From Saprospiraceae bacterium (GTDB taxonomy: Bacteria; Bacteroidota; Bacteroidia; Chitinophagales; Saprospiraceae), in contig JABAQQ010000036.1 in assembly GCA_019187225.1 (NCBI GenBank), positions 124,001-188,000 of the forward strand: a stretch of 64,000 bases of DNA, read 5' to 3'. Each line of letters starts with the position of its first letter. The stretch's first letter is position 1. Positions 1 to 64,000 of this stretch are shown here, piece by piece. The notes beneath the pieces are model-generated. The model did not search any database. It had not been told where the DNA came from and saw only the letters and a list, made by a program, of their open reading frames with translations. A program made the position numbers and the translations under genes.

Positions 1-2147
1 TGCCGCCACACTTCCCGTGCCAGGTCGCCGGGATAACGCCGCGCGGCGCAATTGTCGAAGTATTTCTGCCGCAGGCGGGCAAATGCCTCCGAAGAGCGCT
101 TTTTGCCGGTCATCATACGCCGCATGACGTCGGCTTCGTCGAGGCCCAGCCCGGCGAAATGATGCAGGATTTTCATCACATCCTCCTGGTACACCATTAC
201 CCCGAAGGTTTCGGCGAGGTGTTCCTTAAAAACCGGGTGCAGGTACTCGAAGCCATTGGGCTGGTGAAAACGCTGGATGTAGGCGCGCATCATGCCGGAC
301 TTGGCCACACCTGGCCGGATGATGCTGCTGGCCGCTACGAGGTGTACATAATTATCGCAGCGCAGTTTGCGCAGCAATCCGCGCATGGCAGGGCTTTCAA
401 TGTAAAAACAACCCATGCAGCGGCTGCTGCGCAACTGGGCGCGCACGCGCTCGTCGGTTTTCAACCGCTCTACTTCATGCACGTTCAAGGCTTTACCCTG
501 ATTTTCACGCACGATGTCCACACAGTCTTTGATGTGCCCCAAACCGCGCTGGCTCAACACGTCGAATTTGTGAAAACCCCATTCTTCCGCCGCGTACATA
601 TCAAAGTGAGTAATGGGAAACCCTTTGGGCATCATCTGCAAAGCGGTGGTCTCGCTGAGCGGTTTTTCGGAGATAATGATACCTCCGGCGTGGATAGACA
701 AATAATTGGGAAAATCTACCAGCATTTTACCGTAACGAAGGATGTGTTGCGCCCAGGGATGAAGACCGTCAGTAGCAGTGGCAGTGGCAGTGGCAGTGGC
801 AGGCGGCGGGGGTTGATCATTGGTTGGTGCTCGTGGGCCGTCTACCGTTGACCGTCCACCGTCCACCGTTTCTTCCCCTTTGCGGCCGCTCCATTCCCAG
901 GTACCGGGCGTGGTGGTCTGCCAGTACTCAACGATGGCGTCAATGTCTGATTTGGTAAGGCCGAACACCTTGCCGAGTTCGCGGATGACGGCGGCGTGCT
1001 GGAACGTGCTGTACGTGGCGAGCAGGGCCGTGTGTTCGCGGCCATAGCGTTTGAAAATATAGTCGGTCACGTCGTCGCGTTCGTCCCAGGAGAAGTCAAT
1101 GTCGAAATCGGGCGGCGATGTGCGCTGGGGATTGATGAAGCGCTCGAAGTAGAGGTCGAGTTCGAGCGGTTCCACGTCGGTGATGTAAAGGCAGTAGGCC
1201 ACAATGGAGTTGGCGCCGCTACCGCGCCCGACGTGGTGATAACCGGCCGATTCGGCATAGCGCACGATGTCCCAGGTGAGCAGAAAATAGGCGGCAAAGT
1301 CCAGTTCGGCGATCACTTTCAGTTCCTTGCGCACGCGCTCCTGCGCGCGGCGGTGGTTCGGGCCGTAGCGGCGCTGGCAGCCGCTTTCGGCGAGTTTGGT
1401 GAGCAGGTTAAGGTCACCTTCCTTTGTACCCATGAAGGTTCGGCGGTTGAGTTGCAGGCCGGTCTCGAAGCGGATGGAGCAGGCGTCGAGGACGCGGCGG
1501 GTGTTCTGCACGACCTTCGGGTAGATTTTAAATGGTTCCAGCAATTCGTTTTCGGGCAGGAATTTTTCATCCGGTTGAGCCATCGGTACGCCGTCAAGTT
1601 TGGTCACGAGGGTATTGGCGTCCATGGCGCGCAGCAGTTTGTGGAGCCGGTAGCCTTCGGTATCGGGGAAAGTGACCGGCTGCCACACGACCAGTCGTTC
1701 GGGGTAGCGCCGCCAGGTGGAAGAATAGAGTTTGCCTGCCTCAGCGGGGCGGATGCCGATGAATTCATGGGGGGCGAGCATGTCGAAGGGTTTCACTTCG
1801 CGATCGTACACGATAAATACGTCGTTCATCGGCGGGGGCACGGCGGGCAGGGGTTTGCCGGCTAAGGAGTGTTCGGTGAGCAGGGCGCAGAGCGCCGCCC
1901 AGCCGGCGTTGTTGCGGGCGATGCCCGTAAACAGGAAGCGGTGTTCCGCGTCGCGGAATTCGATGCCCAGCACGGGTTTGATGCCTTTTTCCCGACAAAT
2001 GCGCACAAAATCCAGCGCCGCCGACGTATTGTTGATATCCGTCAGCGCGAGGGTTTTCACCCCTTGCGCAGCAGCGGCCTCCACCAATTGTTGCGGGGAG
2101 AACGTGCCGTAGCGCAGGCTAAAGAAGGTGTGCGCGTTGAGGTACAT
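1..2147 (-). CDS. dnaE: DNA polymerase III alpha subunit, short second-copy type (5' part)
   Basis: Replicative or lesion-bypass DNA polymerase, C family. The reading frame is open from an ATG at 2147 to the window edge, so about 715 N-terminal residues are present and the 3' end is missing. It starts MYLNAHTFFSLRYG, the degenerate PHP-domain opening typical of the shorter (about 1000 aa) second DnaE of Bacteroidota, which is often linked to a mutagenesis (ImuB-like) system; that link is inference here. The catalytic palm motif PPDFDIDF lies near residue 345, and ILRYGKMLVDFPNYLSIHAGG follows near 465. Between them, at about residues 423-459, is a low-complexity stretch (TVDGRSTVDG, then PPPP, then alternating Ala-Thr) that normal DnaE proteins lack. 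It is encoded by short DNA repeats (see repeat entries). Confidence 0.9.
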   Translation of the reverse strand, partial: MYLNAHTFFSLRYGTFSPQQLVEAAAAQGVKTLALTDINNTSAALDFVRICREKGIKPVLGIEFRDAEHRFLFTGIARNNAGWAALCALLTEHSLAGKPLPAVPPPMNDVFIVYDREVKPFDMLAPHEFIGIRPAEAGKLYSSTWRRYPERLVVWQPVTFPDTEGYRLHKLLRAMDANTLVTKLDGVPMAQPDEKFLPENELLEPFKIYPKVVQNTRRVLDACSIRFETGLQLNRRTFMGTKEGDLNLLTKLAESGCQRRYGPNHRRAQERVRKELKVIAELDFAAYFLLTWDIVRYAESAGYHHVGRGSGANSIVAYCLYITDVEPLELDLYFERFINPQRTSPPDFDIDFSWDERDDVTDYIFKRYGREHTALLATYSTFQHAAVIRELGKVFGLTKSDIDAIVEYWQTTTPGTWEWSGRKGEETVDGGRSTVDGPRAPTNDQPPPPATATATATATDGLHPWAQHILRYGKMLVDFPNYLSIHAGGIIISEKPLSETTALQMMPKGFPITHFDMYAAEEWGFHKFDVLSQRGLGHIKDCVDIVRENQGKALNVHEVERLKTDERVRAQLRSSRCMGCFYIESPAMRGLLRKLRCDNYVHLVAASSIIRPGVAKSGMMRAYIQRFHQPNGFEYLHPVFKEHLAETFGVMVYQEDVMKILHHFAGLGLDEADVMRRMMTGKKRSSEAFARLRQKYFDNCAARRYPGDLAREVWR
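771..802. repeat. 6-bp tandem repeat inside dnaE
   Basis: On the plus strand this is a run of agtggc/agtagc hexamers, read on the minus strand as alternating Ala-Thr codons. It forms the C-terminal part of the low-complexity insertion in DnaE. Because the period is 6, length changes keep the frame. Confidence 0.85.
837..871. repeat. 7-bp tandem repeat (accgtcn) inside dnaE
   Basis: Five consecutive 7-bp units: gccgtct, accgttg, accgtcc, accgtcc, accgttt. Read on the minus strand they encode the TVDGRSTVDG segment of the DnaE insertion. The unit is the same as in the large intergenic array at 61722-61887. Confidence 0.8.
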
Positions 2148-2259
2148 ACACCGACGCGGATTTTATCATGTTTTGAATGGAACATTGGCAGGGGGATTTT
2201 CACCGGGAGAAACGGGTGAAGGCGAGCCAATTCAAGCGATTTTTTAAAACAATCTGAAG

Positions 2260-2267
2260 CAAAAGTA
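2260..2267 (-). promoter_or_regulatory. candidate -7 element for dnaE
   Basis: Minus-strand TACTTTTG fits the Bacteroidetes -7 consensus TAnnTTTG and lies about 110 nt upstream of the dnaE start. No convincing -33 box was identified. The rest of the 333-nt gap (2148-2480) shows a small inverted repeat near 2330-2352 and no gene. Confidence 0.4.
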
Positions 2268-2480
2268 GGTGAGATATTTTTCATTTGAGTTATTTCAAAA
2301 CAGATAATTTTAAAAGTAATTTTTCCCCTGCTACAGGCAGGCCCCTGTTCAGGATCAAGATCATGAACGCTTCATCGGGCGCGTCGCTCCAATGGCATCG
2401 GATGACATACGCGGACGCCCGTTCGAACCCGAACTCAGGATAATATTGCGCGTTCCCCTTAACTTTACCCCCAAAAAATC

Positions 2481-3284
2481 ATGAGTCGCCCTACCCTCTT
2501 CTTACTGTTCCTGCTGGCCTCCCTGCTGACCGGTTGTTTCGATCTCACCGAGGAATACTTTTTCAACGCCGACAAAAGCGGGCGCTACGTCGTCACCTTC
2601 GATCTGAGCCGCATGATCACCATGACGGGGAAAACGCGCCAATCGTTTGAAAAACAGCGCGATTCGCTCATCGCCATCGGCGCCCCGCTGGTGATTGATT
2701 CGACTTTTTCCCTGCTCGCACGCGAGCCGGATTCGCTGCGCCGGTTGATCCGAAATCCCGGTTTGTTCTCCAGGTCGCAGGGGCGTATACTGCTCGACTA
2801 CAACAAAAAACAGATGCTGGTGCAGACGGCCTTTGAATTCAAAAATGTGGCGGAACTGCAACAAATGCAGCGCGAATGGCAGGCGTACCAGCATTTGAAA
2901 GACAGCCTGAAAGCGCTGCATCCCGCCGTGGAAAGTCCCCCGTCGGACCTGCCTGCCGGCGACGATTTTCAGGGAATGGTGAGCGAAGAATTACCGGAAC
3001 TGCATTACGACGGCAGGAAATTCTCCATGCACTACCGTTTTTCGCCCGGCAAAAGCGGTAGCAGCGATTTCAGCGAGATCATGAGCGACGAGAGCGCTTT
3101 TGCCCGCAACATGCTCAAATCTTTCAAGTACAATATGGCGGTGCATTTTCCCAAAGACGTAAAAAAGGCCAGCGGCGAGGGATTCACCGTCGCGGGCAAT
3201 ACGGTTTCCTACAAGTCCAATTTTTTTGAAATGATGAAAATAAAGGACAAGGGACTGAAGGTGGAAGTGAAGTTGAAGAAATAA
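2481..3284 (+). CDS. hypothetical lipoprotein
   Basis: 267 aa. The N-terminus has a short charged segment, a hydrophobic stretch and a lipobox (SLLTGC), so the mature protein should be lipid-anchored at Cys19, probably in the outer membrane or periplasm. The next residues, DLTEEYFFNADKSGRYVVTF, suggest a beta-rich domain. The middle (about residues 120-170) is charged and probably helical. I do not recognise a named family. It stands alone, and the stop codon lies 3 nt before the left end of the inverted-repeat element at 3288, so that element may have inserted directly behind the gene or act as its transcript end. Confidence 0.8.
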   Translation: MSRPTLFLLFLLASLLTGCFDLTEEYFFNADKSGRYVVTFDLSRMITMTGKTRQSFEKQRDSLIAIGAPLVIDSTFSLLAREPDSLRRLIRNPGLFSRSQGRILLDYNKKQMLVQTAFEFKNVAELQQMQREWQAYQHLKDSLKALHPAVESPPSDLPAGDDFQGMVSEELPELHYDGRKFSMHYRFSPGKSGSSDFSEIMSDESAFARNMLKSFKYNMAVHFPKDVKKASGEGFTVAGNTVSYKSNFFEMMKIKDKGLKVEVKLKK

Positions 3285-3287
3285 AAA

Positions 3288-3420
3288 AGCGGCTATCTCA
3301 TAAGTCTGTTTATTTGTTTAATTGTGGATTTGGTTATTGCGTTACACCCTTATAATCAGGAGTGTTTTCAAATAAACAAATCACCGTATAAACAAATCAC
3401 CGTCTTATGAGACAGCCGCT
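3288..3420. mobile_element. MITE-like inverted-repeat element, 133 bp
   Basis: The ends are 17-bp terminal inverted repeats, agcggctatctcataag at 3288-3304 and cttatgagacagccgct at 3404-3420, matching at 16 of 17 positions. Just inside the right end is an exact tandem duplication of 16 bp (ataaacaaatcaccgt, 3372-3387 and 3388-3403). There is no coding capacity. The ends resemble transposon terminal repeats, but no transposase or clear target-site duplication is seen, so MITE is an inference. A bidirectional hairpin/terminator is the alternative. Confidence 0.6.
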
Positions 3421-3715
3421 GTTGTGTTACCCCGGCGATTGCCTGCGCCGCTGTAATGATTGCACGGATAAAAATTGTATCGTGTGCGGAAGAAAAGGAA
3501 TGGGTCACCGAAATTGAAAATGGCGCAGGTTTCGTGTGGCGGTTGTCAATGATCGCCTGGCTAAAGCCTCCGACCGGCCCTGTCCAGGCATTGCCGTCCA
3601 TATATCCGAATGGAGCGCCTCCATTGAAATAATAAAAACCAGCAGCATCGACATCGGAGGGATTATAGTCATACAACTTCGGTGTGCCGAATGGAATATT
3701 CTGTGTGACCTTTCC
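3421..3715 (-). pseudogene. fragment of a secreted Omp28-like protein gene
   Basis: The minus frame is open from 3715, directly after a stop codon, to the element at 3420 and reads as a protein-like sequence: FGTPKLYDYNPSDVD, then GNAWTGPVGGFSQAI, then HDTIFIRAIITAAQAIAG. There is no plausible start, and the frame enters the inverted-repeat element and ends in it. The pattern loosely recalls C-terminal parts of Omp28-like secreted proteins of Bacteroidota; this family call is weak. It is best read as a gene remnant truncated at both ends. Confidence 0.35.
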
Positions 3716-3721
3716 TTATCC

Positions 3722-3766
3722 CTCTGCCAAATGTGGCAAAATGCAAAGCAACGCGATTTGGCAGAG
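3722..3766. promoter_or_regulatory. 11-bp perfect inverted repeat upstream of the sigma gene
   Basis: CTCTGCCAAAT (3722-3732) and ATTTGGCAGAG (3756-3766) are perfect inverted arms separated by 23 nt. The site lies 60-100 nt upstream of the sigma factor start at 3826. It could be an operator or a leader hairpin. No T-run follows, so it is not a typical terminator. No copy of the TGTCAGG-N14-CGAC element was found here, so this sigma gene shows no sign of using that promoter itself. Confidence 0.4.
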
Positions 3767-3825
3767 ACTTGTTTTGAAAACCAATCGCTTACCTTAGCGC
3801 TCCAAACCGAACTCCTTCGTGTTAC

Positions 3826-4437
3826 ATGCGGAAAGACGAAAAAAATAATATTCCGACTCCGGCCTCATCGGAGCATGAGATCAACAGTCAATTGCAACAG
3901 TGGGTCAACCTGTACGCCGCCGATCTTTACCGGCGGGCGTATTATCTCACGTCGCATCGCGAAACGGCGGAAGACCTCGTACAGGAAACGTTTCTCGCCG
4001 CTACGCAACAATTCGGGCAGTATGAAGGTAAAAGCGCCCCCAAAACCTGGCTTCAGGGTATTCTCAACCACAAGGTGGCCGATTACTTCAGACTGCGTTT
4101 CCGTCAAAAGCCGTCACAGGACATCGATCCATCCGCCAACGATACCTATTTTACTGAATCAGGCGCCTGGCGAACAGAAGCATTGCCTGCAAAATGGGAC
4201 GATTCCCCGGAAAATTTGCTCGATGTTCCGGAATTTGGCCGGGTTTTCGAAGAATGCCTCGAACACCTGCCTGCTACCTGGCATGATGTGCTGCTCCTGA
4301 AATTCATCGAATCGAAAAAAAGCGAGGAGATTTGTCAGAGTCTCGGTATTACCACGACTAATTACTGGCAAATCATACACCGCGCCAAATTACAAATGCG
4401 CCATTGCCTCGAACAACTTTGGTTTCAACGCCGATAA
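3826..4437 (+). CDS. RNA polymerase sigma factor, ECF (sigma-70) family
   Basis: 203 aa. Region 2 covers about residues 25-90: LYRRAYYLTSHRETAEDLVQ is the core-binding and -10 recognition helix pair, followed by PKTWLQGILNHKVADYF. Region 4 covers about residues 140-195 (LPATWHDVLLLKFIESKKSE, then a helix-turn-helix ending in IIHRAKLQMRHCL), which would read the -35 box. The linker of roughly 50 residues is somewhat long for the group. A small Cys/His-containing gene that could be the anti-sigma factor follows 13 nt downstream. The sigma factor may drive the TGTCAGG-N14-nCGAC promoters of this window; this is inference from co-location only. Confidence 0.9.
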   Translation: MRKDEKNNIPTPASSEHEINSQLQQWVNLYAADLYRRAYYLTSHRETAEDLVQETFLAATQQFGQYEGKSAPKTWLQGILNHKVADYFRLRFRQKPSQDIDPSANDTYFTESGAWRTEALPAKWDDSPENLLDVPEFGRVFEECLEHLPATWHDVLLLKFIESKKSEEICQSLGITTTNYWQIIHRAKLQMRHCLEQLWFQRR

Positions 4438-4450
4438 CAACAGCGGCCCT

Positions 4451-4741
4451 ATGATGAAATATTTGATGCTTTCCTGTCGTGAAGCCACCCGGCTGACAGA
4501 GAAAAAGCTGACTTCAGGCAGACTATCTCTTTTAGATAATATACAACTTGCTATGCACCTGCGAATGTGCGAGCGTTGCAGACGTTATGCGCAACAGAGC
4601 ACCGCCATAGAAAAAGTACTGGAGCGGCAATTGAAAGAGCAGGAAGAAAATGAAGTCAACTACGAAGGCGAACCGCCTGTACTTCCGAATGATTTTCGGG
4701 AACGGCTGCTTCGGCGTTTGCAACAAGGCGACGGTATATAA
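4451..4741 (+). CDS. small zinc-finger protein, candidate anti-sigma factor
   Basis: 96 aa (second ATG at 4454 equally possible). It has the zinc-finger pattern of anti-sigma proteins: an early SCREATRL cysteine, then HLRMCERCRRYAQQ near residues 36-49, giving C...H-x3-C-x2-C spacing. The C-terminal half is charged and helical. No membrane segment is visible, so a ZAS-type cytoplasmic anti-sigma domain is plausible. It follows the ECF sigma gene by 13 nt, the usual order for a sigma/anti-sigma pair. The function is inferred from motif and position. Confidence 0.7.
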   Translation: MMKYLMLSCREATRLTEKKLTSGRLSLLDNIQLAMHLRMCERCRRYAQQSTAIEKVLERQLKEQEENEVNYEGEPPVLPNDFRERLLRRLQQGDGI

Positions 4742-4757
4742 TCTGTTGCGATAGATG

Positions 4758-5723
4758 TTAATACCCGACGTGATGCTCAATCCGGCTCATTTCAAAACGC
4801 GACGACAGGGTTTCCATATCAAAATAGTCCCGAAAAAATTCATCGCACCACAGGCATACGTTTTGCAAATCCTCCGTGCGGGCCTGGGCAAATTCCCGGC
4901 CAATACCCACGCTTTCACCCATACCGATGGGGTCACCTGCATTGATTTTCTGAAATACGGGCGATTGTGCCACTCGTGCCAGTACGTCGGCCACTTTTTC
5001 GCGCCGGGCATCGCCCATTGCTTTGTAGGTGCCCGGGCAACAGGGGTTTATCCGCCAAAGTTGAATCGAAATTTCTTGCGGAATTCCCTCCGCTCCGCTC
5101 AGGAATCCGATGCCGCCCGACAGCACCTTGCAAAAGTTATGCGCCGGATCGCGTTTCCAGTTGCCCTTCTCCAAGGCCCGCCCGCGCGCCCAGTTGCCGC
5201 CGAGCCACATATCGTCGGTGGCGCCCCAATAGCCCCAGCTCAGCGGCTTGCCTTTTACCAGATAGGTGTCTTTTTCAATTAACGGATCCTTGTCGTCGCC
5301 GTTCACGCCGCGCGACTCGAACAATCCGGCCAGGTCCATCAGGCGCGCACCGGCGTGTTTGTGATACCGGTCTATGCTGGCAATGTCTAATCGGGTCACC
5401 CCTTTTTCGATGAGCGTGTCGAGTATTTCAGCGGTTAGCAGGTCGCCGTTGGTTTGCAGCATGATCTGTGCATCATCGGCGTAGCGCTCGCGCAGCGCAT
5501 CGAGAATGCGGTACAACAATTTCTTTTCGGCCAGCGGTTCGCCGCCGGATAGGATAATGCGATCAATCTTATCCGGCAGGTTTTCGATGATTTGCAGGCA
5601 TTCATCTTCCGAAATGCGCTCACCCTGCGGCCCGGAAAGGTTATAACAATGGTCGCATTTATCGTTGCAAAGTTGGGTGAATACCCAATATAGCGATTCG
5701 CAGTGGTTGAAGTCTTTTTTCAT
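4758..5723 (-). CDS. radical SAM protein
   Basis: 321 aa from the ATG at 5723, chosen over an upstream extension because it begins 1 nt after the stop of the ABC ATPase gene. The cluster CNDKCDHC (residues 19-26, C-x3-C-x2-C) binds the SAM [4Fe-4S] cluster, and IILSGGEPL is the SAM-binding GGEP motif. Further cysteines lie towards the C-terminus (INPCCPGTY and VCLWCDEFF) and may hold an auxiliary cluster, as in SPASM-like proteins. The reaction is unknown. As last gene of the TonB receptor/ABC importer operon it probably modifies, or helps make, the imported compound or an associated peptide. Confidence 0.85.
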   Translation of the reverse strand: MKKDFNHCESLYWVFTQLCNDKCDHCYNLSGPQGERISEDECLQIIENLPDKIDRIILSGGEPLAEKKLLYRILDALRERYADDAQIMLQTNGDLLTAEILDTLIEKGVTRLDIASIDRYHKHAGARLMDLAGLFESRGVNGDDKDPLIEKDTYLVKGKPLSWGYWGATDDMWLGGNWARGRALEKGNWKRDPAHNFCKVLSGGIGFLSGAEGIPQEISIQLWRINPCCPGTYKAMGDARREKVADVLARVAQSPVFQKINAGDPIGMGESVGIGREFAQARTEDLQNVCLWCDEFFRDYFDMETLSSRFEMSRIEHHVGY

Positions 5724-5724
5724 A

Positions 5725-6450
5725 TCAAATTGATTTCCAAAAATTGATCTCCGCTTGCATACCGGTACGCGGATCGCGGACAAAGTCGTCGAGACTCCCG
5801 AATACCCGCAGTTGGCCGTCGTCCATGAACGCCAGCCGGTCGCCCATGAGTACCGATTCTTTCAGGTCGTGGGTGACAAATACTGCTGTGATACCGTATT
5901 CGCCGGCAATCTTTTTAAACAACTGCTGCATCCCGGCACGGGTTTCCACGTCGAGGTTGCCGAATGGCTCGTCGAGCAATAACACCGAAGGGTTGATGAC
6001 GAGCGCCCTGCCGAATGCTACGCGCTGGCGCTGCCCACCGCTCAATTCACCTGTTTTTTTACCTGCATGGGCGCCAAGGTCGAGATATTCGAGCATTCGG
6101 GATGTTCGTTCGCGGACATTCGACGCTGTTTCGCGGCGTAACCGCAGGCCGAAAGCCACATTTTCAAACACGTTCAAATGGGGAAACAAGAGCGGTTCCT
6201 GGTACAAATAAACAGCCTCTCGTTGCTGCGGCGGTTCCCGGTCAACGTTCCGCCCGGCAATATGAATGCTTCCGGCATCGGCGTCGAGCAGGCCCGCGAT
6301 GATCTTGAGCAGTGTCGTTTTACCGCAACCGGAACGTCCCAGGATGGCCAGCGTTTGCCCGGTCGGCAGATCGAACGAGAGATCGCGGAGCACCTGCACG
6401 CCGGAAAACGATTTTGAAAGATGTTGAACCGCTATTGTCACAGTGCTCAA
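5725..6450 (-). CDS. ABC transporter ATP-binding protein (importer type)
   Basis: 241 aa. It has Walker A GRSGCGKTTL, Q-loop YQEPLLFPHLNV, signature LSGGQRQRVAFGRAL, Walker B VLLLDEPFGNLD and the switch histidine in FVTHDLKE, so it is a complete ATPase. The domain is of the type serving iron, thiamine, spermidine and YnjBCD-like importers. The frame opens with TTG at 6450, overlapping the preceding lipoprotein stop; a GTG at 6441 is an alternative start. It presumably energises the two permeases encoded at 7404-9898. Downstream, the radical SAM gene follows after 1 nt. Confidence 0.92.
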   Translation of the reverse strand: MSTVTIAVQHLSKSFSGVQVLRDLSFDLPTGQTLAILGRSGCGKTTLLKIIAGLLDADAGSIHIAGRNVDREPPQQREAVYLYQEPLLFPHLNVFENVAFGLRLRRETASNVRERTSRMLEYLDLGAHAGKKTGELSGGQRQRVAFGRALVINPSVLLLDEPFGNLDVETRAGMQQLFKKIAGEYGITAVFVTHDLKESVLMGDRLAFMDDGQLRVFGSLDDFVRDPRTGMQAEINFWKSI

Positions 6451-7346
6451 AATCCAGGGTTAAGTTCGTTGCGCAGTGGTGCGGAGGCAACGTCGTGGTG
6501 TTTCCAGTACTCGTCCATCAAGGTTTTTTTTAGTGTGCCCTTGCTCATTAATTTACCCTCATAGATTTCTTCCCAACCGAGAATCCGGTGTGGAAACTCG
6601 GTTTCAAAACGGATGCTGAGCCGACGCGGGATATTGGCGTACACCAGGTTCAGGGTACTTTCACCGGCATTTTTTTCGATCGTGATATCCGCTTGTTCCG
6701 GCTGCAATGGTTTATGCCGGAACCGGCAATAAAAAACGGCGGGCAATACAGTTGTTTTCAGGGAAGCCAGTGATTCCGGATTGAGTCGTATCCGTGTCCA
6801 TATTTCATCTTCGAGCAAACCCGGTTTTACATCGGTTTCGCTATCGCCCTCCGATTCGAAGTAAGAAAACGATTTCACTTTGTAGGTTTCCGGGCCGGCA
6901 TTGCACTGAACGAACACGTGACCACACCAATCCTGAATGGTTGCAGATAGTTTCAAACTCCGCCTGTCTTTTGCTTCTACAGGTGTGAACACAGATTGCG
7001 TGAGGGAGTAATCGTAGATACCCGTTTTGAAGCGGCGGATAGTATTCAGTTTTAAAACCGGTACACGCACATCACCAGGGGCCGGTTCGGCATCGAGTTT
7101 CACCTGTTTATTAGCGGAAAAATCTTCGGTAACGAACACCATGACCTGGCCGGCTTCGCGTTGTTCGCCGTAGCGTTCCTGCACCACCGAATAAGAATTG
7201 ACTTCGGCCTTTCCCTGGTACCAGTAGTTATCCTTGCTTGCGACAGGCAATGAGACTTTCTCCGCACGAATGGGCGAATCGGCAGGCGGAGTTTGTTGGC
7301 AGGAATACAAGCCGAAAATCATCAGAAAAACAGGATTGAATTTCAT
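6447..7346 (-). CDS. hypothetical lipoprotein within the ABC operon
   Basis: 299 aa. The start MKFNPVFLMIFGLYSC is a lipoprotein signal with the anchoring Cys at 16. The body has DNYWYQGKAEVNSYSV, VMVFVTEDFSANKQVKLDAE and VPVLKLNTIRRFKTGIYDYS. Such proteins are widespread in Bacteroidota and, as I recall, are often labelled septum formation inhibitor Maf in databases, although no Maf motif is visible. The 3' end overlaps the ATPase start, so the two are probably translationally coupled. The position between permease and ATPase genes suggests a role in the importer, but the biochemical function is unknown. Confidence 0.8.
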   Translation of the reverse strand: MKFNPVFLMIFGLYSCQQTPPADSPIRAEKVSLPVASKDNYWYQGKAEVNSYSVVQERYGEQREAGQVMVFVTEDFSANKQVKLDAEPAPGDVRVPVLKLNTIRRFKTGIYDYSLTQSVFTPVEAKDRRSLKLSATIQDWCGHVFVQCNAGPETYKVKSFSYFESEGDSETDVKPGLLEDEIWTRIRLNPESLASLKTTVLPAVFYCRFRHKPLQPEQADITIEKNAGESTLNLVYANIPRRLSIRFETEFPHRILGWEEIYEGKLMSKGTLKKTLMDEYWKHHDVASAPLRNELNPGF

Positions 7347-7403
7347 GACAGAAATTTTTTACAATGAATTTAAAATGCGGTTATTTAAATGCCTTCGAGC
7401 CGC

Positions 7404-8165
7404 CTAAACAGTTTCCCGAAGCACGATTTTTTTATTGATGAAAAGCAGGATGACCGGCGGGAAAATCAGGAGACAACTGCCGATAGCGGCAAAATAAGGG
7501 TTCGTTTCACCGATAAACTGCCATACCAAAACCGACAGGGTCGGCACTTGCCCCAGGCCGATCACGGAAGTCAGCCCGTAGTCGAACCAGGATAACAAAA
7601 ATGACTGGAAAAAGGCTGTCAGCAACGCCTGCCGGGAGACCGGTATCAACACCCGGCGCCAGGCGTCGCGTCGGGAACCGCCGAGCGTGAGCGTCAATTG
7701 CTCCATGGCGCTCAACCGGTCATCCCAATGGCTGGTAAATAACAAAATACTGAAAGGGAGCAATAGTAAAATTTGTGCCAGCAATACCCCCGCAAAGGCG
7801 CCGCTGAGATCGGCTTTTAAAAAGAAAAATTGCAGGCAGTAAGCGTAAATCACCGGTGAAAACGCATAAGGCAAATACGCAATAACCTGAAAAAGAGCAC
7901 GTTGGGTATGCGCGGCGATAATTTTCCCTAAAACAAAGCCCCCGGTTGTCACGAAGAGCGCAACTCCTGTTGATAACAATACGGAAAGCCCAAGACTGCC
8001 GCCGATGCCGCTGCCGGAAGTCAGCGCGAACTGCCAATTTTCCGTCGTCAGCGTTTCAGGTAATAACTTCGGGTATCTCCAATTACCGGCCAACGACAAT
8101 AGTAGCAAATAGGCGAATGGTATCGCCAGCAGCGTCAGGAAAATGGCAAGTAGTAGTTTTTTCAC
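7404..8165 (-). CDS. ABC transporter permease (second subunit)
   Basis: 253 aa from a GTG start overlapping the stop of the upstream permease gene by 4 nt. It has about six hydrophobic segments. The region around LTLGGSRRDAWRRVLIPVSR is the EAA loop that contacts the ATPase. The partner permease is the N-terminal half of the 8162-9898 product. In E. coli YnjC the two halves are joined in one protein; here they are separate. Between this stop and the next gene (7346) there is a 57-nt gap. Confidence 0.9.
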   Translation of the reverse strand: MKKLLLAIFLTLLAIPFAYLLLLSLAGNWRYPKLLPETLTTENWQFALTSGSGIGGSLGLSVLLSTGVALFVTTGGFVLGKIIAAHTQRALFQVIAYLPYAFSPVIYAYCLQFFFLKADLSGAFAGVLLAQILLLLPFSILLFTSHWDDRLSAMEQLTLTLGGSRRDAWRRVLIPVSRQALLTAFFQSFLLSWFDYGLTSVIGLGQVPTLSVLVWQFIGETNPYFAAIGSCLLIFPPVILLFINKKIVLRETV

Positions 8166-9898
8166 TTTTTTCCTGTATTGATTTTAAAAACTAAACCTCC
8201 GGTTACTCGCAGCATCTGGCTTACATTCCGGCCGTTCAGGATATATCCCCCGCTGAGATAGTACCCCATTCTCCCTTCATCCGAATAATAAGCGGTGCCG
8301 CCGATTTGCCGGTATGAAACGCCGTACAATTGAGGCAGGTCGGGTACGTCCGGCACATAATCCGAGCCGCCCTTGGTGTATTGCCACTCGAACCATGCAT
8401 CGAGGTAATAATGTGCAGCAGGAAAGCCGATTTTAGCCAAAAAAGTGGCATAATTAGCAGGCTGAACAGGTTGAAAATCGGGACGTTCTTGCTGCACGGC
8501 GGCGATATCCGCTTCGGAAGGCTGGTCGAAGCGCCAGTTGAATCCTCCGGTTAGATTTACAAAAAAACCGGGGGGTGTTTCCAATTGCAGAATCAGCCTG
8601 GCCGGGGCGGCAACCGCTTTTGTGCCGAGCGCGCCGTTGGCAGTTGGTTCATAATCGGAAAGTGGAAATGCCAGCCCCAACCCACCGATTGCATGAAAAC
8701 GGTAACCTTTCCTTAGCGACGCATTCCAAAAGCGGTATTTTGCAAACAGCCCGCCATCCTGCAATCCATCCTGCGTAGGGGTGAATACATAAGAACCGAC
8801 ACTGACCAGGTCAAAATTGTCAGTTAAACCATATTCAGCAAAAAGGCTTAGTAAGCTGCCCCGGTACTCCAAATCATAAATTTCGTCGTTTGCGCCATGG
8901 AATTTGTTGGAGGAGTTGCCCGAAAAGGAAACGGCAATATCCAGGTTGCCTTTTCCCTTCATGTAACCGTCCAACGGCCCTTGGGCGTTCAAGGCGCCAA
9001 CCCTGAGCAAAAGCAAAATGACGATGTTCCCAACGCCCGACAATCGCTTCATTTTGCGAAATATCCACCAGGCTGCCAAGCCTACGGCTCCGGCGTACAA
9101 CAGCGTGAGCGTATATGCCTGCGGCACATCCGAGAGGTTGAACTTCCGGAACTTCTGCGCGATCAAAACCGAAATCATCCGGGGCGATTGCCGGCCCAAC
9201 AGCAAGGGCGCTTCATAAGCCCCGAATAAAAAAATGGCGCCCAAACCCAGGTTGGGCAGCGCCCGGCGCAGCAGTACCGGCGCTGCGACTTGCCAAACAG
9301 TTTGCTTTTCGGAGGCGCCGAGCGTTCGGGCAACCTGCATGAGTTGCGGCAGATTTTCGGCGCGGCGGTATTGCAGAAACAATACGATAAAAAAGGGCGC
9401 TGTCAGCGCTACCAAGGTTACCATTACCCCGATATGCCAGGGGTCGTTTATCCATTCCGGCGCTTGGTCGAGGTCAGCAATCCATCCGAGCGCCACACCG
9501 GCCCGGGTAAGCAAACCCGATTTCCCAAGCCATTGAAAGGTCAGGAAGGCAGCCGCGAGCGGCGGCACGGCGAGCGGCAAATAGAGCAGAAAGCCTGGAA
9601 GCCCCCGGTCGAGCCGGTCGCCCCAATACAATACCACCGACATAGCCAGGATAGTGGCGAGTATTACTACAGCGGCGGCAATACCGACACTTAAAACCAA
9701 GGAATACCAGGTTTCGCGAGCAACCAACACTGCCACCCAATGCTCCGTCGTGAATCCATGCGACAATGCGCCGGCCAACCCGAAACTGTACGCCAGGGCA
9801 TACGCCAGCCCGGCCGCCAGCGGCAGCAAGGTACAAGCGAGAAAGACTGCAATGCCCAGCCTGTTCAGGTGTTTGGTTGAAAGCACGGATAGCCGCAT
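8162..9898 (-). CDS. ABC permease fused to a signal-peptide-bearing outer-membrane beta-barrel
   Basis: 578 aa in one uninterrupted frame. Residues 1-285 form a BPD-type permease with about six membrane segments and an EAA loop (ARTLGASEKQTVWQVAAPVL). Without a stop the frame continues through MKRLSGVGNIVILLLLRVG, then ALNAQG. This looks like an independent signal peptide (ATG at 9052) with a signal peptidase site near ALNA/Q. Residues 305-578 are rich in alternating aromatic strands (LLSLFAEYGLTDNFDLVSVG, then YYLSGGYILNG) like a transporter-type outer-membrane barrel. An even number of permease helices would leave the second signal peptide in the right orientation. Alternatives are a lost stop codon or sequencing error, or internal initiation at 9052. 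The SBP gene lies 6 nt upstream. Confidence 0.85.
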   Translation of the reverse strand: MRLSVLSTKHLNRLGIAVFLACTLLPLAAGLAYALAYSFGLAGALSHGFTTEHWVAVLVARETWYSLVLSVGIAAAVVILATILAMSVVLYWGDRLDRGLPGFLLYLPLAVPPLAAAFLTFQWLGKSGLLTRAGVALGWIADLDQAPEWINDPWHIGVMVTLVALTAPFFIVLFLQYRRAENLPQLMQVARTLGASEKQTVWQVAAPVLLRRALPNLGLGAIFLFGAYEAPLLLGRQSPRMISVLIAQKFRKFNLSDVPQAYTLTLLYAGAVGLAAWWIFRKMKRLSGVGNIVILLLLRVGALNAQGPLDGYMKGKGNLDIAVSFSGNSSNKFHGANDEIYDLEYRGSLLSLFAEYGLTDNFDLVSVGSYVFTPTQDGLQDGGLFAKYRFWNASLRKGYRFHAIGGLGLAFPLSDYEPTANGALGTKAVAAPARLILQLETPPGFFVNLTGGFNWRFDQPSEADIAAVQQERPDFQPVQPANYATFLAKIGFPAAHYYLDAWFEWQYTKGGSDYVPDVPDLPQLYGVSYRQIGGTAYYSDEGRMGYYLSGGYILNGRNVSQMLRVTGGLVFKINTGKK

Positions 9899-9904
9899 GG
9901 TCTG

Positions 9905-11125
9905 TTATTGTTCGATCACCTTTTTTCGGAAATCTGCATAGAGCCGGATCATATACTCGGGTGCAGGTTCGCGCAAGGCTTTGTCCTGAATCGTTTCACG
10001 GCGTGGCGCATAACGGCGCTCCGGAATGGAGCGGAATTTGCCTTGCCAATCTGCCGGCAGTTTGGGTATCGAAAGCACTGTGCCGTCGCCCCAAACGGCC
10101 GGGTTAAGTTTGTGGAGTTGCGCTTCAGGTGAAATCAAAAAGTTCGCGACTACCATAGCCCCGGCCTTGTTGGTAGCCAGGGCAGGTATGCCGAGAAAAT
10201 GCGAGTTTTGGATGGTCCCGGAATTATACACATAAGCGCGGGCGGTATTGGGGAAGATGCCTTGCAGGATTTTGTTGTCCACTTCGTTGTCGTTGTTCGA
10301 AAACGTGAAATCCAGTTCGCCGTTGGCAAACATCTGATGCATGGCGGCCAGGCTTTCCGGGAAGGTTTCGCCTTTTCGCCAGAAAAACGCCTTGTTCCGG
10401 TTGATGAAATCCCAGAGTTTACCGCTCAGCGCCCCGTATTTTTTTTCGTCGAAAGCGCCGTCGAGCGCCTGTTTGTCACCAGCCAGGGCAATCATCCAGG
10501 ATTTGAAAAGCGTCATGCCCGTAAATTCATACGGGATGGTAAACTTTCCGGGGTGCGCGCGTATCCAGGTTTCGAGTTCGGCAAGCGTACGCGACGGTTG
10601 AGGAGTACGCACGGTATCATAAATGACGGCTAATTGCACATTGCCCCAGGGACACTCGTAGCCTTCGGTTTTTTGTTGAAAATCGAACCCGATAAAGGGG
10701 TTTTCAAAGTCGATATATTGCGCATTCGGTAGTTTTTGGGCGAAGGGGCCATATAAAGCCGCAATCTGCCGAAGTTGAAAAAACGTTTCGCCGTTGATCC
10801 AGCACAGATCAATCACACTCGTGGATTTTCCGGCTTCTTTTTCGGCGAGCAGGGTTTTGACAATCTCCGTGCCCTGTCCCGGCGCGATTTCCAGGTTGAT
10901 ACCATAACGCGCCTGTACCTCCGGCACGACAAAGTCGCGCACGTAGCGGTTGATAAGCGGGTCGCCCTGCCACATCATCCAGTGAACAGTGCCGCCCCGG
11001 GCTTGTTTTTCAAGATCATCCCAGGAAAGGGTGAGCGGGTCGGGGGTGGTTGAATTACCGCCGCTTTGTTTACAGGCTGTGATTAAAAACAGGCCCAATA
11101 CGAGGAAAAAAATCAGTTTTGGCAT
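9905..11125 (-). CDS. ynjB: ABC transporter substrate-binding lipoprotein, YnjB-like
   Basis: 406 aa. It has a lipoprotein signal (GLFLITACKQ) with the anchor Cys at 18. The mature sequence matches the YnjB family: ARGGTVHWMMWQGDPLINRY, DLCWINGETFFQL, ECPWGNVQLAVIYDT and NPAVWGDGTVLSIPKL. Family members are extracellular solute-binding proteins of unknown or debated substrate (thiamine or metal-like ligands have been suggested). In a diderm it would sit in the periplasm and hand substrate to the permeases encoded just downstream. The TonB-dependent receptor gene lies 15 nt upstream in the same operon, so uptake across both membranes is encoded together. Confidence 0.88.
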   Translation of the reverse strand: MPKLIFFLVLGLFLITACKQSGGNSTTPDPLTLSWDDLEKQARGGTVHWMMWQGDPLINRYVRDFVVPEVQARYGINLEIAPGQGTEIVKTLLAEKEAGKSTSVIDLCWINGETFFQLRQIAALYGPFAQKLPNAQYIDFENPFIGFDFQQKTEGYECPWGNVQLAVIYDTVRTPQPSRTLAELETWIRAHPGKFTIPYEFTGMTLFKSWMIALAGDKQALDGAFDEKKYGALSGKLWDFINRNKAFFWRKGETFPESLAAMHQMFANGELDFTFSNNDNEVDNKILQGIFPNTARAYVYNSGTIQNSHFLGIPALATNKAGAMVVANFLISPEAQLHKLNPAVWGDGTVLSIPKLPADWQGKFRSIPERRYAPRRETIQDKALREPAPEYMIRLYADFRKKVIEQ

Positions 11126-11140
11126 AAACGTCTTCCAATT

Positions 11141-14125
11141 TTAAAATACCCAACGCAAAGAAAACTGAATTTGCCGTGGTGCGCTTGCGTTGCGGCGTAC
11201 CAACAGACCTGATGATTTGGGGCCGGTTTGTACCTGGTTGCTTTGGGTAGCGTTGTTCGAGTACCCGCTCAGATTGGCGGCATTGAACAGGTTAAAAACA
11301 TCGGCCCGCAGGAGAAGATTGCCCCGGCTGCCTGTTGGTATTACATATTCACCTGCCAGATCGAAGGTGCTTGCCCATGGCAACCGGTCGTTATTACGGT
11401 TTTCGCCTGGTTGACGGTCGCTGTTGCCTACGTAGGCGTCGCCGAACGAGCGGCCATCGCCATTCAGGTCGGTGGTGCCGTAAACAGCTGCATCGGGGAT
11501 GCGGTTGATCGGTTGCCCGCTTTGAAGCAGGGCTGCCATCGTAATTGAAAGCCGTTTCCAGGGATAGTAAGTCGCGATGCCGTTGATGACGTGCGTCCGG
11601 TCGTTGATGCCGGGCGCCCATTCACGGTCGAAATTGTTCGAATCCATCGCTTTGAAGTTGATGTCTTCCGTATTGTTTTCCAATTTCGACAAGGTGTAGT
11701 TAAGGCGGTAAGCAAAATCGTCGTCTCCTTTGTCCTTCGCGAAGTTCAGGCTCAATGCGGTGTAACGGGTTTTACCGGCGGTCTCGCTCACGACCACGTT
11801 GCGCGCCACACCCCGCACGGTGTCGCTGCCGATGACTGCGAAACCACCTGGGGCGATGGCCACCGGGCGGGTGGCGTCGGCCTGCGATTGCGTCCGCACG
11901 GTTACATTAGCCGGGTCGTCGAGCGGATAAGGCGCCGGGGCATTAAGGTCGCGCAGGCGAAACTGGTTGCGGGATTCGTTGTGCACTACATCCACATAAA
12001 AAAGACGCTTATCGTCCAATTGTTTTTGATAGCCCAATGAAAACTGGTGGGTGTACGGGTTTTGGTAACCATTCGGGTTTAAAATACGCCGCTCGCCGCT
12101 GAACGCATGGGCGCGATTGGCTTGCAGTTCTTCGGAGGAGGGGCCTTGCAAGTAAGTTACATTGTTGGCTGAAGCGCCAATATTGCCGTCGAAAGTGACT
12201 TTGTCCAAATCGGTGTCGGCGGGCAAAATGCCTATACCTTTCAGGGCTTGTAACTGTCGTTTGTAGTCGGTATCCGTAGTGTTTTGCTGCAAGGCGTCGG
12301 AATAAATCGCATAGAGAATTTTATCGTAAAAAATACCGTAACCACCGCGCATACTACTGTTGCCGTCGAGTTTGTAATTAAAACTGAAACGTGGGGCAAT
12401 GTTGTTCAAATCGCCATTGTCGCTGCCACCCTTCGAGAGATTGTCGTAGTCATAGCGCAGGCCGAGCGTCAGATTCAGCCGACGCGAAACCGACCAGGCA
12501 TCTTCCAGATATGCAGAAAAAATATTTTGCGTAGCGCCGAAAGAGGCCGGGCGCAATTCCACACTGTAAGCCAGCACCTGAACGTCGGCTGGTATATCGT
12601 TTACATCGAGGCTTGCGCCTTTGTTCAGGGCATTGACAGCGTCTAATTGCTCGTCGTTTAATTGTACGGTATAACTGCCGTTGGGGTTGCCGCCGCCAAG
12701 CAGCCCGTGTTTGGAGGAAAGGATTTCCACACCGGTTTTGAAAGTATGCCGGTTGCGGTAAAGGGTGATTTTCTGTTGCGCCTGCACGGTGTTTTCAGTG
12801 GCGTCGAAGAGATAACCAGGGTGGCCAAGCAAGGCAGCCGTGACGCCGGAAGTATCCAGAACGGTCACATTCGGACTGTTCAAATTGACGGCGCGACCGT
12901 AGTTCCAGCGAAAGCGGCCGTATTGCACATTCGTCTCGGATTTAAAACGCTCGCCGATGTAGGTATTTTGCGAAGCGATAAGCGCCGAGTTGCGGTCCTG
13001 GAAATTGGCTGCCGAGGGGAAAGTGACACCGCCGTCCAAGCCTCCCCCCTGACGGGCGATGTTGACCACACCTATGTTGGCTCGTAAGGAGGAGCGAAAA
13101 CGGTCGCTCCAATGCCGGTCGATTTTGGCTGAGAAATAGGAGAAGTTGTTCTCCCCGCGGACTGTTTCATTGACGCCCAATGCGGGAGAATTGAGCAAAT
13201 TATCTTTCAAATCGCGGGTATATTCGGCATTGAGGTAATAAAAGGTTTTGTCTTTTTGCAAAGCGCCGCCAAGCCCGAATCCCACCTGGTATCGCTGAAA
13301 ACCATCCTTCACCTGGTTGCCCGACAGATCGCGTTGGGCATAAGGCGACTCGGCGTCCACAACGGCGCCGGGGCGCGTGACGAAAAAGATTTCGCCGCTG
13401 TTTTCGTTGCTACCAGAGCGCGAAGTGACGTTGATGACGCCGTTGCCCGTCAGGCCGTATTCGGTGGAGAAATTATTAGTCAGCGCGTTGATGTTTTTGA
13501 CAAAGCCTACCGGGATATTGAATTTCATGCCGCCCAGAAACTGCTCGTTGTTGTCCATCCCGTCAATCAGGTAGTTGGTAAACAGCGAATTGGCCCCGTT
13601 GATGCCGACATTGGGTGCTTCGGGATAAAAGCCTGTAGCCTGCACGACGTTGGGCAGGCGGTACAACACCCGGGTAATGTCACGCCCTTCGAACGGCAGG
13701 TTTTCGATTTCCTTTTGGCGAAGTTCGGAAGAAACCTCGGCGTTGCGGGTGTTGATCTTGGTAGAGCCTAACACCACAAATTCGTCCAATACCACCTCTT
13801 CCTTTCGGAAAAGCGGCAGGGTTACGGTGGCGTTGGTATTGCTGCGCAATATGATGTCCGTTTTTTGGGCGCCATAAAATAAGGCGGTTTCAGCCACCTC
13901 TACAACGTATGCGCCGGCTACCGGCAGCCCGTAAAACGCCACTTTACCGCGAGCGTCCGTAATTTTTTCCGATAAATAACCGATGGACGTGTTTTTCAGG
14001 ATCACCTGCACGTCCGGCAGTGGCGCATTGGCGCGCGCTTCGTAGACCATGATTTCCAGGTCTACCTGAGCGGAGAGGAAGTTGGAAAAAATGATGAAAA
14101 AGAGAAGTGTCAGTTTGAATTGCAT
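11141..14125 (-). CDS. TonB-dependent receptor, first gene of the ABC/radical SAM operon
   Basis: 994 aa with a signal peptide (FFIIFSNFLSAQ). A carboxypeptidase-regulatory-like domain covers about residues 20-105. A plug domain follows (LDEFVVLGST as TonB-box-like region, then LPNVVQATGFYPEAPNVGIN and YLIDGMDNNEQFLGG), and then a long barrel ending in QIQFSLRWVF, with the terminal aromatic expected of outer-membrane barrels. It should import a ligand across the outer membrane with TonB energy. It is the promoter-proximal gene of a seven-gene operon reaching 4758. A TGTCAGG-N14-CCGACTAC promoter lies about 80 nt upstream. Confidence 0.93.
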   Translation of the reverse strand: MQFKLTLLFFIIFSNFLSAQVDLEIMVYEARANAPLPDVQVILKNTSIGYLSEKITDARGKVAFYGLPVAGAYVVEVAETALFYGAQKTDIILRSNTNATVTLPLFRKEEVVLDEFVVLGSTKINTRNAEVSSELRQKEIENLPFEGRDITRVLYRLPNVVQATGFYPEAPNVGINGANSLFTNYLIDGMDNNEQFLGGMKFNIPVGFVKNINALTNNFSTEYGLTGNGVINVTSRSGSNENSGEIFFVTRPGAVVDAESPYAQRDLSGNQVKDGFQRYQVGFGLGGALQKDKTFYYLNAEYTRDLKDNLLNSPALGVNETVRGENNFSYFSAKIDRHWSDRFRSSLRANIGVVNIARQGGGLDGGVTFPSAANFQDRNSALIASQNTYIGERFKSETNVQYGRFRWNYGRAVNLNSPNVTVLDTSGVTAALLGHPGYLFDATENTVQAQQKITLYRNRHTFKTGVEILSSKHGLLGGGNPNGSYTVQLNDEQLDAVNALNKGASLDVNDIPADVQVLAYSVELRPASFGATQNIFSAYLEDAWSVSRRLNLTLGLRYDYDNLSKGGSDNGDLNNIAPRFSFNYKLDGNSSMRGGYGIFYDKILYAIYSDALQQNTTDTDYKRQLQALKGIGILPADTDLDKVTFDGNIGASANNVTYLQGPSSEELQANRAHAFSGERRILNPNGYQNPYTHQFSLGYQKQLDDKRLFYVDVVHNESRNQFRLRDLNAPAPYPLDDPANVTVRTQSQADATRPVAIAPGGFAVIGSDTVRGVARNVVVSETAGKTRYTALSLNFAKDKGDDDFAYRLNYTLSKLENNTEDINFKAMDSNNFDREWAPGINDRTHVINGIATYYPWKRLSITMAALLQSGQPINRIPDAAVYGTTDLNGDGRSFGDAYVGNSDRQPGENRNNDRLPWASTFDLAGEYVIPTGSRGNLLLRADVFNLFNAANLSGYSNNATQSNQVQTGPKSSGLLVRRNASAPRQIQFSLRWVF

Positions 14126-14203
14126 GGGAAAAAGTTGGAATGAACCACCGGGGAATACATTACCTCATTACCAGGAAGACCCGGCATAAGAACGGTTGTG
14201 GTA

Positions 14204-14232
14204 GTAGTCGGGGGAAATGACAAATCCTGACA
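14204..14232 (-). promoter_or_regulatory. ECF-type promoter element, copy 1
   Basis: Read on the minus strand: TGTCAGG (14232-14226), 14 nt, CCGACTAC (14211-14204). It points to the TonB receptor start at 14125, 78 nt further on. It is back-to-back with copy 2. Confidence 0.75.
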
Positions 14233-14266
14233 AGCCCTTCATCTTTTTTTCGGGCACTTGTCAGGA
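14225..14266. promoter_or_regulatory. 10-bp inverted repeat formed by two divergent -35 boxes
   Basis: tcctgacaag (14225-14234) and cttgtcagga (14257-14266) are perfect inverted arms. They are the -35 boxes of copies 1 and 2, so the palindrome is explained by a divergent promoter pair. Confidence 0.75.
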
Positions 14267-14287
14267 ATGGGATGCCGCCACGACTAT
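14259..14287 (+). promoter_or_regulatory. ECF-type promoter element, copy 2
   Basis: TGTCAGG (14259-14265), 14 nt, ACGACTAT (14280-14287). The DUF547 gene starts 45 nt downstream at 14333. Confidence 0.75.
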
Positions 14288-14332
14288 GGCGGCATCAACA
14301 GTAATTGTAAAAAATACTGCTCAACAAAAAAT

Positions 14333-15112
14333 ATGCATCTCCGAATTCTGATTTTAGCATTACTTACCCTTTCCACTACTGTATCCTACGGCTGTTCAGA
14401 TACTACTGCCGACAATCCTGTCAAAGATACCATCCCGGTCAGTCATGTCCTTTGGGACAGTCTGTTGCACCGCCATGTGAAAGCCGACGGCTTTGTGGAC
14501 TATAAGGGATTCATCCGCGACAGCGCGGAATTCAAGCAATATCTCATGCTGCTTTCTGCAGCCAACCCTGACACTGACCATTGGACGTGGGAAGAAAAAA
14601 TGGTATTTTGGATAAACGCCTATAATGCGTTTACCGTCAAGTTGGTCGTGGATGCCTATCCGGTTGCCTCCATTAAGGATATCAAAAGGGGTATCGCTTT
14701 TGTCAATTCTGTCTGGGATATCAAATTTATTCAAATCGGCGGCAAAAAATACGACCTCAACAACATCGAGCATGGCATCCTCCGGTCGAAATTCAAAGAT
14801 GCCCGCATCCATGCCGCCATCAATTGCGCCTCTTACTCTTGCCCGAAACTGCGAGATGAGGCTTACACTGCCGACAAATTGGATGCACAACTGACCGATG
14901 CGATGCGAGGTTTCGTAAATGATCCGCTGCGCAACCGGGTATCGGCTAAAAAAGCGGAAATCTCCGAGATTTTCAAATGGTTCAGGGGAGACTTCGTGCG
15001 GGATGCGGGTTCGATTCGGGAATATCTGAACCGGTATGCCGATGAAAAATTAGACTCCAACGGAAGAATCTCCCACTTGAACTACGATTGGCGCCTGAAC
15101 GAGGCCAAATAA
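14333..15112 (+). CDS. DUF547 domain lipoprotein
   Basis: 259 aa from the ATG at 14333. This start gives a proper lipoprotein signal (MHLRILILALLTLSTTVSYG followed by Cys21), which an upstream in-frame ATG at 14258 would not, and 14258 lies inside the promoter. DUF547 features include EEKMVFWINAYNAFTVKLV, YDLNNIEHGILRSKF and HAAINCASYSCPKLRDEAY, with conserved His, Asn and paired Cys of a papain-like fold. The biochemical role of the family is not established. It begins an operon with the FG-GAP and DUF3179 genes, all exported. A paralogue is at 25168, under the same promoter type. Confidence 0.88.
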   Translation: MHLRILILALLTLSTTVSYGCSDTTADNPVKDTIPVSHVLWDSLLHRHVKADGFVDYKGFIRDSAEFKQYLMLLSAANPDTDHWTWEEKMVFWINAYNAFTVKLVVDAYPVASIKDIKRGIAFVNSVWDIKFIQIGGKKYDLNNIEHGILRSKFKDARIHAAINCASYSCPKLRDEAYTADKLDAQLTDAMRGFVNDPLRNRVSAKKAEISEIFKWFRGDFVRDAGSIREYLNRYADEKLDSNGRISHLNYDWRLNEAK

Positions 15113-15130
15113 CAGAATAAAGCAAACGCT

Positions 15131-16753
15131 ATGCTGCTGAAAAAAATCCTGTTTTACGCCGGTACTTCCCTGTTTATTACGATTACGGCAATCCTTTTTT
15201 TGCTCTGGCGCGATACCCGGAACAAATACCCGGCGGTTGATTTATCCGGAATACAGATTCCTGAATTCAAAGAAGTTCCGACTACTTTTGTACACCATTA
15301 CGACGATGTTCGGTCACAACCAGTTATGGCAAGTGCCGTAGTAGATGTGGACGGCGACGGGAAAGATGAGATTTTTGTAGGCGGCGGTTTCGATCAGCCC
15401 GATGCTTTGTTTGCCTGCGAAGCCGGTGGATTCAAAGATATTTCCGTAGCATGGCTGCCAACAAAACCTGCCGGCCTGAGCACTTTCGGCGCAGCAACCG
15501 TAGATGCGGACCGGGATGGCGACGATGATATGTTCGTCGCCCGGGAAGGGGGCGTTTATTATTACCAAAACGAAGGTGGAAAATTTTCATCCGAAAAACT
15601 GGAAATGGAGTTCAACGACCAATCCGACCCGGTTTCGTTTGCCTTGGCCGATCTGAACGGCGATAGCATGGTGGATGTTTTCGTGTGTACCTATATCAAA
15701 AAAGCAAAAATGCAGGGGCAGACGATTTTTCGCGACTCGACCTATGGCTCTACCAGTCAATTATTTCTGAATCTCGGTAATAACCGGTTCAAAGACATTA
15801 CCCGCGAAGCTGGCCTGGAATATGTGCACAATACGTTTACCGCCGTATTTGTGGATGTGGACGACGACGGGCTGCTTGATTTGGTCGTGGCGCACGATAC
15901 CGGGCAGGCGCGTACCTGGCGCAACAAAGGCAATCGGCATTTCTCATACGTTGCCAACCCGACCTCTGCCTATTATGCCTATCCGATGGGTATCGGTTTA
16001 GGTGACTACAACAATGATTCCCGGCCTGATTTTTTCTTCTCCAATACGGGTTCCTCGACGCCAGACTTTGTGGTGCGCGGTGATCTGCAACCGGAGCAAC
16101 CTTTCAATCCGAAATGGATTTTACTCCAAAACGACGGCGGTTTTACCTTTACCGATGTAGCGGAGAAAACCAAAACGGCTGACTATGAATTTTCCTGGGG
16201 CGCTTTATTTCACGACTTCAATCTCGATGGAAGGCAAGACCTGGTTGTCGCGGAAAATTACGCCGGCTGGCCGGGCCATTGGCTGTTCAAACTGCCTTGT
16301 CGTTTTTTGCGCCAACTGCCCGACGGAACGTTCACCCCGGTGGAAGACAAAGCGCATTGTGAAAATCCGAACTATGCTTTCGCTCCGTTGAGCAGCGATT
16401 TTAATATGGATGGTTACCCTGACTTGGCGTATGCCAATCTGGGCGGGCCTTTGAAAATTTTCCTTTCTGTAAAACCCGTTTCAGGAGGAAACAACTGCCT
16501 GAAAGTACGGCTGCCCAATACACCTGAAAACCTTGGCGCTGTCGTGACGGTGGAAACCGCTTCGGGAAAAAAATTGACCGATTATTTCGTGGCGGGAGAG
16601 GGTCTTTGTTCCGATCAAAGCCGTGCGATTTCCTTCGGGCTAAGCGCGGAAACAAGTGCACGGGATGTCCGGGTAAGGCTACCTGGCGGTAAAATATTGC
16701 GTGCTGAAAATGTACACTCGGGAACTACGGTTCACTGGCGGGATTTGAAATAA
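15131..16753 (+). CDS. FG-GAP/VCBS repeat protein with ASPIC/UnbV C-terminal domain
   Basis: 540 aa, anchored by one N-terminal hydrophobic helix (residues 4-25). It carries about seven Asp-rich calcium-binding-like turns (DVDGDGKDEIFVGG, DADRDGDDDMFVA, DLNGDSMVDVFVC, DVDDDGLLDLVVA, DYNNDSRPDFFFS, DFNLDGRQDLVVA, DFNMDGYPDLAYA), expected to fold as a beta-propeller outside the cytoplasm. The C-terminus (NLGAVVTVETASGKKLTDYF to TTVHW) matches the ASPIC/UnbV domain. The partner or ligand is unknown. It lies 18 nt after the DUF547 gene and 16 nt before the DUF3179 gene, so it is part of their operon. Confidence 0.9.
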   Translation: MLLKKILFYAGTSLFITITAILFLLWRDTRNKYPAVDLSGIQIPEFKEVPTTFVHHYDDVRSQPVMASAVVDVDGDGKDEIFVGGGFDQPDALFACEAGGFKDISVAWLPTKPAGLSTFGAATVDADRDGDDDMFVAREGGVYYYQNEGGKFSSEKLEMEFNDQSDPVSFALADLNGDSMVDVFVCTYIKKAKMQGQTIFRDSTYGSTSQLFLNLGNNRFKDITREAGLEYVHNTFTAVFVDVDDDGLLDLVVAHDTGQARTWRNKGNRHFSYVANPTSAYYAYPMGIGLGDYNNDSRPDFFFSNTGSSTPDFVVRGDLQPEQPFNPKWILLQNDGGFTFTDVAEKTKTADYEFSWGALFHDFNLDGRQDLVVAENYAGWPGHWLFKLPCRFLRQLPDGTFTPVEDKAHCENPNYAFAPLSSDFNMDGYPDLAYANLGGPLKIFLSVKPVSGGNNCLKVRLPNTPENLGAVVTVETASGKKLTDYFVAGEGLCSDQSRAISFGLSAETSARDVRVRLPGGKILRAENVHSGTTVHWRDLK

Positions 16754-16769
16754 CTTCAATCGTCAACTT

Positions 16770-17813
16770 ATGAAAAAGCAATTACTGTTCGTCTCTGCCT
16801 GCATTGCCGTTTTTAGTTCATGCGTTAAGAAAGAAGTCGCCGAAATCAGCACAACGCAGGGATATAGCGCAGTGCAGGAATATAACTGGTTTGTGCCGAT
16901 GGACGATCTCATTATCCATGAAGGGGCGCACGATAGAATCCAATCCATCGATGTCCCCCTTTTTGTCAGTGCAATGGATGTCGCAATGGCCCCGGGCGAA
17001 GAAGTTTTTGTATACCAAGCGCAGGATCAGGTAAGGATTTACCCGGTGAATGTATTATGGTATCATGAAATTGTCAATGATCAATATGGCGATGATTTAT
17101 TTGGTGTGAGTTTCTGCCCGCTGACGGGTAGCGGGGTTGCCTGGGATCGGGATTATGATCTCCAGGGATCATCGTTCGGGGTGTCGGGGCATTTGTACAA
17201 CAACAACCTGGTGCTTTATGACAGGAAAACCGAAACCTATTGGTCGCAAATGACACTTCTTGGCATTAAAGGGCCGATGGGTGGGGACGCATTGCGCAAC
17301 GAGTATTTATTGTTGACGAATTACGGTACTGCCATATCGGCCTACCCTGATGCAAAAGTTCTCATCGATTCAACACACAGCACAACGTGCGACTCTATTT
17401 GCATTGCGCCAAATTCTGCTGCCGGAAACGGCGGATTTCCGGCCAATTCATTTTTTGGAGTGGTGCTTCGCGATAAAACCATGTTGTTCCGCGATGAGGC
17501 TTTATTATTTGATTATCAATTGTTTACGGATAAAACCCGGATTGTCCGCCACAATTTCAAAGGCGCCCAGTTGGCAGTTGTCGGGAATAAAGAATATGGA
17601 TTTGTAACGGCTTTTCTTGTGCCTGAAACGACAAAACTCCAGCCGTTGAATCATCAGTTGCCGGATATCATGTCCGATTCCGATGGCAACAGGTATGACC
17701 TGATGGGAAATGTTACGGCCGGACCTAAAGCAGGCCATCGCTTGAAATCTCCGTTTTGTTATTCGGCAAATGTTTTTGCGTGGGAGTTATATTTCCGTGT
17801 AACATATTATTAA
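16770..17813 (+). CDS. DUF3179 domain lipoprotein
   Basis: 347 aa with a lipoprotein signal (LLFVSACIAVFSSCVKKE). DUF3179 hallmarks are present: DQVRIYPVNVLWYHEIVND, VSFCPLTGSGVAWDRD with its cysteine, SFGVSGHLYNNNLVLYDR and TETYWSQM. The family is found in exported proteins of environmental bacteria and archaea, and its activity is unknown. It is third gene of the DUF547/FG-GAP operon. The convergent DUF2461 gene ends 2 nt after its stop. Confidence 0.9.
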   Translation: MKKQLLFVSACIAVFSSCVKKEVAEISTTQGYSAVQEYNWFVPMDDLIIHEGAHDRIQSIDVPLFVSAMDVAMAPGEEVFVYQAQDQVRIYPVNVLWYHEIVNDQYGDDLFGVSFCPLTGSGVAWDRDYDLQGSSFGVSGHLYNNNLVLYDRKTETYWSQMTLLGIKGPMGGDALRNEYLLLTNYGTAISAYPDAKVLIDSTHSTTCDSICIAPNSAAGNGGFPANSFFGVVLRDKTMLFRDEALLFDYQLFTDKTRIVRHNFKGAQLAVVGNKEYGFVTAFLVPETTKLQPLNHQLPDIMSDSDGNRYDLMGNVTAGPKAGHRLKSPFCYSANVFAWELYFRVTYY

Positions 17814-17815
17814 AA

Positions 17816-18487
17816 TCAATCCATTGCCCGATTCAAAAACGCATCGAAAGGGTGGAGCGCCCGGAACACATTACCGCAATGCTTTAAAAAATCATCCGAC
17901 AGCACCTGCACGTCCGTACATTGGTGCGTAGCGAGGAAACTTTTGTGCTTCAGCAGTTCAATTGCCGGATGGTCGGCAGGGTATTCGCCCGGCGCTTTTT
18001 TGAGTTTTTCGCCCTCCATTTCCCCAAAATATTTTTGAAAGTCCTTGTCATTCAGGATGTTTTGAAATGTTGTGGTATTATAGGCAATTTCTTGTCGAAT
18101 GGCTTTAAGCCATTTACTTTCCGGCAGGTAAGCGCCACCAGCCAGCATTGTAGCCCCCGGCTCCAGGTGCAGGTAATAGCCTGCACGGGAATGTATCTCC
18201 GACTTCTTTGGCGCTGAAGTGACATGCGCACCGAAATGGGTTTTGTAAGGAGATTTATCTTTCGAAAAACGCACATCCCGGTAAACGCGGAATACACAAT
18301 CCTTCGCTGTATAGTGTCTGATGCCTGGATCAAATTGGCCAATTTCGCCAATCAGCGCATCAGTGAATTGAAGAAACTCATTGTGCGCCGCCTCATAGCG
18401 GGGTTTGTTGGCGACAAACCATTCGCGGTCATTGTGCGCCTTAAGGTCGGCGAGAAATTGCATAGTGGATGCCGAAATTTTGCTCAT
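17816..18487 (-). CDS. DUF2461 family protein
   Basis: 223 aa, cytoplasmic (no signal). The typical sequence blocks are TMQFLADLKAHNDREWFVAN near the N-terminus, KDCVFRVYRDVRFSKDKSPY and the following KTHFGAHV, and GYYLHLEPGATMLAGGAYLP. This matches the conserved DUF2461 family (TIGR02453), whose function is unknown. It is a monocistronic minus-strand gene. The 120 nt upstream (18488-18605) shows no clear promoter. Confidence 0.9.
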   Translation of the reverse strand: MSKISASTMQFLADLKAHNDREWFVANKPRYEAAHNEFLQFTDALIGEIGQFDPGIRHYTAKDCVFRVYRDVRFSKDKSPYKTHFGAHVTSAPKKSEIHSRAGYYLHLEPGATMLAGGAYLPESKWLKAIRQEIAYNTTTFQNILNDKDFQKYFGEMEGEKLKKAPGEYPADHPAIELLKHKSFLATHQCTDVQVLSDDFLKHCGNVFRALHPFDAFLNRAMD

Positions 18488-18599
18488 TATTGTGATTTTT
18501 TAAGAAAACCCTGGAGATTGCCTGGATGGGAAAAGAAGCGAAAAAGTAAACAATTGCACCCAAAAATACTTTTTCCATTTTGATAGCCAATTGATTGTG

Positions 18600-18654
18600 T
18601 TAAAAAACAAGGCCGATTCCCGAAAAATGTCTGATTTCGGAAACCGGCCTTGTT
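18600..18654 (-). terminator. rho-independent terminator of the VOC gene
   Basis: Arms aacaaggccg (18606-18615) and cggccttgtt (18645-18654), with inner pairing of ttcccgaaa with tttcggaaa. On the minus strand the hairpin ends in a T-run (TTGTTTTTTAA), 6 nt beyond the VOC stop codon. Confidence 0.8.
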
Positions 18655-18660
18655 CAATGG

Positions 18661-19029
18661 TCAATTCATCGAGTGAAAAGCCACCCGGTTACCCTCCGTG
18701 TCCATAAAAACCGCCATAAAGCCGTTCTCTCCAATCGAGGTTTTGGGCATGACGATTTTCCCGCCAGCAGGTTCGACGCGCTCAAGCGGCACAGCGAGAT
18801 CGTCGCCACCGTTGAGGTAAACAAACGACCCTTCGGCATTTGGTTTGTTGCCGTTGCCGTGCGTAACGCAGCCGCCCGTGCCTCCGTCACTGCATGGAAA
18901 AAAAGCCATGTCGAACGGTCCGCCCATTTTTTGAAGTTCTGTGCCGAGTACTTTGCCGTAAAAATCTACCGCCCGGTCGAAGTTGTTTGCCGGGATTTCG
19001 AACCAGTTGATTGCACTTGCCATAGTCAT
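18661..19029 (-). CDS. VOC (glyoxalase/bleomycin-resistance fold) family protein
   Basis: 122 aa (or from the second ATG at 19023). It has one vicinal-oxygen-chelate module: INWFEIPANNFDRAVDFYGK at the N-terminus, then GSFVYLNGGDDLAVPLERVE, and ENGFMAVFMDTEGNRVAFHS at the end. Family members bind a metal and act on, or sequester, small molecules. The glutamate in the first block and the late His are possible ligands. The substrate cannot be told. A strong terminator follows. The divergent 481-aa gene starts at 19220. Confidence 0.88.
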   Translation of the reverse strand: MTMASAINWFEIPANNFDRAVDFYGKVLGTELQKMGGPFDMAFFPCSDGGTGGCVTHGNGNKPNAEGSFVYLNGGDDLAVPLERVEPAGGKIVMPKTSIGENGFMAVFMDTEGNRVAFHSMN

Positions 19030-19219
19030 AATTTTTTAATGGTGAAAAAACGTTGAGTGATTTCTTGCTGCAAAGAAACGGTCGGCAATGAAGCGTATTA
19101 CGGCGTTTTTTTAGAAAACGTAATACTCTGATTTTTACATTTGCTAATAATTAAGATCGTTATTGAAATTTATCTCAGTTTTTAGGTAGCAATTCGTAAA
19201 ACTCTAAACTAATTTTTCA

Positions 19220-20665
19220 TTGAAAAAAAATGACCTGCACGACCTCGTATGCTCGCTTACCAAAAGCGAAAAGCGATATTTCAAACTCCAATGCCGTCGG
19301 CAAGGCACGGACGGCAACTACCTTCGTATTTTTGAAGTCCTGGAAAAGCAGGCGGATTTTGATGAAAGAGCGCTGCGGGAACAATTCGCCGGAGAAACAT
19401 TCTCGAACCAGCTCCATGTTACGAAAAACTACCTTCGTGAAAAGATTTTGGAGAGCCTGCGCGATTTTCACAGCCAGATGAGCAAGGACATTGTCGTAAA
19501 AGACCTTTTAAAAAACGTGGAAATACTGTTTTACAAAGAGCTCTACGGACAAGCGGCGGATGAACTGCGCCGGGCAGAAAGCCTCGCTAACGATTACGAA
19601 CTGCACACCGCCCAAATCGAGGTAAGCCGCTGGAAACGCAGACTCGAACAAACTTCGCATCCGAACCGCTACGACCGTTTTGCGGAGATTTTGGCAGAGA
19701 AAAAACGGGCAGCGAATGCGCTGCATAACAACCTTGATTGCTGGGATGCTATCGTGCAAGTCTCTCAAAAATTCATGCAGCGAGATACGGCAAACAACCC
19801 GTTAATCCCGCTTATCGCTCCCGAAAATGCCCAAAGCCTTGAAAGCAAGGTCTTGGTTTATAATACTTTGTATATCAAAAACCTGCGAGAAGGGAAGCAG
19901 GCAGAGGCGGGAAAGGCGTTATCGGATTTGATAAAAATACTCGAAAGCCACCCTTGGCGCGTGAAAGAAGACCCGGTGAGTTATATCACGACGGTGAACA
20001 ATCTGGCCGGTTTTCATGTATTTCGGGGCGAGAGCGACGAGGCGCTCGATGTGATTTCCCGGCACCGGCGTTTTCTCGAAAACATCGGCCTGCCGGATAC
20101 CCGCCGTCCGGTTTTGAAACAAGTGCTGCGCACGACGAACATCGAATTGGAAATTTACAGAACGGCGGACGACCCCTCCCGGCACGAAGATTTTTTCAGA
20201 GAGGCGGAGGTTTTTGTCAAAAAATTAGCCCCAAAAATGCCCATAGAGTACCTGCTGTCCTTTCAGTTTCAGTTTGCCTGGGTGCAATTTTTAAAAAAGG
20301 ACTACGATAAGGCCCTTTCATGGGTTAACGAACCACTCAACGAATGGCGGAAGAACAGCGGGCATTCCGTTTTCCGTTATCTACTGCTGCTCAATTTAAT
20401 GATTCACTGCGAGCGCCAGAACCTTTTCGTGTTGCGTTATTACGTGGACAGCGCCCGACGGCAGTTCCGAAAATCAGGCGAATTGCGCCCGTACGAACAG
20501 GAGTTGCTGCATTTCTTTTCCAAAATCGGCCAAACACCCCAATCAGAACACAGCAAACTTCGCCTGGATTTAAGGCAGAAACTTTTTCCTCAACAAGGAG
20601 ATTCGCTCGTGCCGGAAGATGCATTACGAATGATGGATTTCAGGCGCTGGCTGGACGGGAAATAA
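19220..20665 (+). CDS. hypothetical helical-repeat protein
   Basis: 481 aa. The start codon appears to be TTG at 19220 (MKKNDLHDLVCSLTKSEKRY), because no in-frame ATG lies nearby and homologous-looking N-terminal sequence begins there. The protein is cytoplasmic and almost wholly alpha-helical, with TPR-like pairs (YGQAADELRRAESLANDYEL; VSYITTVNNLAGFHVFRG; MPIEYLLSFQFQFAWVQFLK). It probably serves as a protein-interaction scaffold. I recognise the type from Bacteroidota genomes but know no function. The convergent AraC gene ends 20 nt downstream. Confidence 0.8.
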   Translation: MKKNDLHDLVCSLTKSEKRYFKLQCRRQGTDGNYLRIFEVLEKQADFDERALREQFAGETFSNQLHVTKNYLREKILESLRDFHSQMSKDIVVKDLLKNVEILFYKELYGQAADELRRAESLANDYELHTAQIEVSRWKRRLEQTSHPNRYDRFAEILAEKKRAANALHNNLDCWDAIVQVSQKFMQRDTANNPLIPLIAPENAQSLESKVLVYNTLYIKNLREGKQAEAGKALSDLIKILESHPWRVKEDPVSYITTVNNLAGFHVFRGESDEALDVISRHRRFLENIGLPDTRRPVLKQVLRTTNIELEIYRTADDPSRHEDFFREAEVFVKKLAPKMPIEYLLSFQFQFAWVQFLKKDYDKALSWVNEPLNEWRKNSGHSVFRYLLLLNLMIHCERQNLFVLRYYVDSARRQFRKSGELRPYEQELLHFFSKIGQTPQSEHSKLRLDLRQKLFPQQGDSLVPEDALRMMDFRRWLDGK

Positions 20666-20684
20666 TCAGGTTTTATCTGGTCAT

Positions 20685-21545
20685 TCACAAAGATTTGCCA
20701 CTTCGCGTCATCCGGTAAATTGAAGGAGGGTTCCCATATTTTTCCTTAAATGTAACGGAAAAATTCGTTACATCATTAAATCCGCAATCAAAAGCGATTT
20801 CGCTGATGTTTAGATCGGTAAAATGGAGCATTTCGGCTGCTTTTGTCAGTTTTTTATCCCGGATATACTTGCCGGGACTGTCGCGGTATATTTTTCTGAA
20901 CTCCCTCTTGAAAGACGATACGCTGAGTTTTGTCAATTCGGCCAGTTCTTCCAGCGTAAGATTGGCGTATAAGTGCGCTTCGATAATTTCTTTATAACTG
21001 AATGTCCTCGGCGTAAACAGGTTGGACATGATTTCCCGGATGCCGGGTGCGTTACCTGTGTTATCCAGCAACAATAACAGCTCCCGCAGCTTCAAAATGA
21101 GCAGTTCGTCGCTCACCAAATCGGGGTTGGCAAAATAAAAAAGGATACTGTCGAAGTATTTTTCCAAAAGGATATCCACTTTCAACTTTACCATCGAATT
21201 TCCAGGTGATCTTCCGGGCGTAGCATGTAAAAAAGAGGGAGTATCCCGGCTGAATACTTTTTTCAATACCTCTGGGTAAAAATGGACGGCCACTGCTTCA
21301 TAGGTTCCTGTGATTTGGGATGGCAACATCCGGGAGTAATAACTGTCGCACTTCATGAGCAAGGCTTCTTTTTCTTCGGCGTGAGCATATTCCACACTCG
21401 AAACAGTCCGCACACCTCCCTTCAAAATATACAGAAAACACGCCTCATTGGGCATCGGGTTGGGTCGCCTGAATGGAGGCCGGATAACGGCCTTTTCAAA
21501 CAACATTTTTCCAAACAGGTCTAACGTTTTGTGTTCCAGCACCAT
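20685..21545 (-). CDS. AraC family transcriptional regulator
   Basis: 286 aa. The N-terminal half (residues 1-170) is a cupin-like sensing domain without clear ligand residues. The C-terminal 100 residues carry two helix-turn-helix units (LTLEELAELTKLSVSSFKRE, then LNISEIAFDCGFNDVTNFSV with GNPPSIYR). It binds DNA as a one-component regulator. Neither neighbour is an obvious target. The SRPBCC gene upstream on the same strand ends about 130 nt before its start. Confidence 0.9.
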   Translation of the reverse strand: MVLEHKTLDLFGKMLFEKAVIRPPFRRPNPMPNEACFLYILKGGVRTVSSVEYAHAEEKEALLMKCDSYYSRMLPSQITGTYEAVAVHFYPEVLKKVFSRDTPSFLHATPGRSPGNSMVKLKVDILLEKYFDSILFYFANPDLVSDELLILKLRELLLLLDNTGNAPGIREIMSNLFTPRTFSYKEIIEAHLYANLTLEELAELTKLSVSSFKREFRKIYRDSPGKYIRDKKLTKAAEMLHFTDLNISEIAFDCGFNDVTNFSVTFKEKYGNPPSIYRMTRSGKSL

Positions 21546-21677
21546 AGGCTTAAAATTTTAAGGTATTGAAATATTTCAAATCCATGCTCCATTTACCTCC
21601 ACCTTTAAGAATATTCACCGGATGATTTGAAACCACCCGGTGAATGGAACAACGGCTTTGCAAAGCGGGCCTAAGCG

Positions 21678-22097
21678 TCAATTGCTACCTTTCAGCAACG
21701 CTTCGATGCCGGTGATGCCGATATTGCCCACCATCGCCAGCGTTTCTTTGGCTTCCGCCTCTCGCGCTTCTTCTACGTCGAAATCCCATGACCATTCTAC
21801 GGTTGCCTGGCCGTTTGCCGAATCGTGCACCTGCATGTACCCCAGGATATTTTTCACGGGAATCATGTGTTGCACCGGGATACCATAAGATAATACGCGG
21901 TTTTCATGATCGACCTTCAGGATGTCTTCCGAGAACTCACCGCCTTCGGTCGTGCAATAGCGTTTGTTGCCTTCCAAGCGGCAAGCCTGAATGGGAGCCA
22001 GCCATTTGTCGACGCCATCCACGGCGCCGATTACTCCCCAGGCGGCCTCAGAGGATACATCAATAGTAACGGAAATTTTTTGATTCGACTTTTTCAT
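21678..22097 (-). CDS. SRPBCC (START/Bet v1-like) family protein
   Basis: 139 aa, cytoplasmic. KISVTIDVSSEAAWGVIGAV opens the domain, followed by WLAPIQACRLEGNKRYCTTE and ILGYMQVHDSANGQATVEWS, the usual course of the polyketide-cyclase-like fold with a hydrophobic cavity. The ligand is unknown. Its upstream region on the minus strand contains CACCTTTGCACC, a near match to a Bacteroidetes -7 element. Confidence 0.8.
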   Translation of the reverse strand: MKKSNQKISVTIDVSSEAAWGVIGAVDGVDKWLAPIQACRLEGNKRYCTTEGGEFSEDILKVDHENRVLSYGIPVQHMIPVKNILGYMQVHDSANGQATVEWSWDFDVEEAREAEAKETLAMVGNIGITGIEALLKGSN

Positions 22098-22235
22098 CTT
22101 TCAAATTTGATTGTTCAACAATGGTGCAAAGGTGAAAGGCCGACATGGATGCCCGTTTTGTGATTCGGGTCAGATGTTTTAGAATTTGGGTCAGGTATTG
22201 AAAAAATCCCAGGGAAATAAATTTTTGTAAAATGC

Positions 22236-22264
22236 TGTCAGGAATTCTGCCTTCAGCCGACAAA
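22236..22264 (+). promoter_or_regulatory. ECF-type promoter element, copy 3
   Basis: TGTCAGG (22236-22242), 14 nt, CCGACAAA (22257-22264). The glycosyltransferase starts 115 nt downstream, with a terminator-like hairpin in between. Confidence 0.65.
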
Positions 22265-22314
22265 ATGTGAAAGTATCAAAATCAGGTTTTCATAAGGTTG
22301 TTATACAGAGTGCT

Positions 22315-22346
22315 ACTTCCCGGAAATAATTCCGGGGAGTTTTTTG
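22315..22346 (+). terminator. terminator-like hairpin in the glycosyltransferase leader
   Basis: Arms ACTTCCCGGAA (22315-22325) and TTCCGGGGAGT (22330-22340), loop ATAA, followed by TTTTTTG. It lies between promoter copy 3 and the gene start at 22380. No plus-strand gene ends here, so it may act as an attenuator or end a short leader RNA. Confidence 0.6.
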
Positions 22347-22379
22347 TTTTTCAAGTCGCAAATGTTTGACGCCTTCAAA

Positions 22380-23072
22380 ATGAATATATCTGTCATTATC
22401 CCGGTTTTGAATGAATCCAGATTTATCGCCGACACGGTTCGACACCTTCGGACGTACGGCGGCGAGCGGGTTGTCGAAGTCCTTGTGGTAGATGGCGGCA
22501 GTACTGATGACACAGTCCGACTGGCTTTGGAAGCCGGTGCTACCGTCATCCATTCCCCGGAAAAAGGGCGTGGCGTTCAAATGAACTTTGGCGCCCGGCA
22601 ATGTACCGGGGACGTCCTGTACTTTGTTCATGCCGACACCACTCCACCCACCACGTTTACTGCCGATATTGAAAAGGCTGTAACGGAAGGTTGGCAGATG
22701 GGAAATTTCCAATATCGCTTCGACTCTCCAAGCCTGCTGCTTCGGTTCAATGCCATGTTTACCCGCTTCTCCTGGCTTTTTTGCCAGGGTGGCGACAAGA
22801 CTTTTTTTATCCGCCGGGAAGCATTTTTTGCATTGGGTGGATACGACCCGGAACATGTCGTTATGGAAGAATATGATTTTTTGCGACGCGCAAAAAGAGC
22901 CGGGTTCAAACTGGCGGTCTTGTCTTGTAAATGTGTGGTTTCCGCAAGAAAATATGAACGCAACAGCTGGCTGCGTGTCCAGATCGCCAACGTCGTTGTT
23001 TACAACCTTTGGGCTTGGAGGCTGGTGAAGCCAAAGGTATTAAAGGCAATATATTGGAAGATTCTATCCTGA
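22380..23072 (+). CDS. family 2 glycosyltransferase (TIGR04283-like)
   Basis: 230 aa from the ATG at 22380 (MNISVIIPVLNESRFI). Upstream in-frame ATGs would add a non-homologous tail. It has a GT-A fold with VLVVDGGSTDDTV (nucleotide-sugar binding), GRGVQMNFGARQCTGDVLYF then VHADT (the DXD-like site), and GGDKTFFIRREAFFALGGYD near the acceptor site. The pattern fits the TIGR04283 group, which has been associated with arsenosugar biosynthesis; no arsenic gene is nearby, so substrate is open. It is preceded by an ECF-type promoter and a hairpin. Confidence 0.88.
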   Translation: MNISVIIPVLNESRFIADTVRHLRTYGGERVVEVLVVDGGSTDDTVRLALEAGATVIHSPEKGRGVQMNFGARQCTGDVLYFVHADTTPPTTFTADIEKAVTEGWQMGNFQYRFDSPSLLLRFNAMFTRFSWLFCQGGDKTFFIRREAFFALGGYDPEHVVMEEYDFLRRAKRAGFKLAVLSCKCVVSARKYERNSWLRVQIANVVVYNLWAWRLVKPKVLKAIYWKILS

Positions 23073-23080
23073 AGGCCGTT

Positions 23081-23109
23081 TGTCAGGTTCGGCGGATATT
23101 TTCGACTAA
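23081..23109 (+). promoter_or_regulatory. ECF-type promoter element, copy 4
   Basis: TGTCAGG (23081-23087), 14 nt, TCGACTAA (23102-23109). The Crp-like reading frame begins at 23203. Confidence 0.7.
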
Positions 23110-23202
23110 GTATGCAACTCAAAAGTTTTATGGAACCGGTAGGAGCCGGCTTCAAGAACGACCGAAAAACATAAATATACCGTCGAACCTTATCTGCCGA
23201 CC

Positions 23203-23844
23203 ATGGATTACAAAAAGAAAAACAGGGTGACAGGCTTGTTGCGCCTGAACGAAGAATGCCTGGGTTTGTCCGATAATGACCTGGATGCATTTATTCCGAT
23301 TTCAAGATTCATCACTTATAAGTCCGGTCAGATAATATTCTCAGAATCACAGCCGGCTCACTCCTTTTTTATCTTGGGGAAAGGCCACGTTCGCATGAAT
23401 TTCAGCCGTCTCGAACCGGTAGACCTAAACCCAGGCCAAATATTCGGCGACTGGGCAATTATCAACGATACCGTGCGCTTAGCCACCGCGGTCGCGAAAT
23501 CCAATGCCACTGTTTTGGAAATTGATGCAGTCCGTTTTTTTGATCATAACTGGGTACTCCCGGCGCCTGTCACACATACGCACGAGAAACGGCTTCTTAC
23601 GTTCACAGAAAAACAAACACTTGACTCCGTTGTACGCCAATATCCTTCCCATCCGTACAGTTGGCGCCGACCGCGAGCAACTCATTGCGGTGTGTCGAAG
23701 TTTGCAGGCGCCGGAAACGGACCTTGCCCGTGTCCGCAGCCTGCCCGGCTTGCCTTATCTCGTGTTTCCCTTGCGGGTGGCGATGGTGCTTCAACCCGGG
23801 CGACCAGAATTTGTTTCTGCCGAAAAAATCCGAAAAAGCCTTGA
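23203..23844 (+). pseudogene. truncated Crp/Fnr-type cyclic-nucleotide-binding protein
   Basis: The first 140 or so residues are a Crp-type sensor: LGLSDNDLDAFIPISRFITY, HSFFILGKGHVRMNF and NPGQIFGDWAIINDT, then EIDAVRFF. The segment EKRLLTFTEKQTLDSVVRQY (about residues 127-147) matches the start of the C-terminal part of Bacteroidota Crp proteins. After it the sequence becomes low in sense (Arg/Pro/Cys-rich), and no helix-turn-helix follows. From about 23630 the coding signal moves to the frame of the M43 protease. This suggests a Crp gene cut off before its DNA-binding domain, or a frameshifted fusion. Confidence 0.6.
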
Positions 23845-24502
23845 TATCCTGAACAGCGGGCTGGCTGGGGCACACGTTCAATTTGTACTTGTGCAAACCG
23901 ATACTATTTATGCGAATGTCACCATTCCGGTATTGAAACAGGACGGATATGAGGCATACTACCGTTTTTCGGAGATGTACGATACAGGCGATACATGCAC
24001 GCTTTACCTGGTGGATAATGACGAACATCTTTGTGAAAACTATGCTTGTTCCCGTACGATGGGCTTTGCCAACATCCTGCAGACCAGCACCAATAATGTG
24101 GTGATGGATAAATTTTTCGTGGACGATCACAAAATTCTCGTGCATGAATTCGGACACTATTTCGGGCTGTATCACACGGCGGAAACATTTTTTGGCATCG
24201 AGACGGTCAGCGGTGAAAATTGCCGTACTGCCGGCGACCGCATTTGCGATACACCTGCCGACCCCGGTGAACTCTACAATGTTTATGTAAATTATTCCGG
24301 CTGCGAAATGAAGGGATTCAAAGAAGAGGAAACCGGATTGGAGTACCATCCCATTATCCAGAATTACATGTCGTATTATGCGCCTTGTTATATGCGGCAG
24401 TTCTCATTCACGGAAGGCCAGATGGATGTCGTATTCAGCGCAGCCACCCGCGTAAGGCACAATCAAATTGTGGCGTTGGCCACCGCTCCTGTTTTTAAGT
24501 AG
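23504..24502 (+). CDS. M43 (pappalysin-like) zinc metalloprotease, start uncertain
   Basis: 332 aa as an open frame from 23504. Protease-like sequence begins near GLPYLVFPLRVAMVL and SAEKIRKSLDILNSGLAGAH. The active site is HEFGHYFGLYHT (HExxHxxGxxH); the downstream CDTPADP and QNYMSYYAPC (Met-turn) complete the M43/metzincin pattern. The first 60 residues overlap the Crp frame and hold no proper signal peptide, although family members are normally secreted. Either the real 5' end was lost, or the protein is made through a frameshift from the Crp frame. A DinB gene follows 20 nt later. Confidence 0.8.
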   Translation: MPLFWKLMQSVFLIITGYSRRLSHIRTRNGFLRSQKNKHLTPLYANILPIRTVGADREQLIAVCRSLQAPETDLARVRSLPGLPYLVFPLRVAMVLQPGRPEFVSAEKIRKSLDILNSGLAGAHVQFVLVQTDTIYANVTIPVLKQDGYEAYYRFSEMYDTGDTCTLYLVDNDEHLCENYACSRTMGFANILQTSTNNVVMDKFFVDDHKILVHEFGHYFGLYHTAETFFGIETVSGENCRTAGDRICDTPADPGELYNVYVNYSGCEMKGFKEEETGLEYHPIIQNYMSYYAPCYMRQFSFTEGQMDVVFSAATRVRHNQIVALATAPVFK

Positions 24503-24522
24503 CAAATCAATATTTTTTCGTC

Positions 24523-25050
24523 ATGAAATACTCTTTTCAACCCGTTCTTTTTGCAATAACCCTGATGCTGCCTTGTAAATCCGGGGCTCAGGATTCCCTT
24601 TTCCTGAGAGAAACCCTGCAAAAATGGCAAAATGCGGCAGCCTACACCCTCGAAGTAGCGCGAGCGATGCCTGCTGAAAAATTTGGTTTTAAACCCACAG
24701 AGGAAGAGCGAACTTTTGGCAAGCAACTCGACCACATCGGAGAAAACATGACCTGGTTGGCGAGTGATTATCTTGTCGGGAAAAAATTTGAGCACCCGTT
24801 GATAGAGAAGCAGGAACGAACACCGGAGGAGACGATCGAGTTGCTTTCGGCTTCGCTTCTTTTTGCGCAGGAAGCTATTGCGAATACACCACCCGACTCG
24901 CTTGTTGTTGTGAAAAAATTCTTTGCCGGACCAATGAGCCGCCGGCAGGTCATCGCGCTTATGCACGATCACCATACCCACCATAGGGGACAGTTGATTG
25001 TTTACTTGCGGCTGAACGGGATCAAACCGCCAAAGTACCGGGGATGGTAA
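24523..25050 (+). CDS. DinB family protein, exported
   Basis: 175 aa. The N-terminal leader (MKYSFQPVLFAITLMLPCKSG then AQDS) suggests export, or a lipoprotein through Cys18. The DinB four-helix bundle follows, with FGKQLDHIGENMTWL and HDHHTHHRGQLIVYLRLNG carrying the three metal-binding histidines of the YfiT/DinB superfamily. Known members are metal-dependent thiol or hydrolytic enzymes; the substrate here is unknown. It sits 20 nt after the M43 protease gene and probably shares its transcript. Confidence 0.85.
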   Translation: MKYSFQPVLFAITLMLPCKSGAQDSLFLRETLQKWQNAAAYTLEVARAMPAEKFGFKPTEEERTFGKQLDHIGENMTWLASDYLVGKKFEHPLIEKQERTPEETIELLSASLLFAQEAIANTPPDSLVVVKKFFAGPMSRRQVIALMHDHHTHHRGQLIVYLRLNGIKPPKYRGW

Positions 25051-25094
25051 TGGAGAAATCGGATCATTTATCTCAATTTTTCTGACCCTGCACC

Positions 25095-25123
25095 TGTCAG
25101 GATTCCAACTTCTTTCCGACTCT
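25095..25123 (+). promoter_or_regulatory. ECF-type promoter element, copy 5
   Basis: TGTCAGG (25095-25101), 14 nt, CCGACTCT (25116-25123). The second DUF547 gene starts 44 nt downstream, almost the same distance as at copy 2. Confidence 0.75.
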
Positions 25124-25167
25124 GTTTGTGATTTATATCCTGCCGGATTTTGCCGGGTAACTGAAAA

Positions 25168-25860
25168 ATGAACATTGTTAAACTTTCAGAACAACTGCTT
25201 TTTCTTGTAAGAATGCAGGAACCTGCCACCGCGCTCGTCGAACAGTTGAAAGCGCTCCCTTTTGCCTCGCTCCGACTTGCTTTGGATACAGACGAACGAA
25301 AAAAGGCATTTTGGATCAACATTTACAATGCCTTTTTTCAATTGCTTCGTTCCGAAAAAAAGATTCCAAAACCGGAGATATACCGTAAAAAATCAATTGT
25401 AATCGCCGGAACAGCATTTAGTCTCGACGACATCGAGCACGGCATTCTGCGCCGTTATCGCACCAAATGGGCATTGGGTTATTTGCCCAATTTGCTTGCT
25501 TCACGCACTGTGAAAAGGCTGGCAGTATCCAGACTGGATTATCGCATACATTTTGCACTCAACTGTGGCGCGCGCAGCTGCCCACCTATTGCTTTCTATA
25601 CAGCAGATAAGATTGGTCAACAATTAGAACGGGCCGCACTTTCTTTCCTGGAGGCTGAAACATCAGTGAATACTGAGCGGAATGAAGTTCATGTATCCCG
25701 GCTCCTTCAGTGGTATATTGGAGATTTTGGCGGGAAAAGCGGCATCAGGCGGATACTGTATGACAAGCTTCACCTGGATACGAAAGGACTGCGGATTGTG
25801 TTCAACGAATATGATTGGACGGAGCAACTGGATAATTTTTCAGTTGTGTCAAACTCGTAA
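25168..25860 (+). CDS. DUF547 domain protein (second copy)
   Basis: 230 aa, without the lipoprotein signal of the paralogue at 14333, so probably cytoplasmic. It has the same family blocks: RKKAFWINIYNAFFQLL, FSLDDIEHGILRRYR and HFALNCGARSCPPIAFYTAD. The two paralogues share the promoter type and the promoter-to-start distance (44 and 45 nt), suggesting common regulation. Function unknown. The next gene has its own copy of the promoter. Confidence 0.88.
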   Translation: MNIVKLSEQLLFLVRMQEPATALVEQLKALPFASLRLALDTDERKKAFWINIYNAFFQLLRSEKKIPKPEIYRKKSIVIAGTAFSLDDIEHGILRRYRTKWALGYLPNLLASRTVKRLAVSRLDYRIHFALNCGARSCPPIAFYTADKIGQQLERAALSFLEAETSVNTERNEVHVSRLLQWYIGDFGGKSGIRRILYDKLHLDTKGLRIVFNEYDWTEQLDNFSVVSNS

Positions 25861-25877
25861 ATTTTTTTCAAGAAAAT

Positions 25878-25906
25878 TGTCAGGTTATGTCGTCACCTCC
25901 GACTAT
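25878..25906 (+). promoter_or_regulatory. ECF-type promoter element, copy 6
   Basis: TGTCAGG (25878-25884), 14 nt, CCGACTAT (25899-25906). It lies 92 nt upstream of the OB-fold gene at 25999, first gene of a six-gene run. Confidence 0.75.
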
Positions 25907-25998
25907 CTCTGTAAACATGCTTCACGCAGGCAAAGATAAAGGTTTCATAAACGGGCAATAGAAAGACAAATTCAACGGCCTTAAAAAAAACGAAAAAA

Positions 25999-26475
25999 AT
26001 GAACAGAAAAAAAGTATTCAAAAACTTAGTCATTCTGGGGGCTGCGGTGCTCTTGATCGGAGGCGGGTTCGGGCTGTACCTTTTTAACATGCCGCACCGC
26101 GATGTGCAGGCAACAAAGACTGATTTTACGCTGGAAAGCAGCCAACTCGTTGCCGAGTATTTAAACGCTGCGGAACAAGCCAATCTGAAATACCTGGACG
26201 AAGAAGGCGACTCCAAGGTACTGGCTGTCAGCGGTGTTGTGTCCGCTATAACGGACGATTTGAACAACCAAAAAGTCGTGTTGCTCAAAAACACGGGCGA
26301 TAAGGCGGGCGTCAGTTGCACGTTTATGGAATCCACCAATGCCCATGCTGAACAATTGGCGCCGGGTCAAACGGTAACCATTAAAGGAGTTATTCGTTCG
26401 GGCGCCGGCTACGATGAAGACCTGGGTCTGTACGAAGATGTCATTTTGGAAAAGTGCGACATCATCAATAACTGA
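25999..26475 (+). CDS. OB-fold (tRNA_anti-like) membrane-anchored protein
   Basis: 158 aa. One N-terminal membrane helix (LVILGAAVLLIGGGFGLYLF) anchors a domain outside the cytoplasm. The C-terminal 100 residues (KVLAVSGVVSAITDDLNNQK; GVSCTFMESTNAHAEQLAPG; QTVTIKGVIRSGAGYDEDLG) follow the tRNA_anti-like OB-fold seen in many Bacteroidota lipoproteins. Two cysteines (Cys113 region and Cys near the end) are present. Role unknown. It begins the operon OB-fold, YceI, DUF4833, DinB, DUF6695, controlled by promoter copy 6. Confidence 0.8.
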   Translation: MNRKKVFKNLVILGAAVLLIGGGFGLYLFNMPHRDVQATKTDFTLESSQLVAEYLNAAEQANLKYLDEEGDSKVLAVSGVVSAITDDLNNQKVVLLKNTGDKAGVSCTFMESTNAHAEQLAPGQTVTIKGVIRSGAGYDEDLGLYEDVILEKCDIINN

Positions 26476-26523
26476 TCAACATCAATTTTTTCAATAATTT
26501 TCAATCATTTAATATTCAAAAAT

Positions 26524-27090
26524 ATGAAAAATACTGCATTAATTCTGATTGCCTTCGGGGTGTTCACGCTACTCTCATTCAAAACCATTGCGACAAAGTA
26601 TGTCAGCAAAAACGCCCATATCAGCTTCTTTTCGCACACAGTAGCAGAAGATATCACTGCCAACAATTACAAGGTGGTAAGCACCCTGAATACCGAAACC
26701 GGCGAAGTTGTATTTTCTGTGCCCATGCAAAGCTTCGAGTTTGAAAAAGCCCAGATGCAGAAACACTTCAATGGAAAGGATTTTCTTGATACTCAAACCT
26801 TTCCCAAAGCCAAATTCACCGGGACAATTACAAATTTATCAGCCGTTAACTTTGGGAAGGACGGCACGTACGACGCAACGGTCAAAGGCGAGTTAACAAT
26901 CAAAGGAACAACGAAACCGATGAACGAAAAAGGCACTGTCACGGTAAAAGGCAACCAGATTGAAGTCAAAACAAAGTTGAAGGTCGTGCTGGCTGACTAC
27001 GGCGTCACGTTTGCAAAAGGGAAACCCTCCACGAACGTTGCAAAAGAAGTCGAAGTTACTTTAAATGCGGTTTACCAACCGGAGGGTTGA
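26524..27090 (+). CDS. YceI family protein
   Basis: 188 aa with a signal peptide (LILIAFGVFTLLSFKTIA). YceI proteins are lipocalin-like periplasmic binders of isoprenoid-type molecules. Typical blocks are AHISFFSHTVAEDITANNYK, GKDFLDTQTFPKAKFTGTIT and GELTIKGTTKPMNEKGTV. Located 48 nt after the OB-fold gene and 30 nt before DUF4833, it is part of the same operon. In other bacteria YceI genes are often induced by envelope, pH or oxidative stress, which would suit control by an ECF sigma factor. Confidence 0.92.
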   Translation: MKNTALILIAFGVFTLLSFKTIATKYVSKNAHISFFSHTVAEDITANNYKVVSTLNTETGEVVFSVPMQSFEFEKAQMQKHFNGKDFLDTQTFPKAKFTGTITNLSAVNFGKDGTYDATVKGELTIKGTTKPMNEKGTVTVKGNQIEVKTKLKVVLADYGVTFAKGKPSTNVAKEVEVTLNAVYQPEG

Positions 27091-27120
27091 GTTCTGAACA
27101 CTTGTAAATTTACTCCACGC

Positions 27121-27651
27121 ATGAAACTGTTCTTGCTTCGCTCACTTGCTCTATGCTCAAGCGTACTGTTACTATTTGCTTTCACGTATGCAGGCATCGT
27201 AAAAGAGCCTGTTTCCCAACCGCTGTTTAAAATAGCGCGAAGCAAAGATGCGAACGAGATTTTTTACGCGGCAAGGGTCACCGATAAACATCAACTGGAT
27301 AATTCCAGTCCGGTTGATGTTTATTGGATAAAACACACTGATGGAAACGTCCGGGAGCCGCTTACCTGGATTCAACGCAAATACGCCTACGGACTTAAAT
27401 TTCTCCGGATAAAGGAATCGGAAGCAGTATTTCAGTTTGTCTCCTATGATAAGAGAGATTTCGTTTTAAAAAAGGATCAGACAGGTGAATTCAAAGTTTT
27501 TACGAATTCACAAGGCAAAGAGGTGCAGGTCAAGAGAATATTCATCCAAATTGACGGCGGCACATTCTGGCTTCCCAAAATATCGAGCGTAGAACTACAT
27601 GCAAAAGATGCTAAAACAGGGAATACCATTCTTGAAACAATAAATCCTTGA
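27121..27651 (+). CDS. DUF4833 domain protein, exported
   Basis: 176 aa with an N-terminal signal (SLALCSSVLLLFAFTYAG). The sequence FKIARSKDANEIFYAARVTD, PVDVYWIKHTDGNVREPLTW and QVKRIFIQIDGGTFWLPKIS fits DUF4833, small secreted beta-rich proteins of Bacteroidota with no known activity. It lies between the YceI and DinB genes in the operon of promoter copy 6; the DinB start follows after 4 nt. Confidence 0.75.
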   Translation: MKLFLLRSLALCSSVLLLFAFTYAGIVKEPVSQPLFKIARSKDANEIFYAARVTDKHQLDNSSPVDVYWIKHTDGNVREPLTWIQRKYAYGLKFLRIKESEAVFQFVSYDKRDFVLKKDQTGEFKVFTNSQGKEVQVKRIFIQIDGGTFWLPKISSVELHAKDAKTGNTILETINP

Positions 27652-27655
27652 CGGA

Positions 27656-28156
27656 ATGACGCAGTACTGCAAGCAAAATCTGTTTGAATTGAAGGAACTA
27701 TTGCAAAATCTGTCCGAAGAACAGTATTCAAGGCCTTCTGAGATATTATCCGGCGCCTCCATCGGACAGCACTTCCGGCACATACTGGAATTTTACTACT
27801 GCTTGATTGAAGCGCTTGAAACCGGCATCGTCAACTACGACAACCGGAAGAGAAACAAACAAATAGAAACGAATCCGTCCGCTGCGAAAACAGCGATAGA
27901 CAACATCATATCCGTTTTGGATAGCGGTATGGAATGTACCGATCTGACTTTGCAGGGTAGTTTCGGCGTCATGGGCGATCAAGTCGTTTCGATCCGTTCT
28001 TCCGTTTACCGGGAACTCGCATATAACCTGGAGCACAGCATTCACCACCAGGCGTTGATAAAAGTCGGGCTAAAAGAACAAGGAATGGAGTGCCTGATCG
28101 GCCCCGGTTTTGGAGTAGCCCCGGCAACGGTCCGGTTCAAACAGCTCGTACAATGA
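27656..28156 (+). CDS. DinB family protein
   Basis: 166 aa, cytoplasmic. It has the metal-binding bundle with SIGQHFRHILEFYYCLIEAL (first histidines) and ELAYNLEHSIHHQALIKVGL (last histidines). It differs from the exported DinB at 24523 in having no leader. A thiol-transfer or hydrolase activity is typical for the superfamily; the substrate is unknown. The stop overlaps the ATG of the DUF6695 gene (ATGA), so translation is coupled. Confidence 0.85.
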   Translation: MTQYCKQNLFELKELLQNLSEEQYSRPSEILSGASIGQHFRHILEFYYCLIEALETGIVNYDNRKRNKQIETNPSAAKTAIDNIISVLDSGMECTDLTLQGSFGVMGDQVVSIRSSVYRELAYNLEHSIHHQALIKVGLKEQGMECLIGPGFGVAPATVRFKQLVQ

Positions 28157-28815
28157 AGAACCATACGCCTGGCGGCTTTGCTATTGCCCTGGCCTGGCCC
28201 GAAACACTTTGCAAAAAATCTGGCGCATGGTACGATGTGCCCATGCAATGGCTTGGTTTATGCCAAAACCACTATTATAAGGTAGGGCATGCGGCTACGG
28301 TGTTGGTTGATCCGGCAAACGGCGCGTGTTATTATTTCGACTTTGGCCGTTACCATGCGCCATTCGGGTGCGGAAGGGTACGCGACCAGGAGACAGACCA
28401 CGATTTGAAGATTTTTACAAAGGCTGCCTTCGACAAGGACTGGAATATCGAAAACATAGACGCAATACTGACGGAATTAATCCAAAATCCCTCCTGTCAT
28501 GGAACCGGGCTACTGTTCGCCTCTTATTGCCCGATCAACTTCAAAAAAGCATTTGCCAAAGCGAAAAAGTTGCAGGAGAATAGCCCCTGGAAATACGGGT
28601 CATTTGTCTGGAATGGTACCAATTGCTCGCGCTTTGTACGTACGGTTATTCTGGCTGGAATGCCCAAATGGAATTTCAGCATAAAATTAGGCCTGCCGCC
28701 GACGGTATCCCCTACGCCACTCGGGAACGTTCGCGCCCTGGGCCGCATATTTTTGAAAACGTATGAATATCAAAGAAACCCTGCCTGCGCCCAAGCGGCC
28801 CTCCTGTATACCTGA
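28153..28815 (+). CDS. DUF6695-like protein, N-terminal part
   Basis: 220 aa from the ATG at 28153, overlapping the DinB stop. Characteristic blocks are GFAIALAWPETLCKKSGAWY, YKVGHAATVLVDPANGACYY, FDFGRYHAPFGCGRVRDQET and FVWNGTNCSRFVRTVILAGM. The Cys, His and Asn pattern could form an NlpC/P60-like thiol active site (my inference). From about LGRIFLKTYEYQRN the frame runs into the next ORF, which seems to be the C-terminal part of the same family, in the +1 frame. The gene may be split by a frameshift near 28750. Confidence 0.65.
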   Translation: MKNHTPGGFAIALAWPETLCKKSGAWYDVPMQWLGLCQNHYYKVGHAATVLVDPANGACYYFDFGRYHAPFGCGRVRDQETDHDLKIFTKAAFDKDWNIENIDAILTELIQNPSCHGTGLLFASYCPINFKKAFAKAKKLQENSPWKYGSFVWNGTNCSRFVRTVILAGMPKWNFSIKLGLPPTVSPTPLGNVRALGRIFLKTYEYQRNPACAQAALLYT

Positions 28816-29065
28816 CACCGCACAATGGTTGGCCGGCGAAGGCGCCGGTTCCTGGTTTCATATAAAGCAGGCAAACAAACACTTTGAAATAACCCGGTAT
28901 AATCCGGATGGCAAAGTTGAATGTACTGGAATTTTCCAAATAAAAAACATGGATACGCTCGACATAAGCCTGCCTTATAATATTGTTCACCTCAGTCACT
29001 GCAAAAAGGTTTCTGTTGAACAAGGTGGTGTTATTATTCTCGAAAGGCTTGAACCGGAACAATAG
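28763..29065 (+). CDS. small protein overlapping the DUF6695 gene, probably its C-terminal domain
   Basis: 100 aa. IPDTAQWLAGEGAGSWFHIK, FEITRYNPDGKVECTGIFQI and YNIVHLSHCKKVSVEQGG form a compact beta-rich domain that I recall as the C-terminal part of DUF6695-type proteins. The ATG at 28763 lies inside the end of the previous gene in another frame, 9 nt after a TGA in its own frame. It is either a coupled separate gene or the result of a frameshift. Confidence 0.55.
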   Translation: MNIKETLPAPKRPSCIPDTAQWLAGEGAGSWFHIKQANKHFEITRYNPDGKVECTGIFQIKNMDTLDISLPYNIVHLSHCKKVSVEQGGVIILERLEPEQ

Positions 29066-29095
29066 CCGTGGTGAAAAAAAGAAATTTCAAATTGC

Positions 29096-29124
29096 TGTCA
29101 GGTTTTATTTTCCGACGCGACTAT
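29096..29124 (+). promoter_or_regulatory. ECF-type promoter element, copy 7 (orphan)
   Basis: TGTCAGG (29096-29102), 14 nt, GCGACTAT (29117-29124). No plus-strand gene follows. A transcript would run antisense into the 3' end of the marR gene (29157-29771). Confidence 0.6.
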
Positions 29125-29156
29125 AACTGCGGTTAAACCATAAATGAAATAATCAA

Positions 29157-29771
29157 CTACCCCGCAACCGCCTCGTGTTCCGGGCAGTCCACCCGAAGTT
29201 CCGCCAATTTGAGCGGGGCATCGAGCAGTTGGCAAAAATGACGGTGACTGCCCTGCCCCGAGCGGTAATGGGCGCAGTTGAAGCACATGCGCTGCGCGCC
29301 GATGATGCCCGCATCTTGCAATTGGCTGACCACACCGAGCAGTTGTTCAAGCAGGATACCCTTTTCGGCGGAAGGAATTTTGGCAATACTGCCAAGCATC
29401 GGGTTTGCAAAACTGGCGGTCTGGGCAAACACAGACTTGCCTGCTTCTGTCAAATGGATGGTGTGACTGCGGGTGTCCGTGATTTCGGTCTGCCGCTCGA
29501 TAAGCCCCTTTTGTTCGAGCGATTTCACCGCCTCGCTGACGGTGGGCTTGGTCAGGCAAAACTCTTGGGCGAGGGTACTGACCTTGCATTTTTCATCGCC
29601 ATGAAATTGTATAAAAATCAGGATCTGGATTTGTATCGGGCTGATGCCCAAAACCTTCGCTTTTTCCCAGAGCAATACACGGAAGCCTTCGCTTAACCGT
29701 TCGAGGGAGGCGATAATTTTCAAGTCGGGATTGCCGATTTGGGCTTGCGGGTCGAAAACGCTTTCGTTCAT
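29157..29771 (-). CDS. MarR family regulator with C-terminal cysteine cluster
   Basis: 204 aa from the ATG at 29771 (a GTG 6 nt upstream is less likely). The winged helix lies in KCKVSTLAQEFCLTKPTVSE with EAVKSLEQKGLIERQTEITD as recognition helix and wing. The last 50 residues carry MCFNCAHY, HRHFCQLL and RVDCPEHE, four cysteines and several histidines that could bind a metal or an Fe-S cluster and make the repressor redox- or NO-responsive (inference). It is transcribed in the same direction as the protoglobin gene upstream, but has its own promoter, with a hairpin or palindrome at the start site. Confidence 0.85.
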   Translation of the reverse strand: MNESVFDPQAQIGNPDLKIIASLERLSEGFRVLLWEKAKVLGISPIQIQILIFIQFHGDEKCKVSTLAQEFCLTKPTVSEAVKSLEQKGLIERQTEITDTRSHTIHLTEAGKSVFAQTASFANPMLGSIAKIPSAEKGILLEQLLGVVSQLQDAGIIGAQRMCFNCAHYRSGQGSHRHFCQLLDAPLKLAELRVDCPEHEAVAG

Positions 29772-29784
29772 AGGCACAAAAAAT

Positions 29785-29811
29785 GGGGCGGTAGGGAAAT
29801 TCTACCGCCCC
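29785..29811. promoter_or_regulatory. 27-bp palindrome/hairpin at the marR transcription start
   Basis: Arms ggggcggtag (29785-29794) and ctaccgcccc (29802-29811), 7-nt loop. On the minus strand it is followed by ATTTTTTG and then the marR ATG. It reads as a terminator for the upstream protoglobin transcript, or as a MarR operator or leader hairpin at +1. Confidence 0.65.
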
Positions 29812-29812
29812 G

Positions 29813-29844
29813 TAAAATTAGCAGTCCTAATTATTTTTGTCAAA
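29813..29844 (-). promoter_or_regulatory. candidate marR promoter
   Basis: Minus-strand TTTG (29844-29841) and TAATTTTA (29820-29813) are separated by 20 nt, the Bacteroidetes -33/-7 spacing. The start site would fall at the edge of the palindrome 29785-29811. Confidence 0.5.
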
Positions 29845-29848
29845 AAAA

Positions 29849-30022
29849 TCAGTTGCACCCCTCCATCTCGATGATGTAATAGCCTTTCGCCATGGGTGAA
29901 TCATTTTTGGAAGTGAACCCGGGCAGGGCAGCCCCGCCAATGGCGAGCCAAACCAGCCCTTTCAGCAGGAAAAAAGCGAACCCCGCAAGCCCGAATTTTT
30001 GAAGGAGACTTTTGTTTTTCAT
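29849..30022 (-). CDS. small membrane protein
   Basis: 57 aa, ATG at 30022 to TGA at 29849. Sequence: a basic start (MKNKSLLQKFG), one hydrophobic helix (LAGFAFFLLKGLVWLAIGGA) and a short tail ending in GYYIIEMEGCN. Membrane insertion with one helix is likely. It follows the protoglobin gene by 12 nt, so it is co-transcribed and may work with it. I know no function for it. Confidence 0.65.
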   Translation of the reverse strand: MKNKSLLQKFGLAGFAFFLLKGLVWLAIGGAALPGFTSKNDSPMAKGYYIIEMEGCN

Positions 30023-30034
30023 CGCTTTTGAAAT

Positions 30035-30613
30035 TTAAAATTCACCTTCCTTAATGTAAGGGTGACACCACAGCAGGGCGGTAAGCGTCACGGCTTTGAA
30101 CCAAGCGGCGTACATCGCCTCAACCTGTTCGGCAGAATGCTCTTTTTTCGCCAAGAAGCCCTTGATGGTGAACGTGATGGGGAAAATGAACGCCACGAGG
30201 TAGCGGAAATGAATGATGGGAACGGCTTCCACACCATCGGTTTGGTTCTTTTTGGTGCTGTGGTGACGCAGAGCGATTTCGTGCTGGTAATTGAGCCAGT
30301 CTTGGTCGTAGGGGCGACGGCAGAGGTCGAGAATCCATTGACCGAAACGCTTGCGCACAGCACCGAGGTAATCCATGTTGGGTTGTCCGTTATGGGTGAA
30401 GTAATGCACCAAATGGGCGTTCCCGCCCACATAGCCGTACCAGAGGTCGAGGATTTCGTCGGTCTGGTCAGCCAGCACCTCCCCGGCGAGACGGAGGTTT
30501 TGAACGTCTTCGTCTCCGAAAAGCACGGTTTTTTTCAAAAGGTCGAGGTCGGCAATGCTCACAGGCGAGGTCGCTGCCTGCCCGTAAGTGTAGCCCGGAA
30601 TGTGATTTGACAT
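30035..30613 (-). CDS. protoglobin-domain protein
   Basis: 192 aa, a single-domain haem protein of the protoglobin/globin-coupled-sensor fold. The opening SNHIPGYTYG and LDLLKKTVLFGDEDVQNLRL are typical, as are DEILDLWYGYVGGNAHLVHY and WLNYQHEIALRHHSTKKNQT, where the proximal histidine is expected, followed by HFRYLVAFIFPITFTIKGFL. It binds O2, CO or NO; a role in NO or oxygen handling is inferred. The operon continues with a 57-aa membrane protein. A palindromic operator overlaps its transcription start. Confidence 0.9.
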   Translation of the reverse strand: MSNHIPGYTYGQAATSPVSIADLDLLKKTVLFGDEDVQNLRLAGEVLADQTDEILDLWYGYVGGNAHLVHYFTHNGQPNMDYLGAVRKRFGQWILDLCRRPYDQDWLNYQHEIALRHHSTKKNQTDGVEAVPIIHFRYLVAFIFPITFTIKGFLAKKEHSAEQVEAMYAAWFKAVTLTALLWCHPYIKEGEF

Positions 30614-30640
30614 GAAATTGAATTTTAAATTGTGAAAAAT

Positions 30641-30659
30641 AAGTTCGGCATCCGAACTT
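30641..30659. promoter_or_regulatory. palindromic operator at the protoglobin promoter
   Basis: AAGTTCGG-cat-CCGAACTT, a perfect 8-bp inverted repeat with 3-bp spacer. It lies about 6-24 nt downstream of the predicted start site. A further half-site, CCGAACT, is at 30689-30695 between the -33 and -7 boxes. It could bind the nearby MarR or an Rrf2/NsrR-type repressor. Confidence 0.6.
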
Positions 30660-30671
30660 TTGAATCGGCGG

Positions 30672-30679
30672 CAAATATA
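30672..30679 (-). promoter_or_regulatory. protoglobin -7 promoter element
   Basis: Minus-strand TATATTTG (followed by C) matches TAnnTTTG. It is about 60 nt upstream of the protoglobin start. Confidence 0.55.
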
Positions 30680-30858
30680 GGTAGGATTCCGAACTAAAAA
30701 AATCCGATAACATTTTTTAAATTGCCGTTGTTGGCGTCCTCGCCATACAGTCAGGTTAAAAGTTGAAATGCTGCCAACGGCGCGAAAACCAAAATAAAAA
30801 AAGCCATCCCATCCTAAATCCTCAAAACTTAAAACTTTTTCAATTTATTTTCATTTAA

Positions 30859-30895
30859 GTTAGTGAATACTCACAAACCACTTTATCTTTGCACC
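30859..30895 (+). promoter_or_regulatory. promoter with TetR-type operator
   Basis: The -7 element TATCTTTG (30884-30891) is followed by CACC. Just upstream, 30859-30878 holds the imperfect palindrome GTTAGTGAATACTCACAAAC (8 of 10 symmetrical pairs). A related 20-mer occurs at 32861-32880. Both flank a TetR-regulated gene cluster. Confidence 0.6.
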
Positions 30896-30948
30896 GAATT
30901 GAAAGGCGCAAGCCATCAAAATTGTCTTTAACCACTAAATTTAAAAAA

Positions 30949-31359
30949 ATGAACGGTAAAAACAACATCGCAATCGGCTTCCTCACCATGGGTTTCTTCA
31001 TGGCTTACGGGTTTTTGCTGATTTATCTGCGGGACTTTGCCCCCGACAAAGAGGCTTGGGTGAACAGTTATTCCGTTGGCAAGCACTTCGAGGCACGCCT
31101 GGCACACGTCCACGGCAACTTGTTCGCTTTTCTCAACATCCTGATTGGCTACCTGCTGCTGCGCTTTCAGACGCAATTGTCCAATGTAAAAACCATCTCG
31201 TGGCTGGCACTCATAGGGCTTTTGATGCCGATTGGCATTTTGTCGGAAGTTTATTTTGGCTTACCGCCCGCACTTGTGCTCATCGGCGCCATTGCCATGA
31301 CGGCTTCGGTGCTTTGGCTGGGGGTTTCTTTTTTAAAAATTAAAATTATTCCATCATGA
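30949..31359 (+). CDS. four-helix membrane protein
   Basis: 136 aa from the ATG at 30949 (an upstream ATG at 30889 overlaps the promoter). Four hydrophobic segments: GFLTMGFFMAYGFLLIYLRD, LFAFLNILIGYLLLRF, SWLALIGLLMPIGILSEVYF and LVLIGAIAMTASVLWLGVSF. A histidine-containing loop (HFEARLAHVHGNLF) lies between helices 1 and 2. No named family is recognised. It is the first gene behind the TetR-type operator and overlaps the Dps start (ATGA). Confidence 0.75.
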   Translation: MNGKNNIAIGFLTMGFFMAYGFLLIYLRDFAPDKEAWVNSYSVGKHFEARLAHVHGNLFAFLNILIGYLLLRFQTQLSNVKTISWLALIGLLMPIGILSEVYFGLPPALVLIGAIAMTASVLWLGVSFLKIKIIPS

Positions 31360-31833
31360 GCAAATTAAATGCAATCGGCTTGAACGAAGCCAAAATCAAG
31401 GAATTAGCCCAAAAACTCAATGTTTTATTGGCGAATTATTCCATTTTTTACCAAAATACCCGTGGCTTTCACTGGAACATCAAGGGGGAAAAATTTTTTT
31501 GAACTGCACCTCAAATTTGAGGAATTGTACAACGATCTTTTGTTGAAAATTGACGAAGTGGCTGAACGCATTTTGACCCTGGGTTATACCCCGGAGCACA
31601 ATTATTCAAAGTACGCCAAACATTCGGCTATCAAGGAAAGTGAAAAAATATCCGACGGCACAGAGGCTGTGCGCCTGATTCTGGACGCTTTTAAATCAGT
31701 CATCATTTTACAGCGTGAGATATTGGCCCTTTCCGCCGATGCCAACGATGAAGGCACCAATGCCCTGATGAGCGATTATATTCGTTTTCAGGAGAAACAG
31801 GTGTGGATGTACTCTGCCTTTTTGAAAAATTAA
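31356..31833 (+). pseudogene. dps: Dps/ferritin-like DNA-protection protein, frameshifted
   Basis: The ATG at 31356 gives MSKLNAIGLNEAKIKELAQK and NYSIFYQNTRGFHWNIKGEKFF, then hits a TGA. The rest (ELHLKFEELYNDLLLKIDEV to WMYSAFLKN) is in another frame. Removing one T from the seven-T run at 31494-31500 restores a 158-aa Dps with ferroxidase ligands (FHWN; EELYNDLLLKIDE). So the gene is disrupted by one extra base in a homopolymer, through mutation, phase variation or sequencing error. An intact product would store iron and protect DNA against peroxide. Confidence 0.8.
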
Positions 31834-31847
31834 TTTCCTGAACTTTT

Positions 31848-32438
31848 ATGACGACAGCAACCATTTCCGACCGGCAGTTTGAAATCATTGTAGCGGCAGG
31901 AAAAATCCTCTCCGCTTCGGGTGTCGGTGGGCTTACCATCAAGAATTTAGCCAGGGAAATGGGATTTTCCGAAAGTGCCATTTACCGGCATTTTGACAGC
32001 AAGGAGGAAATTCTCGTTGCCATGCTCAACTTTTTGGCGGAAGATATGGACGAACGGCTGAGCCAGGTCATTTCCAGCCAAAAAAGCCCAACAGAAAACC
32101 TCGAAGCCATTTTCCTCGACCAGTTTGCTTTTTTTTCCAAAAACCCGCATTTCGTGGTCGCTGTTTTTTCGGACGGGCTCATGGAAGCCAGTCAGAAAAT
32201 CAATGCGGCTATCCTCCACATCATGCAGGTAAAAATGAAACACCTTATGCCGGTCATCATGCTGGGGCAACAGCAGGGATTTTTTACCAACGCCATTACC
32301 ACCGAGGAAATGATGCACATCGTTATGGGCAGTTTTCGCCTGCAAATGTTCAAATGGCGCATCGCCAATTTTCAATTCGACATTCAACGACAAGGAGCAA
32401 CCATGCTGCATGCCATTTCGACACTTATTAAAAATTAA
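31848..32438 (+). CDS. TetR/AcrR family transcriptional regulator
   Basis: 196 aa. The N-terminal DNA-binding domain covers QFEIIVAAGKILSASGVGGL and TIKNLAREMGFSESAIYRHF, then DSKEEILVAML. The rest is the helical ligand-binding and dimer domain. It is the likely repressor of its own cluster and of the RND pump genes downstream: two similar 20-bp palindromes lie before the first gene (30859) and over the TolC start (32861). Confidence 0.92.
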   Translation: MTTATISDRQFEIIVAAGKILSASGVGGLTIKNLAREMGFSESAIYRHFDSKEEILVAMLNFLAEDMDERLSQVISSQKSPTENLEAIFLDQFAFFSKNPHFVVAVFSDGLMEASQKINAAILHIMQVKMKHLMPVIMLGQQQGFFTNAITTEEMMHIVMGSFRLQMFKWRIANFQFDIQRQGATMLHAISTLIKN

Positions 32439-32447
32439 ATTTCGGTC

Positions 32448-32843
32448 ATGAAAAAAATCCTGTTTTTCATCGCTTTGCCTTTATTTATGGCAAGTTGTGC
32501 CACTAAAAAAAGTACCACCATCGGTAATTTTCAAAATTTAACTACCCGAAATATGACGAACATCAGTTCCATGCACGAACCCACCAAAGCCGTCTCCGCC
32601 AAACCGCTTTTCAAAGGGCAGGAAGGCACGGTAAACGCCCTTCAAATCCAAAAAGACGGGCTGCTCGACAAGCACGTCACCAAAGTGCCTGCGCTGCTGG
32701 TCTGTGTGGCGGGTGAAGTAGTTTTTGAAAACGAAAAGGGCTTTAAACAGACCCTCACCAACGGCGATTATGTCAACATAGAACCCATGGTGACGCATTG
32801 GGTGAAGGGTATCCAGGACAGCCAACTTTTGCTCATCAAGTAA
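32448..32843 (+). CDS. cupin-fold lipoprotein
   Basis: 131 aa with a lipoprotein signal (LFFIALPLFMASCATKKS). The C-terminal 80 residues form a cupin barrel: ALQIQKDGLLDKHVTKVPAL, VCVAGEVVFENEKGFKQTLT and GDYVNIEPMVTHWVKGIQD. Metal-binding residues are incomplete (one His in each motif), so binding rather than catalysis is possible. It lies between the TetR and TolC genes and is probably co-transcribed. Confidence 0.8.
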   Translation: MKKILFFIALPLFMASCATKKSTTIGNFQNLTTRNMTNISSMHEPTKAVSAKPLFKGQEGTVNALQIQKDGLLDKHVTKVPALLVCVAGEVVFENEKGFKQTLTNGDYVNIEPMVTHWVKGIQDSQLLLIK

Positions 32844-32855
32844 TTTTTTTACCCA

Positions 32856-34178
32856 ATGAAGTTAGTGAATGTTCACATACTCTCGTTCGTACTATGGTTT
32901 GCGCTCGCCGGTTTTAGCCACAACACCCTGCAAGCGCAGACCATGACCTTGCAGCAATGCATCGAAACGGCTTTGTCCAATAACAGAAACTTGCAGATCG
33001 GTCGGAACAACCTCAACCTTAACCCGCTCAGACAGCAGGAGGCAAAGTCGAACCTTTGGCCGAAAGCAACGGCCTCGGCAGACTATAAGTTTTTCACGAA
33101 TTTGCCCTACCAACTCTTGCCCTTGTCGGTGTTCAACGGCCCCGAAGGACAGTATAAAGAAGCGCAATTCGGCGTGCCGCACAATCTCGGCGTAAACGTC
33201 CAGTTGGCGATGCCGATTTACCATCCGCAAATCAAAGCGGGCGTCAAAGCCACCGAAATTGCCGCTGAAATGGGCGATTTACAGGTGGAGAAAAGCGAGG
33301 AGCAGGTCATTTTTGAGGTAACGAACTTGTATTACAATGCCCAGATTTTGCAGCATCAAATACTGTTCGCAGACAGCAACCTGGTAAATGTGAACCGCTT
33401 GCTCGCCACGATGCAATTGCTTCGGGAGCAAGGATTAGCCAAAGGTACGGACATCGGAAAAATCGAACTGCAACAGGCACAACTGCAATCCCAACGGGTG
33501 CAATTGGACGGTAAATTGGCGCAGGTACTCAACGGTTTGAAGTTTTTTATGGGTCAGGACCTGGATACGCCGCTGTCCGTTCCAAAAGACATTGAACAAG
33601 GCGCTAACACGGAATATCCCGTCTCCACGCCCGTAGATACCCGCATGGCGCAGGTACAAAACCGCCTGTTGGCCAATGAATTGGATTTGCTGAAAAAATC
33701 AAAGTTGCCGACCCTTTCGTTCGTTGCCAATTATGGTTTGACGGGTTTCGGGTATTTCAAACAGCCCGACCCATTCTTCAAAGTATTTCCCATCGGCTTC
33801 ATCGGCATACAGGCTGCCTACCCGATCTGGAATAGAACGACCCGTTTTAAAATCGCCCAAAAAGAAGTGGACCTCACAGGCAATCGCCTGCAAACCGAAC
33901 AGATTGAGGCGCAAAACGACCTGCAAATTGCCAATGCAATTTTGCAAAAAAATACCGCACAGGCAAATCTCCCCGCAGCACAGCAGCAAATATCCCTGGC
34001 AACATCGGTCTATCAGCAAACGCTTGTTCAGCAACAACAAGGCATGGCGACCATTACCGATATTTTATTGGCGGATAATGCCTTGCGGGAAGCGCAAACC
34101 AATTATCTCAATGCCCTTGTCGACTATTTGAAAGCCGATTTGGAATGGAAAAAAGCATCCGGTTCAATCAAAAATTAA
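32856..34178 (+). CDS. TolC family outer-membrane efflux protein
   Basis: 440 aa with a signal peptide (ILSFVLWFALAGFSHNTLQA). It has the duplicated helical hairpins of the family: MTLQQCIETALSNNRNLQIG at the start of the first, and QIEAQNDLQIANAILQKNTA later, with VYQQTLVQQQQGMATITDIL and ALVDYLKADLEWKKASG at the end. It forms the outer-membrane channel for the adaptor and RND pump that follow at 3-nt and 6-nt spacing. A TetR-type palindrome overlaps codons 2-9. Confidence 0.92.
   Translation: MKLVNVHILSFVLWFALAGFSHNTLQAQTMTLQQCIETALSNNRNLQIGRNNLNLNPLRQQEAKSNLWPKATASADYKFFTNLPYQLLPLSVFNGPEGQYKEAQFGVPHNLGVNVQLAMPIYHPQIKAGVKATEIAAEMGDLQVEKSEEQVIFEVTNLYYNAQILQHQILFADSNLVNVNRLLATMQLLREQGLAKGTDIGKIELQQAQLQSQRVQLDGKLAQVLNGLKFFMGQDLDTPLSVPKDIEQGANTEYPVSTPVDTRMAQVQNRLLANELDLLKKSKLPTLSFVANYGLTGFGYFKQPDPFFKVFPIGFIGIQAAYPIWNRTTRFKIAQKEVDLTGNRLQTEQIEAQNDLQIANAILQKNTAQANLPAAQQQISLATSVYQQTLVQQQQGMATITDILLADNALREAQTNYLNALVDYLKADLEWKKASGSIKN
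32861..32880. promoter_or_regulatory. second TetR-type palindrome over the tolC start
   Basis: GTTAGTGAATGTTCACATAC (7 of 10 symmetrical pairs) shares the left half and the overall layout with 30859-30878. It covers codons 2-9 of the TolC gene, so binding there would block elongation or a promoter just upstream. Confidence 0.5.
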
Positions 34179-34181
34179 ACC

Positions 34182-35030
34182 ATGAAAAAGATATTGTCTT
34201 ATTTGATACCCGCCATTATTTTGATCGGTATTTTCGGAGGCATTGCTTTGAAACTAAAAAAGAACAAAGCCGTTGCCGGGGAGCGGGTATTTCATTTTGA
34301 CCCTGCGGAAGCGCCCGCAACGACGGCTGAAGTTGCTTCAACAATACCGCAAAGTGAAATGGGCGACCTTCTTTTCACGGGTACTTTTGAGCCGTACCGG
34401 GAAACGAAAATCAGCGCCGAAATACAGGGTAGAATCAATCGAATCACGGTGGATGCGGGCAGCATCGTGACCACAGGGCAAACCCTCGTGCAGCTGGATA
34501 ATGCGCTGTTGCAATTGCAATTGCAAGCGGTGGAGGTGCAAATCGAGGGTTTGACGGCGGATGTGAACCGTTATTCCATTTTGGCGAAAGCCGATGCGGT
34601 ACAGGGCATTCAGTTGGAAAAAGCCCAGTTGGGTTTGAAATCCGCACAGGTACAACGGGCGACCGTTCAGGAACAAATCAATAAAACCACCATTAAAGCG
34701 CCTTTTAACGGCATTGTTTATGGCAAATTAAATGAGGTCGGCGGCTTTGCGGCGCCGGGCGTTCCGCTATTGCATATCCTCGATATCGGTCAGTTGAAAT
34801 TCACGATAAACGTGCCTGAAAACGATTTGAAATATTTCAAAACAGGACAAACCTATAAAATCATCGCCGATGCATTTCCGGATAAAAAACTTTCCGGCAA
34901 AGTCAGCATGATTGCCGGCAAAGCGAATACAGGCAGCAGTTTCCCCGTACAATTCACGGTCAATAATTTTTCAAATTATGCGCTGCGGGCGGGCATGTTT
35001 GGAAAAATTGATTTATCCAACAAAAACTGA
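34182..35030 (+). CDS. RND efflux periplasmic adaptor (HlyD/MFP family)
   Basis: 282 aa. One N-terminal membrane segment is followed by the barrel-sandwich halves ETKISAEIQGRINRITVDAG and INKTTIKAPFNGIVYGKLNE, a short helical hairpin between them, and the beta-barrel ending in ALRAGMFGKIDL. It links the inner-membrane RND pump to the TolC channel. It is shorter than typical AcrA proteins, with a reduced membrane-proximal domain. It lies between tolC-like and RND genes of the same operon. Confidence 0.92.
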   Translation: MKKILSYLIPAIILIGIFGGIALKLKKNKAVAGERVFHFDPAEAPATTAEVASTIPQSEMGDLLFTGTFEPYRETKISAEIQGRINRITVDAGSIVTTGQTLVQLDNALLQLQLQAVEVQIEGLTADVNRYSILAKADAVQGIQLEKAQLGLKSAQVQRATVQEQINKTTIKAPFNGIVYGKLNEVGGFAAPGVPLLHILDIGQLKFTINVPENDLKYFKTGQTYKIIADAFPDKKLSGKVSMIAGKANTGSSFPVQFTVNNFSNYALRAGMFGKIDLSNKN

Positions 35031-35036
35031 TCGGGT

Positions 35037-38000
35037 ATGAATATCACAGAAATTTCCATCAATCGCCCCTCGCTTATCATTGTCTTGTTCAGTGTGTTTG
35101 CGCTGCTCGGCATTATTGGGTATAAGAATCTGAGTTACGAGTTGATGCCCGATTTTAACCAGCCCGTCGTCGTCATCCGCACGGGCTACCCCGGGGCGGC
35201 GCCCGATGAAGTGGAAACTTCGGTTTCCCGAAAAATCGAGGATGCTTTGTCCAATTTGGAAGGCGTGGATTATTTAGTCACCAAGTCGCTGCCCAATGCC
35301 TCGGTCATTATTGCCAACCTGAATTACGGCGCCGACCTGGATCAGGCCATGCAGGATGCCCAACGGTATATCGACAATATCCGCAAGGATCTGCCCGCCG
35401 ATATTTTAAGCCCGGTGATGAGCAAGGTGTCGCCCAACGACCTGCCGATTATGTCCGTTAGCGCGACGAGCAATTTGCCCGCTACCGTTTTTTATCAAAA
35501 AATGAAAGACGAGTATTTGCCGCAAATCCAGCAATTAAAAGGCGTGGCGGAAATAACCCTTTTGGGCGGCGAGGAACGGGAAATACAGGTAAAGATCGAT
35601 CAGGAAAAACTCAAATACTATCGGGTTTCGATGTTGCAAGTGGTGGAAGCCATTAACCGGGCGGGGCTGGACTTGCCCGCAGGAAACGTGCAGACCGATA
35701 CCGAAACCAATTCGGTGCGGCTGGTCGGCAAATTCAACACGCTCGATCACCTGCGCAGCGTACAAGTGGCGATGCCCTTGCCCAACAGCCCGGTTTATCT
35801 GAAAGACGTGGCCGAAGTGGTAGACGGCATTCGGGAAGTGACTTCGGTGAGTCGCTTCAACGGCAAAAACGGCATCGGGCTTTCGCTCAAAAAACAAGGG
35901 GATGCCAATGCGGTAAACGTTTCGAAGGCGGTGCGCAGCGCATTTGAAAAAATAGAAAAGCAAAACGCCCAACACGAAGTACGATTCGTGATTGCCGACG
36001 ACAGCACCGACAACACCATTGCCGCCGTGGACAGCGTAGTAGTGGATTTAATTTTGGCGGTCATCCTCGTGTCTTTGGTGATGCTCTTGTTTTTGCGCAG
36101 TTTCAGAAACTCGCTCATCGTTCTGGTAGCGATTCCGACCTCCCTGGTCACGGCATTTGCGGTCATGTGGATGCTCCATTACACCCTCAACCTGATGACG
36201 CTCTTAGCCATGTCGTTGATTATAGGCATCCTCGTAGACGATGCGGTGGTGGTTTTGGAAAACATCCAACGCCACCTGGACCTGGGCAAGGAAAAGCGCA
36301 AAGCCGCCCTTGAGGGGCGTATGGAAATCGGTTTCTCCGCGTTGTCCATTACACTGGTGGACGTGGTGGTGTTTTTGCCGATTTTGTTTTTGCAGGTGTT
36401 TGTGGCGGATATGTTGAAGCAGTTTTCGGTGGTGGTCATCACGTCCACGCTGACCAGTTTGCTGGTTGGTTTTACGCTGACGCCCTGGATGGCTTCCCGC
36501 ATCGGGAAAAAAGAAGACTTGCAACCAACCAACCTTTTCAACCGCTTTTTGATTGGTTTTGAAAAATTACTGGACCGTTTTATCGAATGGTACGGCAGGC
36601 AGTTGAGTTGGGTGTTGAATCACAAACTGATTTTTACGGGCATCGTGCTCCTGCTTTTTGCCATGACTTTGGGTGTGATGAAGCAAGGCATCATCGGCAA
36701 AGAACTGATTTCCACGGGCGACCAGGGGAAATTCCGCTTTGCTTTGGAATTTGACAAAAACACCTCCATTCACCACAACAATGCCGTGTCAATAGAAATT
36801 GAAAAGCATATTTTGGCACAAGCCGAAGTAAAAACGCTGTTCAGCAACGTGGGCGGACCGAGTACGGGCATCGGGAGTTTGGGTGTGGGTGTGCCCTACA
36901 AAACGGAATTTACCGTACAGTTGAAGGACAAAAAGCAGATCGACAATTTGCGCACTGAAGACTTCATGTTGCGCCTTCGGCAGGATTTGCAAAAACAATA
37001 TCCCGACATCCGTTTTTCCATAGCGGCGTTGGGCCTGGTGCCCCGTTCTGCACCTGTGGAAATGACATTGAGCGGCAGCGATTTGCCGCAAGTTATGGAA
37101 ACGGGCAAGATGCTCAAAGACGTGGTGCAGCGCATACCCGGCGCCGACAACGTGCAACTATCGGTGGAAGAAGGCAGCCCCGAATACCAGGTTTTACCCG
37201 ACAAAGACCGCATGCAACGGCTCGGTTTGAACACCGCTTACACAGGACAAAACCTGCGTATAGCCTTTACGGGCAATGACGATGCTACCCTTACGGAAAA
37301 CGGAACGGAGTACCCCATACGGATATGGTTGGCTGATTTCGACCGCCGTAACTATGACGATGTGCGCCGGCTGAACATTTTTAACCCTGCGGGGCTACCC
37401 GTACAAGTAGTGCAATTTGCGAATGTCGCCAAAGACCGCGCGCCCTCGCTGTTGGAGCGCAAAGACCGCCGGCCCGCCATTACGCTCACCGCCGACGCCT
37501 TGGGCCGGCCTTCTGGAACGGTAGCGGACGAAGTAGTGGCGTATTTAAAAAAGAATCCCCTGCCCGAAGGCATGGATCTAACCTGGGGCAGCGACATCAA
37601 GCGGCAAAACGATAGTTTTGGGGCCTTGGGCGGCGTTTTGGCGATTTCGTTTCTGTTGATTTACCTGATTATGGTCGCCTTGTACGATAGTTTTATATAT
37701 CCCTTTGTGGCGCTTTTTTCCATACCCGTAGCAGCGATAGGGGCGTTCCTGGCCCTGAATTTATCCCTGAGCAATTTGAGTTTGTTTGCCCTTTTGGGTT
37801 TGATTATGCTCATGGGTTTGGTAACGAAAAACGCTATTTTAATTGTAGACTTTACCAACCAACTCAAAGCCGAAGGGATGCATTACCGGGAGGCATTGAT
37901 ACAAGCAGGCAAGGAGCGGATGCGCCCCATCTTGATGACGACACTCTCTATGGCTATCGGAATGTTGCCGATCGCATTGGCAAGCGGTACCGCCAGCGAG

Positions 38001-38156
38001 TGGAAAAACGGATTGGCGTGGGTCATCATCGGCGGATTACTTTCCTCCTTGATATTGACGGTGTATTTGGTGCCGATGATGTATTATCTGGTGGATAGGG
38101 GGAAGGAAAAACTGGGTGGGAGAAAGGCGAAAATAAAATATAATAGAAGACCTTAA
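35037..38156 (+). CDS. RND efflux pump, inner-membrane permease (HAE-like)
   Basis: 1039 aa, full length for the family, with 12 membrane helices and two large periplasmic loops. The proton-relay helix reads MSLIIGILVDDAVVVLENIQ, with the double Asp of HAE-type (drug) pumps rather than the single-Asp pattern of heavy-metal (CusA/CzcA) pumps. GYPGAAPDEVETSVSRKIED and YREALIQAGKERMRPILMTT are family blocks. Exported substrate is unknown. It is the last gene of the TetR-linked operon; a chromate-type module begins 90 nt downstream. Confidence 0.95.
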   Translation: MNITEISINRPSLIIVLFSVFALLGIIGYKNLSYELMPDFNQPVVVIRTGYPGAAPDEVETSVSRKIEDALSNLEGVDYLVTKSLPNASVIIANLNYGADLDQAMQDAQRYIDNIRKDLPADILSPVMSKVSPNDLPIMSVSATSNLPATVFYQKMKDEYLPQIQQLKGVAEITLLGGEEREIQVKIDQEKLKYYRVSMLQVVEAINRAGLDLPAGNVQTDTETNSVRLVGKFNTLDHLRSVQVAMPLPNSPVYLKDVAEVVDGIREVTSVSRFNGKNGIGLSLKKQGDANAVNVSKAVRSAFEKIEKQNAQHEVRFVIADDSTDNTIAAVDSVVVDLILAVILVSLVMLLFLRSFRNSLIVLVAIPTSLVTAFAVMWMLHYTLNLMTLLAMSLIIGILVDDAVVVLENIQRHLDLGKEKRKAALEGRMEIGFSALSITLVDVVVFLPILFLQVFVADMLKQFSVVVITSTLTSLLVGFTLTPWMASRIGKKEDLQPTNLFNRFLIGFEKLLDRFIEWYGRQLSWVLNHKLIFTGIVLLLFAMTLGVMKQGIIGKELISTGDQGKFRFALEFDKNTSIHHNNAVSIEIEKHILAQAEVKTLFSNVGGPSTGIGSLGVGVPYKTEFTVQLKDKKQIDNLRTEDFMLRLRQDLQKQYPDIRFSIAALGLVPRSAPVEMTLSGSDLPQVMETGKMLKDVVQRIPGADNVQLSVEEGSPEYQVLPDKDRMQRLGLNTAYTGQNLRIAFTGNDDATLTENGTEYPIRIWLADFDRRNYDDVRRLNIFNPAGLPVQVVQFANVAKDRAPSLLERKDRRPAITLTADALGRPSGTVADEVVAYLKKNPLPEGMDLTWGSDIKRQNDSFGALGGVLAISFLLIYLIMVALYDSFIYPFVALFSIPVAAIGAFLALNLSLSNLSLFALLGLIMLMGLVTKNAILIVDFTNQLKAEGMHYREALIQAGKERMRPILMTTLSMAIGMLPIALASGTASEWKNGLAWVIIGGLLSSLILTVYLVPMMYYLVDRGKEKLGGRKAKIKYNRRP

Positions 38157-38245
38157 CAAGCGGGTAAAAGCCGTTTTTTTACCGCCCAGAAAGATGGCTA
38201 CTGCTTAAAATGTGCTTAATTTTCCTTTCAAATCTGCATTATGAT

Positions 38246-39085
38246 ATGAAATGGATTACCCGCCACCGCCCTAAAATTGACCGCATCGCCTGCCCCTGGC
38301 TCATCCGGCGCTTCATTGACCCGGCAGCGGAAATCATCTACGTGCCCGACGAAAAGGTGTTGCCAAGAGCAGAAGCCCTCGACGCCACACCTTTTGACGT
38401 GCCGGGTGTGGAGTACACGCACTATGGCGACGAATGCACTTTCGATTATTTCCTAAAAAAATACAAGCTCGACGACCCCGCCCTGCATGTGCTTGCGGAT
38501 ATCGTGCGGGGTGCGGATACAGACCGGCATTATCTGGCAGAACAGGCACCTGGGCTTTGGGCAATCTCGGCGGGGCTGGCGCACAACACGCCCGACGACC
38601 TTGAACTGCTGGAAAAGGGCATGATGATTTACGATGCGCTATACGCCTGGGCAAAATTTCACCGCCACGAAAAACACACCCAGCACCCGACCGAACAGTT
38701 GCTGCTCGATGTGTTCCACCGCTTTTTGGAAATAAAAACGGGCGCTAATAAGCGCATTCCCGCCTGGGCGAAAGAATTGAAGGATATCATTCAGGACCAA
38801 ATTGACACCAACCTGAGCCTCAAGGAAATCTCCCGGGAACTCGACCTGAACCCCGCTTACCTGAGCCGGGAGTTTTCAAAACATTTTGAAAACCAATCGT
38901 TTGGTGAGTATGTCCGCAGCCGTCGCATCGAAAAAGCCATTGAACTGCTGAAAGACCCCAAGCACTCGCTCACCGATATTGCTTACCTGACGGGCTTCTC
39001 CGACCAGAGCCATTTTACCCGCATTTTCAAAAAACAAACGGGCGAAAGCCCTTCTGCCTACCGCAAAAAAATGAGAAAAAAGTAG
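38246..39085 (+). CDS. ChrB-type domain fused to an AraC DNA-binding domain
   Basis: 279 aa from the ATG at 38246 (MKWITRHRPKIDRIACPWLI). Residues 1-145 are the ChrB C-terminal-type domain: conserved DRIACPWLI, FDVPGVEYTHYGDECTFDYF and DIVRGADTDRH. Residues 180-279 are an AraC-type double helix-turn-helix (LSLKEISRELDLNPAYLSRE; LTDIAYLTGFSDQSHFTRIF; ESPSAYRKK). ChrB proteins sense or handle chromate, so this looks like a one-component chromate-responsive regulator for the cluster up to ChrA. The partner without HTH follows at 39163. Confidence 0.88.
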   Translation: MKWITRHRPKIDRIACPWLIRRFIDPAAEIIYVPDEKVLPRAEALDATPFDVPGVEYTHYGDECTFDYFLKKYKLDDPALHVLADIVRGADTDRHYLAEQAPGLWAISAGLAHNTPDDLELLEKGMMIYDALYAWAKFHRHEKHTQHPTEQLLLDVFHRFLEIKTGANKRIPAWAKELKDIIQDQIDTNLSLKEISRELDLNPAYLSREFSKHFENQSFGEYVRSRRIEKAIELLKDPKHSLTDIAYLTGFSDQSHFTRIFKKQTGESPSAYRKKMRKK

Positions 39086-39162
39086 AATCCGTTCCAAAAG
39101 GTCAGTTGCGTTCTATTTCGTGGGAGACAAGTGGGCGAACATTGCCGCAAAATGTGAATCCG

Positions 39163-39615
39163 ATGAAATGGATAACTCGTGAGCGACCGAAAATCGACCG
39201 TATCGCCTGCCCCTGGCTCATCAAAAACTTCGTGGATAGTGCTGCGGAATTCATTTACGTGCCCAAAGAGCAGGTATTTGAAAAGGCAACGGAACTCGAT
39301 GCCATCCCCTACGACATCCCCGGCGCTGAATACTCACACGAAGGGGAGTTTTGTACCTTTGATTTTATAATAAAAAAACACGGGCTGGACGACCCCGCCC
39401 TGCTCCAACTCGCCGCCATTATTCGGGGCGCCGACACCAACCGCTTCGAACTTTCGCCGCAGTCGGCAGGGCTTTGGGCGATTTCGGCGGGGCTTTCCCA
39501 CAATTTCAAGGACGACCACAAAATGCTGGCAGTCGGGATGAACATCTACGATGCGCTGTACAGTTGGGCGAAGTACGTTCAGTCGGAAAAACACACTTGG
39601 AATCCGGTTTTATGA
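39163..39615 (+). CDS. ChrB-type chromate-resistance domain protein
   Basis: 150 aa from the ATG at 39163 (MKWITRERPKIDRIACPWLI). It is a close paralogue of the sensor half of the previous gene, with FDFIIKKHGLDDPALLQLAA and IIRGADTNRFELSPQSAGLW, and no DNA-binding domain. It could act as the chromate-binding or reducing component while the fused version regulates. Its stop overlaps the start of the outer-membrane protein gene (ATGA). Confidence 0.88.
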   Translation: MKWITRERPKIDRIACPWLIKNFVDSAAEFIYVPKEQVFEKATELDAIPYDIPGAEYSHEGEFCTFDFIIKKHGLDDPALLQLAAIIRGADTNRFELSPQSAGLWAISAGLSHNFKDDHKMLAVGMNIYDALYSWAKYVQSEKHTWNPVL

Positions 39616-42029
39616 AAAAATTTTTCATCTTCCTTTTTGGCTTGTTTTACTCGTTTGCCCATGCTCAAAAAACGGGCGGCATCAGCGGCATGGTAACAGC
39701 CCCCGACCGGCAGCCAGTCGAGTTCGCCAGCGTATTCATCACGCTCCAAAGCGATACCTCCCGGATTGTGGAGGGCATGATAACCGATAGTCTGGGGCGG
39801 TTTTTATTGACCCAAATTCCTTTTGGCGACTATTTTCTCAACGTGCAATTCATCGGTTACGAAGGGCAAAAACAGGCGGTGAGCATCGGTGAGGGGAGGG
39901 CGAAGGTCGTGCTATCCGCTATCCTGCTAACGGAGAGCGCAACCACCCTGTGTGGAGTCGAAGTGAGCGCCATCCGCAACCTGATTCGAAAAACAGAGGA
40001 AGGCATAGTGCTGAACGCCGCCGACAACCTCACCCAAATCGGCGGCTCGGCGGCGGATTTGCTCAAAAACATGCCCGGCGTGATAGCGGGTGGAGAGGGA
40101 GAAATTACCCTGCGGGGAAAAACGCCGCTGATTTTGATAAACGGTAGGGTGTCGGGCATCGGCGGGGCTGACCGCACTGCCAACCTCGAACAAATCCCCG
40201 CCGGCAGCATCGAGCGCATCGAAATCATCACCAACCCTTCCTCGAAATACGATGCCGATGCCGAGGGCGGCATCATCAACCTCGTGCTGAAAAAAAGCAC
40301 GGACTTGGGCACGAACGGCGCCGTGGCAGCCGGGGCGGGCTTCGGCGAACGCTACCGCCTGAACGGTACGCTGCTGCTGAACCACAAAACCCCAAAATGG
40401 AATTTCGGTGTCGCCTACGACAACTGGTACACTACCCGCACCCGCCGGGTCAGGGGCGACCGGGTGCAGTTCAATCTTCCCGACGAGTATTACCTGACCC
40501 AGCGGCGCTTCGACGAGCGCATCCTCCAAAACCAAAGCGCCCGGATGAACATTGACTTTTCACCCAACGAAAAAAACAGCCTGAATCTGGAAGCCATCTG
40601 GCTTTTCCAGGGCGAGGACAACAACGAGACCCTGACCACCACCACCGAGACCACAGCCCCTGATTTTACCGGACGGAATCGCCGCCACTCCAACGAAATC
40701 CGGCATTTCCACACGGTTGAAGCCTTACTTGAATACGCCCGCCAATTCGGAAAGCCCGACCAGTCGCTGACCTTCCGTGTCAGTTCCGCTTTCGACAACG
40801 ACCGGGAAAACACCCTCATCACCACCCAGGAACTTTTAAAGGATTTTTCCGAAACGGGCGAACCGTATTTGCAAAAAACGCATAACTATGAAAACTCCAA
40901 CCTGAGCAATCTCTCGCTCGATTACGCCCAGCCGGTCGGCAAAAACAGTTCGCTGGAAACGGGCTACAAAGCCATTTTCCGCTTTTTGGACAATGACTTC
41001 CTGCGGCAAAACGAGACGAACGGCAGCTTCGTCACCGACCCCGCCAACACGGATGTTTTTAATTTCAGGGAGCAAATCCACGCCGCCTACGTGCAGTATG
41101 GCGCATGGGTCGGTGAAAAAAAGTCGCCGGATTGGAAATTCGGTCTGGGGCTGCGGGCGGAGCAAGTTTGGAACAATGGCGACCTCGAACTCAACCCCTT
41201 GCAGTTCAAAAACGACTATTTCAACCTCTTTCCCTCCGCCCAGGTGATACGTTACACCGCCCGCCGGGACATGGTGAAATTGAGTTACGGCAGGCGCATC
41301 AACCGACCCAGTTTTGGGCAGTTGATACCATTCACCGACATCACCGACTCGCTCAATACCCGTGCGGGCAACCCTGAACTGAACCCCGAACTGGCGCACT
41401 CGCTCGAACTTTCGTACAGCCATGCCTTTGGCATTGGCAACTTCAATGCAGCCGCATTTTACCGCCGCACCAGCGACGTGATTTTGCCCTTCACCACCTT
41501 GAGCAATACGGGCGTGGCGTTCACGAAGCCCCTCAATTTTGGCAACGCCACCACCTTCGGCTTGGAGGGCATGGTCGCCGTCAACCCGACGGATTTTTGG
41601 AGCCTCAACCTCAATGTTTCGGGCTACGACCTCCGCATCGAGAACTCCGAGCCGACGCTCGATTTGCAGCGAAACCAATGGGCATATTTTGCCAAACTCA
41701 TCCAAAATTTCACCCCGTGGAAAGGTGGCAAAATCCAACTGACCGCCAATTACACCTCGCCCATCGCCATCCCGCAGGGCGAAAGGCTGGCGGTGTATTT
41801 CGTTGACCTCGGTTTTCAGCAAAAAGTATGGAAAGGCAAGGGCAGGCTTGGTCTGGCGCTCACCGACATTTTCGATACCCAACGAAGCGGGCTGCGATTG
41901 GCTGCCCCGGATTTTGATTTTCAACGCAGTTTCAAGATTGACTCAAGGGCTGCGCTGCTCACTTTCACCTATTCCTTCCGCTCGCAGGCGAAGGAGGAAT
42001 TGTTGGAGAACAAGTTTAAAAATGATTGA
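39612..42029 (+). CDS. outer-membrane beta-barrel protein (TonB-receptor-like)
   Basis: 805 aa from the ATG at 39612, which gives a clean signal peptide (KKFFIFLFGLFYSFAHAQKT). A CarboxypepD-regulatory-like domain covers residues 22-105. A plug-like region follows (GSAADLLKNMPGVIAGGEGE, then EQIPAGSIERIEIITNPSSK), then a large barrel of the OMP_b-brl_3 type. Its presence in the chromate module suggests exchange of a ligand or metal across the outer membrane; the substrate is unknown. It overlaps the upstream ChrB gene by 4 nt. Confidence 0.9.
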   Translation: MKKFFIFLFGLFYSFAHAQKTGGISGMVTAPDRQPVEFASVFITLQSDTSRIVEGMITDSLGRFLLTQIPFGDYFLNVQFIGYEGQKQAVSIGEGRAKVVLSAILLTESATTLCGVEVSAIRNLIRKTEEGIVLNAADNLTQIGGSAADLLKNMPGVIAGGEGEITLRGKTPLILINGRVSGIGGADRTANLEQIPAGSIERIEIITNPSSKYDADAEGGIINLVLKKSTDLGTNGAVAAGAGFGERYRLNGTLLLNHKTPKWNFGVAYDNWYTTRTRRVRGDRVQFNLPDEYYLTQRRFDERILQNQSARMNIDFSPNEKNSLNLEAIWLFQGEDNNETLTTTTETTAPDFTGRNRRHSNEIRHFHTVEALLEYARQFGKPDQSLTFRVSSAFDNDRENTLITTQELLKDFSETGEPYLQKTHNYENSNLSNLSLDYAQPVGKNSSLETGYKAIFRFLDNDFLRQNETNGSFVTDPANTDVFNFREQIHAAYVQYGAWVGEKKSPDWKFGLGLRAEQVWNNGDLELNPLQFKNDYFNLFPSAQVIRYTARRDMVKLSYGRRINRPSFGQLIPFTDITDSLNTRAGNPELNPELAHSLELSYSHAFGIGNFNAAAFYRRTSDVILPFTTLSNTGVAFTKPLNFGNATTFGLEGMVAVNPTDFWSLNLNVSGYDLRIENSEPTLDLQRNQWAYFAKLIQNFTPWKGGKIQLTANYTSPIAIPQGERLAVYFVDLGFQQKVWKGKGRLGLALTDIFDTQRSGLRLAAPDFDFQRSFKIDSRAALLTFTYSFRSQAKEELLENKFKND

Positions 42030-42032
42030 ATC

Positions 42033-42758
42033 ATGGTAAAATTGCTCATCGCAACTATGCTGGCTTCCCTGTTCACCTGCGGCAGCCGCCAATCGTCGCT
42101 AACGCCCGAACAATTGCAGGAAATCAATCGCAGGGCTTTTTTCCCGGACACCTTGCAGCCGCAGTCGGTCTGGCGTTTCAATTTTGAAAACTTTCCAGCC
42201 GGTCAACTGCCTGCCGGTTGGGCGCAACACTTCACCGGCGAAGGCGGCACGGACTGGGAAGTGACCGACGACGGCGGCAACCGGGTGCTGGCACAACTGC
42301 GCAGCGACAACCCCAGCCGCCATTTCAACGTGGTCGTCCACGACAGCATCAGCGTCAAAGACATGGTGTTGAGCGTGCGGCTGAAAAGCTCGCAAGGCAA
42401 ACACGACCGCGGCGGCGGATTTGTCTGGCGTTTCACTGACAAGAACAACCACTACATCGTGCGGGCGAACCCCCTGGAAGACAACGTGGTGCTATACAAA
42501 ATGGAAAACGGCAAGCGCAGCGACCTGCCGCTTGTCGGTTTGGGCAAAACTTACGGCATGGATACGCCCCCGCTCGGCGACGGCTGGAACAACCTGCGTT
42601 TAGTTGTCAAGGGCGACCTGTTCACGGTTTTCCTGAACGACAAGGAATTGTTCAAAGTCCAGGACAGAACTTTTCCCAACGCTGGTAAAGTGGGGCTTTG
42701 GACGAAAGCGGATGCGGTGACGCAGTTCGATGATTTTGAAATCAATAAATTTGAATAA
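42033..42758 (+). CDS. exported concanavalin-like (DUF1080-type) protein
   Basis: 241 aa with a short leader (LLIATMLASLFTCGSRQSS) that may be a non-standard lipoprotein signal. The body resembles a LamG/DUF1080 beta-sandwich: VWRFNFENFPAGQLPAGWAQ, DRGGGFVWRFTDKNNHYIVR, NPLEDNVVLYKMENGKR and VGLWTKADAVTQFDDFEINK. No catalytic residues are evident. It sits between the outer-membrane protein and YncE-like genes, so it is probably part of the chromate operon. A non-enzymatic binding role is the simplest reading. Confidence 0.75.
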   Translation: MVKLLIATMLASLFTCGSRQSSLTPEQLQEINRRAFFPDTLQPQSVWRFNFENFPAGQLPAGWAQHFTGEGGTDWEVTDDGGNRVLAQLRSDNPSRHFNVVVHDSISVKDMVLSVRLKSSQGKHDRGGGFVWRFTDKNNHYIVRANPLEDNVVLYKMENGKRSDLPLVGLGKTYGMDTPPLGDGWNNLRLVVKGDLFTVFLNDKELFKVQDRTFPNAGKVGLWTKADAVTQFDDFEINKFE

Positions 42759-43744
42759 TGATGAAAAATACCGTTTTACTCATGTTCGCCGCCGTCCTCT
42801 TGGTTGCGCCTGTCATTGCCCAAACCAACGAACGTGCTTACGTCGCCAATTTTGCCGATGATTTTATCTCGGTCATTGATATGGAGGCTCGAAAAAAAAT
42901 AGCCGACGTGAAAACTGGGAAGAATCCGCACGGCGTGGCTGTCTCGCCCGACCGCCAAATCGTGGCGGTGAGCAACGAGGGCGACAACACGGTCTCGCTC
43001 ATCCGCACCGGCGACCTTGCTATTTTTAAAACTGTCCCGGTGGGCAGCAAGCCGCACCAACTTGTTTTTTCACTTGACGGCAACCGCCTTTTTGTCGCCA
43101 TCAATGCAGAGCACCGGCTCGACGTTATTTCAAGCGATAGTTGGACGGTGGTCAAAAACATTCTGGTCGGCAGGCATCCCCACATCGTGCTGGCGCTGCC
43201 GGATGGTTCGTTGCTGGTCACCTCCGAAGCAGACCAAAAGTTGACAAGAGTGAGTGCCGAAACCATGCAGATAACAGCCGAAATTCCCGTTTTCGGTTAT
43301 CCGAGGGTCATGGTCGCCTCGCCCGACGGCAAGTTTGCCTATCTGACCCAGCGCTGGCTGAACGGCGTGGTCAAAGTTGATTTGCAGTCGAACAAAATCA
43401 CAGGCTGGGCGCAACTGCCGGCAGCCGAAGGTTTTGACAATGAAGGCAAGGTGGCGCACGGGCTTGCCGTATCGCCCGACGGGAAGTTGGTGTACCTTTC
43501 CAGCCAACTCGCCAACAATGTGTCGGTCATTGACGTGCAGAAAAACAAGGTCATCAAGAAATTCAAGGTCGGCAAAAATCCGAACTGGATAGAACTGACC
43601 GAAGACGGGAGGTATGCCGCCGTTAGCAACAGCTCTTCCAACGATGCCACGCTGGTTGACTTGAAAAGGAACAAAGCAATCGGAACCATCCCGGTCGGCA
43701 AAAGCCCGAAACGGTTGGCAATCGGCAAAAGGGGAAATAAATGA
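42758..43744 (+). CDS. YncE-like beta-propeller protein, exported
   Basis: 328 aa (start at 42758 or the adjacent ATG 42761) with a signal peptide (LLMFAAVLLVAPVIAQ). Repeating blades of the YVTN type follow, for example FISVIDMEARKKIADVKTGK, NPHGVAVSPDRQIVAVSNEG, KLVYLSSQLANNVSVIDVQK and ATLVDLKRNKAIGTIPVG. The fold is a seven-bladed propeller likely acting in the periplasm as a binding scaffold. It overlaps the chrA start (ATGA), so the two are translationally coupled. Confidence 0.88.
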   Translation: MMKNTVLLMFAAVLLVAPVIAQTNERAYVANFADDFISVIDMEARKKIADVKTGKNPHGVAVSPDRQIVAVSNEGDNTVSLIRTGDLAIFKTVPVGSKPHQLVFSLDGNRLFVAINAEHRLDVISSDSWTVVKNILVGRHPHIVLALPDGSLLVTSEADQKLTRVSAETMQITAEIPVFGYPRVMVASPDGKFAYLTQRWLNGVVKVDLQSNKITGWAQLPAAEGFDNEGKVAHGLAVSPDGKLVYLSSQLANNVSVIDVQKNKVIKKFKVGKNPNWIELTEDGRYAAVSNSSSNDATLVDLKRNKAIGTIPVGKSPKRLAIGKRGNK

Positions 43745-45051
43745 ATCCTCCTACCTTTCACGAAGCCCTCCGTTTTTGGCTCAAACTCGGCTTCATCAGT
43801 TTCGGCGGTCCTGCAGGGCAAATTGCCATCATGCACGAGTACCTCGTGGACAAAAAGAAGTGGATGAGCGACAGCAAGTTCCTTCATGCGCTGAACTACT
43901 GCATGATTCTGCCGGGACCAGAAGCGCAGCAACTTGCCATTTACATCGGATGGCTCTTGCACGGCACTTGGGGCGGCTTGGCGGCGGGGGTGCTTTTTGT
44001 GCTGCCGTCCATGTTCATTTTGCTGGGCTTGAGCCTTGTTTACGTGACTTTCGGCAACGTGCCCTGGGTCTATGCCCTGTTCGACGGGCTAAAACCGGCG
44101 GTCATTGCCATCGTGATTTTGGCTTTGATAAAAATCGGCAAAAAATCGCTGGCGACGCCGTTTCATTACCTCGTGGCAGCGGCGGCTTTTTGCTGCATTT
44201 TTTTCCTGAACGTGCCTTTCCCGCTCATCATCCTCGGCGCCATCATCACGGCGGCGCTAGCACGGCGTTTTTTGCCCCGGTTGTTTCAACAAAACCAAAA
44301 AAAGACGGAAAAACAGGACGCGGACGAAGCGGGCTATTTTTTGAACAAAAACTCGGTCTTGCCCGGCACGGCCTTCAACGCCGCCCGGCTGGCAAGGCAG
44401 GTGCTGACGGCTGCGGCGCTGTGGGTGCTGCCTTTCGTACTGTTTTATTTTTTCACCAAAGATTTTACTTTTTGGAAAACGCTGTCGCTGTTTTTCACGC
44501 AGGCGGCATTGGTAACTTTCGGCGGGGCGTATGCCGTGCTGCCCTACGTGGCGCAGGTCAGCGTGGAGAAACTGAACTGGTTGAGCAGCCTGCAAATGGT
44601 GGACGGGCTGGCTTTGGGCGAAACGACGCCCGGTCCGCTCATCATGGTGCTGGTGTTCGTGGGCTACATGGCGGGCTACAACCACTTCGGCGGCTCGCTC
44701 TGGATGGGCACGCTGGGCTTGGTGGCGACCACGTTTTTTACTTTTCTGCCCTGCTTTCTGTTCATCTTTGCCGGTGCGCCGATTATCGAAAAAACGCAGG
44801 AAGACAGGCAGGTCAAAGAAGTGCTCGGATTGGTGACGGCGGCGGCGGTGGGCGTGGTGCTGAACCTGACCATTTACCTCGGCAAGGCGGTCATTTTCCC
44901 GAATGAACTGTTATGGGCAGCCACGGACTGGGTGGCGTTGGGCTGGGTCGCCGTGTCGTTCCTGGCGATGTACCGCTATAAGGTGGGCATGATGACGTGG
45001 ATTGGAGTGAGCGCCTTGTTCGGACTGGTTGAATATTTCATTTTTCATTAA
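43741..45051 (+). CDS. chrA: chromate efflux transporter ChrA (two-domain, long type)
   Basis: 436 aa, the length of two-domain CHR transporters. The first CHR domain begins FHEALRFWLKLGFISFGGPA with GQIAIMHEYLVDKKKW and LPGPEAQQLAIYIGWLLHGT. The second has AALVTFGGAYAVLPYVAQVS and LGETTPGPLIMVLVFVGYMA. Each supplies about five to six membrane helices. It exports chromate from the cytoplasm. The gene follows the YncE gene with a 4-nt overlap and is followed 10 nt later by an Fe/Mn superoxide dismutase gene, the neighbour known as ChrC in other chromate loci. Confidence 0.92.
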   Translation: MNPPTFHEALRFWLKLGFISFGGPAGQIAIMHEYLVDKKKWMSDSKFLHALNYCMILPGPEAQQLAIYIGWLLHGTWGGLAAGVLFVLPSMFILLGLSLVYVTFGNVPWVYALFDGLKPAVIAIVILALIKIGKKSLATPFHYLVAAAAFCCIFFLNVPFPLIILGAIITAALARRFLPRLFQQNQKKTEKQDADEAGYFLNKNSVLPGTAFNAARLARQVLTAAALWVLPFVLFYFFTKDFTFWKTLSLFFTQAALVTFGGAYAVLPYVAQVSVEKLNWLSSLQMVDGLALGETTPGPLIMVLVFVGYMAGYNHFGGSLWMGTLGLVATTFFTFLPCFLFIFAGAPIIEKTQEDRQVKEVLGLVTAAAVGVVLNLTIYLGKAVIFPNELLWAATDWVALGWVAVSFLAMYRYKVGMMTWIGVSALFGLVEYFIFH

Positions 45052-45061
45052 AATAAAAAAC

Positions 45062-45784
45062 ATGAATCGCAAAGATTTTTTCAAAACCTCGGCTATCCTC
45101 GGCGGCGCAACCCTGCTGCCCAACAACTCCGTTTTTTCTCAAAACCTCGCCGAAAACGGCATTGACAAACTTGTGGACGCAGACGGCAACTTCGCCCTGC
45201 AACCGCTGCCTTATACGGAAACCTTCCTCGAACCCTACATGGACGAGGAGACCGTCCACCTGCACTACACTTTTCACCACGGCGGGGCGGTGAAAGGGGC
45301 GAACAAGGATTTGTCCATGATAAAAAAAGCGTTGGACGACAACAGCCTCGACACGCTGGATTTCTGGACGAAAAAGCTGGCGTTCCACCTTTCGTCGCAC
45401 ATCCTGCACAGCATTTTCTGGACGAACCTGACCAACAAAAAAACCGACCCGAAAGGCGAACTGCTGCGCCGAATCGAAAAGGATTTCGGCGCCTTCGACC
45501 GCCTGAAAACCCTGCTCGCCAAAATCTCGAAGGACGTGGACGGCAATGGTTGGGGCATCCTCGGCTACCAGCCGTACACCGACAAACTGACCGTGCTCGG
45601 CTGCGAAAACCACGAGAAACTGACCCAATGGGGCGTGATTCCGCTATTGGTGATTGATGTTTGGGAACATTCCTACTATCTGAAATACCGCAACCGCCGG
45701 GCGGAGTTCGTGGACAATTTTTTCCAAATCATCAATTGGGACAATGCGGCGGAGCGGTTGGAGATTGCGCTGAAAATCGGGTAA
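45062..45784 (+). CDS. Fe/Mn superoxide dismutase, exported (ChrC-like)
   Basis: 240 aa from the ATG at 45062. The leader MNRKDFFKTSAILGGATLL resembles a Tat signal with RK instead of RR. Metal ligands appear as the His of VHLHYTFHHGG, the His of LSSHILHSIFW, and Asp/His of DVWEHSYY. The gateway tyrosine (E. coli Tyr34) is replaced by Ala (HYTFHHGGAV), and the Gln/His position reads His (CENHEKL). It should dismutate superoxide formed during Cr(VI) reduction outside the cytoplasm, but the altered gateway suggests changed activity. A paralogue is at 50087. Confidence 0.88.
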   Translation: MNRKDFFKTSAILGGATLLPNNSVFSQNLAENGIDKLVDADGNFALQPLPYTETFLEPYMDEETVHLHYTFHHGGAVKGANKDLSMIKKALDDNSLDTLDFWTKKLAFHLSSHILHSIFWTNLTNKKTDPKGELLRRIEKDFGAFDRLKTLLAKISKDVDGNGWGILGYQPYTDKLTVLGCENHEKLTQWGVIPLLVIDVWEHSYYLKYRNRRAEFVDNFFQIINWDNAAERLEIALKIG

Positions 45785-45816
45785 TGACAGGCGTGTCACG
45801 ACTAAATAAATCGCCG

Positions 45817-45896
45817 AACGGTTGTACTCCCGACCATGCCGCAAAGCCCAACCCGCAAAGCCAACGCAAGGCGGCACAGGCGGGAGTACAACCGTT
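45817..45896. repeat. long inverted repeat (16-bp arms)
   Basis: AACGGTTGTACTCCCG (45817-45832) and CGGGAGTACAACCGTT (45881-45896) are perfect inverted arms around a 48-nt centre that has further pairing (tgccgc with gcggca). There is no T-run, so it is unlike a standard terminator. It lies behind the SOD gene. It could be a MITE, a REP-like element or an RNA structure. Confidence 0.65.
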
Positions 45897-45943
45897 GGAT
45901 GCAATAACAAACAGAAAAAATAAAAACTGTACGCCCCAAACGC

Positions 45944-45951
45944 TACTTTTG
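45944..45951 (+). promoter_or_regulatory. candidate -7 promoter element
   Basis: TACTTTTG matches TAnnTTTG. The next ATG (45959) is only 8 nt downstream, which would give a nearly leaderless mRNA for the 132-aa gene. Confidence 0.45.
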
Positions 45952-45958
45952 CCCTTGA

Positions 45959-46357
45959 ATGAAGCAAGCCTTCGTCATATTCCAACTCCTGTGTTTTTGC
46001 GTGTACGCCTTCACGCACAAAACGCATTGGTGCTACCACGTCGGCAGCCACGAGCGGTTTCATGGCGATTGTCAATGGGAAATCAAGTCACTCGGACTTG
46101 ACAAGGACAAAACTTCAAAACACCTCCTCCCGCAGCGGTACTACTGCCTTGACGTGCATAAAGCGGAGGTTCTGAAAAAGGGAAACACACCGCTTCCTTC
46201 CCCGCATTTTGATTTACACATCATCGCCCCGACCTGTTTTGCGCTGAAACTAACGCTCGAAACTGGTGATTCTTCTGATTGGAAAATCACCGATACGCCC
46301 ATTCGTGCAGGGCCGGATTTACTTGCCAATTCTCTTCGTGGCCCACCTTTGGTTTGA
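45959..46357 (+). CDS. small exported Cys/His-rich hypothetical protein
   Basis: 132 aa. The N-terminus (MKQAFVIFQLLCFCVYAF) is a hydrophobic leader, followed by a His/Cys-rich stretch (THKTHWCYHVGSHERFHGD then C) that could bind metal. The rest is polar, with IIAPTCFALKLTLETG. I recognise no family. Support: it follows a promoter-like element and precedes the second RND pump gene in the same direction, as small exported proteins often do in metal-efflux loci. The gap to the next gene, 46358-46518, holds no other gene; 10-bp inverted arms (ACCTTTGGTT at 46345 and AACCAAAGGT at 46502) flank it. Confidence 0.5.
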   Translation: MKQAFVIFQLLCFCVYAFTHKTHWCYHVGSHERFHGDCQWEIKSLGLDKDKTSKHLLPQRYYCLDVHKAEVLKKGNTPLPSPHFDLHIIAPTCFALKLTLETGDSSDWKITDTPIRAGPDLLANSLRGPPLV

Positions 46358-46518
46358 CCTTTTTTCTACCGGAATACATTGTTTTTGACCCGGTACGAAG
46401 AAAGGCTCTTGGTATTTCTACCCAATTCCTTTTCATTTTCTGAAAAAACAACTGGATGCTGTTTCCCAAGCGGAAATCGGCGGTTGGCGGTTTTGTCATT
46501 CAACCAAAGGTCTGAATC

Positions 46519-49500
46519 ATGTTAGAACTTGCTTTTAAAAATAAATACCTGATTGTCGTGCTGGCATTGCTGGTGGCGGTCATCAGTCTGGTCGTGTTGC
46601 AGCGGCTGCCGATTGATATTTTGCCCAACTACAAAACCTCCGCCGTTCAGGTTTTGACGCTTTATCCGGGTATGCCCGCCGAGGTGATGGAAAAAGACAT
46701 CACCAGCCGCATCGAGCGCTGGACGGGGCAAGCCAACGGCATCGCCCGGCAGGAAAGCAAAAGCCTCATCGGGGTCAGCATCGTCAAGGATTTTTTTGAT
46801 GAAGAAACCGACCCGAACACGGCTTTGTCGCAGGTGACTTCGCTTGCCATGAGTGACTTGTACTACCTGCCGCCCGGCACCGTGCCGCCGATGGTCATGC
46901 CCTACGACCCGACTGCTTCCACGCCGCTGGCATTGCTGGCGGTGAGCAGCGACAGCCTTTCGGAAAAAGAACTGTACGACATCGCCTATTTCCAACTGCG
47001 GAACTTGCTCGGTTCGGTCAAGGGCATCATCGCCCCGGCGGTCTATGGCGGCAAGTTGCGGCGGATTTATATGTACGTCTATCCCGACAAATTGGAGGCG
47101 TACAAACTTTCGCAAACCGACGTGATTGATGCCGTGCAAAAAAACAACGTGATGATTCCGACGGGCGACGTGAACATCGGCAACGTCAATTACAGCGTGA
47201 ATGCCAACGGGATGCTGCCAAAAGTGGAGGATTTCAACCAAATCGTCGTCAAAATAGGCGAAAACGGTTCGCCCATTTTTCTCAAAGACATCGGCTACGC
47301 CAAAGATGCCAGCGCCATCCAGACCAACATGGTGCATATCAACGGCAAACGGCAAGTCTATATCCCAATTTATAAGCGCACGGGCGCAAACACGATTGTT
47401 TCCGTCGAAGCCGTGAAGGGCAAATTGACGGAACTGAAAACACGCCTGCCGAAGTCCGTGAACCTCGATGTCATCCTCGACCAATCTTCCTACGTCCGCC
47501 ATGCCATCAACGGTTTGGCGAAAGAGGGAATAATTGGTTTGGTGCTGGTTTCGTTGGCGTTGCTCTTGTTTTTGGGCAATTTCCGGGCGACTTTTATTGT
47601 CGCTTTGAGCATACCGCTTTCGGCGATGTTCGCATTTATCGGCTTGTTTTTCACGGGCGACACCATCAACAGCATGACTTTGGGCGGGCTGGCGTTGGCA
47701 ATCGGCTTGCTCGTGGACGACAGCATCGTGGTGCTGGAAAACATTGACAAGCACCTAAAAATGGGCAAACCGCCCGAACAAGCGGCTTTCGACGGTGCAA
47801 AAGAAGTCACCCTGCCCGTGCTGGTCACGACACTGACCATCATCATCGTGTTTTTCCCCATCATTTTTTTGACGGGCATTTCAAAATACCTGTTCACGCC
47901 GCTCGCCATCATGGTTTCGCTGGCGATGATTGGTTCTCGTTTTATTTCTATGACGCTCGTGCCGATTATGGCAGCCGCTTTTTTCAAAGGGCATGACGAT
48001 ACAAAGCGACCAAGCGGCATTTTGGGCTGGTTTGATCAAAAAATAACGCGATTGACAAGCGGCTACACCAACCTGATTGACAAGGTTTTGCGCCGCCGCT
48101 GGTGGGTGCTGGGCGGGGCGGCTTGCCTTTTCGCGCTGGCAATTTTTGGTTTCAAAAAACTCGGCACGGAGCTGTTCCCCCGCATGGACGTTGGGCAGAT
48201 TTCGATTGACGTGCGTTTGGAAAGCGGCACCCGCATCGAAAAAACGGAGGAGACCATCAGCCAAATCGAGCATTTTTTGAAAAAAGAAATCGGCTCTGAC
48301 TGCGGCATCGTCATTTCCAACATTGGCGTTTTGAACGATTGGCCCGCAGCCTACACGCCCAATTCAGGTACGCAGGATGCCACCATCGCCATTCAGTTAA
48401 AGGACGGCTACACCACGCCGACGGCGGAACAAGTGCAGGTGTTGCGCCCGAAATTGAAAGCGGAATTCCCCGGCGTGCAGTTCATTTTCAACACGGGCGG
48501 CATCATCACCTCGGCTTTGAATTTCGGACTGCCTTCGCCGATTGACATCCAAATCACAGGCAACGACCTGCACAAAGCGCACGACATTGCCGTCGAAGTG
48601 CGGGAACTCGTTCGCCAAATCCCCGGAACGGAGGACGTGCGCATCCACCAACGCTACGACCACCCCGAAATCAAGGTGGACATTGACCGCACCAAAGCCG
48701 CCCAACTCGGCATCAACGCCGAAGAAGTGGTCAAAAACACGGTTTCTGCGCTCAATTCCTCGGTCAATTTCAAACCCTCGTTTTGGATTGACGAACTCAA
48801 CGGCAACCACTATTTCGTAGGCGTGACCTATCCCGAGATCGAGTTGGACAACCCCGCCGCTGTCGAAAACATCTCGCTCAAAGGAACGAACGGGAAGGTC
48901 ACGCCGCTGAAAAACGTTGCCAAAACATCGCTCTCCTCTGCCCCCATCGAAATCAACCACCTCAACATCCAGCGGGTCACCGACGTGTTCGCCAACGTGG
49001 AGGGCAGAGACATCGGCTCGGTCGCCGCCGAAATCGAAATGAAACTCGGCGACCTCCGCAGCCGCCTGCCCGAAGGCTACCAAATCGCCATCCGGGGCGA
49101 AGTACAGAGTATGAACGAGGGTTTCGCCAACCTCGGTTTGGGCTTGGGCTTGGCGATTTTGCTCGTTTATCTGGTCATCGTGCCCTTGCTGCGCTCGTTC
49201 AAACTGCCGCTCATCATCATTTCGGTCATTCCACTCGGTTTGGTCGGCGTGGTCGTCATGCTTTTGGCGACGAACACCTACTTGAACATCCAATCCATGA
49301 TGGGCATCATCATGATGGTCGGCATCACGGTGGCGTACAGCAATTTGCTGGTGGACAAAATGAACAACCTTTTCCGGTCGGGAATGCCCTTACAGGAAGC
49401 CATCCGGGAAGGGGTCACCAACCGTTTCCGCCCGATTTTGATGACGGCGGTGGTGGCAGTTTTTGCCCTCCTGCCGATGGCTTTGGGCTACGAAATCGGT

Positions 49501-49623
49501 GGCGAAGCCAATGTGCCGTTGGCTCGTGCCATTATCGGCGGGGTGCTGGCGGCGGTGTTTTTATCGCTGTTCGTGGTGCCTGTTTTGTTCTTTCTTTTCA
49601 ATCAAAAATCAATAAAAAAATGA
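46519..49623 (+). CDS. RND efflux permease (second pump)
   Basis: 1034 aa, complete. Family blocks include LYPGMPAEVMEKDITSRIER near the N-terminus, LALAIGLLVDDSIVVLENID in helix 4 (double Asp, drug-pump style), and MGIIMMVGITVAYSNLLVDK with VTNRFRPILMTAVVAVFALL near the end; the usual helix-10 Lys/Asn region reads YSNLLVDKMNN. Its adaptor and TolC partner are encoded at 50828-53373, but an AT-rich pair of genes (49620-50809) lies between. The substrate is unknown; the setting suggests metal or oxidant stress. Confidence 0.93.
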   Translation: MLELAFKNKYLIVVLALLVAVISLVVLQRLPIDILPNYKTSAVQVLTLYPGMPAEVMEKDITSRIERWTGQANGIARQESKSLIGVSIVKDFFDEETDPNTALSQVTSLAMSDLYYLPPGTVPPMVMPYDPTASTPLALLAVSSDSLSEKELYDIAYFQLRNLLGSVKGIIAPAVYGGKLRRIYMYVYPDKLEAYKLSQTDVIDAVQKNNVMIPTGDVNIGNVNYSVNANGMLPKVEDFNQIVVKIGENGSPIFLKDIGYAKDASAIQTNMVHINGKRQVYIPIYKRTGANTIVSVEAVKGKLTELKTRLPKSVNLDVILDQSSYVRHAINGLAKEGIIGLVLVSLALLLFLGNFRATFIVALSIPLSAMFAFIGLFFTGDTINSMTLGGLALAIGLLVDDSIVVLENIDKHLKMGKPPEQAAFDGAKEVTLPVLVTTLTIIIVFFPIIFLTGISKYLFTPLAIMVSLAMIGSRFISMTLVPIMAAAFFKGHDDTKRPSGILGWFDQKITRLTSGYTNLIDKVLRRRWWVLGGAACLFALAIFGFKKLGTELFPRMDVGQISIDVRLESGTRIEKTEETISQIEHFLKKEIGSDCGIVISNIGVLNDWPAAYTPNSGTQDATIAIQLKDGYTTPTAEQVQVLRPKLKAEFPGVQFIFNTGGIITSALNFGLPSPIDIQITGNDLHKAHDIAVEVRELVRQIPGTEDVRIHQRYDHPEIKVDIDRTKAAQLGINAEEVVKNTVSALNSSVNFKPSFWIDELNGNHYFVGVTYPEIELDNPAAVENISLKGTNGKVTPLKNVAKTSLSSAPIEINHLNIQRVTDVFANVEGRDIGSVAAEIEMKLGDLRSRLPEGYQIAIRGEVQSMNEGFANLGLGLGLAILLVYLVIVPLLRSFKLPLIIISVIPLGLVGVVVMLLATNTYLNIQSMMGIIMMVGITVAYSNLLVDKMNNLFRSGMPLQEAIREGVTNRFRPILMTAVVAVFALLPMALGYEIGGEANVPLARAIIGGVLAAVFLSLFVVPVLFFLFNQKSIKK

Positions 49624-50009
49624 CTATATTCTTTGCAAGATGGATTGTAATCGGGTTTGGAGCATTCTTCATTTTTGCTGGCATGCTCATGCTTTTTGCC
49701 CCCCGAAAAGCGACTCAAATATTGAGAAAGGCGGGAAGCACGAATTTTATAAACTACGCCGAAATAACAATCCGAATAATACCGGCAATAGGGCTGATTT
49801 TATCCTCGAATTCTTCAAGGTATCCGGAATTCTTCAAAATTTTTGGCTGGTTTATGCTTGGGACTTCACTGCTTCTTTATTTCGTTCCCAGACAACTTCA
49901 CCATCAATTTTCAGTAAAGAGTGCTGATATACTTAAACCCTTATACTTTCAATTGATTTCGCCCTTGTCGTTTTTAATTGGTGCATTCCTTATTTATTGT
50001 TTGCTATAA
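49620..50009 (+). CDS. small membrane protein in an AT-rich segment
   Basis: 129 aa with about four hydrophobic segments (ARWIVIGFGAFFIFAGMLML, TIRIIPAIGLILSS, FGWFMLGTSLLLYFVP, and SPLSFLIGAFLIYCLL). The start overlaps the RND stop (ATGA). Codons are much richer in A/T than in the pump genes on either side. No family is recognised. It may have arrived together with the SOD gene that follows. Confidence 0.7.
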   Translation: MTIFFARWIVIGFGAFFIFAGMLMLFAPRKATQILRKAGSTNFINYAEITIRIIPAIGLILSSNSSRYPEFFKIFGWFMLGTSLLLYFVPRQLHHQFSVKSADILKPLYFQLISPLSFLIGAFLIYCLL

Positions 50010-50086
50010 CCAATGAATAATAAAATCCCTCAAAATCAATCCAATCATCATTCAAGAAATTGATTCACATTTTAAATAACGTAAAA

Positions 50087-50809
50087 ATGAACAGGAAAGA
50101 TTTTTTTAAAAACAGTTTGATTATCGGAGGCGCATCAATCCTCCCTTCAAGTTCCCTCTTTGCCCAATCCATTTCCGAAGGGGGCATTGACAAATTGGTT
50201 GATGAAAAAGGCAGTTTTATCCAGCAGAAGTTGCCGTATGATGTCAATTTTCTGGAGCCGAACATGGATGCCGAAACGACGCACCTGCATTTTACTTTTC
50301 ATCATGGCGGTGCTGTAAAAGCAGCCAATAAGGATTTGCAGATGATAAAAAAAGCAATGGATGAAAATAATTTTGAATCAGTAGATTACTGGACAAAAAA
50401 ACTCTCCTTCCATTTCTCTTCCCATATCCTGCACACTATTTTTTGGACAAACCTTACGAACAGAAAAACAGAACCGACTGGCGAATTACTAAGGCGGATT
50501 GAAAAGGATTTCGGCAGTTACGGAAGGCTTCAATCCTACATTGCTGCCACTTCTAAAAATATTGATGGTAGTGGTTGGGGCATTCTCGGCTATCAACCAT
50601 ATTCAGATAGTTTGGTGGTGTTGCAATGTGAAAACCATGAAAAACTGACACAATGGGGCGTAATTCCGCTTTTGGTTATTGATGTTTGGGAACACGCTTA
50701 TTATTTGAAGTATAAAAATAAACGGACAGATTTTGTGGACGCTCTTTTTCCAATTATTGACTGGGATAACGTTGCACAGAGATTGGAAACAGCACTTAAA
50801 ATTAAATAA
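50087..50809 (+). CDS. Fe/Mn superoxide dismutase, exported (second copy)
   Basis: 240 aa, the same length as the 45062 product and highly similar throughout. It has the same Tat-like leader (MNRKDFFKNSLIIGGASIL), ligands in LHFTFHHGGAV, FSSHILHTIFW and DVWEHAYY, and the same loss of the gateway tyrosine (HFTFHHGGAV). Base use is clearly A/T-richer than in copy 1 and in the flanking pump genes, so it is not a recent duplication of copy 1; transfer from another Bacteroidota genome is likely. It lies between the RND permease and its adaptor. Confidence 0.88.
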   Translation: MNRKDFFKNSLIIGGASILPSSSLFAQSISEGGIDKLVDEKGSFIQQKLPYDVNFLEPNMDAETTHLHFTFHHGGAVKAANKDLQMIKKAMDENNFESVDYWTKKLSFHFSSHILHTIFWTNLTNRKTEPTGELLRRIEKDFGSYGRLQSYIAATSKNIDGSGWGILGYQPYSDSLVVLQCENHEKLTQWGVIPLLVIDVWEHAYYLKYKNKRTDFVDALFPIIDWDNVAQRLETALKIK

Positions 50810-50827
50810 CAAAAATTTCAAATTGAA

Positions 50828-52036
50828 ATGAAATCAATACAGCCAATCGTTCTGAGTATCTTATTTTTTCTTACTTCATGCGGAGATAAGAAAGAAGAGA
50901 GCCAAACTATATCGGACACCCGAAACACCCCAATCGTGCAAGTCGCCAATCCGCAAACGCACCAATTCAGCGGCACCCTGCAACTCACCGGCACGGCAAA
51001 ACCCAACGAAACCGTCAAACTTTTCGCCATGACGAGCGGCTTTTTGACCCGACTGCGGGCAGACATCGGCGATTTTGTCAAAGAAGGTCAAACCCTCGCC
51101 GTACTCGAAAACCCCGAACTCCAACGGGAAAAACAACGCCTCGAAGCCCTCGCCAACGAAAAGCGCCTCCTGTTTGAGCGGCTGAAAAACACGCCCGATT
51201 TGAGTCAAACCGGGGCGGATTTAAAAGGCAAAAAGGCGATTTACGAGCGGCTGAAATCCGTTTTTGAAAAAACGCCTCACCTCACCTCCGCTGCTGATGT
51301 GGAGCGGGCGCAAGCCGAATACGAAAGCGCAAAAGCATTGCTCGTCGAGGAAACCGAACGTGCCGAAGCCGGACTCCACAGTTTGCAGGCACAGCTCGAG
51401 GCAGTCGTTCAACAAATCGGCTACCTGACTGTGAAAGCCTCGTTTTCGGGCATCGTCGTCAATCGTTTTGCCGACCGGGGGGCGGTTTTGCAGAGCGGTT
51501 TGAGCCATTCGGGTTCGATGCCGCTGTTCGAGTTGCAAAGCATCCAGCCCATCCGCCTGCAAATGGATGTGCCGGAAACCGATGCCGTTTTGGTCGCAAA
51601 AGGCACGAAAACGGACATCGTTTTCCCCGAACTGCCCGCCGGAAAATTCACGGCAAGCGTCAGCCGCATCACCTACGGCTTGGACGAAACGACCAAAACC
51701 ATGCGGGCGGAAATTGACCTGCCCAACAGGGACTTGAAAATCCGGGCGGGGATGTACGCCAAAATCCAAATCCGGCGGGGCGGTCATCGGGAAGCCCTCG
51801 CCGTGCCGAACGAGGCGGTCGGTAATGTGAAAGGTCAGTCGTTTGTCTGGGCCGTGCGGGAAGGTCGGACAAAGAAAGTGGAGGTCAAAACAGGCATCCG
51901 GGACGAAAAAATGACCGAAATCCTCGCCGCCGACCTCATTGCCGAAGACCTCGTCGTGGTCAAAGGCAAAGAGTCGTGCAGCGACGGGGCGGCGGTCGAA
52001 ACCAAATTGCTTATCAATCAAACTTCGGGAAAATGA
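50828..52036 (+). CDS. RND efflux periplasmic adaptor (second pump)
   Basis: 402 aa, a lipoprotein by its leader (IVLSILFFLTSCGDKKEE). The order is classic: barrel-sandwich half (LFAMTSGFLTRLRADIGDFV), long helical hairpin (QREKQRLEALANEKRLLFER; AEYESAKALLVEETERAEAG), second half (YLTVKASFSGIVVNRFADRG), beta-barrel and membrane-proximal domain (IRAGMYAKIQIRRGGHREAL). It completes the pump with the 46519 permease and the TolC at 52033, whose start overlaps this stop. Confidence 0.93.
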   Translation: MKSIQPIVLSILFFLTSCGDKKEESQTISDTRNTPIVQVANPQTHQFSGTLQLTGTAKPNETVKLFAMTSGFLTRLRADIGDFVKEGQTLAVLENPELQREKQRLEALANEKRLLFERLKNTPDLSQTGADLKGKKAIYERLKSVFEKTPHLTSAADVERAQAEYESAKALLVEETERAEAGLHSLQAQLEAVVQQIGYLTVKASFSGIVVNRFADRGAVLQSGLSHSGSMPLFELQSIQPIRLQMDVPETDAVLVAKGTKTDIVFPELPAGKFTASVSRITYGLDETTKTMRAEIDLPNRDLKIRAGMYAKIQIRRGGHREALAVPNEAVGNVKGQSFVWAVREGRTKKVEVKTGIRDEKMTEILAADLIAEDLVVVKGKESCSDGAAVETKLLINQTSGK

Positions 52037-53373
52037 CTTTCAAACATAAAATACAACTCGCCGCCTGCCTGTTCGTGGCCCTGGCGCCCCAGAAAACACA
52101 GGCACAACAAGCCCTGCCCATCAACCTCCAAACCGTGCTGGAACTGGCGGGCGCAAACAACCTGACCATCAAAGAATTCCAAACCAAACAGGCTTTGGTA
52201 GAAGCCGAACTTACCACCGCCAAATCGTGGTGGCTGCCCGAAGCCTACGCCGGCGCACAGACCCACCAACTTTGGGGTGCAGCCATGAACGCCGACGGGC
52301 GTTTCTTTCTGGACGTGAACCGTCAAAGTCTTTGGGCCGGAGTAGGCTTGAATGCCAACTGGAATTTCGGCGAGGGCATTTACCGGACAAAGGCGGCCAA
52401 ATTGCAGGCGCAGGCGGCGACGCACGACACCGAAGCCGAACGAAACAAAGCCATTTTGGAAAGCATCCACGCCTACTACGATTTTCTGGGAGCGCAGATG
52501 AAACGGGCGGCGCTTGCCGATTTGGTGGCGCAGTCCGACACGATTGCCGAACAAATCGAAATTCAAGTGGTGGCGGGCTTGCGCTATCAATCGGAATTGT
52601 TGTTGGCAAAAAGCAACCAAAAGCACTTGAAAATCGAAATGCTAAATGCCCAATCGGACTTCAATCGGAAAGTCGCCGAGTTGGTGCGTTTGCTCAACCT
52701 CGACCCGAAAGCCAGATTGGTCAGCGTGGACACGCTCCTGTTGCCTTTGGATTTTGAGGCAATTTTGCCCGAAACCAGCGACGATGTTTGGCAAAACCGC
52801 CCGGAAATCAAGTCCGTTGGTTTGTCTATCCGGTCTTTACAAACCGAAAGAAAAACCACCACAACAGGCTTGCTCCTGCCTCAACTGAGCATCGGAACGT
52901 ATGGCTCTTATTTTGGAAGAATCAACGGCGCGGTCAGCCCGATGTTTCCCGATCAATACCCCGAAACCAACCAACTGTACCCGACCGGGACTTTAAATAC
53001 TTCGCTGCATTGGAATATTCCACTGGGGCGGCTGATTTACGGCGGCGAGGTAAAGCAGTTCGATGAAAAAATCAAGTTGCAGGAAGTCAAATCCGGGCAA
53101 CTGCACGCTCAAATCAACGCGGAAATCGCCAATGCCCGCCAGCAATTGCTCATCGGGCGGGAACAAATCCAGATTGCAAAAGAAGCCCTCGAGCTGACTG
53201 CCGAAGCCCTCCGTCAAAGCATCGAACGGCAAAAATTAGGGACTGCCCGACCCTTCGAGGTATTTCAGGCGCAACAGATTTTTTTGCAGGCGCACCTGGA
53301 TTACCTGAATGCAGTGATCGCTTTCAATAAGGCGCAATTTGCGTTGAAGGTGGCAATGGGGGAGGGGTTGTAA
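52033..53373 (+). CDS. TolC family outer-membrane efflux protein (second pump)
   Basis: 446 aa from the ATG at 52033, which overlaps the adaptor stop (ATGA) and yields a signal peptide (KIQLAACLFVALAPQKTQAQ). Paired helical hairpins are seen in LELAGANNLTIKEFQTKQAL, DTEAERNKAILESIHAYYDF and ALRQSIERQKLGTARPFEVF. It is the outer-membrane exit duct of the second RND system. It ends the plus-strand resistance block; the next gene is convergent and ends 9 nt downstream. Confidence 0.92.
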   Translation: MTFKHKIQLAACLFVALAPQKTQAQQALPINLQTVLELAGANNLTIKEFQTKQALVEAELTTAKSWWLPEAYAGAQTHQLWGAAMNADGRFFLDVNRQSLWAGVGLNANWNFGEGIYRTKAAKLQAQAATHDTEAERNKAILESIHAYYDFLGAQMKRAALADLVAQSDTIAEQIEIQVVAGLRYQSELLLAKSNQKHLKIEMLNAQSDFNRKVAELVRLLNLDPKARLVSVDTLLLPLDFEAILPETSDDVWQNRPEIKSVGLSIRSLQTERKTTTTGLLLPQLSIGTYGSYFGRINGAVSPMFPDQYPETNQLYPTGTLNTSLHWNIPLGRLIYGGEVKQFDEKIKLQEVKSGQLHAQINAEIANARQQLLIGREQIQIAKEALELTAEALRQSIERQKLGTARPFEVFQAQQIFLQAHLDYLNAVIAFNKAQFALKVAMGEGL

Positions 53374-53382
53374 TGAGGCAGT

Positions 53383-54714
53383 CTATTTCACTTGTACCGC
53401 GCGCAAATCTTCCGCCCGTTCGTCGATATCCGCCGTTGCTCCCTCCAGGCGCAGCACTCCGCGCGGACAAACTGCCGAACAAATGCCGCAACCGACACAG
53501 GAGGCCCGCACAACATCCTGCCCTTTTTGGGCATAAGCGCGCACATCGATGCCCATTTCGCAGTACGTGGAGCAGTTGCCGCAGGAGATGCATTGACCGC
53601 CGTTCACCGTAATCCGAAATTTGGACTTTGTCTTTTGCCATATTCCCAACCATGCAGCCATCGGGCAACCGAAACGGCACCAAACACGGCTGCCCAACAG
53701 GGGATAAAACCCCACGCCCACGACGCCGGAAAATGCCGAGCCTATCAGGAAAGAGTAGGTTTGGTAAAAAGCCTGGGAATATTCCTGCAAAATGCCCCGG
53801 CCTGTGGCAACATTGGCCCAGAGCAGTGCCGTCATCAGGACAACGAATACCAGCACACTATGAATCATCCACCGCTCCAACTTCCAGGCTTTCAGGCTTT
53901 TATCAGACAGATGGCGGAAAGGATCGCCGGCCGTTTCCGCCAAGCCGCCGCAGCCGCACACCCAGGAACAATACCAGCGTTTGCCGAAAAAGTAAGTCAG
54001 GATGGGCGTCCCTATAAAAAACATGGTCAATCCGAAAAAGAAAAAGAACGTCCCCAACCAAGAGCCGGCATACCCTTCATGCGCCATAGGCGTACCCTGG
54101 TAGTACGAAAGCGGCCAGAAATAGGTGAAATAAATCTCAGGCTGTTGGAGCCGCATGAGCAAACCGGGAATGAGGAAGGCAAAACCCAACTGGAAAAACA
54201 TCACCGAAAAGCTGCGCAACCTTTGGTAAGGATTGTGCCGGTATTTGTAAATGAATTTGATCCCCATCAACAAAACGGCAGCCGTGTAGAGCGTCCCGTA
54301 AACAAACCATTGATTGGCTGCGGTGCCACGAAGCAGATGGCTGAGCGGGTCAAATAACTGAATCAGCCCGGTCAAATATTCGGGAAACCAATACAAACAC
54401 ACATAAAATCCGGTGATGACCACCCCCACCAGCCAGCCCCATACGCCCCGGGCAGTCAGGCTGCTGAACCAGGCGCCGTTATTTTTAATGCCTTCCGGCC
54501 GGCGGAGGTATTCTTCCCGCACAAAAACCACGATGCCCGCAGTAGTCAAACCCAGGGCTGAAAGAAAAACAGGAACGGGCGAAATGGCTTTGCCGGCTGC
54601 CCAGGTCACTAAAAGCAACAAAATACCCATCCCGGAAAGTGCGACTGCGACTTTCTGTTTGCCGGTTGTGAGCGCGGGAATGGGTGTGGCGATGGAAAGA
54701 GATTCGTTGCGCAT
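53383..54714 (-). CDS. membrane-bound 4Fe-4S polyferredoxin (NapH/NosR-like)
   Basis: 443 aa. It has several membrane helices and a CxxxC...CP motif of the NapH/NosR group (KRWYCSWVCGCGG; SRVWCRFGCPMAAW). Two ferredoxin clusters lie at the C-terminus: CISCGNCSTYCEMGI and CVGCGICSAVCPRGVL. It should carry electrons between a quinol or cytoplasmic donor and a periplasmic acceptor. It follows the FAD oxidoreductase gene by 54 nt on the same strand, so the two probably form one electron-transfer unit. The acceptor is unknown. Confidence 0.9.
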   Translation of the reverse strand: MRNESLSIATPIPALTTGKQKVAVALSGMGILLLLVTWAAGKAISPVPVFLSALGLTTAGIVVFVREEYLRRPEGIKNNGAWFSSLTARGVWGWLVGVVITGFYVCLYWFPEYLTGLIQLFDPLSHLLRGTAANQWFVYGTLYTAAVLLMGIKFIYKYRHNPYQRLRSFSVMFFQLGFAFLIPGLLMRLQQPEIYFTYFWPLSYYQGTPMAHEGYAGSWLGTFFFFFGLTMFFIGTPILTYFFGKRWYCSWVCGCGGLAETAGDPFRHLSDKSLKAWKLERWMIHSVLVFVVLMTALLWANVATGRGILQEYSQAFYQTYSFLIGSAFSGVVGVGFYPLLGSRVWCRFGCPMAAWLGIWQKTKSKFRITVNGGQCISCGNCSTYCEMGIDVRAYAQKGQDVVRASCVGCGICSAVCPRGVLRLEGATADIDERAEDLRAVQVK

Positions 54715-54768
54715 TGGATTTTGTTAAAAACAGCGAAAATTAAAGGAGGTTTGAGTCGAGCGCAGCAA

Positions 54769-56103
54769 TTAACTCAGAAAATCGAGTACGGCGGAAAGTC
54801 CGCGTTTTTGTCGCAGTTGTATGTTTTTCCCGGTTTGTTTGTTGTACGCGGCCACTATATACTGCTCATATTGCTCAAAAAATTCCGGGTCGAAATTGGC
54901 CATCCCAAGGCTTTGTAAAACCGCCTCGATGTGCGCGCCATGTCGCAGCCATTTTTCGCACACTTCATGGCGGTAGCGGATGCCCATCAGGTTAAAACCG
55001 GCGATCTTTCCAGAACTTTTTTCATACACCAACCGGATACTTTTCTTCCCGGACGGATGCTCCCAATAAATGCCGGCCTGATGCTCCGGCAAAACCGGGC
55101 GTACATCGCCATACACCTGGTACTCGATGTCGAAAAACTTGGCTGAATTGAACCAGATGCCCGGGTCATAAGCAGTGGTTTTTTTGCATATATTGTGCGC
55201 CGCGATTTCACCCATCATGCGCCCGGTGTACCAAATCGCTTCGATGGGACGCCGTCCAGGCCCTGGTTCCCGCAATTCGGCGCAATCTCCTATTGCATAC
55301 ACATCGGGGATATTCGTTTGTAAATACTGATCTACCAGAATACCGCGGTTTGTTTCCAACGCAGTGTTTTTTAAAAAACTGATATTGGGGCTCACCCCAA
55401 CCGTCAACCCCACAAACCCGCATCCTATTTCTTCACCCGACGAAGTGACAACCGCGCGGGCTTTCCCGTTTGCATCCGGGAGCACTTCCTTTAACTCTGT
55501 CGACAACCGCAGATCAACCCCATGCTCGCAGATATGGCGACCAATCATCACAGATTCCTCCGGGGGCAGCACGAGGTCCCAAAAGTTGTTCTCCCGCACC
55601 AGAAATGTAACCGGTATATGGCGGGAGTGAAACATCTCAGCCATCTCAACGCCGATAAGCCCGCCGCCGACAATGACCGCCCGTTCGAGCCCGGCGCTGT
55701 GGCGCTCCATGGCCTCCAAGTCCTGCCAATGATACAGGCCGTGCACGCCGTCCAGTTCTTGCCCCGGCCATCCGAATTTGTTGGAACGCGACCCAAGTGC
55801 CAATACCAATTTATCGTAGGGCACAACCTTGCCCGCGCCGGTGTGCAGTTGCTTTTGGGAAAAGTCTATCCGCTCCACCTGAGCGCGCAGCAATTCGATG
55901 CGGTTTTTAGCCCAAAACCATTGCTCGTAAGGATGGATGTCCGCAGGGCGCATATGACCCATGTAAACGTACATCAATGCCGTCCGGCTGAAAAAATAAT
56001 CCGTCTCCGCTGAAATGACCGTGATATCGTGGTTGCTGAGTTTGCGGGCAAAACGGGCGGCGGTAATCCCGGAAATGCCGTTGCCGAGGATGACTATTTT
56101 CAT
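54769..56103 (-). CDS. FAD-dependent pyridine-nucleotide oxidoreductase
   Basis: 444 aa. N-terminal FAD site MKIVILGNGISGITAARFAR (GxGxxG), NAD(P)H site LERAVIVGGGLIGVEMAEMF, and the second FAD motif NIPDVYAIGDCAELREPG. There is no catalytic Cys pair, so it is not a disulfide reductase; it resembles NADH dehydrogenase/ferredoxin-reductase-like proteins. The C-terminal 100 residues form the dimer domain. It is probably the electron-input partner of the polyferredoxin downstream. A TGTCAGG-N14-ACGACTAC promoter lies 56 nt upstream, so the pair may belong to the same regulon as the TonB/ABC operon. Confidence 0.9.
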   Translation of the reverse strand: MKIVILGNGISGITAARFARKLSNHDITVISAETDYFFSRTALMYVYMGHMRPADIHPYEQWFWAKNRIELLRAQVERIDFSQKQLHTGAGKVVPYDKLVLALGSRSNKFGWPGQELDGVHGLYHWQDLEAMERHSAGLERAVIVGGGLIGVEMAEMFHSRHIPVTFLVRENNFWDLVLPPEESVMIGRHICEHGVDLRLSTELKEVLPDANGKARAVVTSSGEEIGCGFVGLTVGVSPNISFLKNTALETNRGILVDQYLQTNIPDVYAIGDCAELREPGPGRRPIEAIWYTGRMMGEIAAHNICKKTTAYDPGIWFNSAKFFDIEYQVYGDVRPVLPEHQAGIYWEHPSGKKSIRLVYEKSSGKIAGFNLMGIRYRHEVCEKWLRHGAHIEAVLQSLGMANFDPEFFEQYEQYIVAAYNKQTGKNIQLRQKRGLSAVLDFLS

Positions 56104-56158
56104 AAAAGTTGGAATTGTTACCTGAAGAGCGCAGCATAAACATTAAAAGCGGCGCTGT

Positions 56159-56187
56159 GTAGTCGTCGTTGTGTGGATTTCCTGACA
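56159..56187 (-). promoter_or_regulatory. ECF-type promoter element, copy 8
   Basis: Minus-strand TGTCAGG (56187-56181), 14 nt, ACGACTAC (56166-56159). The FAD oxidoreductase ATG is at 56103. Apart from this site, the 488-nt gap (56104-56591) shows no convincing gene; a 60-codon minus frame at 56329-56511 lacks support. Confidence 0.7.
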
Positions 56188-56591
56188 AAAGTTTTGAAAA
56201 TTTGTAAAAGGGCGGCACAATAAGTGCTAATTGCCGAGAGTGGCTTCAATAATACGACTACAATCAGCTCATCATTCCACAATTGACCGGTGTAATGGAA
56301 TTGTGCATCAAATCCCACCTCATTTGCGTCACGACAGATAGATCGTCGCCGCCAAGGGCGACAGCGTAGCGAGGATGCCGTTGATTTCGAAGTGCTGCGG
56401 AAATTGCGGGAAGAGCGAACCCTTTGTTATTTGCCGTTCCAGAGGGCGACCGGCACGGAGCAGCGGCTTTTTGGTGTCAGCTATGGTGTCAATTTTTTTG
56501 GTTTTAAGCAATCCCAGGTAACCTTCGATTGATTTTCAATTATCTACAACGCAACCAAAAACCATCTAAGCTTACCCAGGATTAAAAAATG

Positions 56592-56676
56592 CGGAGGGGG
56601 AGGGATTCGAACCCCCGGTGGTGTAACCCACGACGGTTTTCAAGACCGCTCCATTAAACCGCTCTGGCACCCCTCC
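56592..56676 (-). tRNA. tRNA-Ser (anticodon TGA)
   Basis: 85 nt. The acceptor stem GGAGGGG pairs with CCCCTCC, with discriminator G; CCA is not encoded. The anticodon loop reads CTTGAAA (anticodon TGA, decoding UCA). There is a long variable arm (GTCGTGGGTTACACCAC region) as in class II tRNAs, and a T-arm GGTTCGAATCC. Next to its 5' side lies a GC-rich hairpin (CCCGCC 56681-56686 with GGCGGG 56705-56710). No duplicated tRNA end or integrase is seen nearby. The gap 56677-56893 holds no gene. Confidence 0.95.
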
Positions 56677-56843
56677 TTTACCCGCCGTAACCCTTCAGGG
56701 CGAAGGCGGGTCAGTTCAATATCATTTCTTCATATTTTTGCCCCGGCGAAAGCGGGTCAACTGCCTGTTCTTTCACAGGCGACGCAAAGGTAACCAAAGA
56801 ACCGAAACCGCCACATCGAAGTTCTGATATCGAAAAAAACTTC

Positions 56844-56892
56844 GCAATCCGAAATCCCCAATCCGAAATCCCCAATCCCCAATCCCCAATCC
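56844..56892. repeat. 7-bp tandem array (gaaatcc/ccaatcc)
   Basis: Seven units: gcaatcc, gaaatcc, ccaatcc, gaaatcc, ccaatcc, ccaatcc, ccaatcc. It ends 1 nt before the stop codon of the lipoprotein gene. The same two units, inverted, occur at 62716-62750. Confidence 0.85.
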
Positions 56893-56893
56893 C

Positions 56894-57304
56894 TCACTGT
56901 CCCTCCAGTGGCAACAGTTTTTGCCCTGCCTCCAGAGCTGCCCGGATGTCGTCGCGGTTTTTCGTTATTTTTTGTTTCTGTTCTTCCAGGTAGCGGATGG
57001 CTTCGGCGGACTGCATGCCTTTCGGGTCTTCGTAGGCGCTCATCCAGGCGGTCATGTCGTCATCTGCTTTTTCGATGGCGGCCAGTGCTGCGGTGAATTG
57101 TTCCGATTGTTCAGGCGTCATCGTGGCTACCGTCATGAATTCCTTGAGTTTGCGGCTCACGCGGTTCATGGTGGCGATGTCTTTCATGGCCTCATCGTGT
57201 ATGTCCATGGTTTCCTTTTTCAGGGTTTCTATTTGTTGTTTACTACCGTCTTCGCAGGCGGCCAGCAACAGTAAGATTGTGCTCAGGCAGAGAATCTTTT
57301 TCAT
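56894..57304 (-). CDS. small coiled-coil lipoprotein
   Basis: 136 aa from the ATG at 57304 (an upstream in-frame start at 57328 would spoil the signal). Lipoprotein signal ILCLSTILLLLAACED, anchor Cys at 17. The rest is charged and helical (QQIETLKKETMDIHDEAMKD; IRYLEEQKQKITKNRDDIRA), likely a coiled coil. No named family. A promoter-like -7 element (TATCTTTG) lies about 22 nt upstream. The gene is flanked downstream by a heptamer array. Confidence 0.8.
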   Translation of the reverse strand: MKKILCLSTILLLLAACEDGSKQQIETLKKETMDIHDEAMKDIATMNRVSRKLKEFMTVATMTPEQSEQFTAALAAIEKADDDMTAWMSAYEDPKGMQSAEAIRYLEEQKQKITKNRDDIRAALEAGQKLLPLEGQ

Positions 57305-57325
57305 AGTTTGTCCAATTTTGCGCCG

Positions 57326-57333
57326 CAAAGATA
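57326..57333 (-). promoter_or_regulatory. -7 promoter element for the coiled-coil lipoprotein
   Basis: Minus-strand TATCTTTG (followed by CGGC) matches TAnnTTTG exactly, about 22 nt upstream of the ATG at 57304. Confidence 0.6.
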
Positions 57334-57441
57334 TGGTAATTATGGGGTTGTCCTTCCGACGAATGAGGAATCTGCCGAATCAATTTTCAGTAGCTCTTCA
57401 TTTTGGAAAAAAGCCGAATTTCGCGGCGTTTGGAATCCCTT

Positions 57442-57449
57442 TAATTTTG
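57442..57449 (+). promoter_or_regulatory. candidate purB -7 element
   Basis: TAATTTTG followed by C matches TAnnTTTG, 68 nt upstream of the purB start. An octamer array (57475-57504) lies in the leader. Confidence 0.45.
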
Positions 57450-57474
57450 CGTTTTGACCCAACTACAAGCAGGC

Positions 57475-57504
57475 CCCGAAACCCGTTAACCCGTTAACCC
57501 GAAA
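57475..57504. repeat. 7/8-bp tandem array (cccgttaa) in the purB leader
   Basis: Units: cccgaaa, cccgttaa, cccgttaa, cccgaaa. It lies just ahead of the purB ATG at 57517, in place of a clear Shine-Dalgarno sequence. Confidence 0.7.
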
Positions 57505-57516
57505 CCGCCCTGGCCC

Positions 57517-58848
57517 ATGCTCACTGCCATCTCTCCCATCGACGGCCGCTACGCCGCCCATACGAAAGAACTCGCCGTTTATTTCAGTGAATACGCGCTG
57601 ATCCGTTACCGCGTTTTTGTTGAAATTCAGTATTTTATCGCGCTGTGCCAGTATGGCTTGCCGCAGCTGGCGAGTTTCGAGGACTCAAAAATTGACGATC
57701 TGAATGCCATTTTTGAAAATTTCAGCCTGGCCGATGCGGAGCAGATCAAAACCCTCGAACGCACCACCAACCACGACGTGAAAGCCGTCGAGTATTTTCT
57801 CAAAGAGCGCTTTGACGCGCTCGAACTCGGCCACCTGCGCGAGTTCGTTCACTTCGGCCTCACCTCTCAGGACATTAACAACACCGCCACGCCACTGCTT
57901 TTCAAAAACGCTTTGCAGGATGTGTATTACCCACTGCTCCAGCGCCTGCGCGACCACCTCGAACAATTGGCGCAGGATTGGGCGCGGGTGCCCATGCTCG
58001 CCCGCACGCACGGTCAGCCCGCTTCGCCGACTTTGCTGGGCAAGGAATTCCGCGTGTTCGTGGAACGGCTCGACGTACAACTGGAATTGCTGAAGCAGAT
58101 CCCCCACCGCGCCAAATTCGGCGGCGCAACGGGCAACTTCAACGCGCACTATGCAGCCTACCCCGACTACATCTGGCAGCAGTTCGGCGACGATTTTGTG
58201 CGCGAATTCCTGGGACTGGAGCGTTCTCAATTTACCACCCAGATCGAGCACTACGACTGCTTTGCCGCTCAGTGTCAGGCGCTTGGCCGCATCAATACGA
58301 TCCTGATTGATTTTTGCCGCGACGTGTGGACCTACGTTTCGATGGAATATTTCCGCCAGAAAACGGTAGCAGGCGAGGTGGGCTCGTCGGCCATGCCTCA
58401 CAAGGTGAATCCCATTGATTTTGAAAACGCAGAAGGGAATCTCGGCCTCGCGAACGCCCTTTTCCAGCACCTCGCGGAAAAACTGCCCGTCAGCCGCCTT
58501 CAGCGCGATCTGACCGACTCGACGGTGCTGCGCAACATCGGCGTACCGGTAGGCCATACCGTCGTCGCGTTCAAATCCATCCTGAGAGGTTTGGGGAAAC
58601 TCATGCTCAACGAAGGCCAGCTCTTCGACGACCTCGAAGACAACTGGATGGTCGTCGCCGAGGGCATTCAGGTCATCCTTCGGCGGGAAGGTTATCCACA
58701 ACCCTACGAAGCCCTCAAAAATCTCACGCGCGGGCGCTCACTCGTGACGCGGGAAATCCTGCACGAATTTATTGACAACCTCGAAGTCAGCGACGACGTG
58801 AAAGAAGAACTGAAGCGGTTGACGCCGCACAATTACGTGGGAGGGTAA
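57517..58848 (+). CDS. purB: adenylosuccinate lyase
   Basis: 443 aa, cytoplasmic homotetramer of the fumarase/aspartase superfamily. It cleaves SAICAR to AICAR and adenylosuccinate to AMP in purine synthesis. The start SPIDGRYAAHTKELAVYFSE is typical of PurB. Catalytic blocks are TTNHDVKAVEYFLKERF, HFGLTSQDINNTATPLL (active-site Thr-Ser) and the signature SSAMPHKVNPIDFENAEGNL with the flexible catalytic Ser loop. Length and motifs are complete. The gene seems to be alone; the 2OG oxygenase gene converges from the right. Confidence 0.97.
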   Translation: MLTAISPIDGRYAAHTKELAVYFSEYALIRYRVFVEIQYFIALCQYGLPQLASFEDSKIDDLNAIFENFSLADAEQIKTLERTTNHDVKAVEYFLKERFDALELGHLREFVHFGLTSQDINNTATPLLFKNALQDVYYPLLQRLRDHLEQLAQDWARVPMLARTHGQPASPTLLGKEFRVFVERLDVQLELLKQIPHRAKFGGATGNFNAHYAAYPDYIWQQFGDDFVREFLGLERSQFTTQIEHYDCFAAQCQALGRINTILIDFCRDVWTYVSMEYFRQKTVAGEVGSSAMPHKVNPIDFENAEGNLGLANALFQHLAEKLPVSRLQRDLTDSTVLRNIGVPVGHTVVAFKSILRGLGKLMLNEGQLFDDLEDNWMVVAEGIQVILRREGYPQPYEALKNLTRGRSLVTREILHEFIDNLEVSDDVKEELKRLTPHNYVGG

Positions 58849-58937
58849 TGAATGATGAATCGTTCAAAGTCACCGGGATTTGTCCGCCAATCAATTTCCG
58901 CCGGGTATAAACCGGCAATTTAAAATCGGAAAAGCCT

Positions 58938-59792
58938 TTATTTCTTCTCTTTATTAAAGAAATTCAGCACTTTACTCACAAACTTGTCGTCAATGCCCAG
59001 CCAGCCTTTGATGGTGTTGTATACTGAAATCGCCTGTTTGTCGAGCCATATCAAAATAGCCTTGTTGCCGTCTTCGGGGCGGGCGCGGTAATTGGTGGCG
59101 CGTTTGGGCGGCACTTTTTCTTCTTCGGTAAAGTAATAGAGTGCGATGGATTTCCGGGTCATATCTTCCGGGCATTGGATAGGTTCCGGCAGACCGTGGA
59201 AGGAATCTTCGTCGGTATTAAAAATGGCGCAGCGATTGAACACGGGCAGTATCTTTTGCGCGCATGCTGTCATATCGCGGGTCCAGAGTTCGAGCTCGCC
59301 GCGGTATTCCGGCTTCCAGTTTTCATTGAGGTATACCAATACGTTGACGCGGCGGCGCCAGTGGCGTTTGTGTGGGTGCACGGTGAAATCTGCGTGTATA
59401 TTGAGAAAGCCGCCGCGTTTGCTTTGGTGGAGGCCACCGCCTTCGAGGCTGGGGTCGGGTTTGAGGTTGGGGATGCCGGTGAGTTTGCTCAAAGCCGCTA
59501 CGAACGCGTCGCTGTTGAGCGCTTTGATCACTTCCTGCAGATCGGCCGGGATCATGTCCATTTTGTTGAGGCCGTGTTTCTTTTCGTTCACGTGGACATA
59601 GTGGATCCAGCCCTCGTCTTTTACGCCGGGGAAAGCATGCATGGCTGCATAGGCCGCTTCTTTTTCCAAAAAATTGTCAAAAAAGCCGTGGGGATAAGGG
59701 TAGGCTTTCTGATAGGCGGGAGCGGCGTCTTCGAAGATTTTTTTGCATTTTTCCAAATCGAGGGCGACCGGGGCGGTTTGTGTATGTGTCAT
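58938..59792 (-). CDS. 2-oxoglutarate/Fe(II) oxygenase, prolyl-4-hydroxylase-like
   Basis: 284 aa from the ATG at 59792 (a 15-codon upstream extension is less likely). It has a double-stranded beta-helix with Fe ligands HxD in GFLNIHADFTVHPHKRHW, a distal His in TDEDSFHGLPEPIQCPEDM, and the 2OG-binding Arg in DMTRKSIALYYFTEE. RRRVNVLVYLNENWKPEYRG and ELELW are typical P4H blocks. It hydroxylates a protein, peptide or small molecule with O2 and 2-oxoglutarate; the target is unknown. It stands alone and is convergent with purB. Confidence 0.88.
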   Translation of the reverse strand: MTHTQTAPVALDLEKCKKIFEDAAPAYQKAYPYPHGFFDNFLEKEAAYAAMHAFPGVKDEGWIHYVHVNEKKHGLNKMDMIPADLQEVIKALNSDAFVAALSKLTGIPNLKPDPSLEGGGLHQSKRGGFLNIHADFTVHPHKRHWRRRVNVLVYLNENWKPEYRGELELWTRDMTACAQKILPVFNRCAIFNTDEDSFHGLPEPIQCPEDMTRKSIALYYFTEEEKVPPKRATNYRARPEDGNKAILIWLDKQAISVYNTIKGWLGIDDKFVSKVLNFFNKEKK

Positions 59793-60121
59793 GGTCAGTT
59801 GTTGTCCGGCGGGTGCGTTTTTGCCGGGTTGCGGCATAAAAAAACGACCACCTTCTATGTGATGTTTGTTGTGTGGTATAAAAAGTCCGCTTTCGCCGGA
59901 AGTATGGCGGGCAAGACGAATGCGGCAAAGGTAAGTCAGATGCCCCTAATGCAGGTTGGCTCGCCGCCTTTCCGGGCCTAACTGCGTTAAAAAAATGTTT
60001 TTCCCTGCGGTTCCGGTACAACTGTTCGCCTGCGTTTTGAATCTTTGTCAGGAATCCCGGATGGTGCATAAGGCGCCGCCTGAGCCACCTCGATACGTTC
60101 ACCACAACCAACTCAAATCTC

Positions 60122-60736
60122 ATGAAGCAATTTTTCCTCCTGTTCTTTTGTCTGACCGTTTTCCGGCTGGCCGCGCAGGACATTGAAGACCCTTCTGCCC
60201 GGAAGCCCTATCGCTTTGTTGTGCAGACAGGTCTTGCACTCCAGTGGTTTGATGAGCAATTCAAGTCATTCACCGTTTCGGTCGAGCGCCCGCTCAACCT
60301 CTACAATCATTTTGGCATTCAAGCCAATTTCTTTTTCCCCAACGGCGATTTCGACGGTTTTTATAGTTATCGCCGCATTTCGGGCAAAACCTTCGAGGCA
60401 GGCGTTTTTGCCAAATGCTTTTTTCACGGCCGGCTTACTGGCCGGCGCTCGAAGGCCTATATTGGGCCGGACATGCGCCTGGGAGTGCGAAAATACATTG
60501 ACTATGAACCATTTACAGGGCAGTTTTACTACAACAATGCGGTTACCTACAAATTTTTAGCGCGGATCGGTTGGCAGTACCATCTGGGAACAGCAGTCTT
60601 TGAGATCACTTTCCCGTTCGGTTTTGAAAATGAAAAATTCAAAAGCAACGAAAACACGCAATACTACTTTTATGATGTGGGCAATTCTACCTGGTTCATC
60701 GCCGCGCCTGCGCTTTCGCTGGGCATCGGATTCTGA
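60122..60736 (+). CDS. outer-membrane beta-barrel protein, hypothetical
   Basis: 204 aa with a signal peptide (QFFLLFFCLTVFRLAAQDIE). The rest alternates polar and aromatic residues as in small beta-barrels (FVVQTGLALQWFDEQFKSFT; RLGVRKYIDYEPFTGQFYYN) and ends LSLGIGF with the C-terminal Phe. No family name can be given. A lipoprotein gene follows 19 nt later. A TGTCAGG lies upstream (60046) but lacks the CGAC half, so it is not counted as a regulon promoter. Confidence 0.75.
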   Translation: MKQFFLLFFCLTVFRLAAQDIEDPSARKPYRFVVQTGLALQWFDEQFKSFTVSVERPLNLYNHFGIQANFFFPNGDFDGFYSYRRISGKTFEAGVFAKCFFHGRLTGRRSKAYIGPDMRLGVRKYIDYEPFTGQFYYNNAVTYKFLARIGWQYHLGTAVFEITFPFGFENEKFKSNENTQYYFYDVGNSTWFIAAPALSLGIGF

Positions 60737-60755
60737 CCGTCGGATTTTCAAACAA

Positions 60756-61247
60756 ATGAAACACATGAAAAAACCTTCCGTTCTCCTGCCGATATTGTTT
60801 TTTACCTTGATTTTTGTACTGTCAGGGTGTGTTTTTTACCAGCGTTACCCGATGGCCAAAGGCCGTTTGACGAAAATCAACAGTGAACCATTGACCTTTT
60901 ACCTGCTCGACGCTTCGCGCCCTCACAGCCGTGTCTGGTACATTTCGGAGGCTGATTTTCAGAACGACAGCATGAGGGGCTTTCTCATCCGCCTCAATGA
61001 ATCGGAAGCACAAGAAGTAGCGACGGTGAATGGCAACCGCGACGCACGTTCGAGTAAAAACGAAGTGTTGATGTATGCCGCACCCAGGTATGCGCTGACA
61101 CTTGCCGATACGGCCTTAGTGACCATTCGCTACGACCAGATCGAAAAGATCGAGGTATACGAAGTGAACCACAACAAATCCCTGGCCTTATCGCTGCTCG
61201 CCTTACTGATGCCCATTCTGTTTTTGGGCGCCATATCTGTAGGTTAA
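60756..61247 (+). CDS. hypothetical lipoprotein with C-terminal membrane helix
   Basis: 163 aa from 60756 (or 60765). The signal LLPILFFTLIFVLSGCVFYQ contains a lipobox with Cys. The middle (FYLLDASRPHSRVWYISEAD) is a beta-rich domain, and the end (NKSLALSLLALLMPILFLGA) is hydrophobic, possibly a second membrane contact. It is probably co-transcribed with the barrel gene 60122. Function unknown. Confidence 0.75.
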   Translation: MKHMKKPSVLLPILFFTLIFVLSGCVFYQRYPMAKGRLTKINSEPLTFYLLDASRPHSRVWYISEADFQNDSMRGFLIRLNESEAQEVATVNGNRDARSSKNEVLMYAAPRYALTLADTALVTIRYDQIEKIEVYEVNHNKSLALSLLALLMPILFLGAISVG

Positions 61248-61288
61248 ACGAAACCTTGCTCCTTTTCCCTTGTTTAGTAGCCAAAATC

Positions 61289-61296
61289 TATCTTTG
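61289..61296 (+). promoter_or_regulatory. promoter of the ferredoxin-iscX-kdsC run
   Basis: TATCTTTG (followed by CGCGC) is an exact Bacteroidetes -7 element; TTG of a -33 box lies about 19 nt upstream near 61270. The ferredoxin ATG at 61378 is 81 nt downstream. Confidence 0.65.
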
Positions 61297-61377
61297 CGCG
61301 CCCTTGAAGCAGTGATCGGGTATTGCCCGCACCTTTCCGGGATTTCAAATACCCGATCCCGGATCAACCTGAATAAA

Positions 61378-61719
61378 ATGGCTACTGTAAAATTCCTTTT
61401 TGAAGATACGAGCATACCGCCCCAGACCGTTTCGGGCGATTTTGAGGACAAATCCATCCTCGAACTGACGGAGGATTACGATATTCATCTCAATCACAAT
61501 TGCGGCGGGGTATGCGCCTGCTCCACCTGCCACGTCTATGTGGAAAAAGGCGACGAGTTCCTGGAAGAAATATCGGACAAAGAGGAAGACTTCATTGACC
61601 GCGCCATCAATCCAAGGCTCGAAAGCCGCTTGGGCTGCCAATGCGTCATCCTCGACAACGACGCCGAGATCACCGTTACCATCCCCGACCAAAGAAGGAT
61701 CATTGGACATGAACATTAA
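61378..61719 (+). CDS. fdx: 2Fe-2S ferredoxin, adrenodoxin type
   Basis: 113 aa from the ATG at 61378 (MATVKFLFEDTSIPPQTVSG). Cluster ligands are in NCGGVCACSTCHVYVEKGDE (C-x5-C-x2-C) and LGCQCVILDN (the fourth Cys). Such ferredoxins feed electrons to the ISC iron-sulfur assembly machinery. The pairing with iscX directly downstream supports this role and mirrors the fdx-iscX order at the end of isc operons elsewhere. Between the two genes lies a 170-nt heptamer array. Confidence 0.92.
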   Translation: MATVKFLFEDTSIPPQTVSGDFEDKSILELTEDYDIHLNHNCGGVCACSTCHVYVEKGDEFLEEISDKEEDFIDRAINPRLESRLGCQCVILDNDAEITVTIPDQRRIIGHEH

Positions 61720-61721
61720 CT

Positions 61722-61887
61722 AACGGTAGACGGTAGACGGTGGATGGTAGACGGTGCGCAGTTATCGTGCCATGCACCGTCTACCGTCTACCGTCAACCG
61801 TCAACCGTCTACCGTCTACCGTCTACCGTCAACCGTCTACCGTCAACCGTCTACCGTCAACCGTCTACCGTCTACCGTCAACCGTTA
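61722..61887. repeat. 7-bp tandem array (accgtct/accgtca) with an inverted left block
   Basis: 61774-61887 carries 16 uninterrupted 7-bp units, almost all accgtct or accgtca. 61722-61757 carries about five units of the reverse complement (agacggt-type), separated by a 16-nt spacer. It fills the space between fdx and iscX and is open in reading frames joined to iscX. The same unit is in dnaE at 837-871. Confidence 0.9.
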
Positions 61888-61890
61888 AAA

Positions 61891-62139
61891 ATGCCATTTC
61901 ACGACATCAACAACCTGCCCATCAACTGGAACGACCACGAAGACATCGCCATGGCGCTCTACGAGCGTTTCGGAGACGACTTCGACGAGGGCAAAATTTA
62001 CCGGATCCGTTTTACCGATTTGCTGCAATGGGTGCTGGAAATCCCCCATTTTGAAGGCAAACGCGAGGACTCCAACGAATCGCACCTGGAACAAATACAA
62101 GCAAAATGGGTATACGAATGGAGAGCCAACAACAAATAG
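61891..62139 (+). CDS. iscX: IscX, iron-sulfur assembly accessory protein
   Basis: 82 aa from the ATG at 61891, 3 nt after the heptamer array. INWNDHEDIAMALYERFGDD, RIRFTDLLQWVLEIPHFEGK and SNESHLEQIQAKWVYEWRA match IscX (YfhJ): acidic surface, the RFTDLLQWV helix and a closing W-x2-EW. IscX binds IscS and iron and tunes cluster assembly. In-frame extension upstream through the repeats (to 61744) is possible but would add only repeat-encoded residues. Confidence 0.9.
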   Translation: MPFHDINNLPINWNDHEDIAMALYERFGDDFDEGKIYRIRFTDLLQWVLEIPHFEGKREDSNESHLEQIQAKWVYEWRANNK

Positions 62140-62717
62140 ATCAGTTAAATGCAGGCAGTTCGCAATTGATCGTCGCTCCGGTAAAAACATTGGCTCCCGT
62201 ACAACTCGAACTCGTGCATTTGTTCGATAAAATGCGGGCGGTCAAAGCATTCGTCTTCGATGTGGACGGCGTGCTGACCAACAACGACCTGCTTGTGACC
62301 GAGGCCGGCGAGTTGCTCCGCACCATGAGCGTTCGCGACGGCCAGGCCATCAAATGGGCCACCCGGGCGGGATATCCGGTAGGCGTTATCACCGGCGGCA
62401 AGTCGGAAGGCGCCAAAAAACGCCTCACCGCACTCGGTGTGGAAGAATATTACTCCAACATCGAGAATAAATGGGAAGCATTTCAGTCGTTCCTGAAGCG
62501 CACCGATACCCTCCTTTCCGAAGTGTGTTATATGGGCGACGACCTGCCCGATCTGCCGGTGCTGCGCAAAGTGGTCCTCTCCACGTGCCCTGCCGACGCC
62601 GTGCCGGAAGTGCTGGAAATATGTGATTATGTCTCGCCCCTTCCCGGTGGCCGCGCATGTGTGCGCGATATCATTGAAAAAGTGATGAAACTACAGGAGA
62701 AGTGGCCGGAATATTAG
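62118..62717 (+). CDS. kdsC: KDO-8-phosphate phosphatase (KdsC-like HAD hydrolase)
   Basis: 199 aa from the ATG at 62118 (62106 is also possible). It is a HAD phosphatase of the C0 subclass: nucleophile motif VKAFVFDVDGVLTNNDLL, VITGGKSEGAKKRLTALGVE (motif II region), and CYMGDDLPDLPVLRKV (Mg-binding Asp pair), ending GGRACVRDIIEKVMKL. It removes phosphate from KDO-8-P in LPS core synthesis. The first 40 residues extend beyond most KdsC proteins. The start overlaps iscX, so the genes are co-translated. Confidence 0.9.
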   Translation: MESQQQIDQLNAGSSQLIVAPVKTLAPVQLELVHLFDKMRAVKAFVFDVDGVLTNNDLLVTEAGELLRTMSVRDGQAIKWATRAGYPVGVITGGKSEGAKKRLTALGVEEYYSNIENKWEAFQSFLKRTDTLLSEVCYMGDDLPDLPVLRKVVLSTCPADAVPEVLEICDYVSPLPGGRACVRDIIEKVMKLQEKWPEY

Positions 62718-62750
62718 GATTTCAGATTTCGGATTGGGGATTTCTGATTG
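62716..62750. repeat. 7-bp tandem array (ggatttc/ggattgg)
   Basis: Five units: ggatttc, agatttc, ggattgg, ggatttc, tgattgt. They are the reverse complement of the gaaatcc/ccaatcc units at 56844-56892. The array begins at the kdsC stop codon. Confidence 0.8.
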
Positions 62751-62753
62751 TAT

Positions 62754-62761
62754 ATAACTTT
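62754..62761 (+). promoter_or_regulatory. candidate promoter of the UbiA-type gene
   Basis: TAACTTTG matches TAnnTTTG. It lies between two heptamer arrays, 84 nt upstream of the ATG at 62846. Confidence 0.5.
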
Positions 62762-62797
62762 GAAAACAAAGGTGTTATAAATTCATATCCATCAAAA

Positions 62798-62832
62798 ACC
62801 AATATCCAATAACCAATAACCAACAACCAATT
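62798..62832. repeat. 7-bp tandem array (ccaataa)
   Basis: Five units: ccaatat, ccaataa, ccaataa, ccaacaa, ccaattc. It forms most of the leader of the UbiA-type gene (start 62846). Confidence 0.8.
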
Positions 62833-62845
62833 CTATTTTAGCCGC

Positions 62846-63841
62846 ATGAATCAGGTGTTGGCCTTCGTCCGGTTGCTGCGGCTGCCCAATCTGGTCATTG
62901 TATTGCTCACCCAGTTGGTTCCGTATTGGTTCGCCCTGCGTCCTGCCATTCTCAAAGCGGGGGGCATACCCGTGCTGACTGAATGGACCTTCGGGCTCAT
63001 TGCTGCCGCTACGGTACTTTCCACACTGGCCGGCTATGTGCTCAACGACTATTACGACCGCGACATTGACGCTATCAATAAGCCCGACCGCGTATTCTGG
63101 GGGCGATATCTGCCCCCCTCGATGGCATTGATGTTCTATTCCGCATTGGTGGTGGTGGTACACGGCGTGGCTTTTTTTCTCGATCAGGAATTGAATCCTT
63201 CCAACCACTGGCCGCTGTGGGTATTTCCGGGCGTGTCGTTCCTGCTGTTCCTGTATGCCTGGCAATTGAAATGCACCGCCATCGTGGGCAACCTGCTCGT
63301 ATCCCTTTTGTGCGGGGTAGTTCCAGTCATCATCATTTTTCCGGAGGAAAGGCCGATCTGGATCACCTCCTTCATCCAGCCGGATGCCATCCAGCAGGCG
63401 GTGGGATTGGTATGGCTATACGGGATTTTTGCCTTTTTTACCAACTTACTGCGCGAACAGATCAAGGACCTCGAAGATTTTCAGGGCGACGCTGCCTGCG
63501 GCTGCGGCACGCTGGCCGTCCTGAAAGGATTGCGTTTTGCCCAAAAACCCGCCGCCCTGGCAGGGTTGGCGGTGAGCGCCCTGATCATTTTCCTGTTGTT
63601 TTTCTGGCAGCAAACCGGCGCTCCCGACTGGCAGATCGTCGCCGGCGTACTGCTGTTACTGTTGCCCGCTATATTTACCACGGCCGCCGTATACCGCGCC
63701 AAAAGCAAACGGGATTTCAACCGCGCGAGCCTGCTGGTGAAGATCATTATGTTTGTCGGCGTCTTCCTGCTGCTGCGCTCCTGGCCCGACAATCCGATGG
63801 ACCTGGTTGTCACATTCCAGGATTACGTCGGAGGGAATTAG
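62846..63841 (+). CDS. UbiA family prenyltransferase
   Basis: 331 aa integral membrane protein with about eight to nine helices. The first Asp-rich motif NDYYDRDIDAINKPDRVFWG binds prenyl diphosphate-Mg, and REQIKDLEDFQGDAACGCGT is the second. This matches the Bacteroidota geranylgeranylglycerol-phosphate geranylgeranyltransferase-like branch of UbiA, though a quinone-pathway role cannot be excluded from sequence alone. A thioesterase-like gene begins 58 nt downstream on the same strand. Confidence 0.9.
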   Translation: MNQVLAFVRLLRLPNLVIVLLTQLVPYWFALRPAILKAGGIPVLTEWTFGLIAAATVLSTLAGYVLNDYYDRDIDAINKPDRVFWGRYLPPSMALMFYSALVVVVHGVAFFLDQELNPSNHWPLWVFPGVSFLLFLYAWQLKCTAIVGNLLVSLLCGVVPVIIIFPEERPIWITSFIQPDAIQQAVGLVWLYGIFAFFTNLLREQIKDLEDFQGDAACGCGTLAVLKGLRFAQKPAALAGLAVSALIIFLLFFWQQTGAPDWQIVAGVLLLLLPAIFTTAAVYRAKSKRDFNRASLLVKIIMFVGVFLLLRSWPDNPMDLVVTFQDYVGGN

Positions 63842-63900
63842 AGGGTCATTAAGGTCATTTTCATTCCCGCTCAAACGCTCAAACACTCAAACACTTTAAT
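63842..63900. repeat. 8-bp tandem array (gctcaaac) between two genes
   Basis: Units gctcaaac, gctcaaac, actcaaac, actttaat (63869-63900), preceded by looser gtcatt repeats (63844-63864). It fills the whole gap between the UbiA-type stop and the next start at 63899. Confidence 0.7.
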
Positions 63901-64000
63901 GTCTGAATTCAAAATTCCCGTTTCCCTGCGCTGGGCCGACTTCGACCCCAATTTACACCTGCGCCACTCGGTTTATTACGACTTTGGCGCTACGGCCCGC
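63899..64000 (+). CDS. acyl-CoA thioesterase (4HBT fold), N-terminal fragment
   Basis: 34 codons before the window ends: MSEFKIPVSLRWADFDPNLH then LRHSVYYDFGATAR. The RWADFDPNLHLRHSVYYD segment is the active-site region of YbgC/FadM-like hot-dog thioesterases (catalytic Asp in DFDPN). It probably hydrolyses an acyl-CoA. Truncated by the window edge. Confidence 0.8.
   Translation, partial: MSEFKIPVSLRWADFDPNLHLRHSVYYDFGATAR

Follow-up and report, generated by a model that had tools for sequence, protein, structure and literature searches.

A candidate promoter embedded in the helix-turn-helix codons of an ECF sigma factor gene and its local regulon in Bacteroidota

We identified a family of Bacteroidota ECF sigma factor genes in which the codons for the region-4.2 helix-turn-helix carry a copy of a promoter motif, TGTCAGG-N15-CGAC, that the encoded sigma factor probably reads. 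In the window, by which we mean the whole 64,000-nucleotide stretch of Saprospiraceae DNA analysed here, the motif would be the promoter used by the product of the gene at 3826-4437, a Bacteroidota sigma factor related to the Neisseria sigma-E and Haemophilus RpoE2 type. In our model, a 96-residue zinc anti-sigma factor (encoded from 4451) holds the sigma factor off until a signal, perhaps thiol or oxidant stress, disables it; the freed sigma factor would then transcribe the operons behind eight intergenic sites. Sigma factors of this family would also read the copy within their own genes and so transcribe the anti-sigma gene about 80 nt downstream, a negative feedback loop in which the sigma gene itself usually lacks an upstream promoter of this type. 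We put the probability of this whole explanation, in which the sigma factor owns the eight sites, is restrained by the anti-sigma factor and feeds back on itself through the embedded copy, at roughly 0.8. What is new here is the promoter copy inside the sigma gene.

The eight intergenic copies of the original prediction were all found, with TGTCAGG and CGAC exact in each and a constant 15 nt between the boxes (the predicted 14 plus the unspecified base before CGAC). They fall within 42 kb of the window, where 100 shuffles gave an expectation of 0; for the TGTCAGG box by itself, the window holds 13 copies where 5.0 would be expected. Across the genome (7,183,558 bases), the exact motif occurs ten times, eight of them in the window, and the reversed pattern once. 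The two outside matches look like chance occurrences, since one (C4) lies within a 334-codon ORF on the opposite strand, and the other (C11) belongs to a repeat with three near-copies, of which the other two read CGGC. With one mismatch and CGWC allowed, the genome showed no excess (166 matches, compared with 185 of the reversed pattern), so that only the exact motif is informative. In 60 related genomes, 36 of them from the same genus and our own counted among the 60, the exact motif occurs 0-2 times per genome, our own excepted.

Seven of the sites lie 47-118 nt upstream of plausible start codons in the correct direction, the distance varying with the start chosen. On the minus strand, the site at 14207..14232 is 81 nt from ATG 14125 of a putative operon (4758..14125) for a TonB-dependent receptor, a solute-binding protein, a permease, two unknown proteins, an ABC ATPase and a radical SAM protein, and the site at 56162..56187 is 58 nt from ATG 56103 of a pair encoding an FAD/NAD oxidoreductase and a NapH-like polyferredoxin (53383..56103). 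The others are on the plus strand. The site at 14259..14284 precedes genes for DUF547, FG-GAP/ASPIC and DUF3179 proteins (14333..17813); an ORF that runs over this site from TTG 14258 is a mechanical call, and the DUF547 protein probably starts at ATG 14333, 48 nt downstream, which leaves all eight copies intergenic, as had been claimed. The site at 22236..22261 is 82-118 nt from the start codon of a TIGR04283-type glycosyltransferase (22344..23072; 212.2 bits, cut-off 182). Further along, 23081..23106 lies 96 nt before ATG 23203 of genes for a cNMP-binding (Crp-like) regulator, an M43 peptidase-like protein and DinB (23203..25050), 25095..25120 lies 47 nt before ATG 25168 of a second DUF547 gene (25168..25860), and 25878..25903 lies 95 nt before ATG 25999 of genes for OB-fold, YceI, DUF4833, DinB and TseH-like proteins (25999..28815). 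The remaining site, 29096..29121, has no convincing same-strand gene downstream of it. It points into the 3´ end of a MarR gene (29157-29777, minus strand, assigned by Pfam), to which its RNA would be antisense.

The proposed owner of these promoters (3826..4437, plus strand) is a 203-residue protein with the regions 2 and 4 of an ECF sigma factor (Sigma70_r2, 48.2 bits, cut-off 24; Sigma70_r4_2, 37.4 bits, cut-off 25.7) and no other domain; against TIGR02943 (Sig70_famx1) it scores 142.1 bits, under the cut-off of 162.2. Directly downstream on the same strand, the candidate anti-sigma gene (4451..4741) encodes a C-x26-H-x3-C-x2-C signature that is conserved in an alignment of 26 relatives, although the protein falls below the cut-offs of both zf-HC2 (18.5 bits against 22.2) and NF052368 (49.0 against 50). 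The original list of eight sites missed a further copy of the motif, which lies within the sigma gene at 4333..4358 (plus strand), 92 nt from ATG 4451; its -35 box reads TGTCAGA and departs from the motif at a single base. We surveyed 130 distinct Bacteroidota sigma genes related to this one, with 1.66 Mb of surrounding DNA. The embedded copy, in the helix-turn-helix codons ahead of the zinc anti-sigma gene, is intact in 78 of them, has one mismatch in 39 and two or more in 13. Culturable carriers of an intact copy include Hydrotalea flava, Pedobacter steynii, Chitinophaga rupis and Cytophaga aurantiaca.

The target of the embedded promoter is inferred from its position. A zinc anti-sigma ORF follows the sigma gene at 123 of the 130 loci, with its start a median of 80 nt downstream of the embedded copy (quartiles 76 and 85), a distance within the 47-118 nt seen for the operons of the window, and the orientation also fits. 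These observations argue against the possibility that the embedded site is real and serves some other end, by reducing transcription of the sigma gene as a holding site or road-block, or as a promoter for genes further on. Consistent with such a role, three of the six loci that have no adjacent zinc anti-sigma gene retain an intact copy, which there precedes other genes, and many downstream genes have an intergenic site of their own. We regard this alternative as unlikely, if the most serious of those considered, and favor a promoter for the anti-sigma gene.

That the embedded sequence is under constraint as DNA is evident from codon choice, which we compared with the codon usage of each locus. 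Under the -35 box, cysteine is encoded by TGT in 123 of 128 cases (64.4 expected), glutamine by CAG in 85 of 85 (40.0 expected) and lysine by AAG in 24 of 31 (8.7 expected); under the -10 box, nCG is used in 79 of 114 cases and [AT]CT in 79 of 124 (23.5 expected for each). The spacer is hardly constrained, with GAA for its glutamate in 86 of 106 cases against 78.9 expected. The same bias was found in 95 representatives with less than 70% identity and in 50 loci found otherwise than by the peptide pattern. Among all codon columns tested, the four box columns rank first, third, fourth and fifth. Residue 70, which ranks second, reflects an effect of AGY against TCN serine codons that also touches position 178; when TCN serines alone are counted, nCT is found at 178 in 82 of 129 cases and reaches at most 45% in any other column, and a recount of nCG gave the same figure at 177 with at most 30% elsewhere. 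On the tree, Cys170 has undergone 5 synonymous changes, compared with 34 at Cys144 and 41 at Cys194, and Gln171 has undergone none, compared with 22, 21 and 27 at Gln53, Gln182 and Gln190. The synonymous constraint at the promoter positions thus exceeds what the protein needs.

These data bear directly on whether the eight sites could be promoters of the sigma factor while the embedded sequence is a mere by-product of protein conservation and codon usage. The amino acids C-[QK]-E-L-x4-[PSTA]-[ST]-N are indeed highly conserved, and a Halomonas homologue has a -35-like TGTAAG with no -10 box. However, it is precisely under the boxes that synonymous codons are fixed, while controls in the same gene and on the same tree vary freely, spacer codons show little excess, and the seven proteobacterial homologues examined (a small sample of 60 PLSDB matches listed) have a similar helix without these codons or the embedded promoter. 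A by-product is strongly disfavored and, in our estimate, improbable. A proteobacterial origin of the embedded promoter likewise finds no support in that small sample.

Instead, we consider it rather likely that, across Bacteroidota, the DNA encoding the helix-turn-helix is a promoter of the same sigma factor; that it drives the anti-sigma gene alone, as a built-in shut-off with no positive loop; and that the need for this promoter has fixed the codons and probably the residues at Cys170, Gln/Lys171, [PSTA]177 and [TS]178. In keeping with a shut-off of this kind, the motif (N14-15) was found just before the sigma gene in 0 of 112 loci whose embedded copy has no or one mismatch, compared with 7 of 13 loci whose embedded copy has decayed. 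This mutual exclusion is strong on simple counts (Fisher P 9e-9) but not significant when ancestry is allowed for: the tree holds 5 losses and 3 gains, with which significance cannot be reached, and independent pairs number 1.5 for and 0 against. We therefore treat it as no more than suggestive. Of the nine upstream matches behind the Fisher test, two (L124 at -936 and L237 at -775) are too distant to be sigma promoters. Agreement between embedded and intergenic sites at the fourth -35 base (45 of 51 loci) reduces to ancestry (pairs 0.4 versus 0.3) and was dropped as evidence, and no covariation between them was found at the second -10 base (P 0.71).

The association of the intergenic motif with this sigma family is seen well beyond the window. 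Near the 130 sigma genes, TGT[AC]AGG-N15-C[GT][AT]C occurs in 87 intergenic copies, 79 of them no more than 200 nt ahead of an ORF, while other ORFs contain 3 copies; the reversed pattern has five matches at these loci, all inside ORFs. A spacer of 14 gave 26 intergenic matches, and spacers of 12, 13, 16, 17 and 18 gave 0-10. Homologues of the window regulon recur at these loci (OB-fold, 12; YceI, 10; the two DUF547 proteins, 10 and 9; DUF3179, 9; DUF4833, 8; DinB, 8), while none was found at other loci for the permease, hypothetical protein 7404, radical SAM, Crp-like, M43, MarR and protoglobin proteins of the window. In 30 genomes that have the sigma gene, a looser pattern gave 117 matches against about 159 for the reversed control; in 30 that lack it, the counts were 61 and about 214. 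The signal is confined to the surroundings of the sigma gene. An ECF-type promoter with a local regulon, as originally predicted, is thus well supported, and the gene at 3826, named as first candidate owner, very probably encodes the sigma factor cognate to the eight sites, because its relatives in other genomes adjoin the same boxes and homologues of the window regulon. The genome has 39 Pfam region-2 matches, any of which might supply another sigma factor for the sites; we think this very unlikely, as the only genomic match to the 3826 family reported is at the locus itself, and it is with this family that the motif associates in other genomes.

The promoter class itself is already known, since the boxes match the published promoter of Neisseria meningitidis sigma-E/MseR (-35 GTMAGBWTT and -10 CGTCTAAH, 12-13 nt apart; Hopman et al., 2010, PMC2893595). 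These boxes superpose on the TGT[AC]AGG[AT][AT] and CG[AT]C-T of the window and family sites, in which the third -10 base is A or T. The two systems also share a soluble zinc anti-sigma factor encoded directly downstream and a run of A/T-rich sequence ahead of the -35 box. In contrast to the family described here, the Neisseria rpoE cluster is described as an operon autoregulated from an upstream promoter, with a regulon of msrAB and the operon itself (PMC2893595), and the helix codons of the gonococcal homologue examined hold no embedded promoter. Haemophilus influenzae RpoE2/HrsE, assigned to ECF group 13 by its authors, likewise pairs with a small zinc anti-sigma factor; it responds to hypochlorite, controls its own gene very weakly and has a regulon of msrAB and a transporter, and the passages on it mention no embedded promoter (PMC7907618). 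The ECF41 promoter, TGTCACA-n16-CGTC, also begins TGTCA and serves only neighboring targets but differs from the window motif at the end of the -35 box and in spacing; ECF41 proteins have a C-terminal extension and control COE genes (PMC3426412), neither of which applies to the 203-residue sigma factor, whose region 4 ends at residue 191, and we rejected membership in that group. The candidate anti-sigma factor resembles Class I anti-sigma domain proteins in its H-x3-C-x2-C, its soluble size and its place beside an ECF gene; the survey of that class reports such a neighbor for 6% of Bacteroidetes ECFs (PMC7406223), far from the 123 of 130 loci found here for a single family. That the motif is instead the operator of a dimeric regulator, such as the Crp-like protein at 23203, is highly improbable: with 22 bp between them, GTC and GAC do make up a weak inverted repeat, the regulon includes a cNMP-binding protein and Crp-like proteins are 4 of 75 downstream proteins elsewhere (among the 25 of 54 Pfam families listed), but the boxes agree with those of a sigma-E promoter already in print, the motif tracks the sigma gene in fixed orientation to the genes, and the Crp-like protein of the window has no homologue at other loci.

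Among the papers listed by one open-access library, none was found to describe a promoter within the helix codons of a sigma gene or this Bacteroidota regulon; internal-promoter passages in PMC3498285 and PMC3467454 concern other matters. The view that the regulated families have no known shared role is partly answered by regulon members at other loci, which include thioredoxin-like, redoxin and methionine sulfoxide reductase proteins (among the 25 of 54 Pfam families listed). This tally covered 75 of the 86 listed frames, with 7 sigma genes, 3 near-duplicates at one locus (L197) and a single frame truncated at the end of a contig left out. From gene content, we would guess at a role in redox stress.

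Prediction of ECF promoters commonly starts from motifs found ahead of sigma genes that are autoregulated, a stated limitation of the approach (PMC8103513). If our explanation is true, a family whose autoregulatory site lies inside the sigma gene would be missed by such a search, which may partly explain why few promoters are known for Bacteroidetes ECFs, and searches confined to intergenic DNA would miss the embedded site as well. The same stretch of DNA would encode the DNA-binding element of a protein and be the binding site of that protein, and the choice of codons would be the visible trace of this dual use. For this organism, about twenty poorly understood genes, including those for DUF547, DUF4833, YceI, OB-fold, TseH-like and TIGR04283 proteins, would be tied to one switch.

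All eight intergenic copies of TGTCAGG-N15-CGAC, which the original prediction took to mark a candidate ECF sigma regulon, were confirmed at their positions, where none is expected by chance. The genome-wide scan it called for returned 10 exact copies in total, eight of them the window sites; of the other two, one lies within an ORF of the opposite strand and one within a repeat. The boxes precede a TonB/SBP/ABC/radical SAM group, two DUF547 groups, a TIGR04283 glycosyltransferase, a cNMP-binding/M43/DinB group, an OB-fold/YceI/DUF4833/DinB/TseH-like group and an FAD oxidoreductase/polyferredoxin pair, with 47-118 nt from -10 box to start codon. The glycosyltransferase (22344-23072) scores over the cut-off of TIGR04283, a family named for arsenosugar biosynthesis. 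The site at 29096-29121(+) has no sense gene; it points at a MarR gene (29157-29777(-)) from the 3´ side and would yield RNA antisense to that gene, which adjoins a protoglobin gene (30035-30613(-)). Across 140 kb of the contig, one further relaxed site, an exact TGTCAGG-N15-CGTC, was found at window coordinate 66486 (G000:C9:190486-190511), 2.5 kb past the window end; it is intergenic, with an ORF 128 nt further on. Past the regulon, 31420-45051 encodes a ferritin-like protein, an outer-membrane efflux/HlyD pair and a chromate transporter, and is a stress or metal island without control by the motif.

The motif travels with the family of the ECF sigma gene at 3826-4437(+), sigma 3826. Among 60 related genomes including its own (36 of the same genus), the exact motif occurs 0-2 times per genome except in its own. 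Sigma 3826 was matched in 48/298 genomes of the order (E <= 1e-20), its own genome being the sole representative of its genus among them, and in 56/395 genomes of the phylum (E <= 1e-30). The family set, including named loci, comprises 131 distinct sigma genes; in 130 of them the helix is recognizable. Around these 130 (1.66 Mb), the relaxed box pair TGT[AC]AGG-N15-C[GT][AT]C gave 87 intergenic sites, partly non-independent owing to near relatives among the loci, 3 in other ORFs and 78 within the sigma genes themselves; reversed, the pattern matched 5 times, always in ORFs. Homologues of window-regulon proteins recur at family loci (OB-fold 12, YceI 10, DUF547 10 and 9, DUF3179 9, DUF4833 8, DinB 8, TseH-like 3, glycosyltransferase 3, and more rarely FAD 2, polyferredoxin 2, TonB receptor 1, SBP 1); seven other window proteins, Crp-like and radical SAM included, have none there. 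Within the genus, the regulon-type DUF4833 is peculiar to this genome, 7/24 same-genus genomes having just a 30-39% relative. Given these confined distributions and recurring homologues, sigma factor and regulon look like a module gained jointly.

In the first relatives examined, exact motif copies were found within the sigma genes, every time over the same codons. The -35 box is TGT-CAG-Gnn, whose codons give Cys-Gln-Glu in the first region 4.2 helix, and the -10 box is nCG-ACT, coding the start of the recognition helix. Of the 130 genes, 78 carry an intact copy, 39 one mismatch and 13 two or more. The comparison is not circular, because intergenic sites of the window had supplied the motif definition before the sigma genes were inspected. 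A 14-nt spacer was also found at 32 intergenic sites, mostly at Bacteroidales loci (within L162-L241), where the embedded spacer stays at 15 because codons dictate it. The window's own embedded copy (4333-4358(+); TGTCAGA...CGAC), 92 nt ahead of the anti-sigma start, is weaker than consensus, so the family as a whole supports an embedded promoter better than this genome does.

Codon choice under the boxes is constrained. Relative to expectations from each locus's own codon usage, the -35 box shows TGT in 123/128 (64.4 expected), CAG in 85/85 (40.0) and AAG in 24/31 (8.7), and the -10 box nCG in 79/114 (23.5) and [AT]CT in 79/124 (23.5). Control codons gave 86/106 for GAA at Glu172 (78.9 expected) and 90/130 for AAT at Asn179 (78.0); elsewhere in the same genes CAG stands at 515/1070 and TGT at 170/331. 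The bias persists when the set is thinned to 95 representatives under 70% identity, and also in the 60 loci that are AT-rich (CAG 37/37, 14.1 expected). Scanned column by column, the four box columns reach G = 134-175 (median column 14, 95th percentile 46) and spacer columns 172-176 G = 4-36; the single intruder among the top columns, Ser70, ranks high because serine has two codon boxes. On a maximum-likelihood tree made with the helix masked, synonymous changes number 5 at Cys170 versus 34 at Cys144 and 41 at Cys194, and 0 at Gln171 versus 22, 21 and 27 at Gln53, Gln182 and Gln190. Collection by peptide pattern did not cause the bias, since 50 loci from the whole-protein search alone show the same codons (TGT 45/50, CAG 10/10, AAG 23/30, nCG 37/45, [AT]CT 28/45).

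Neisseria sigma-E, paired with the zinc anti-sigma MseR, is described in PMC2893595 as reading GTMAGBWTT and CGTCTAAH spaced 12-13 nt, boxes that superpose on the family motif; its operon is autoregulated from upstream. Haemophilus RpoE2 with HrsE, a system of the same kind, responds to hypochlorite (PMC7907618). All 7 proteobacterial homologues read lack the embedded copy, which may therefore be a Bacteroidota feature. Two plasmid homologues, L300 and L301 (Enterobacter and Pantoea), adjoin DoxX, DNA-binding-domain and DUF692 genes; L299 (NZ_CP119142.1) is a 2.17-Mb Neisseria gonorrhoeae record filed as a plasmid, whose size suggests a chromosome. The sigma 3826 protein scored 142.1 against TIGR02943 (cut-off 162.2) and the anti-sigma 49.0 against NF052368, just below the cut-off of 50, and they are thus not filed under these families. 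The 75 proteins behind intergenic sites at other loci include Thioredoxin (8), DUF1223 (5), Redoxin (4), cNMP_binding (4), cytochrome P460 (4), PMSR (1) and SelR (1). From these families and the cysteine-zinc anti-sigma, our guess is that the signal is thiol or oxidant stress.

A zinc anti-sigma ORF, at 4451-4741(+) in the window, comes next after the sigma gene in 123/130 loci, its start lying a median of 80 nt downstream of the embedded -10 box (quartiles 76 and 85); C9, H36, C40 and C43 are invariant in 26 aligned members. The motif, with a 14-15 nt spacer, stands just ahead of the sigma gene in 0/112 loci with 0-1 embedded mismatch and in 7/13 loci with a decayed copy. A swap between embedded and upstream sites is only suggestive, because the tree holds just 5 losses and 3 gains. 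At five loci (L257, L258, L262, L263 and L268) with a decayed copy, TGTAAGG-N15-CGAC lies upstream and downstream of the sigma gene and before a divergent gene. In the simplest circuit, free sigma would read the promoter inside its own gene, producing the anti-sigma transcript alongside the regulon, and the anti-sigma so made would allow sigma to switch itself off.
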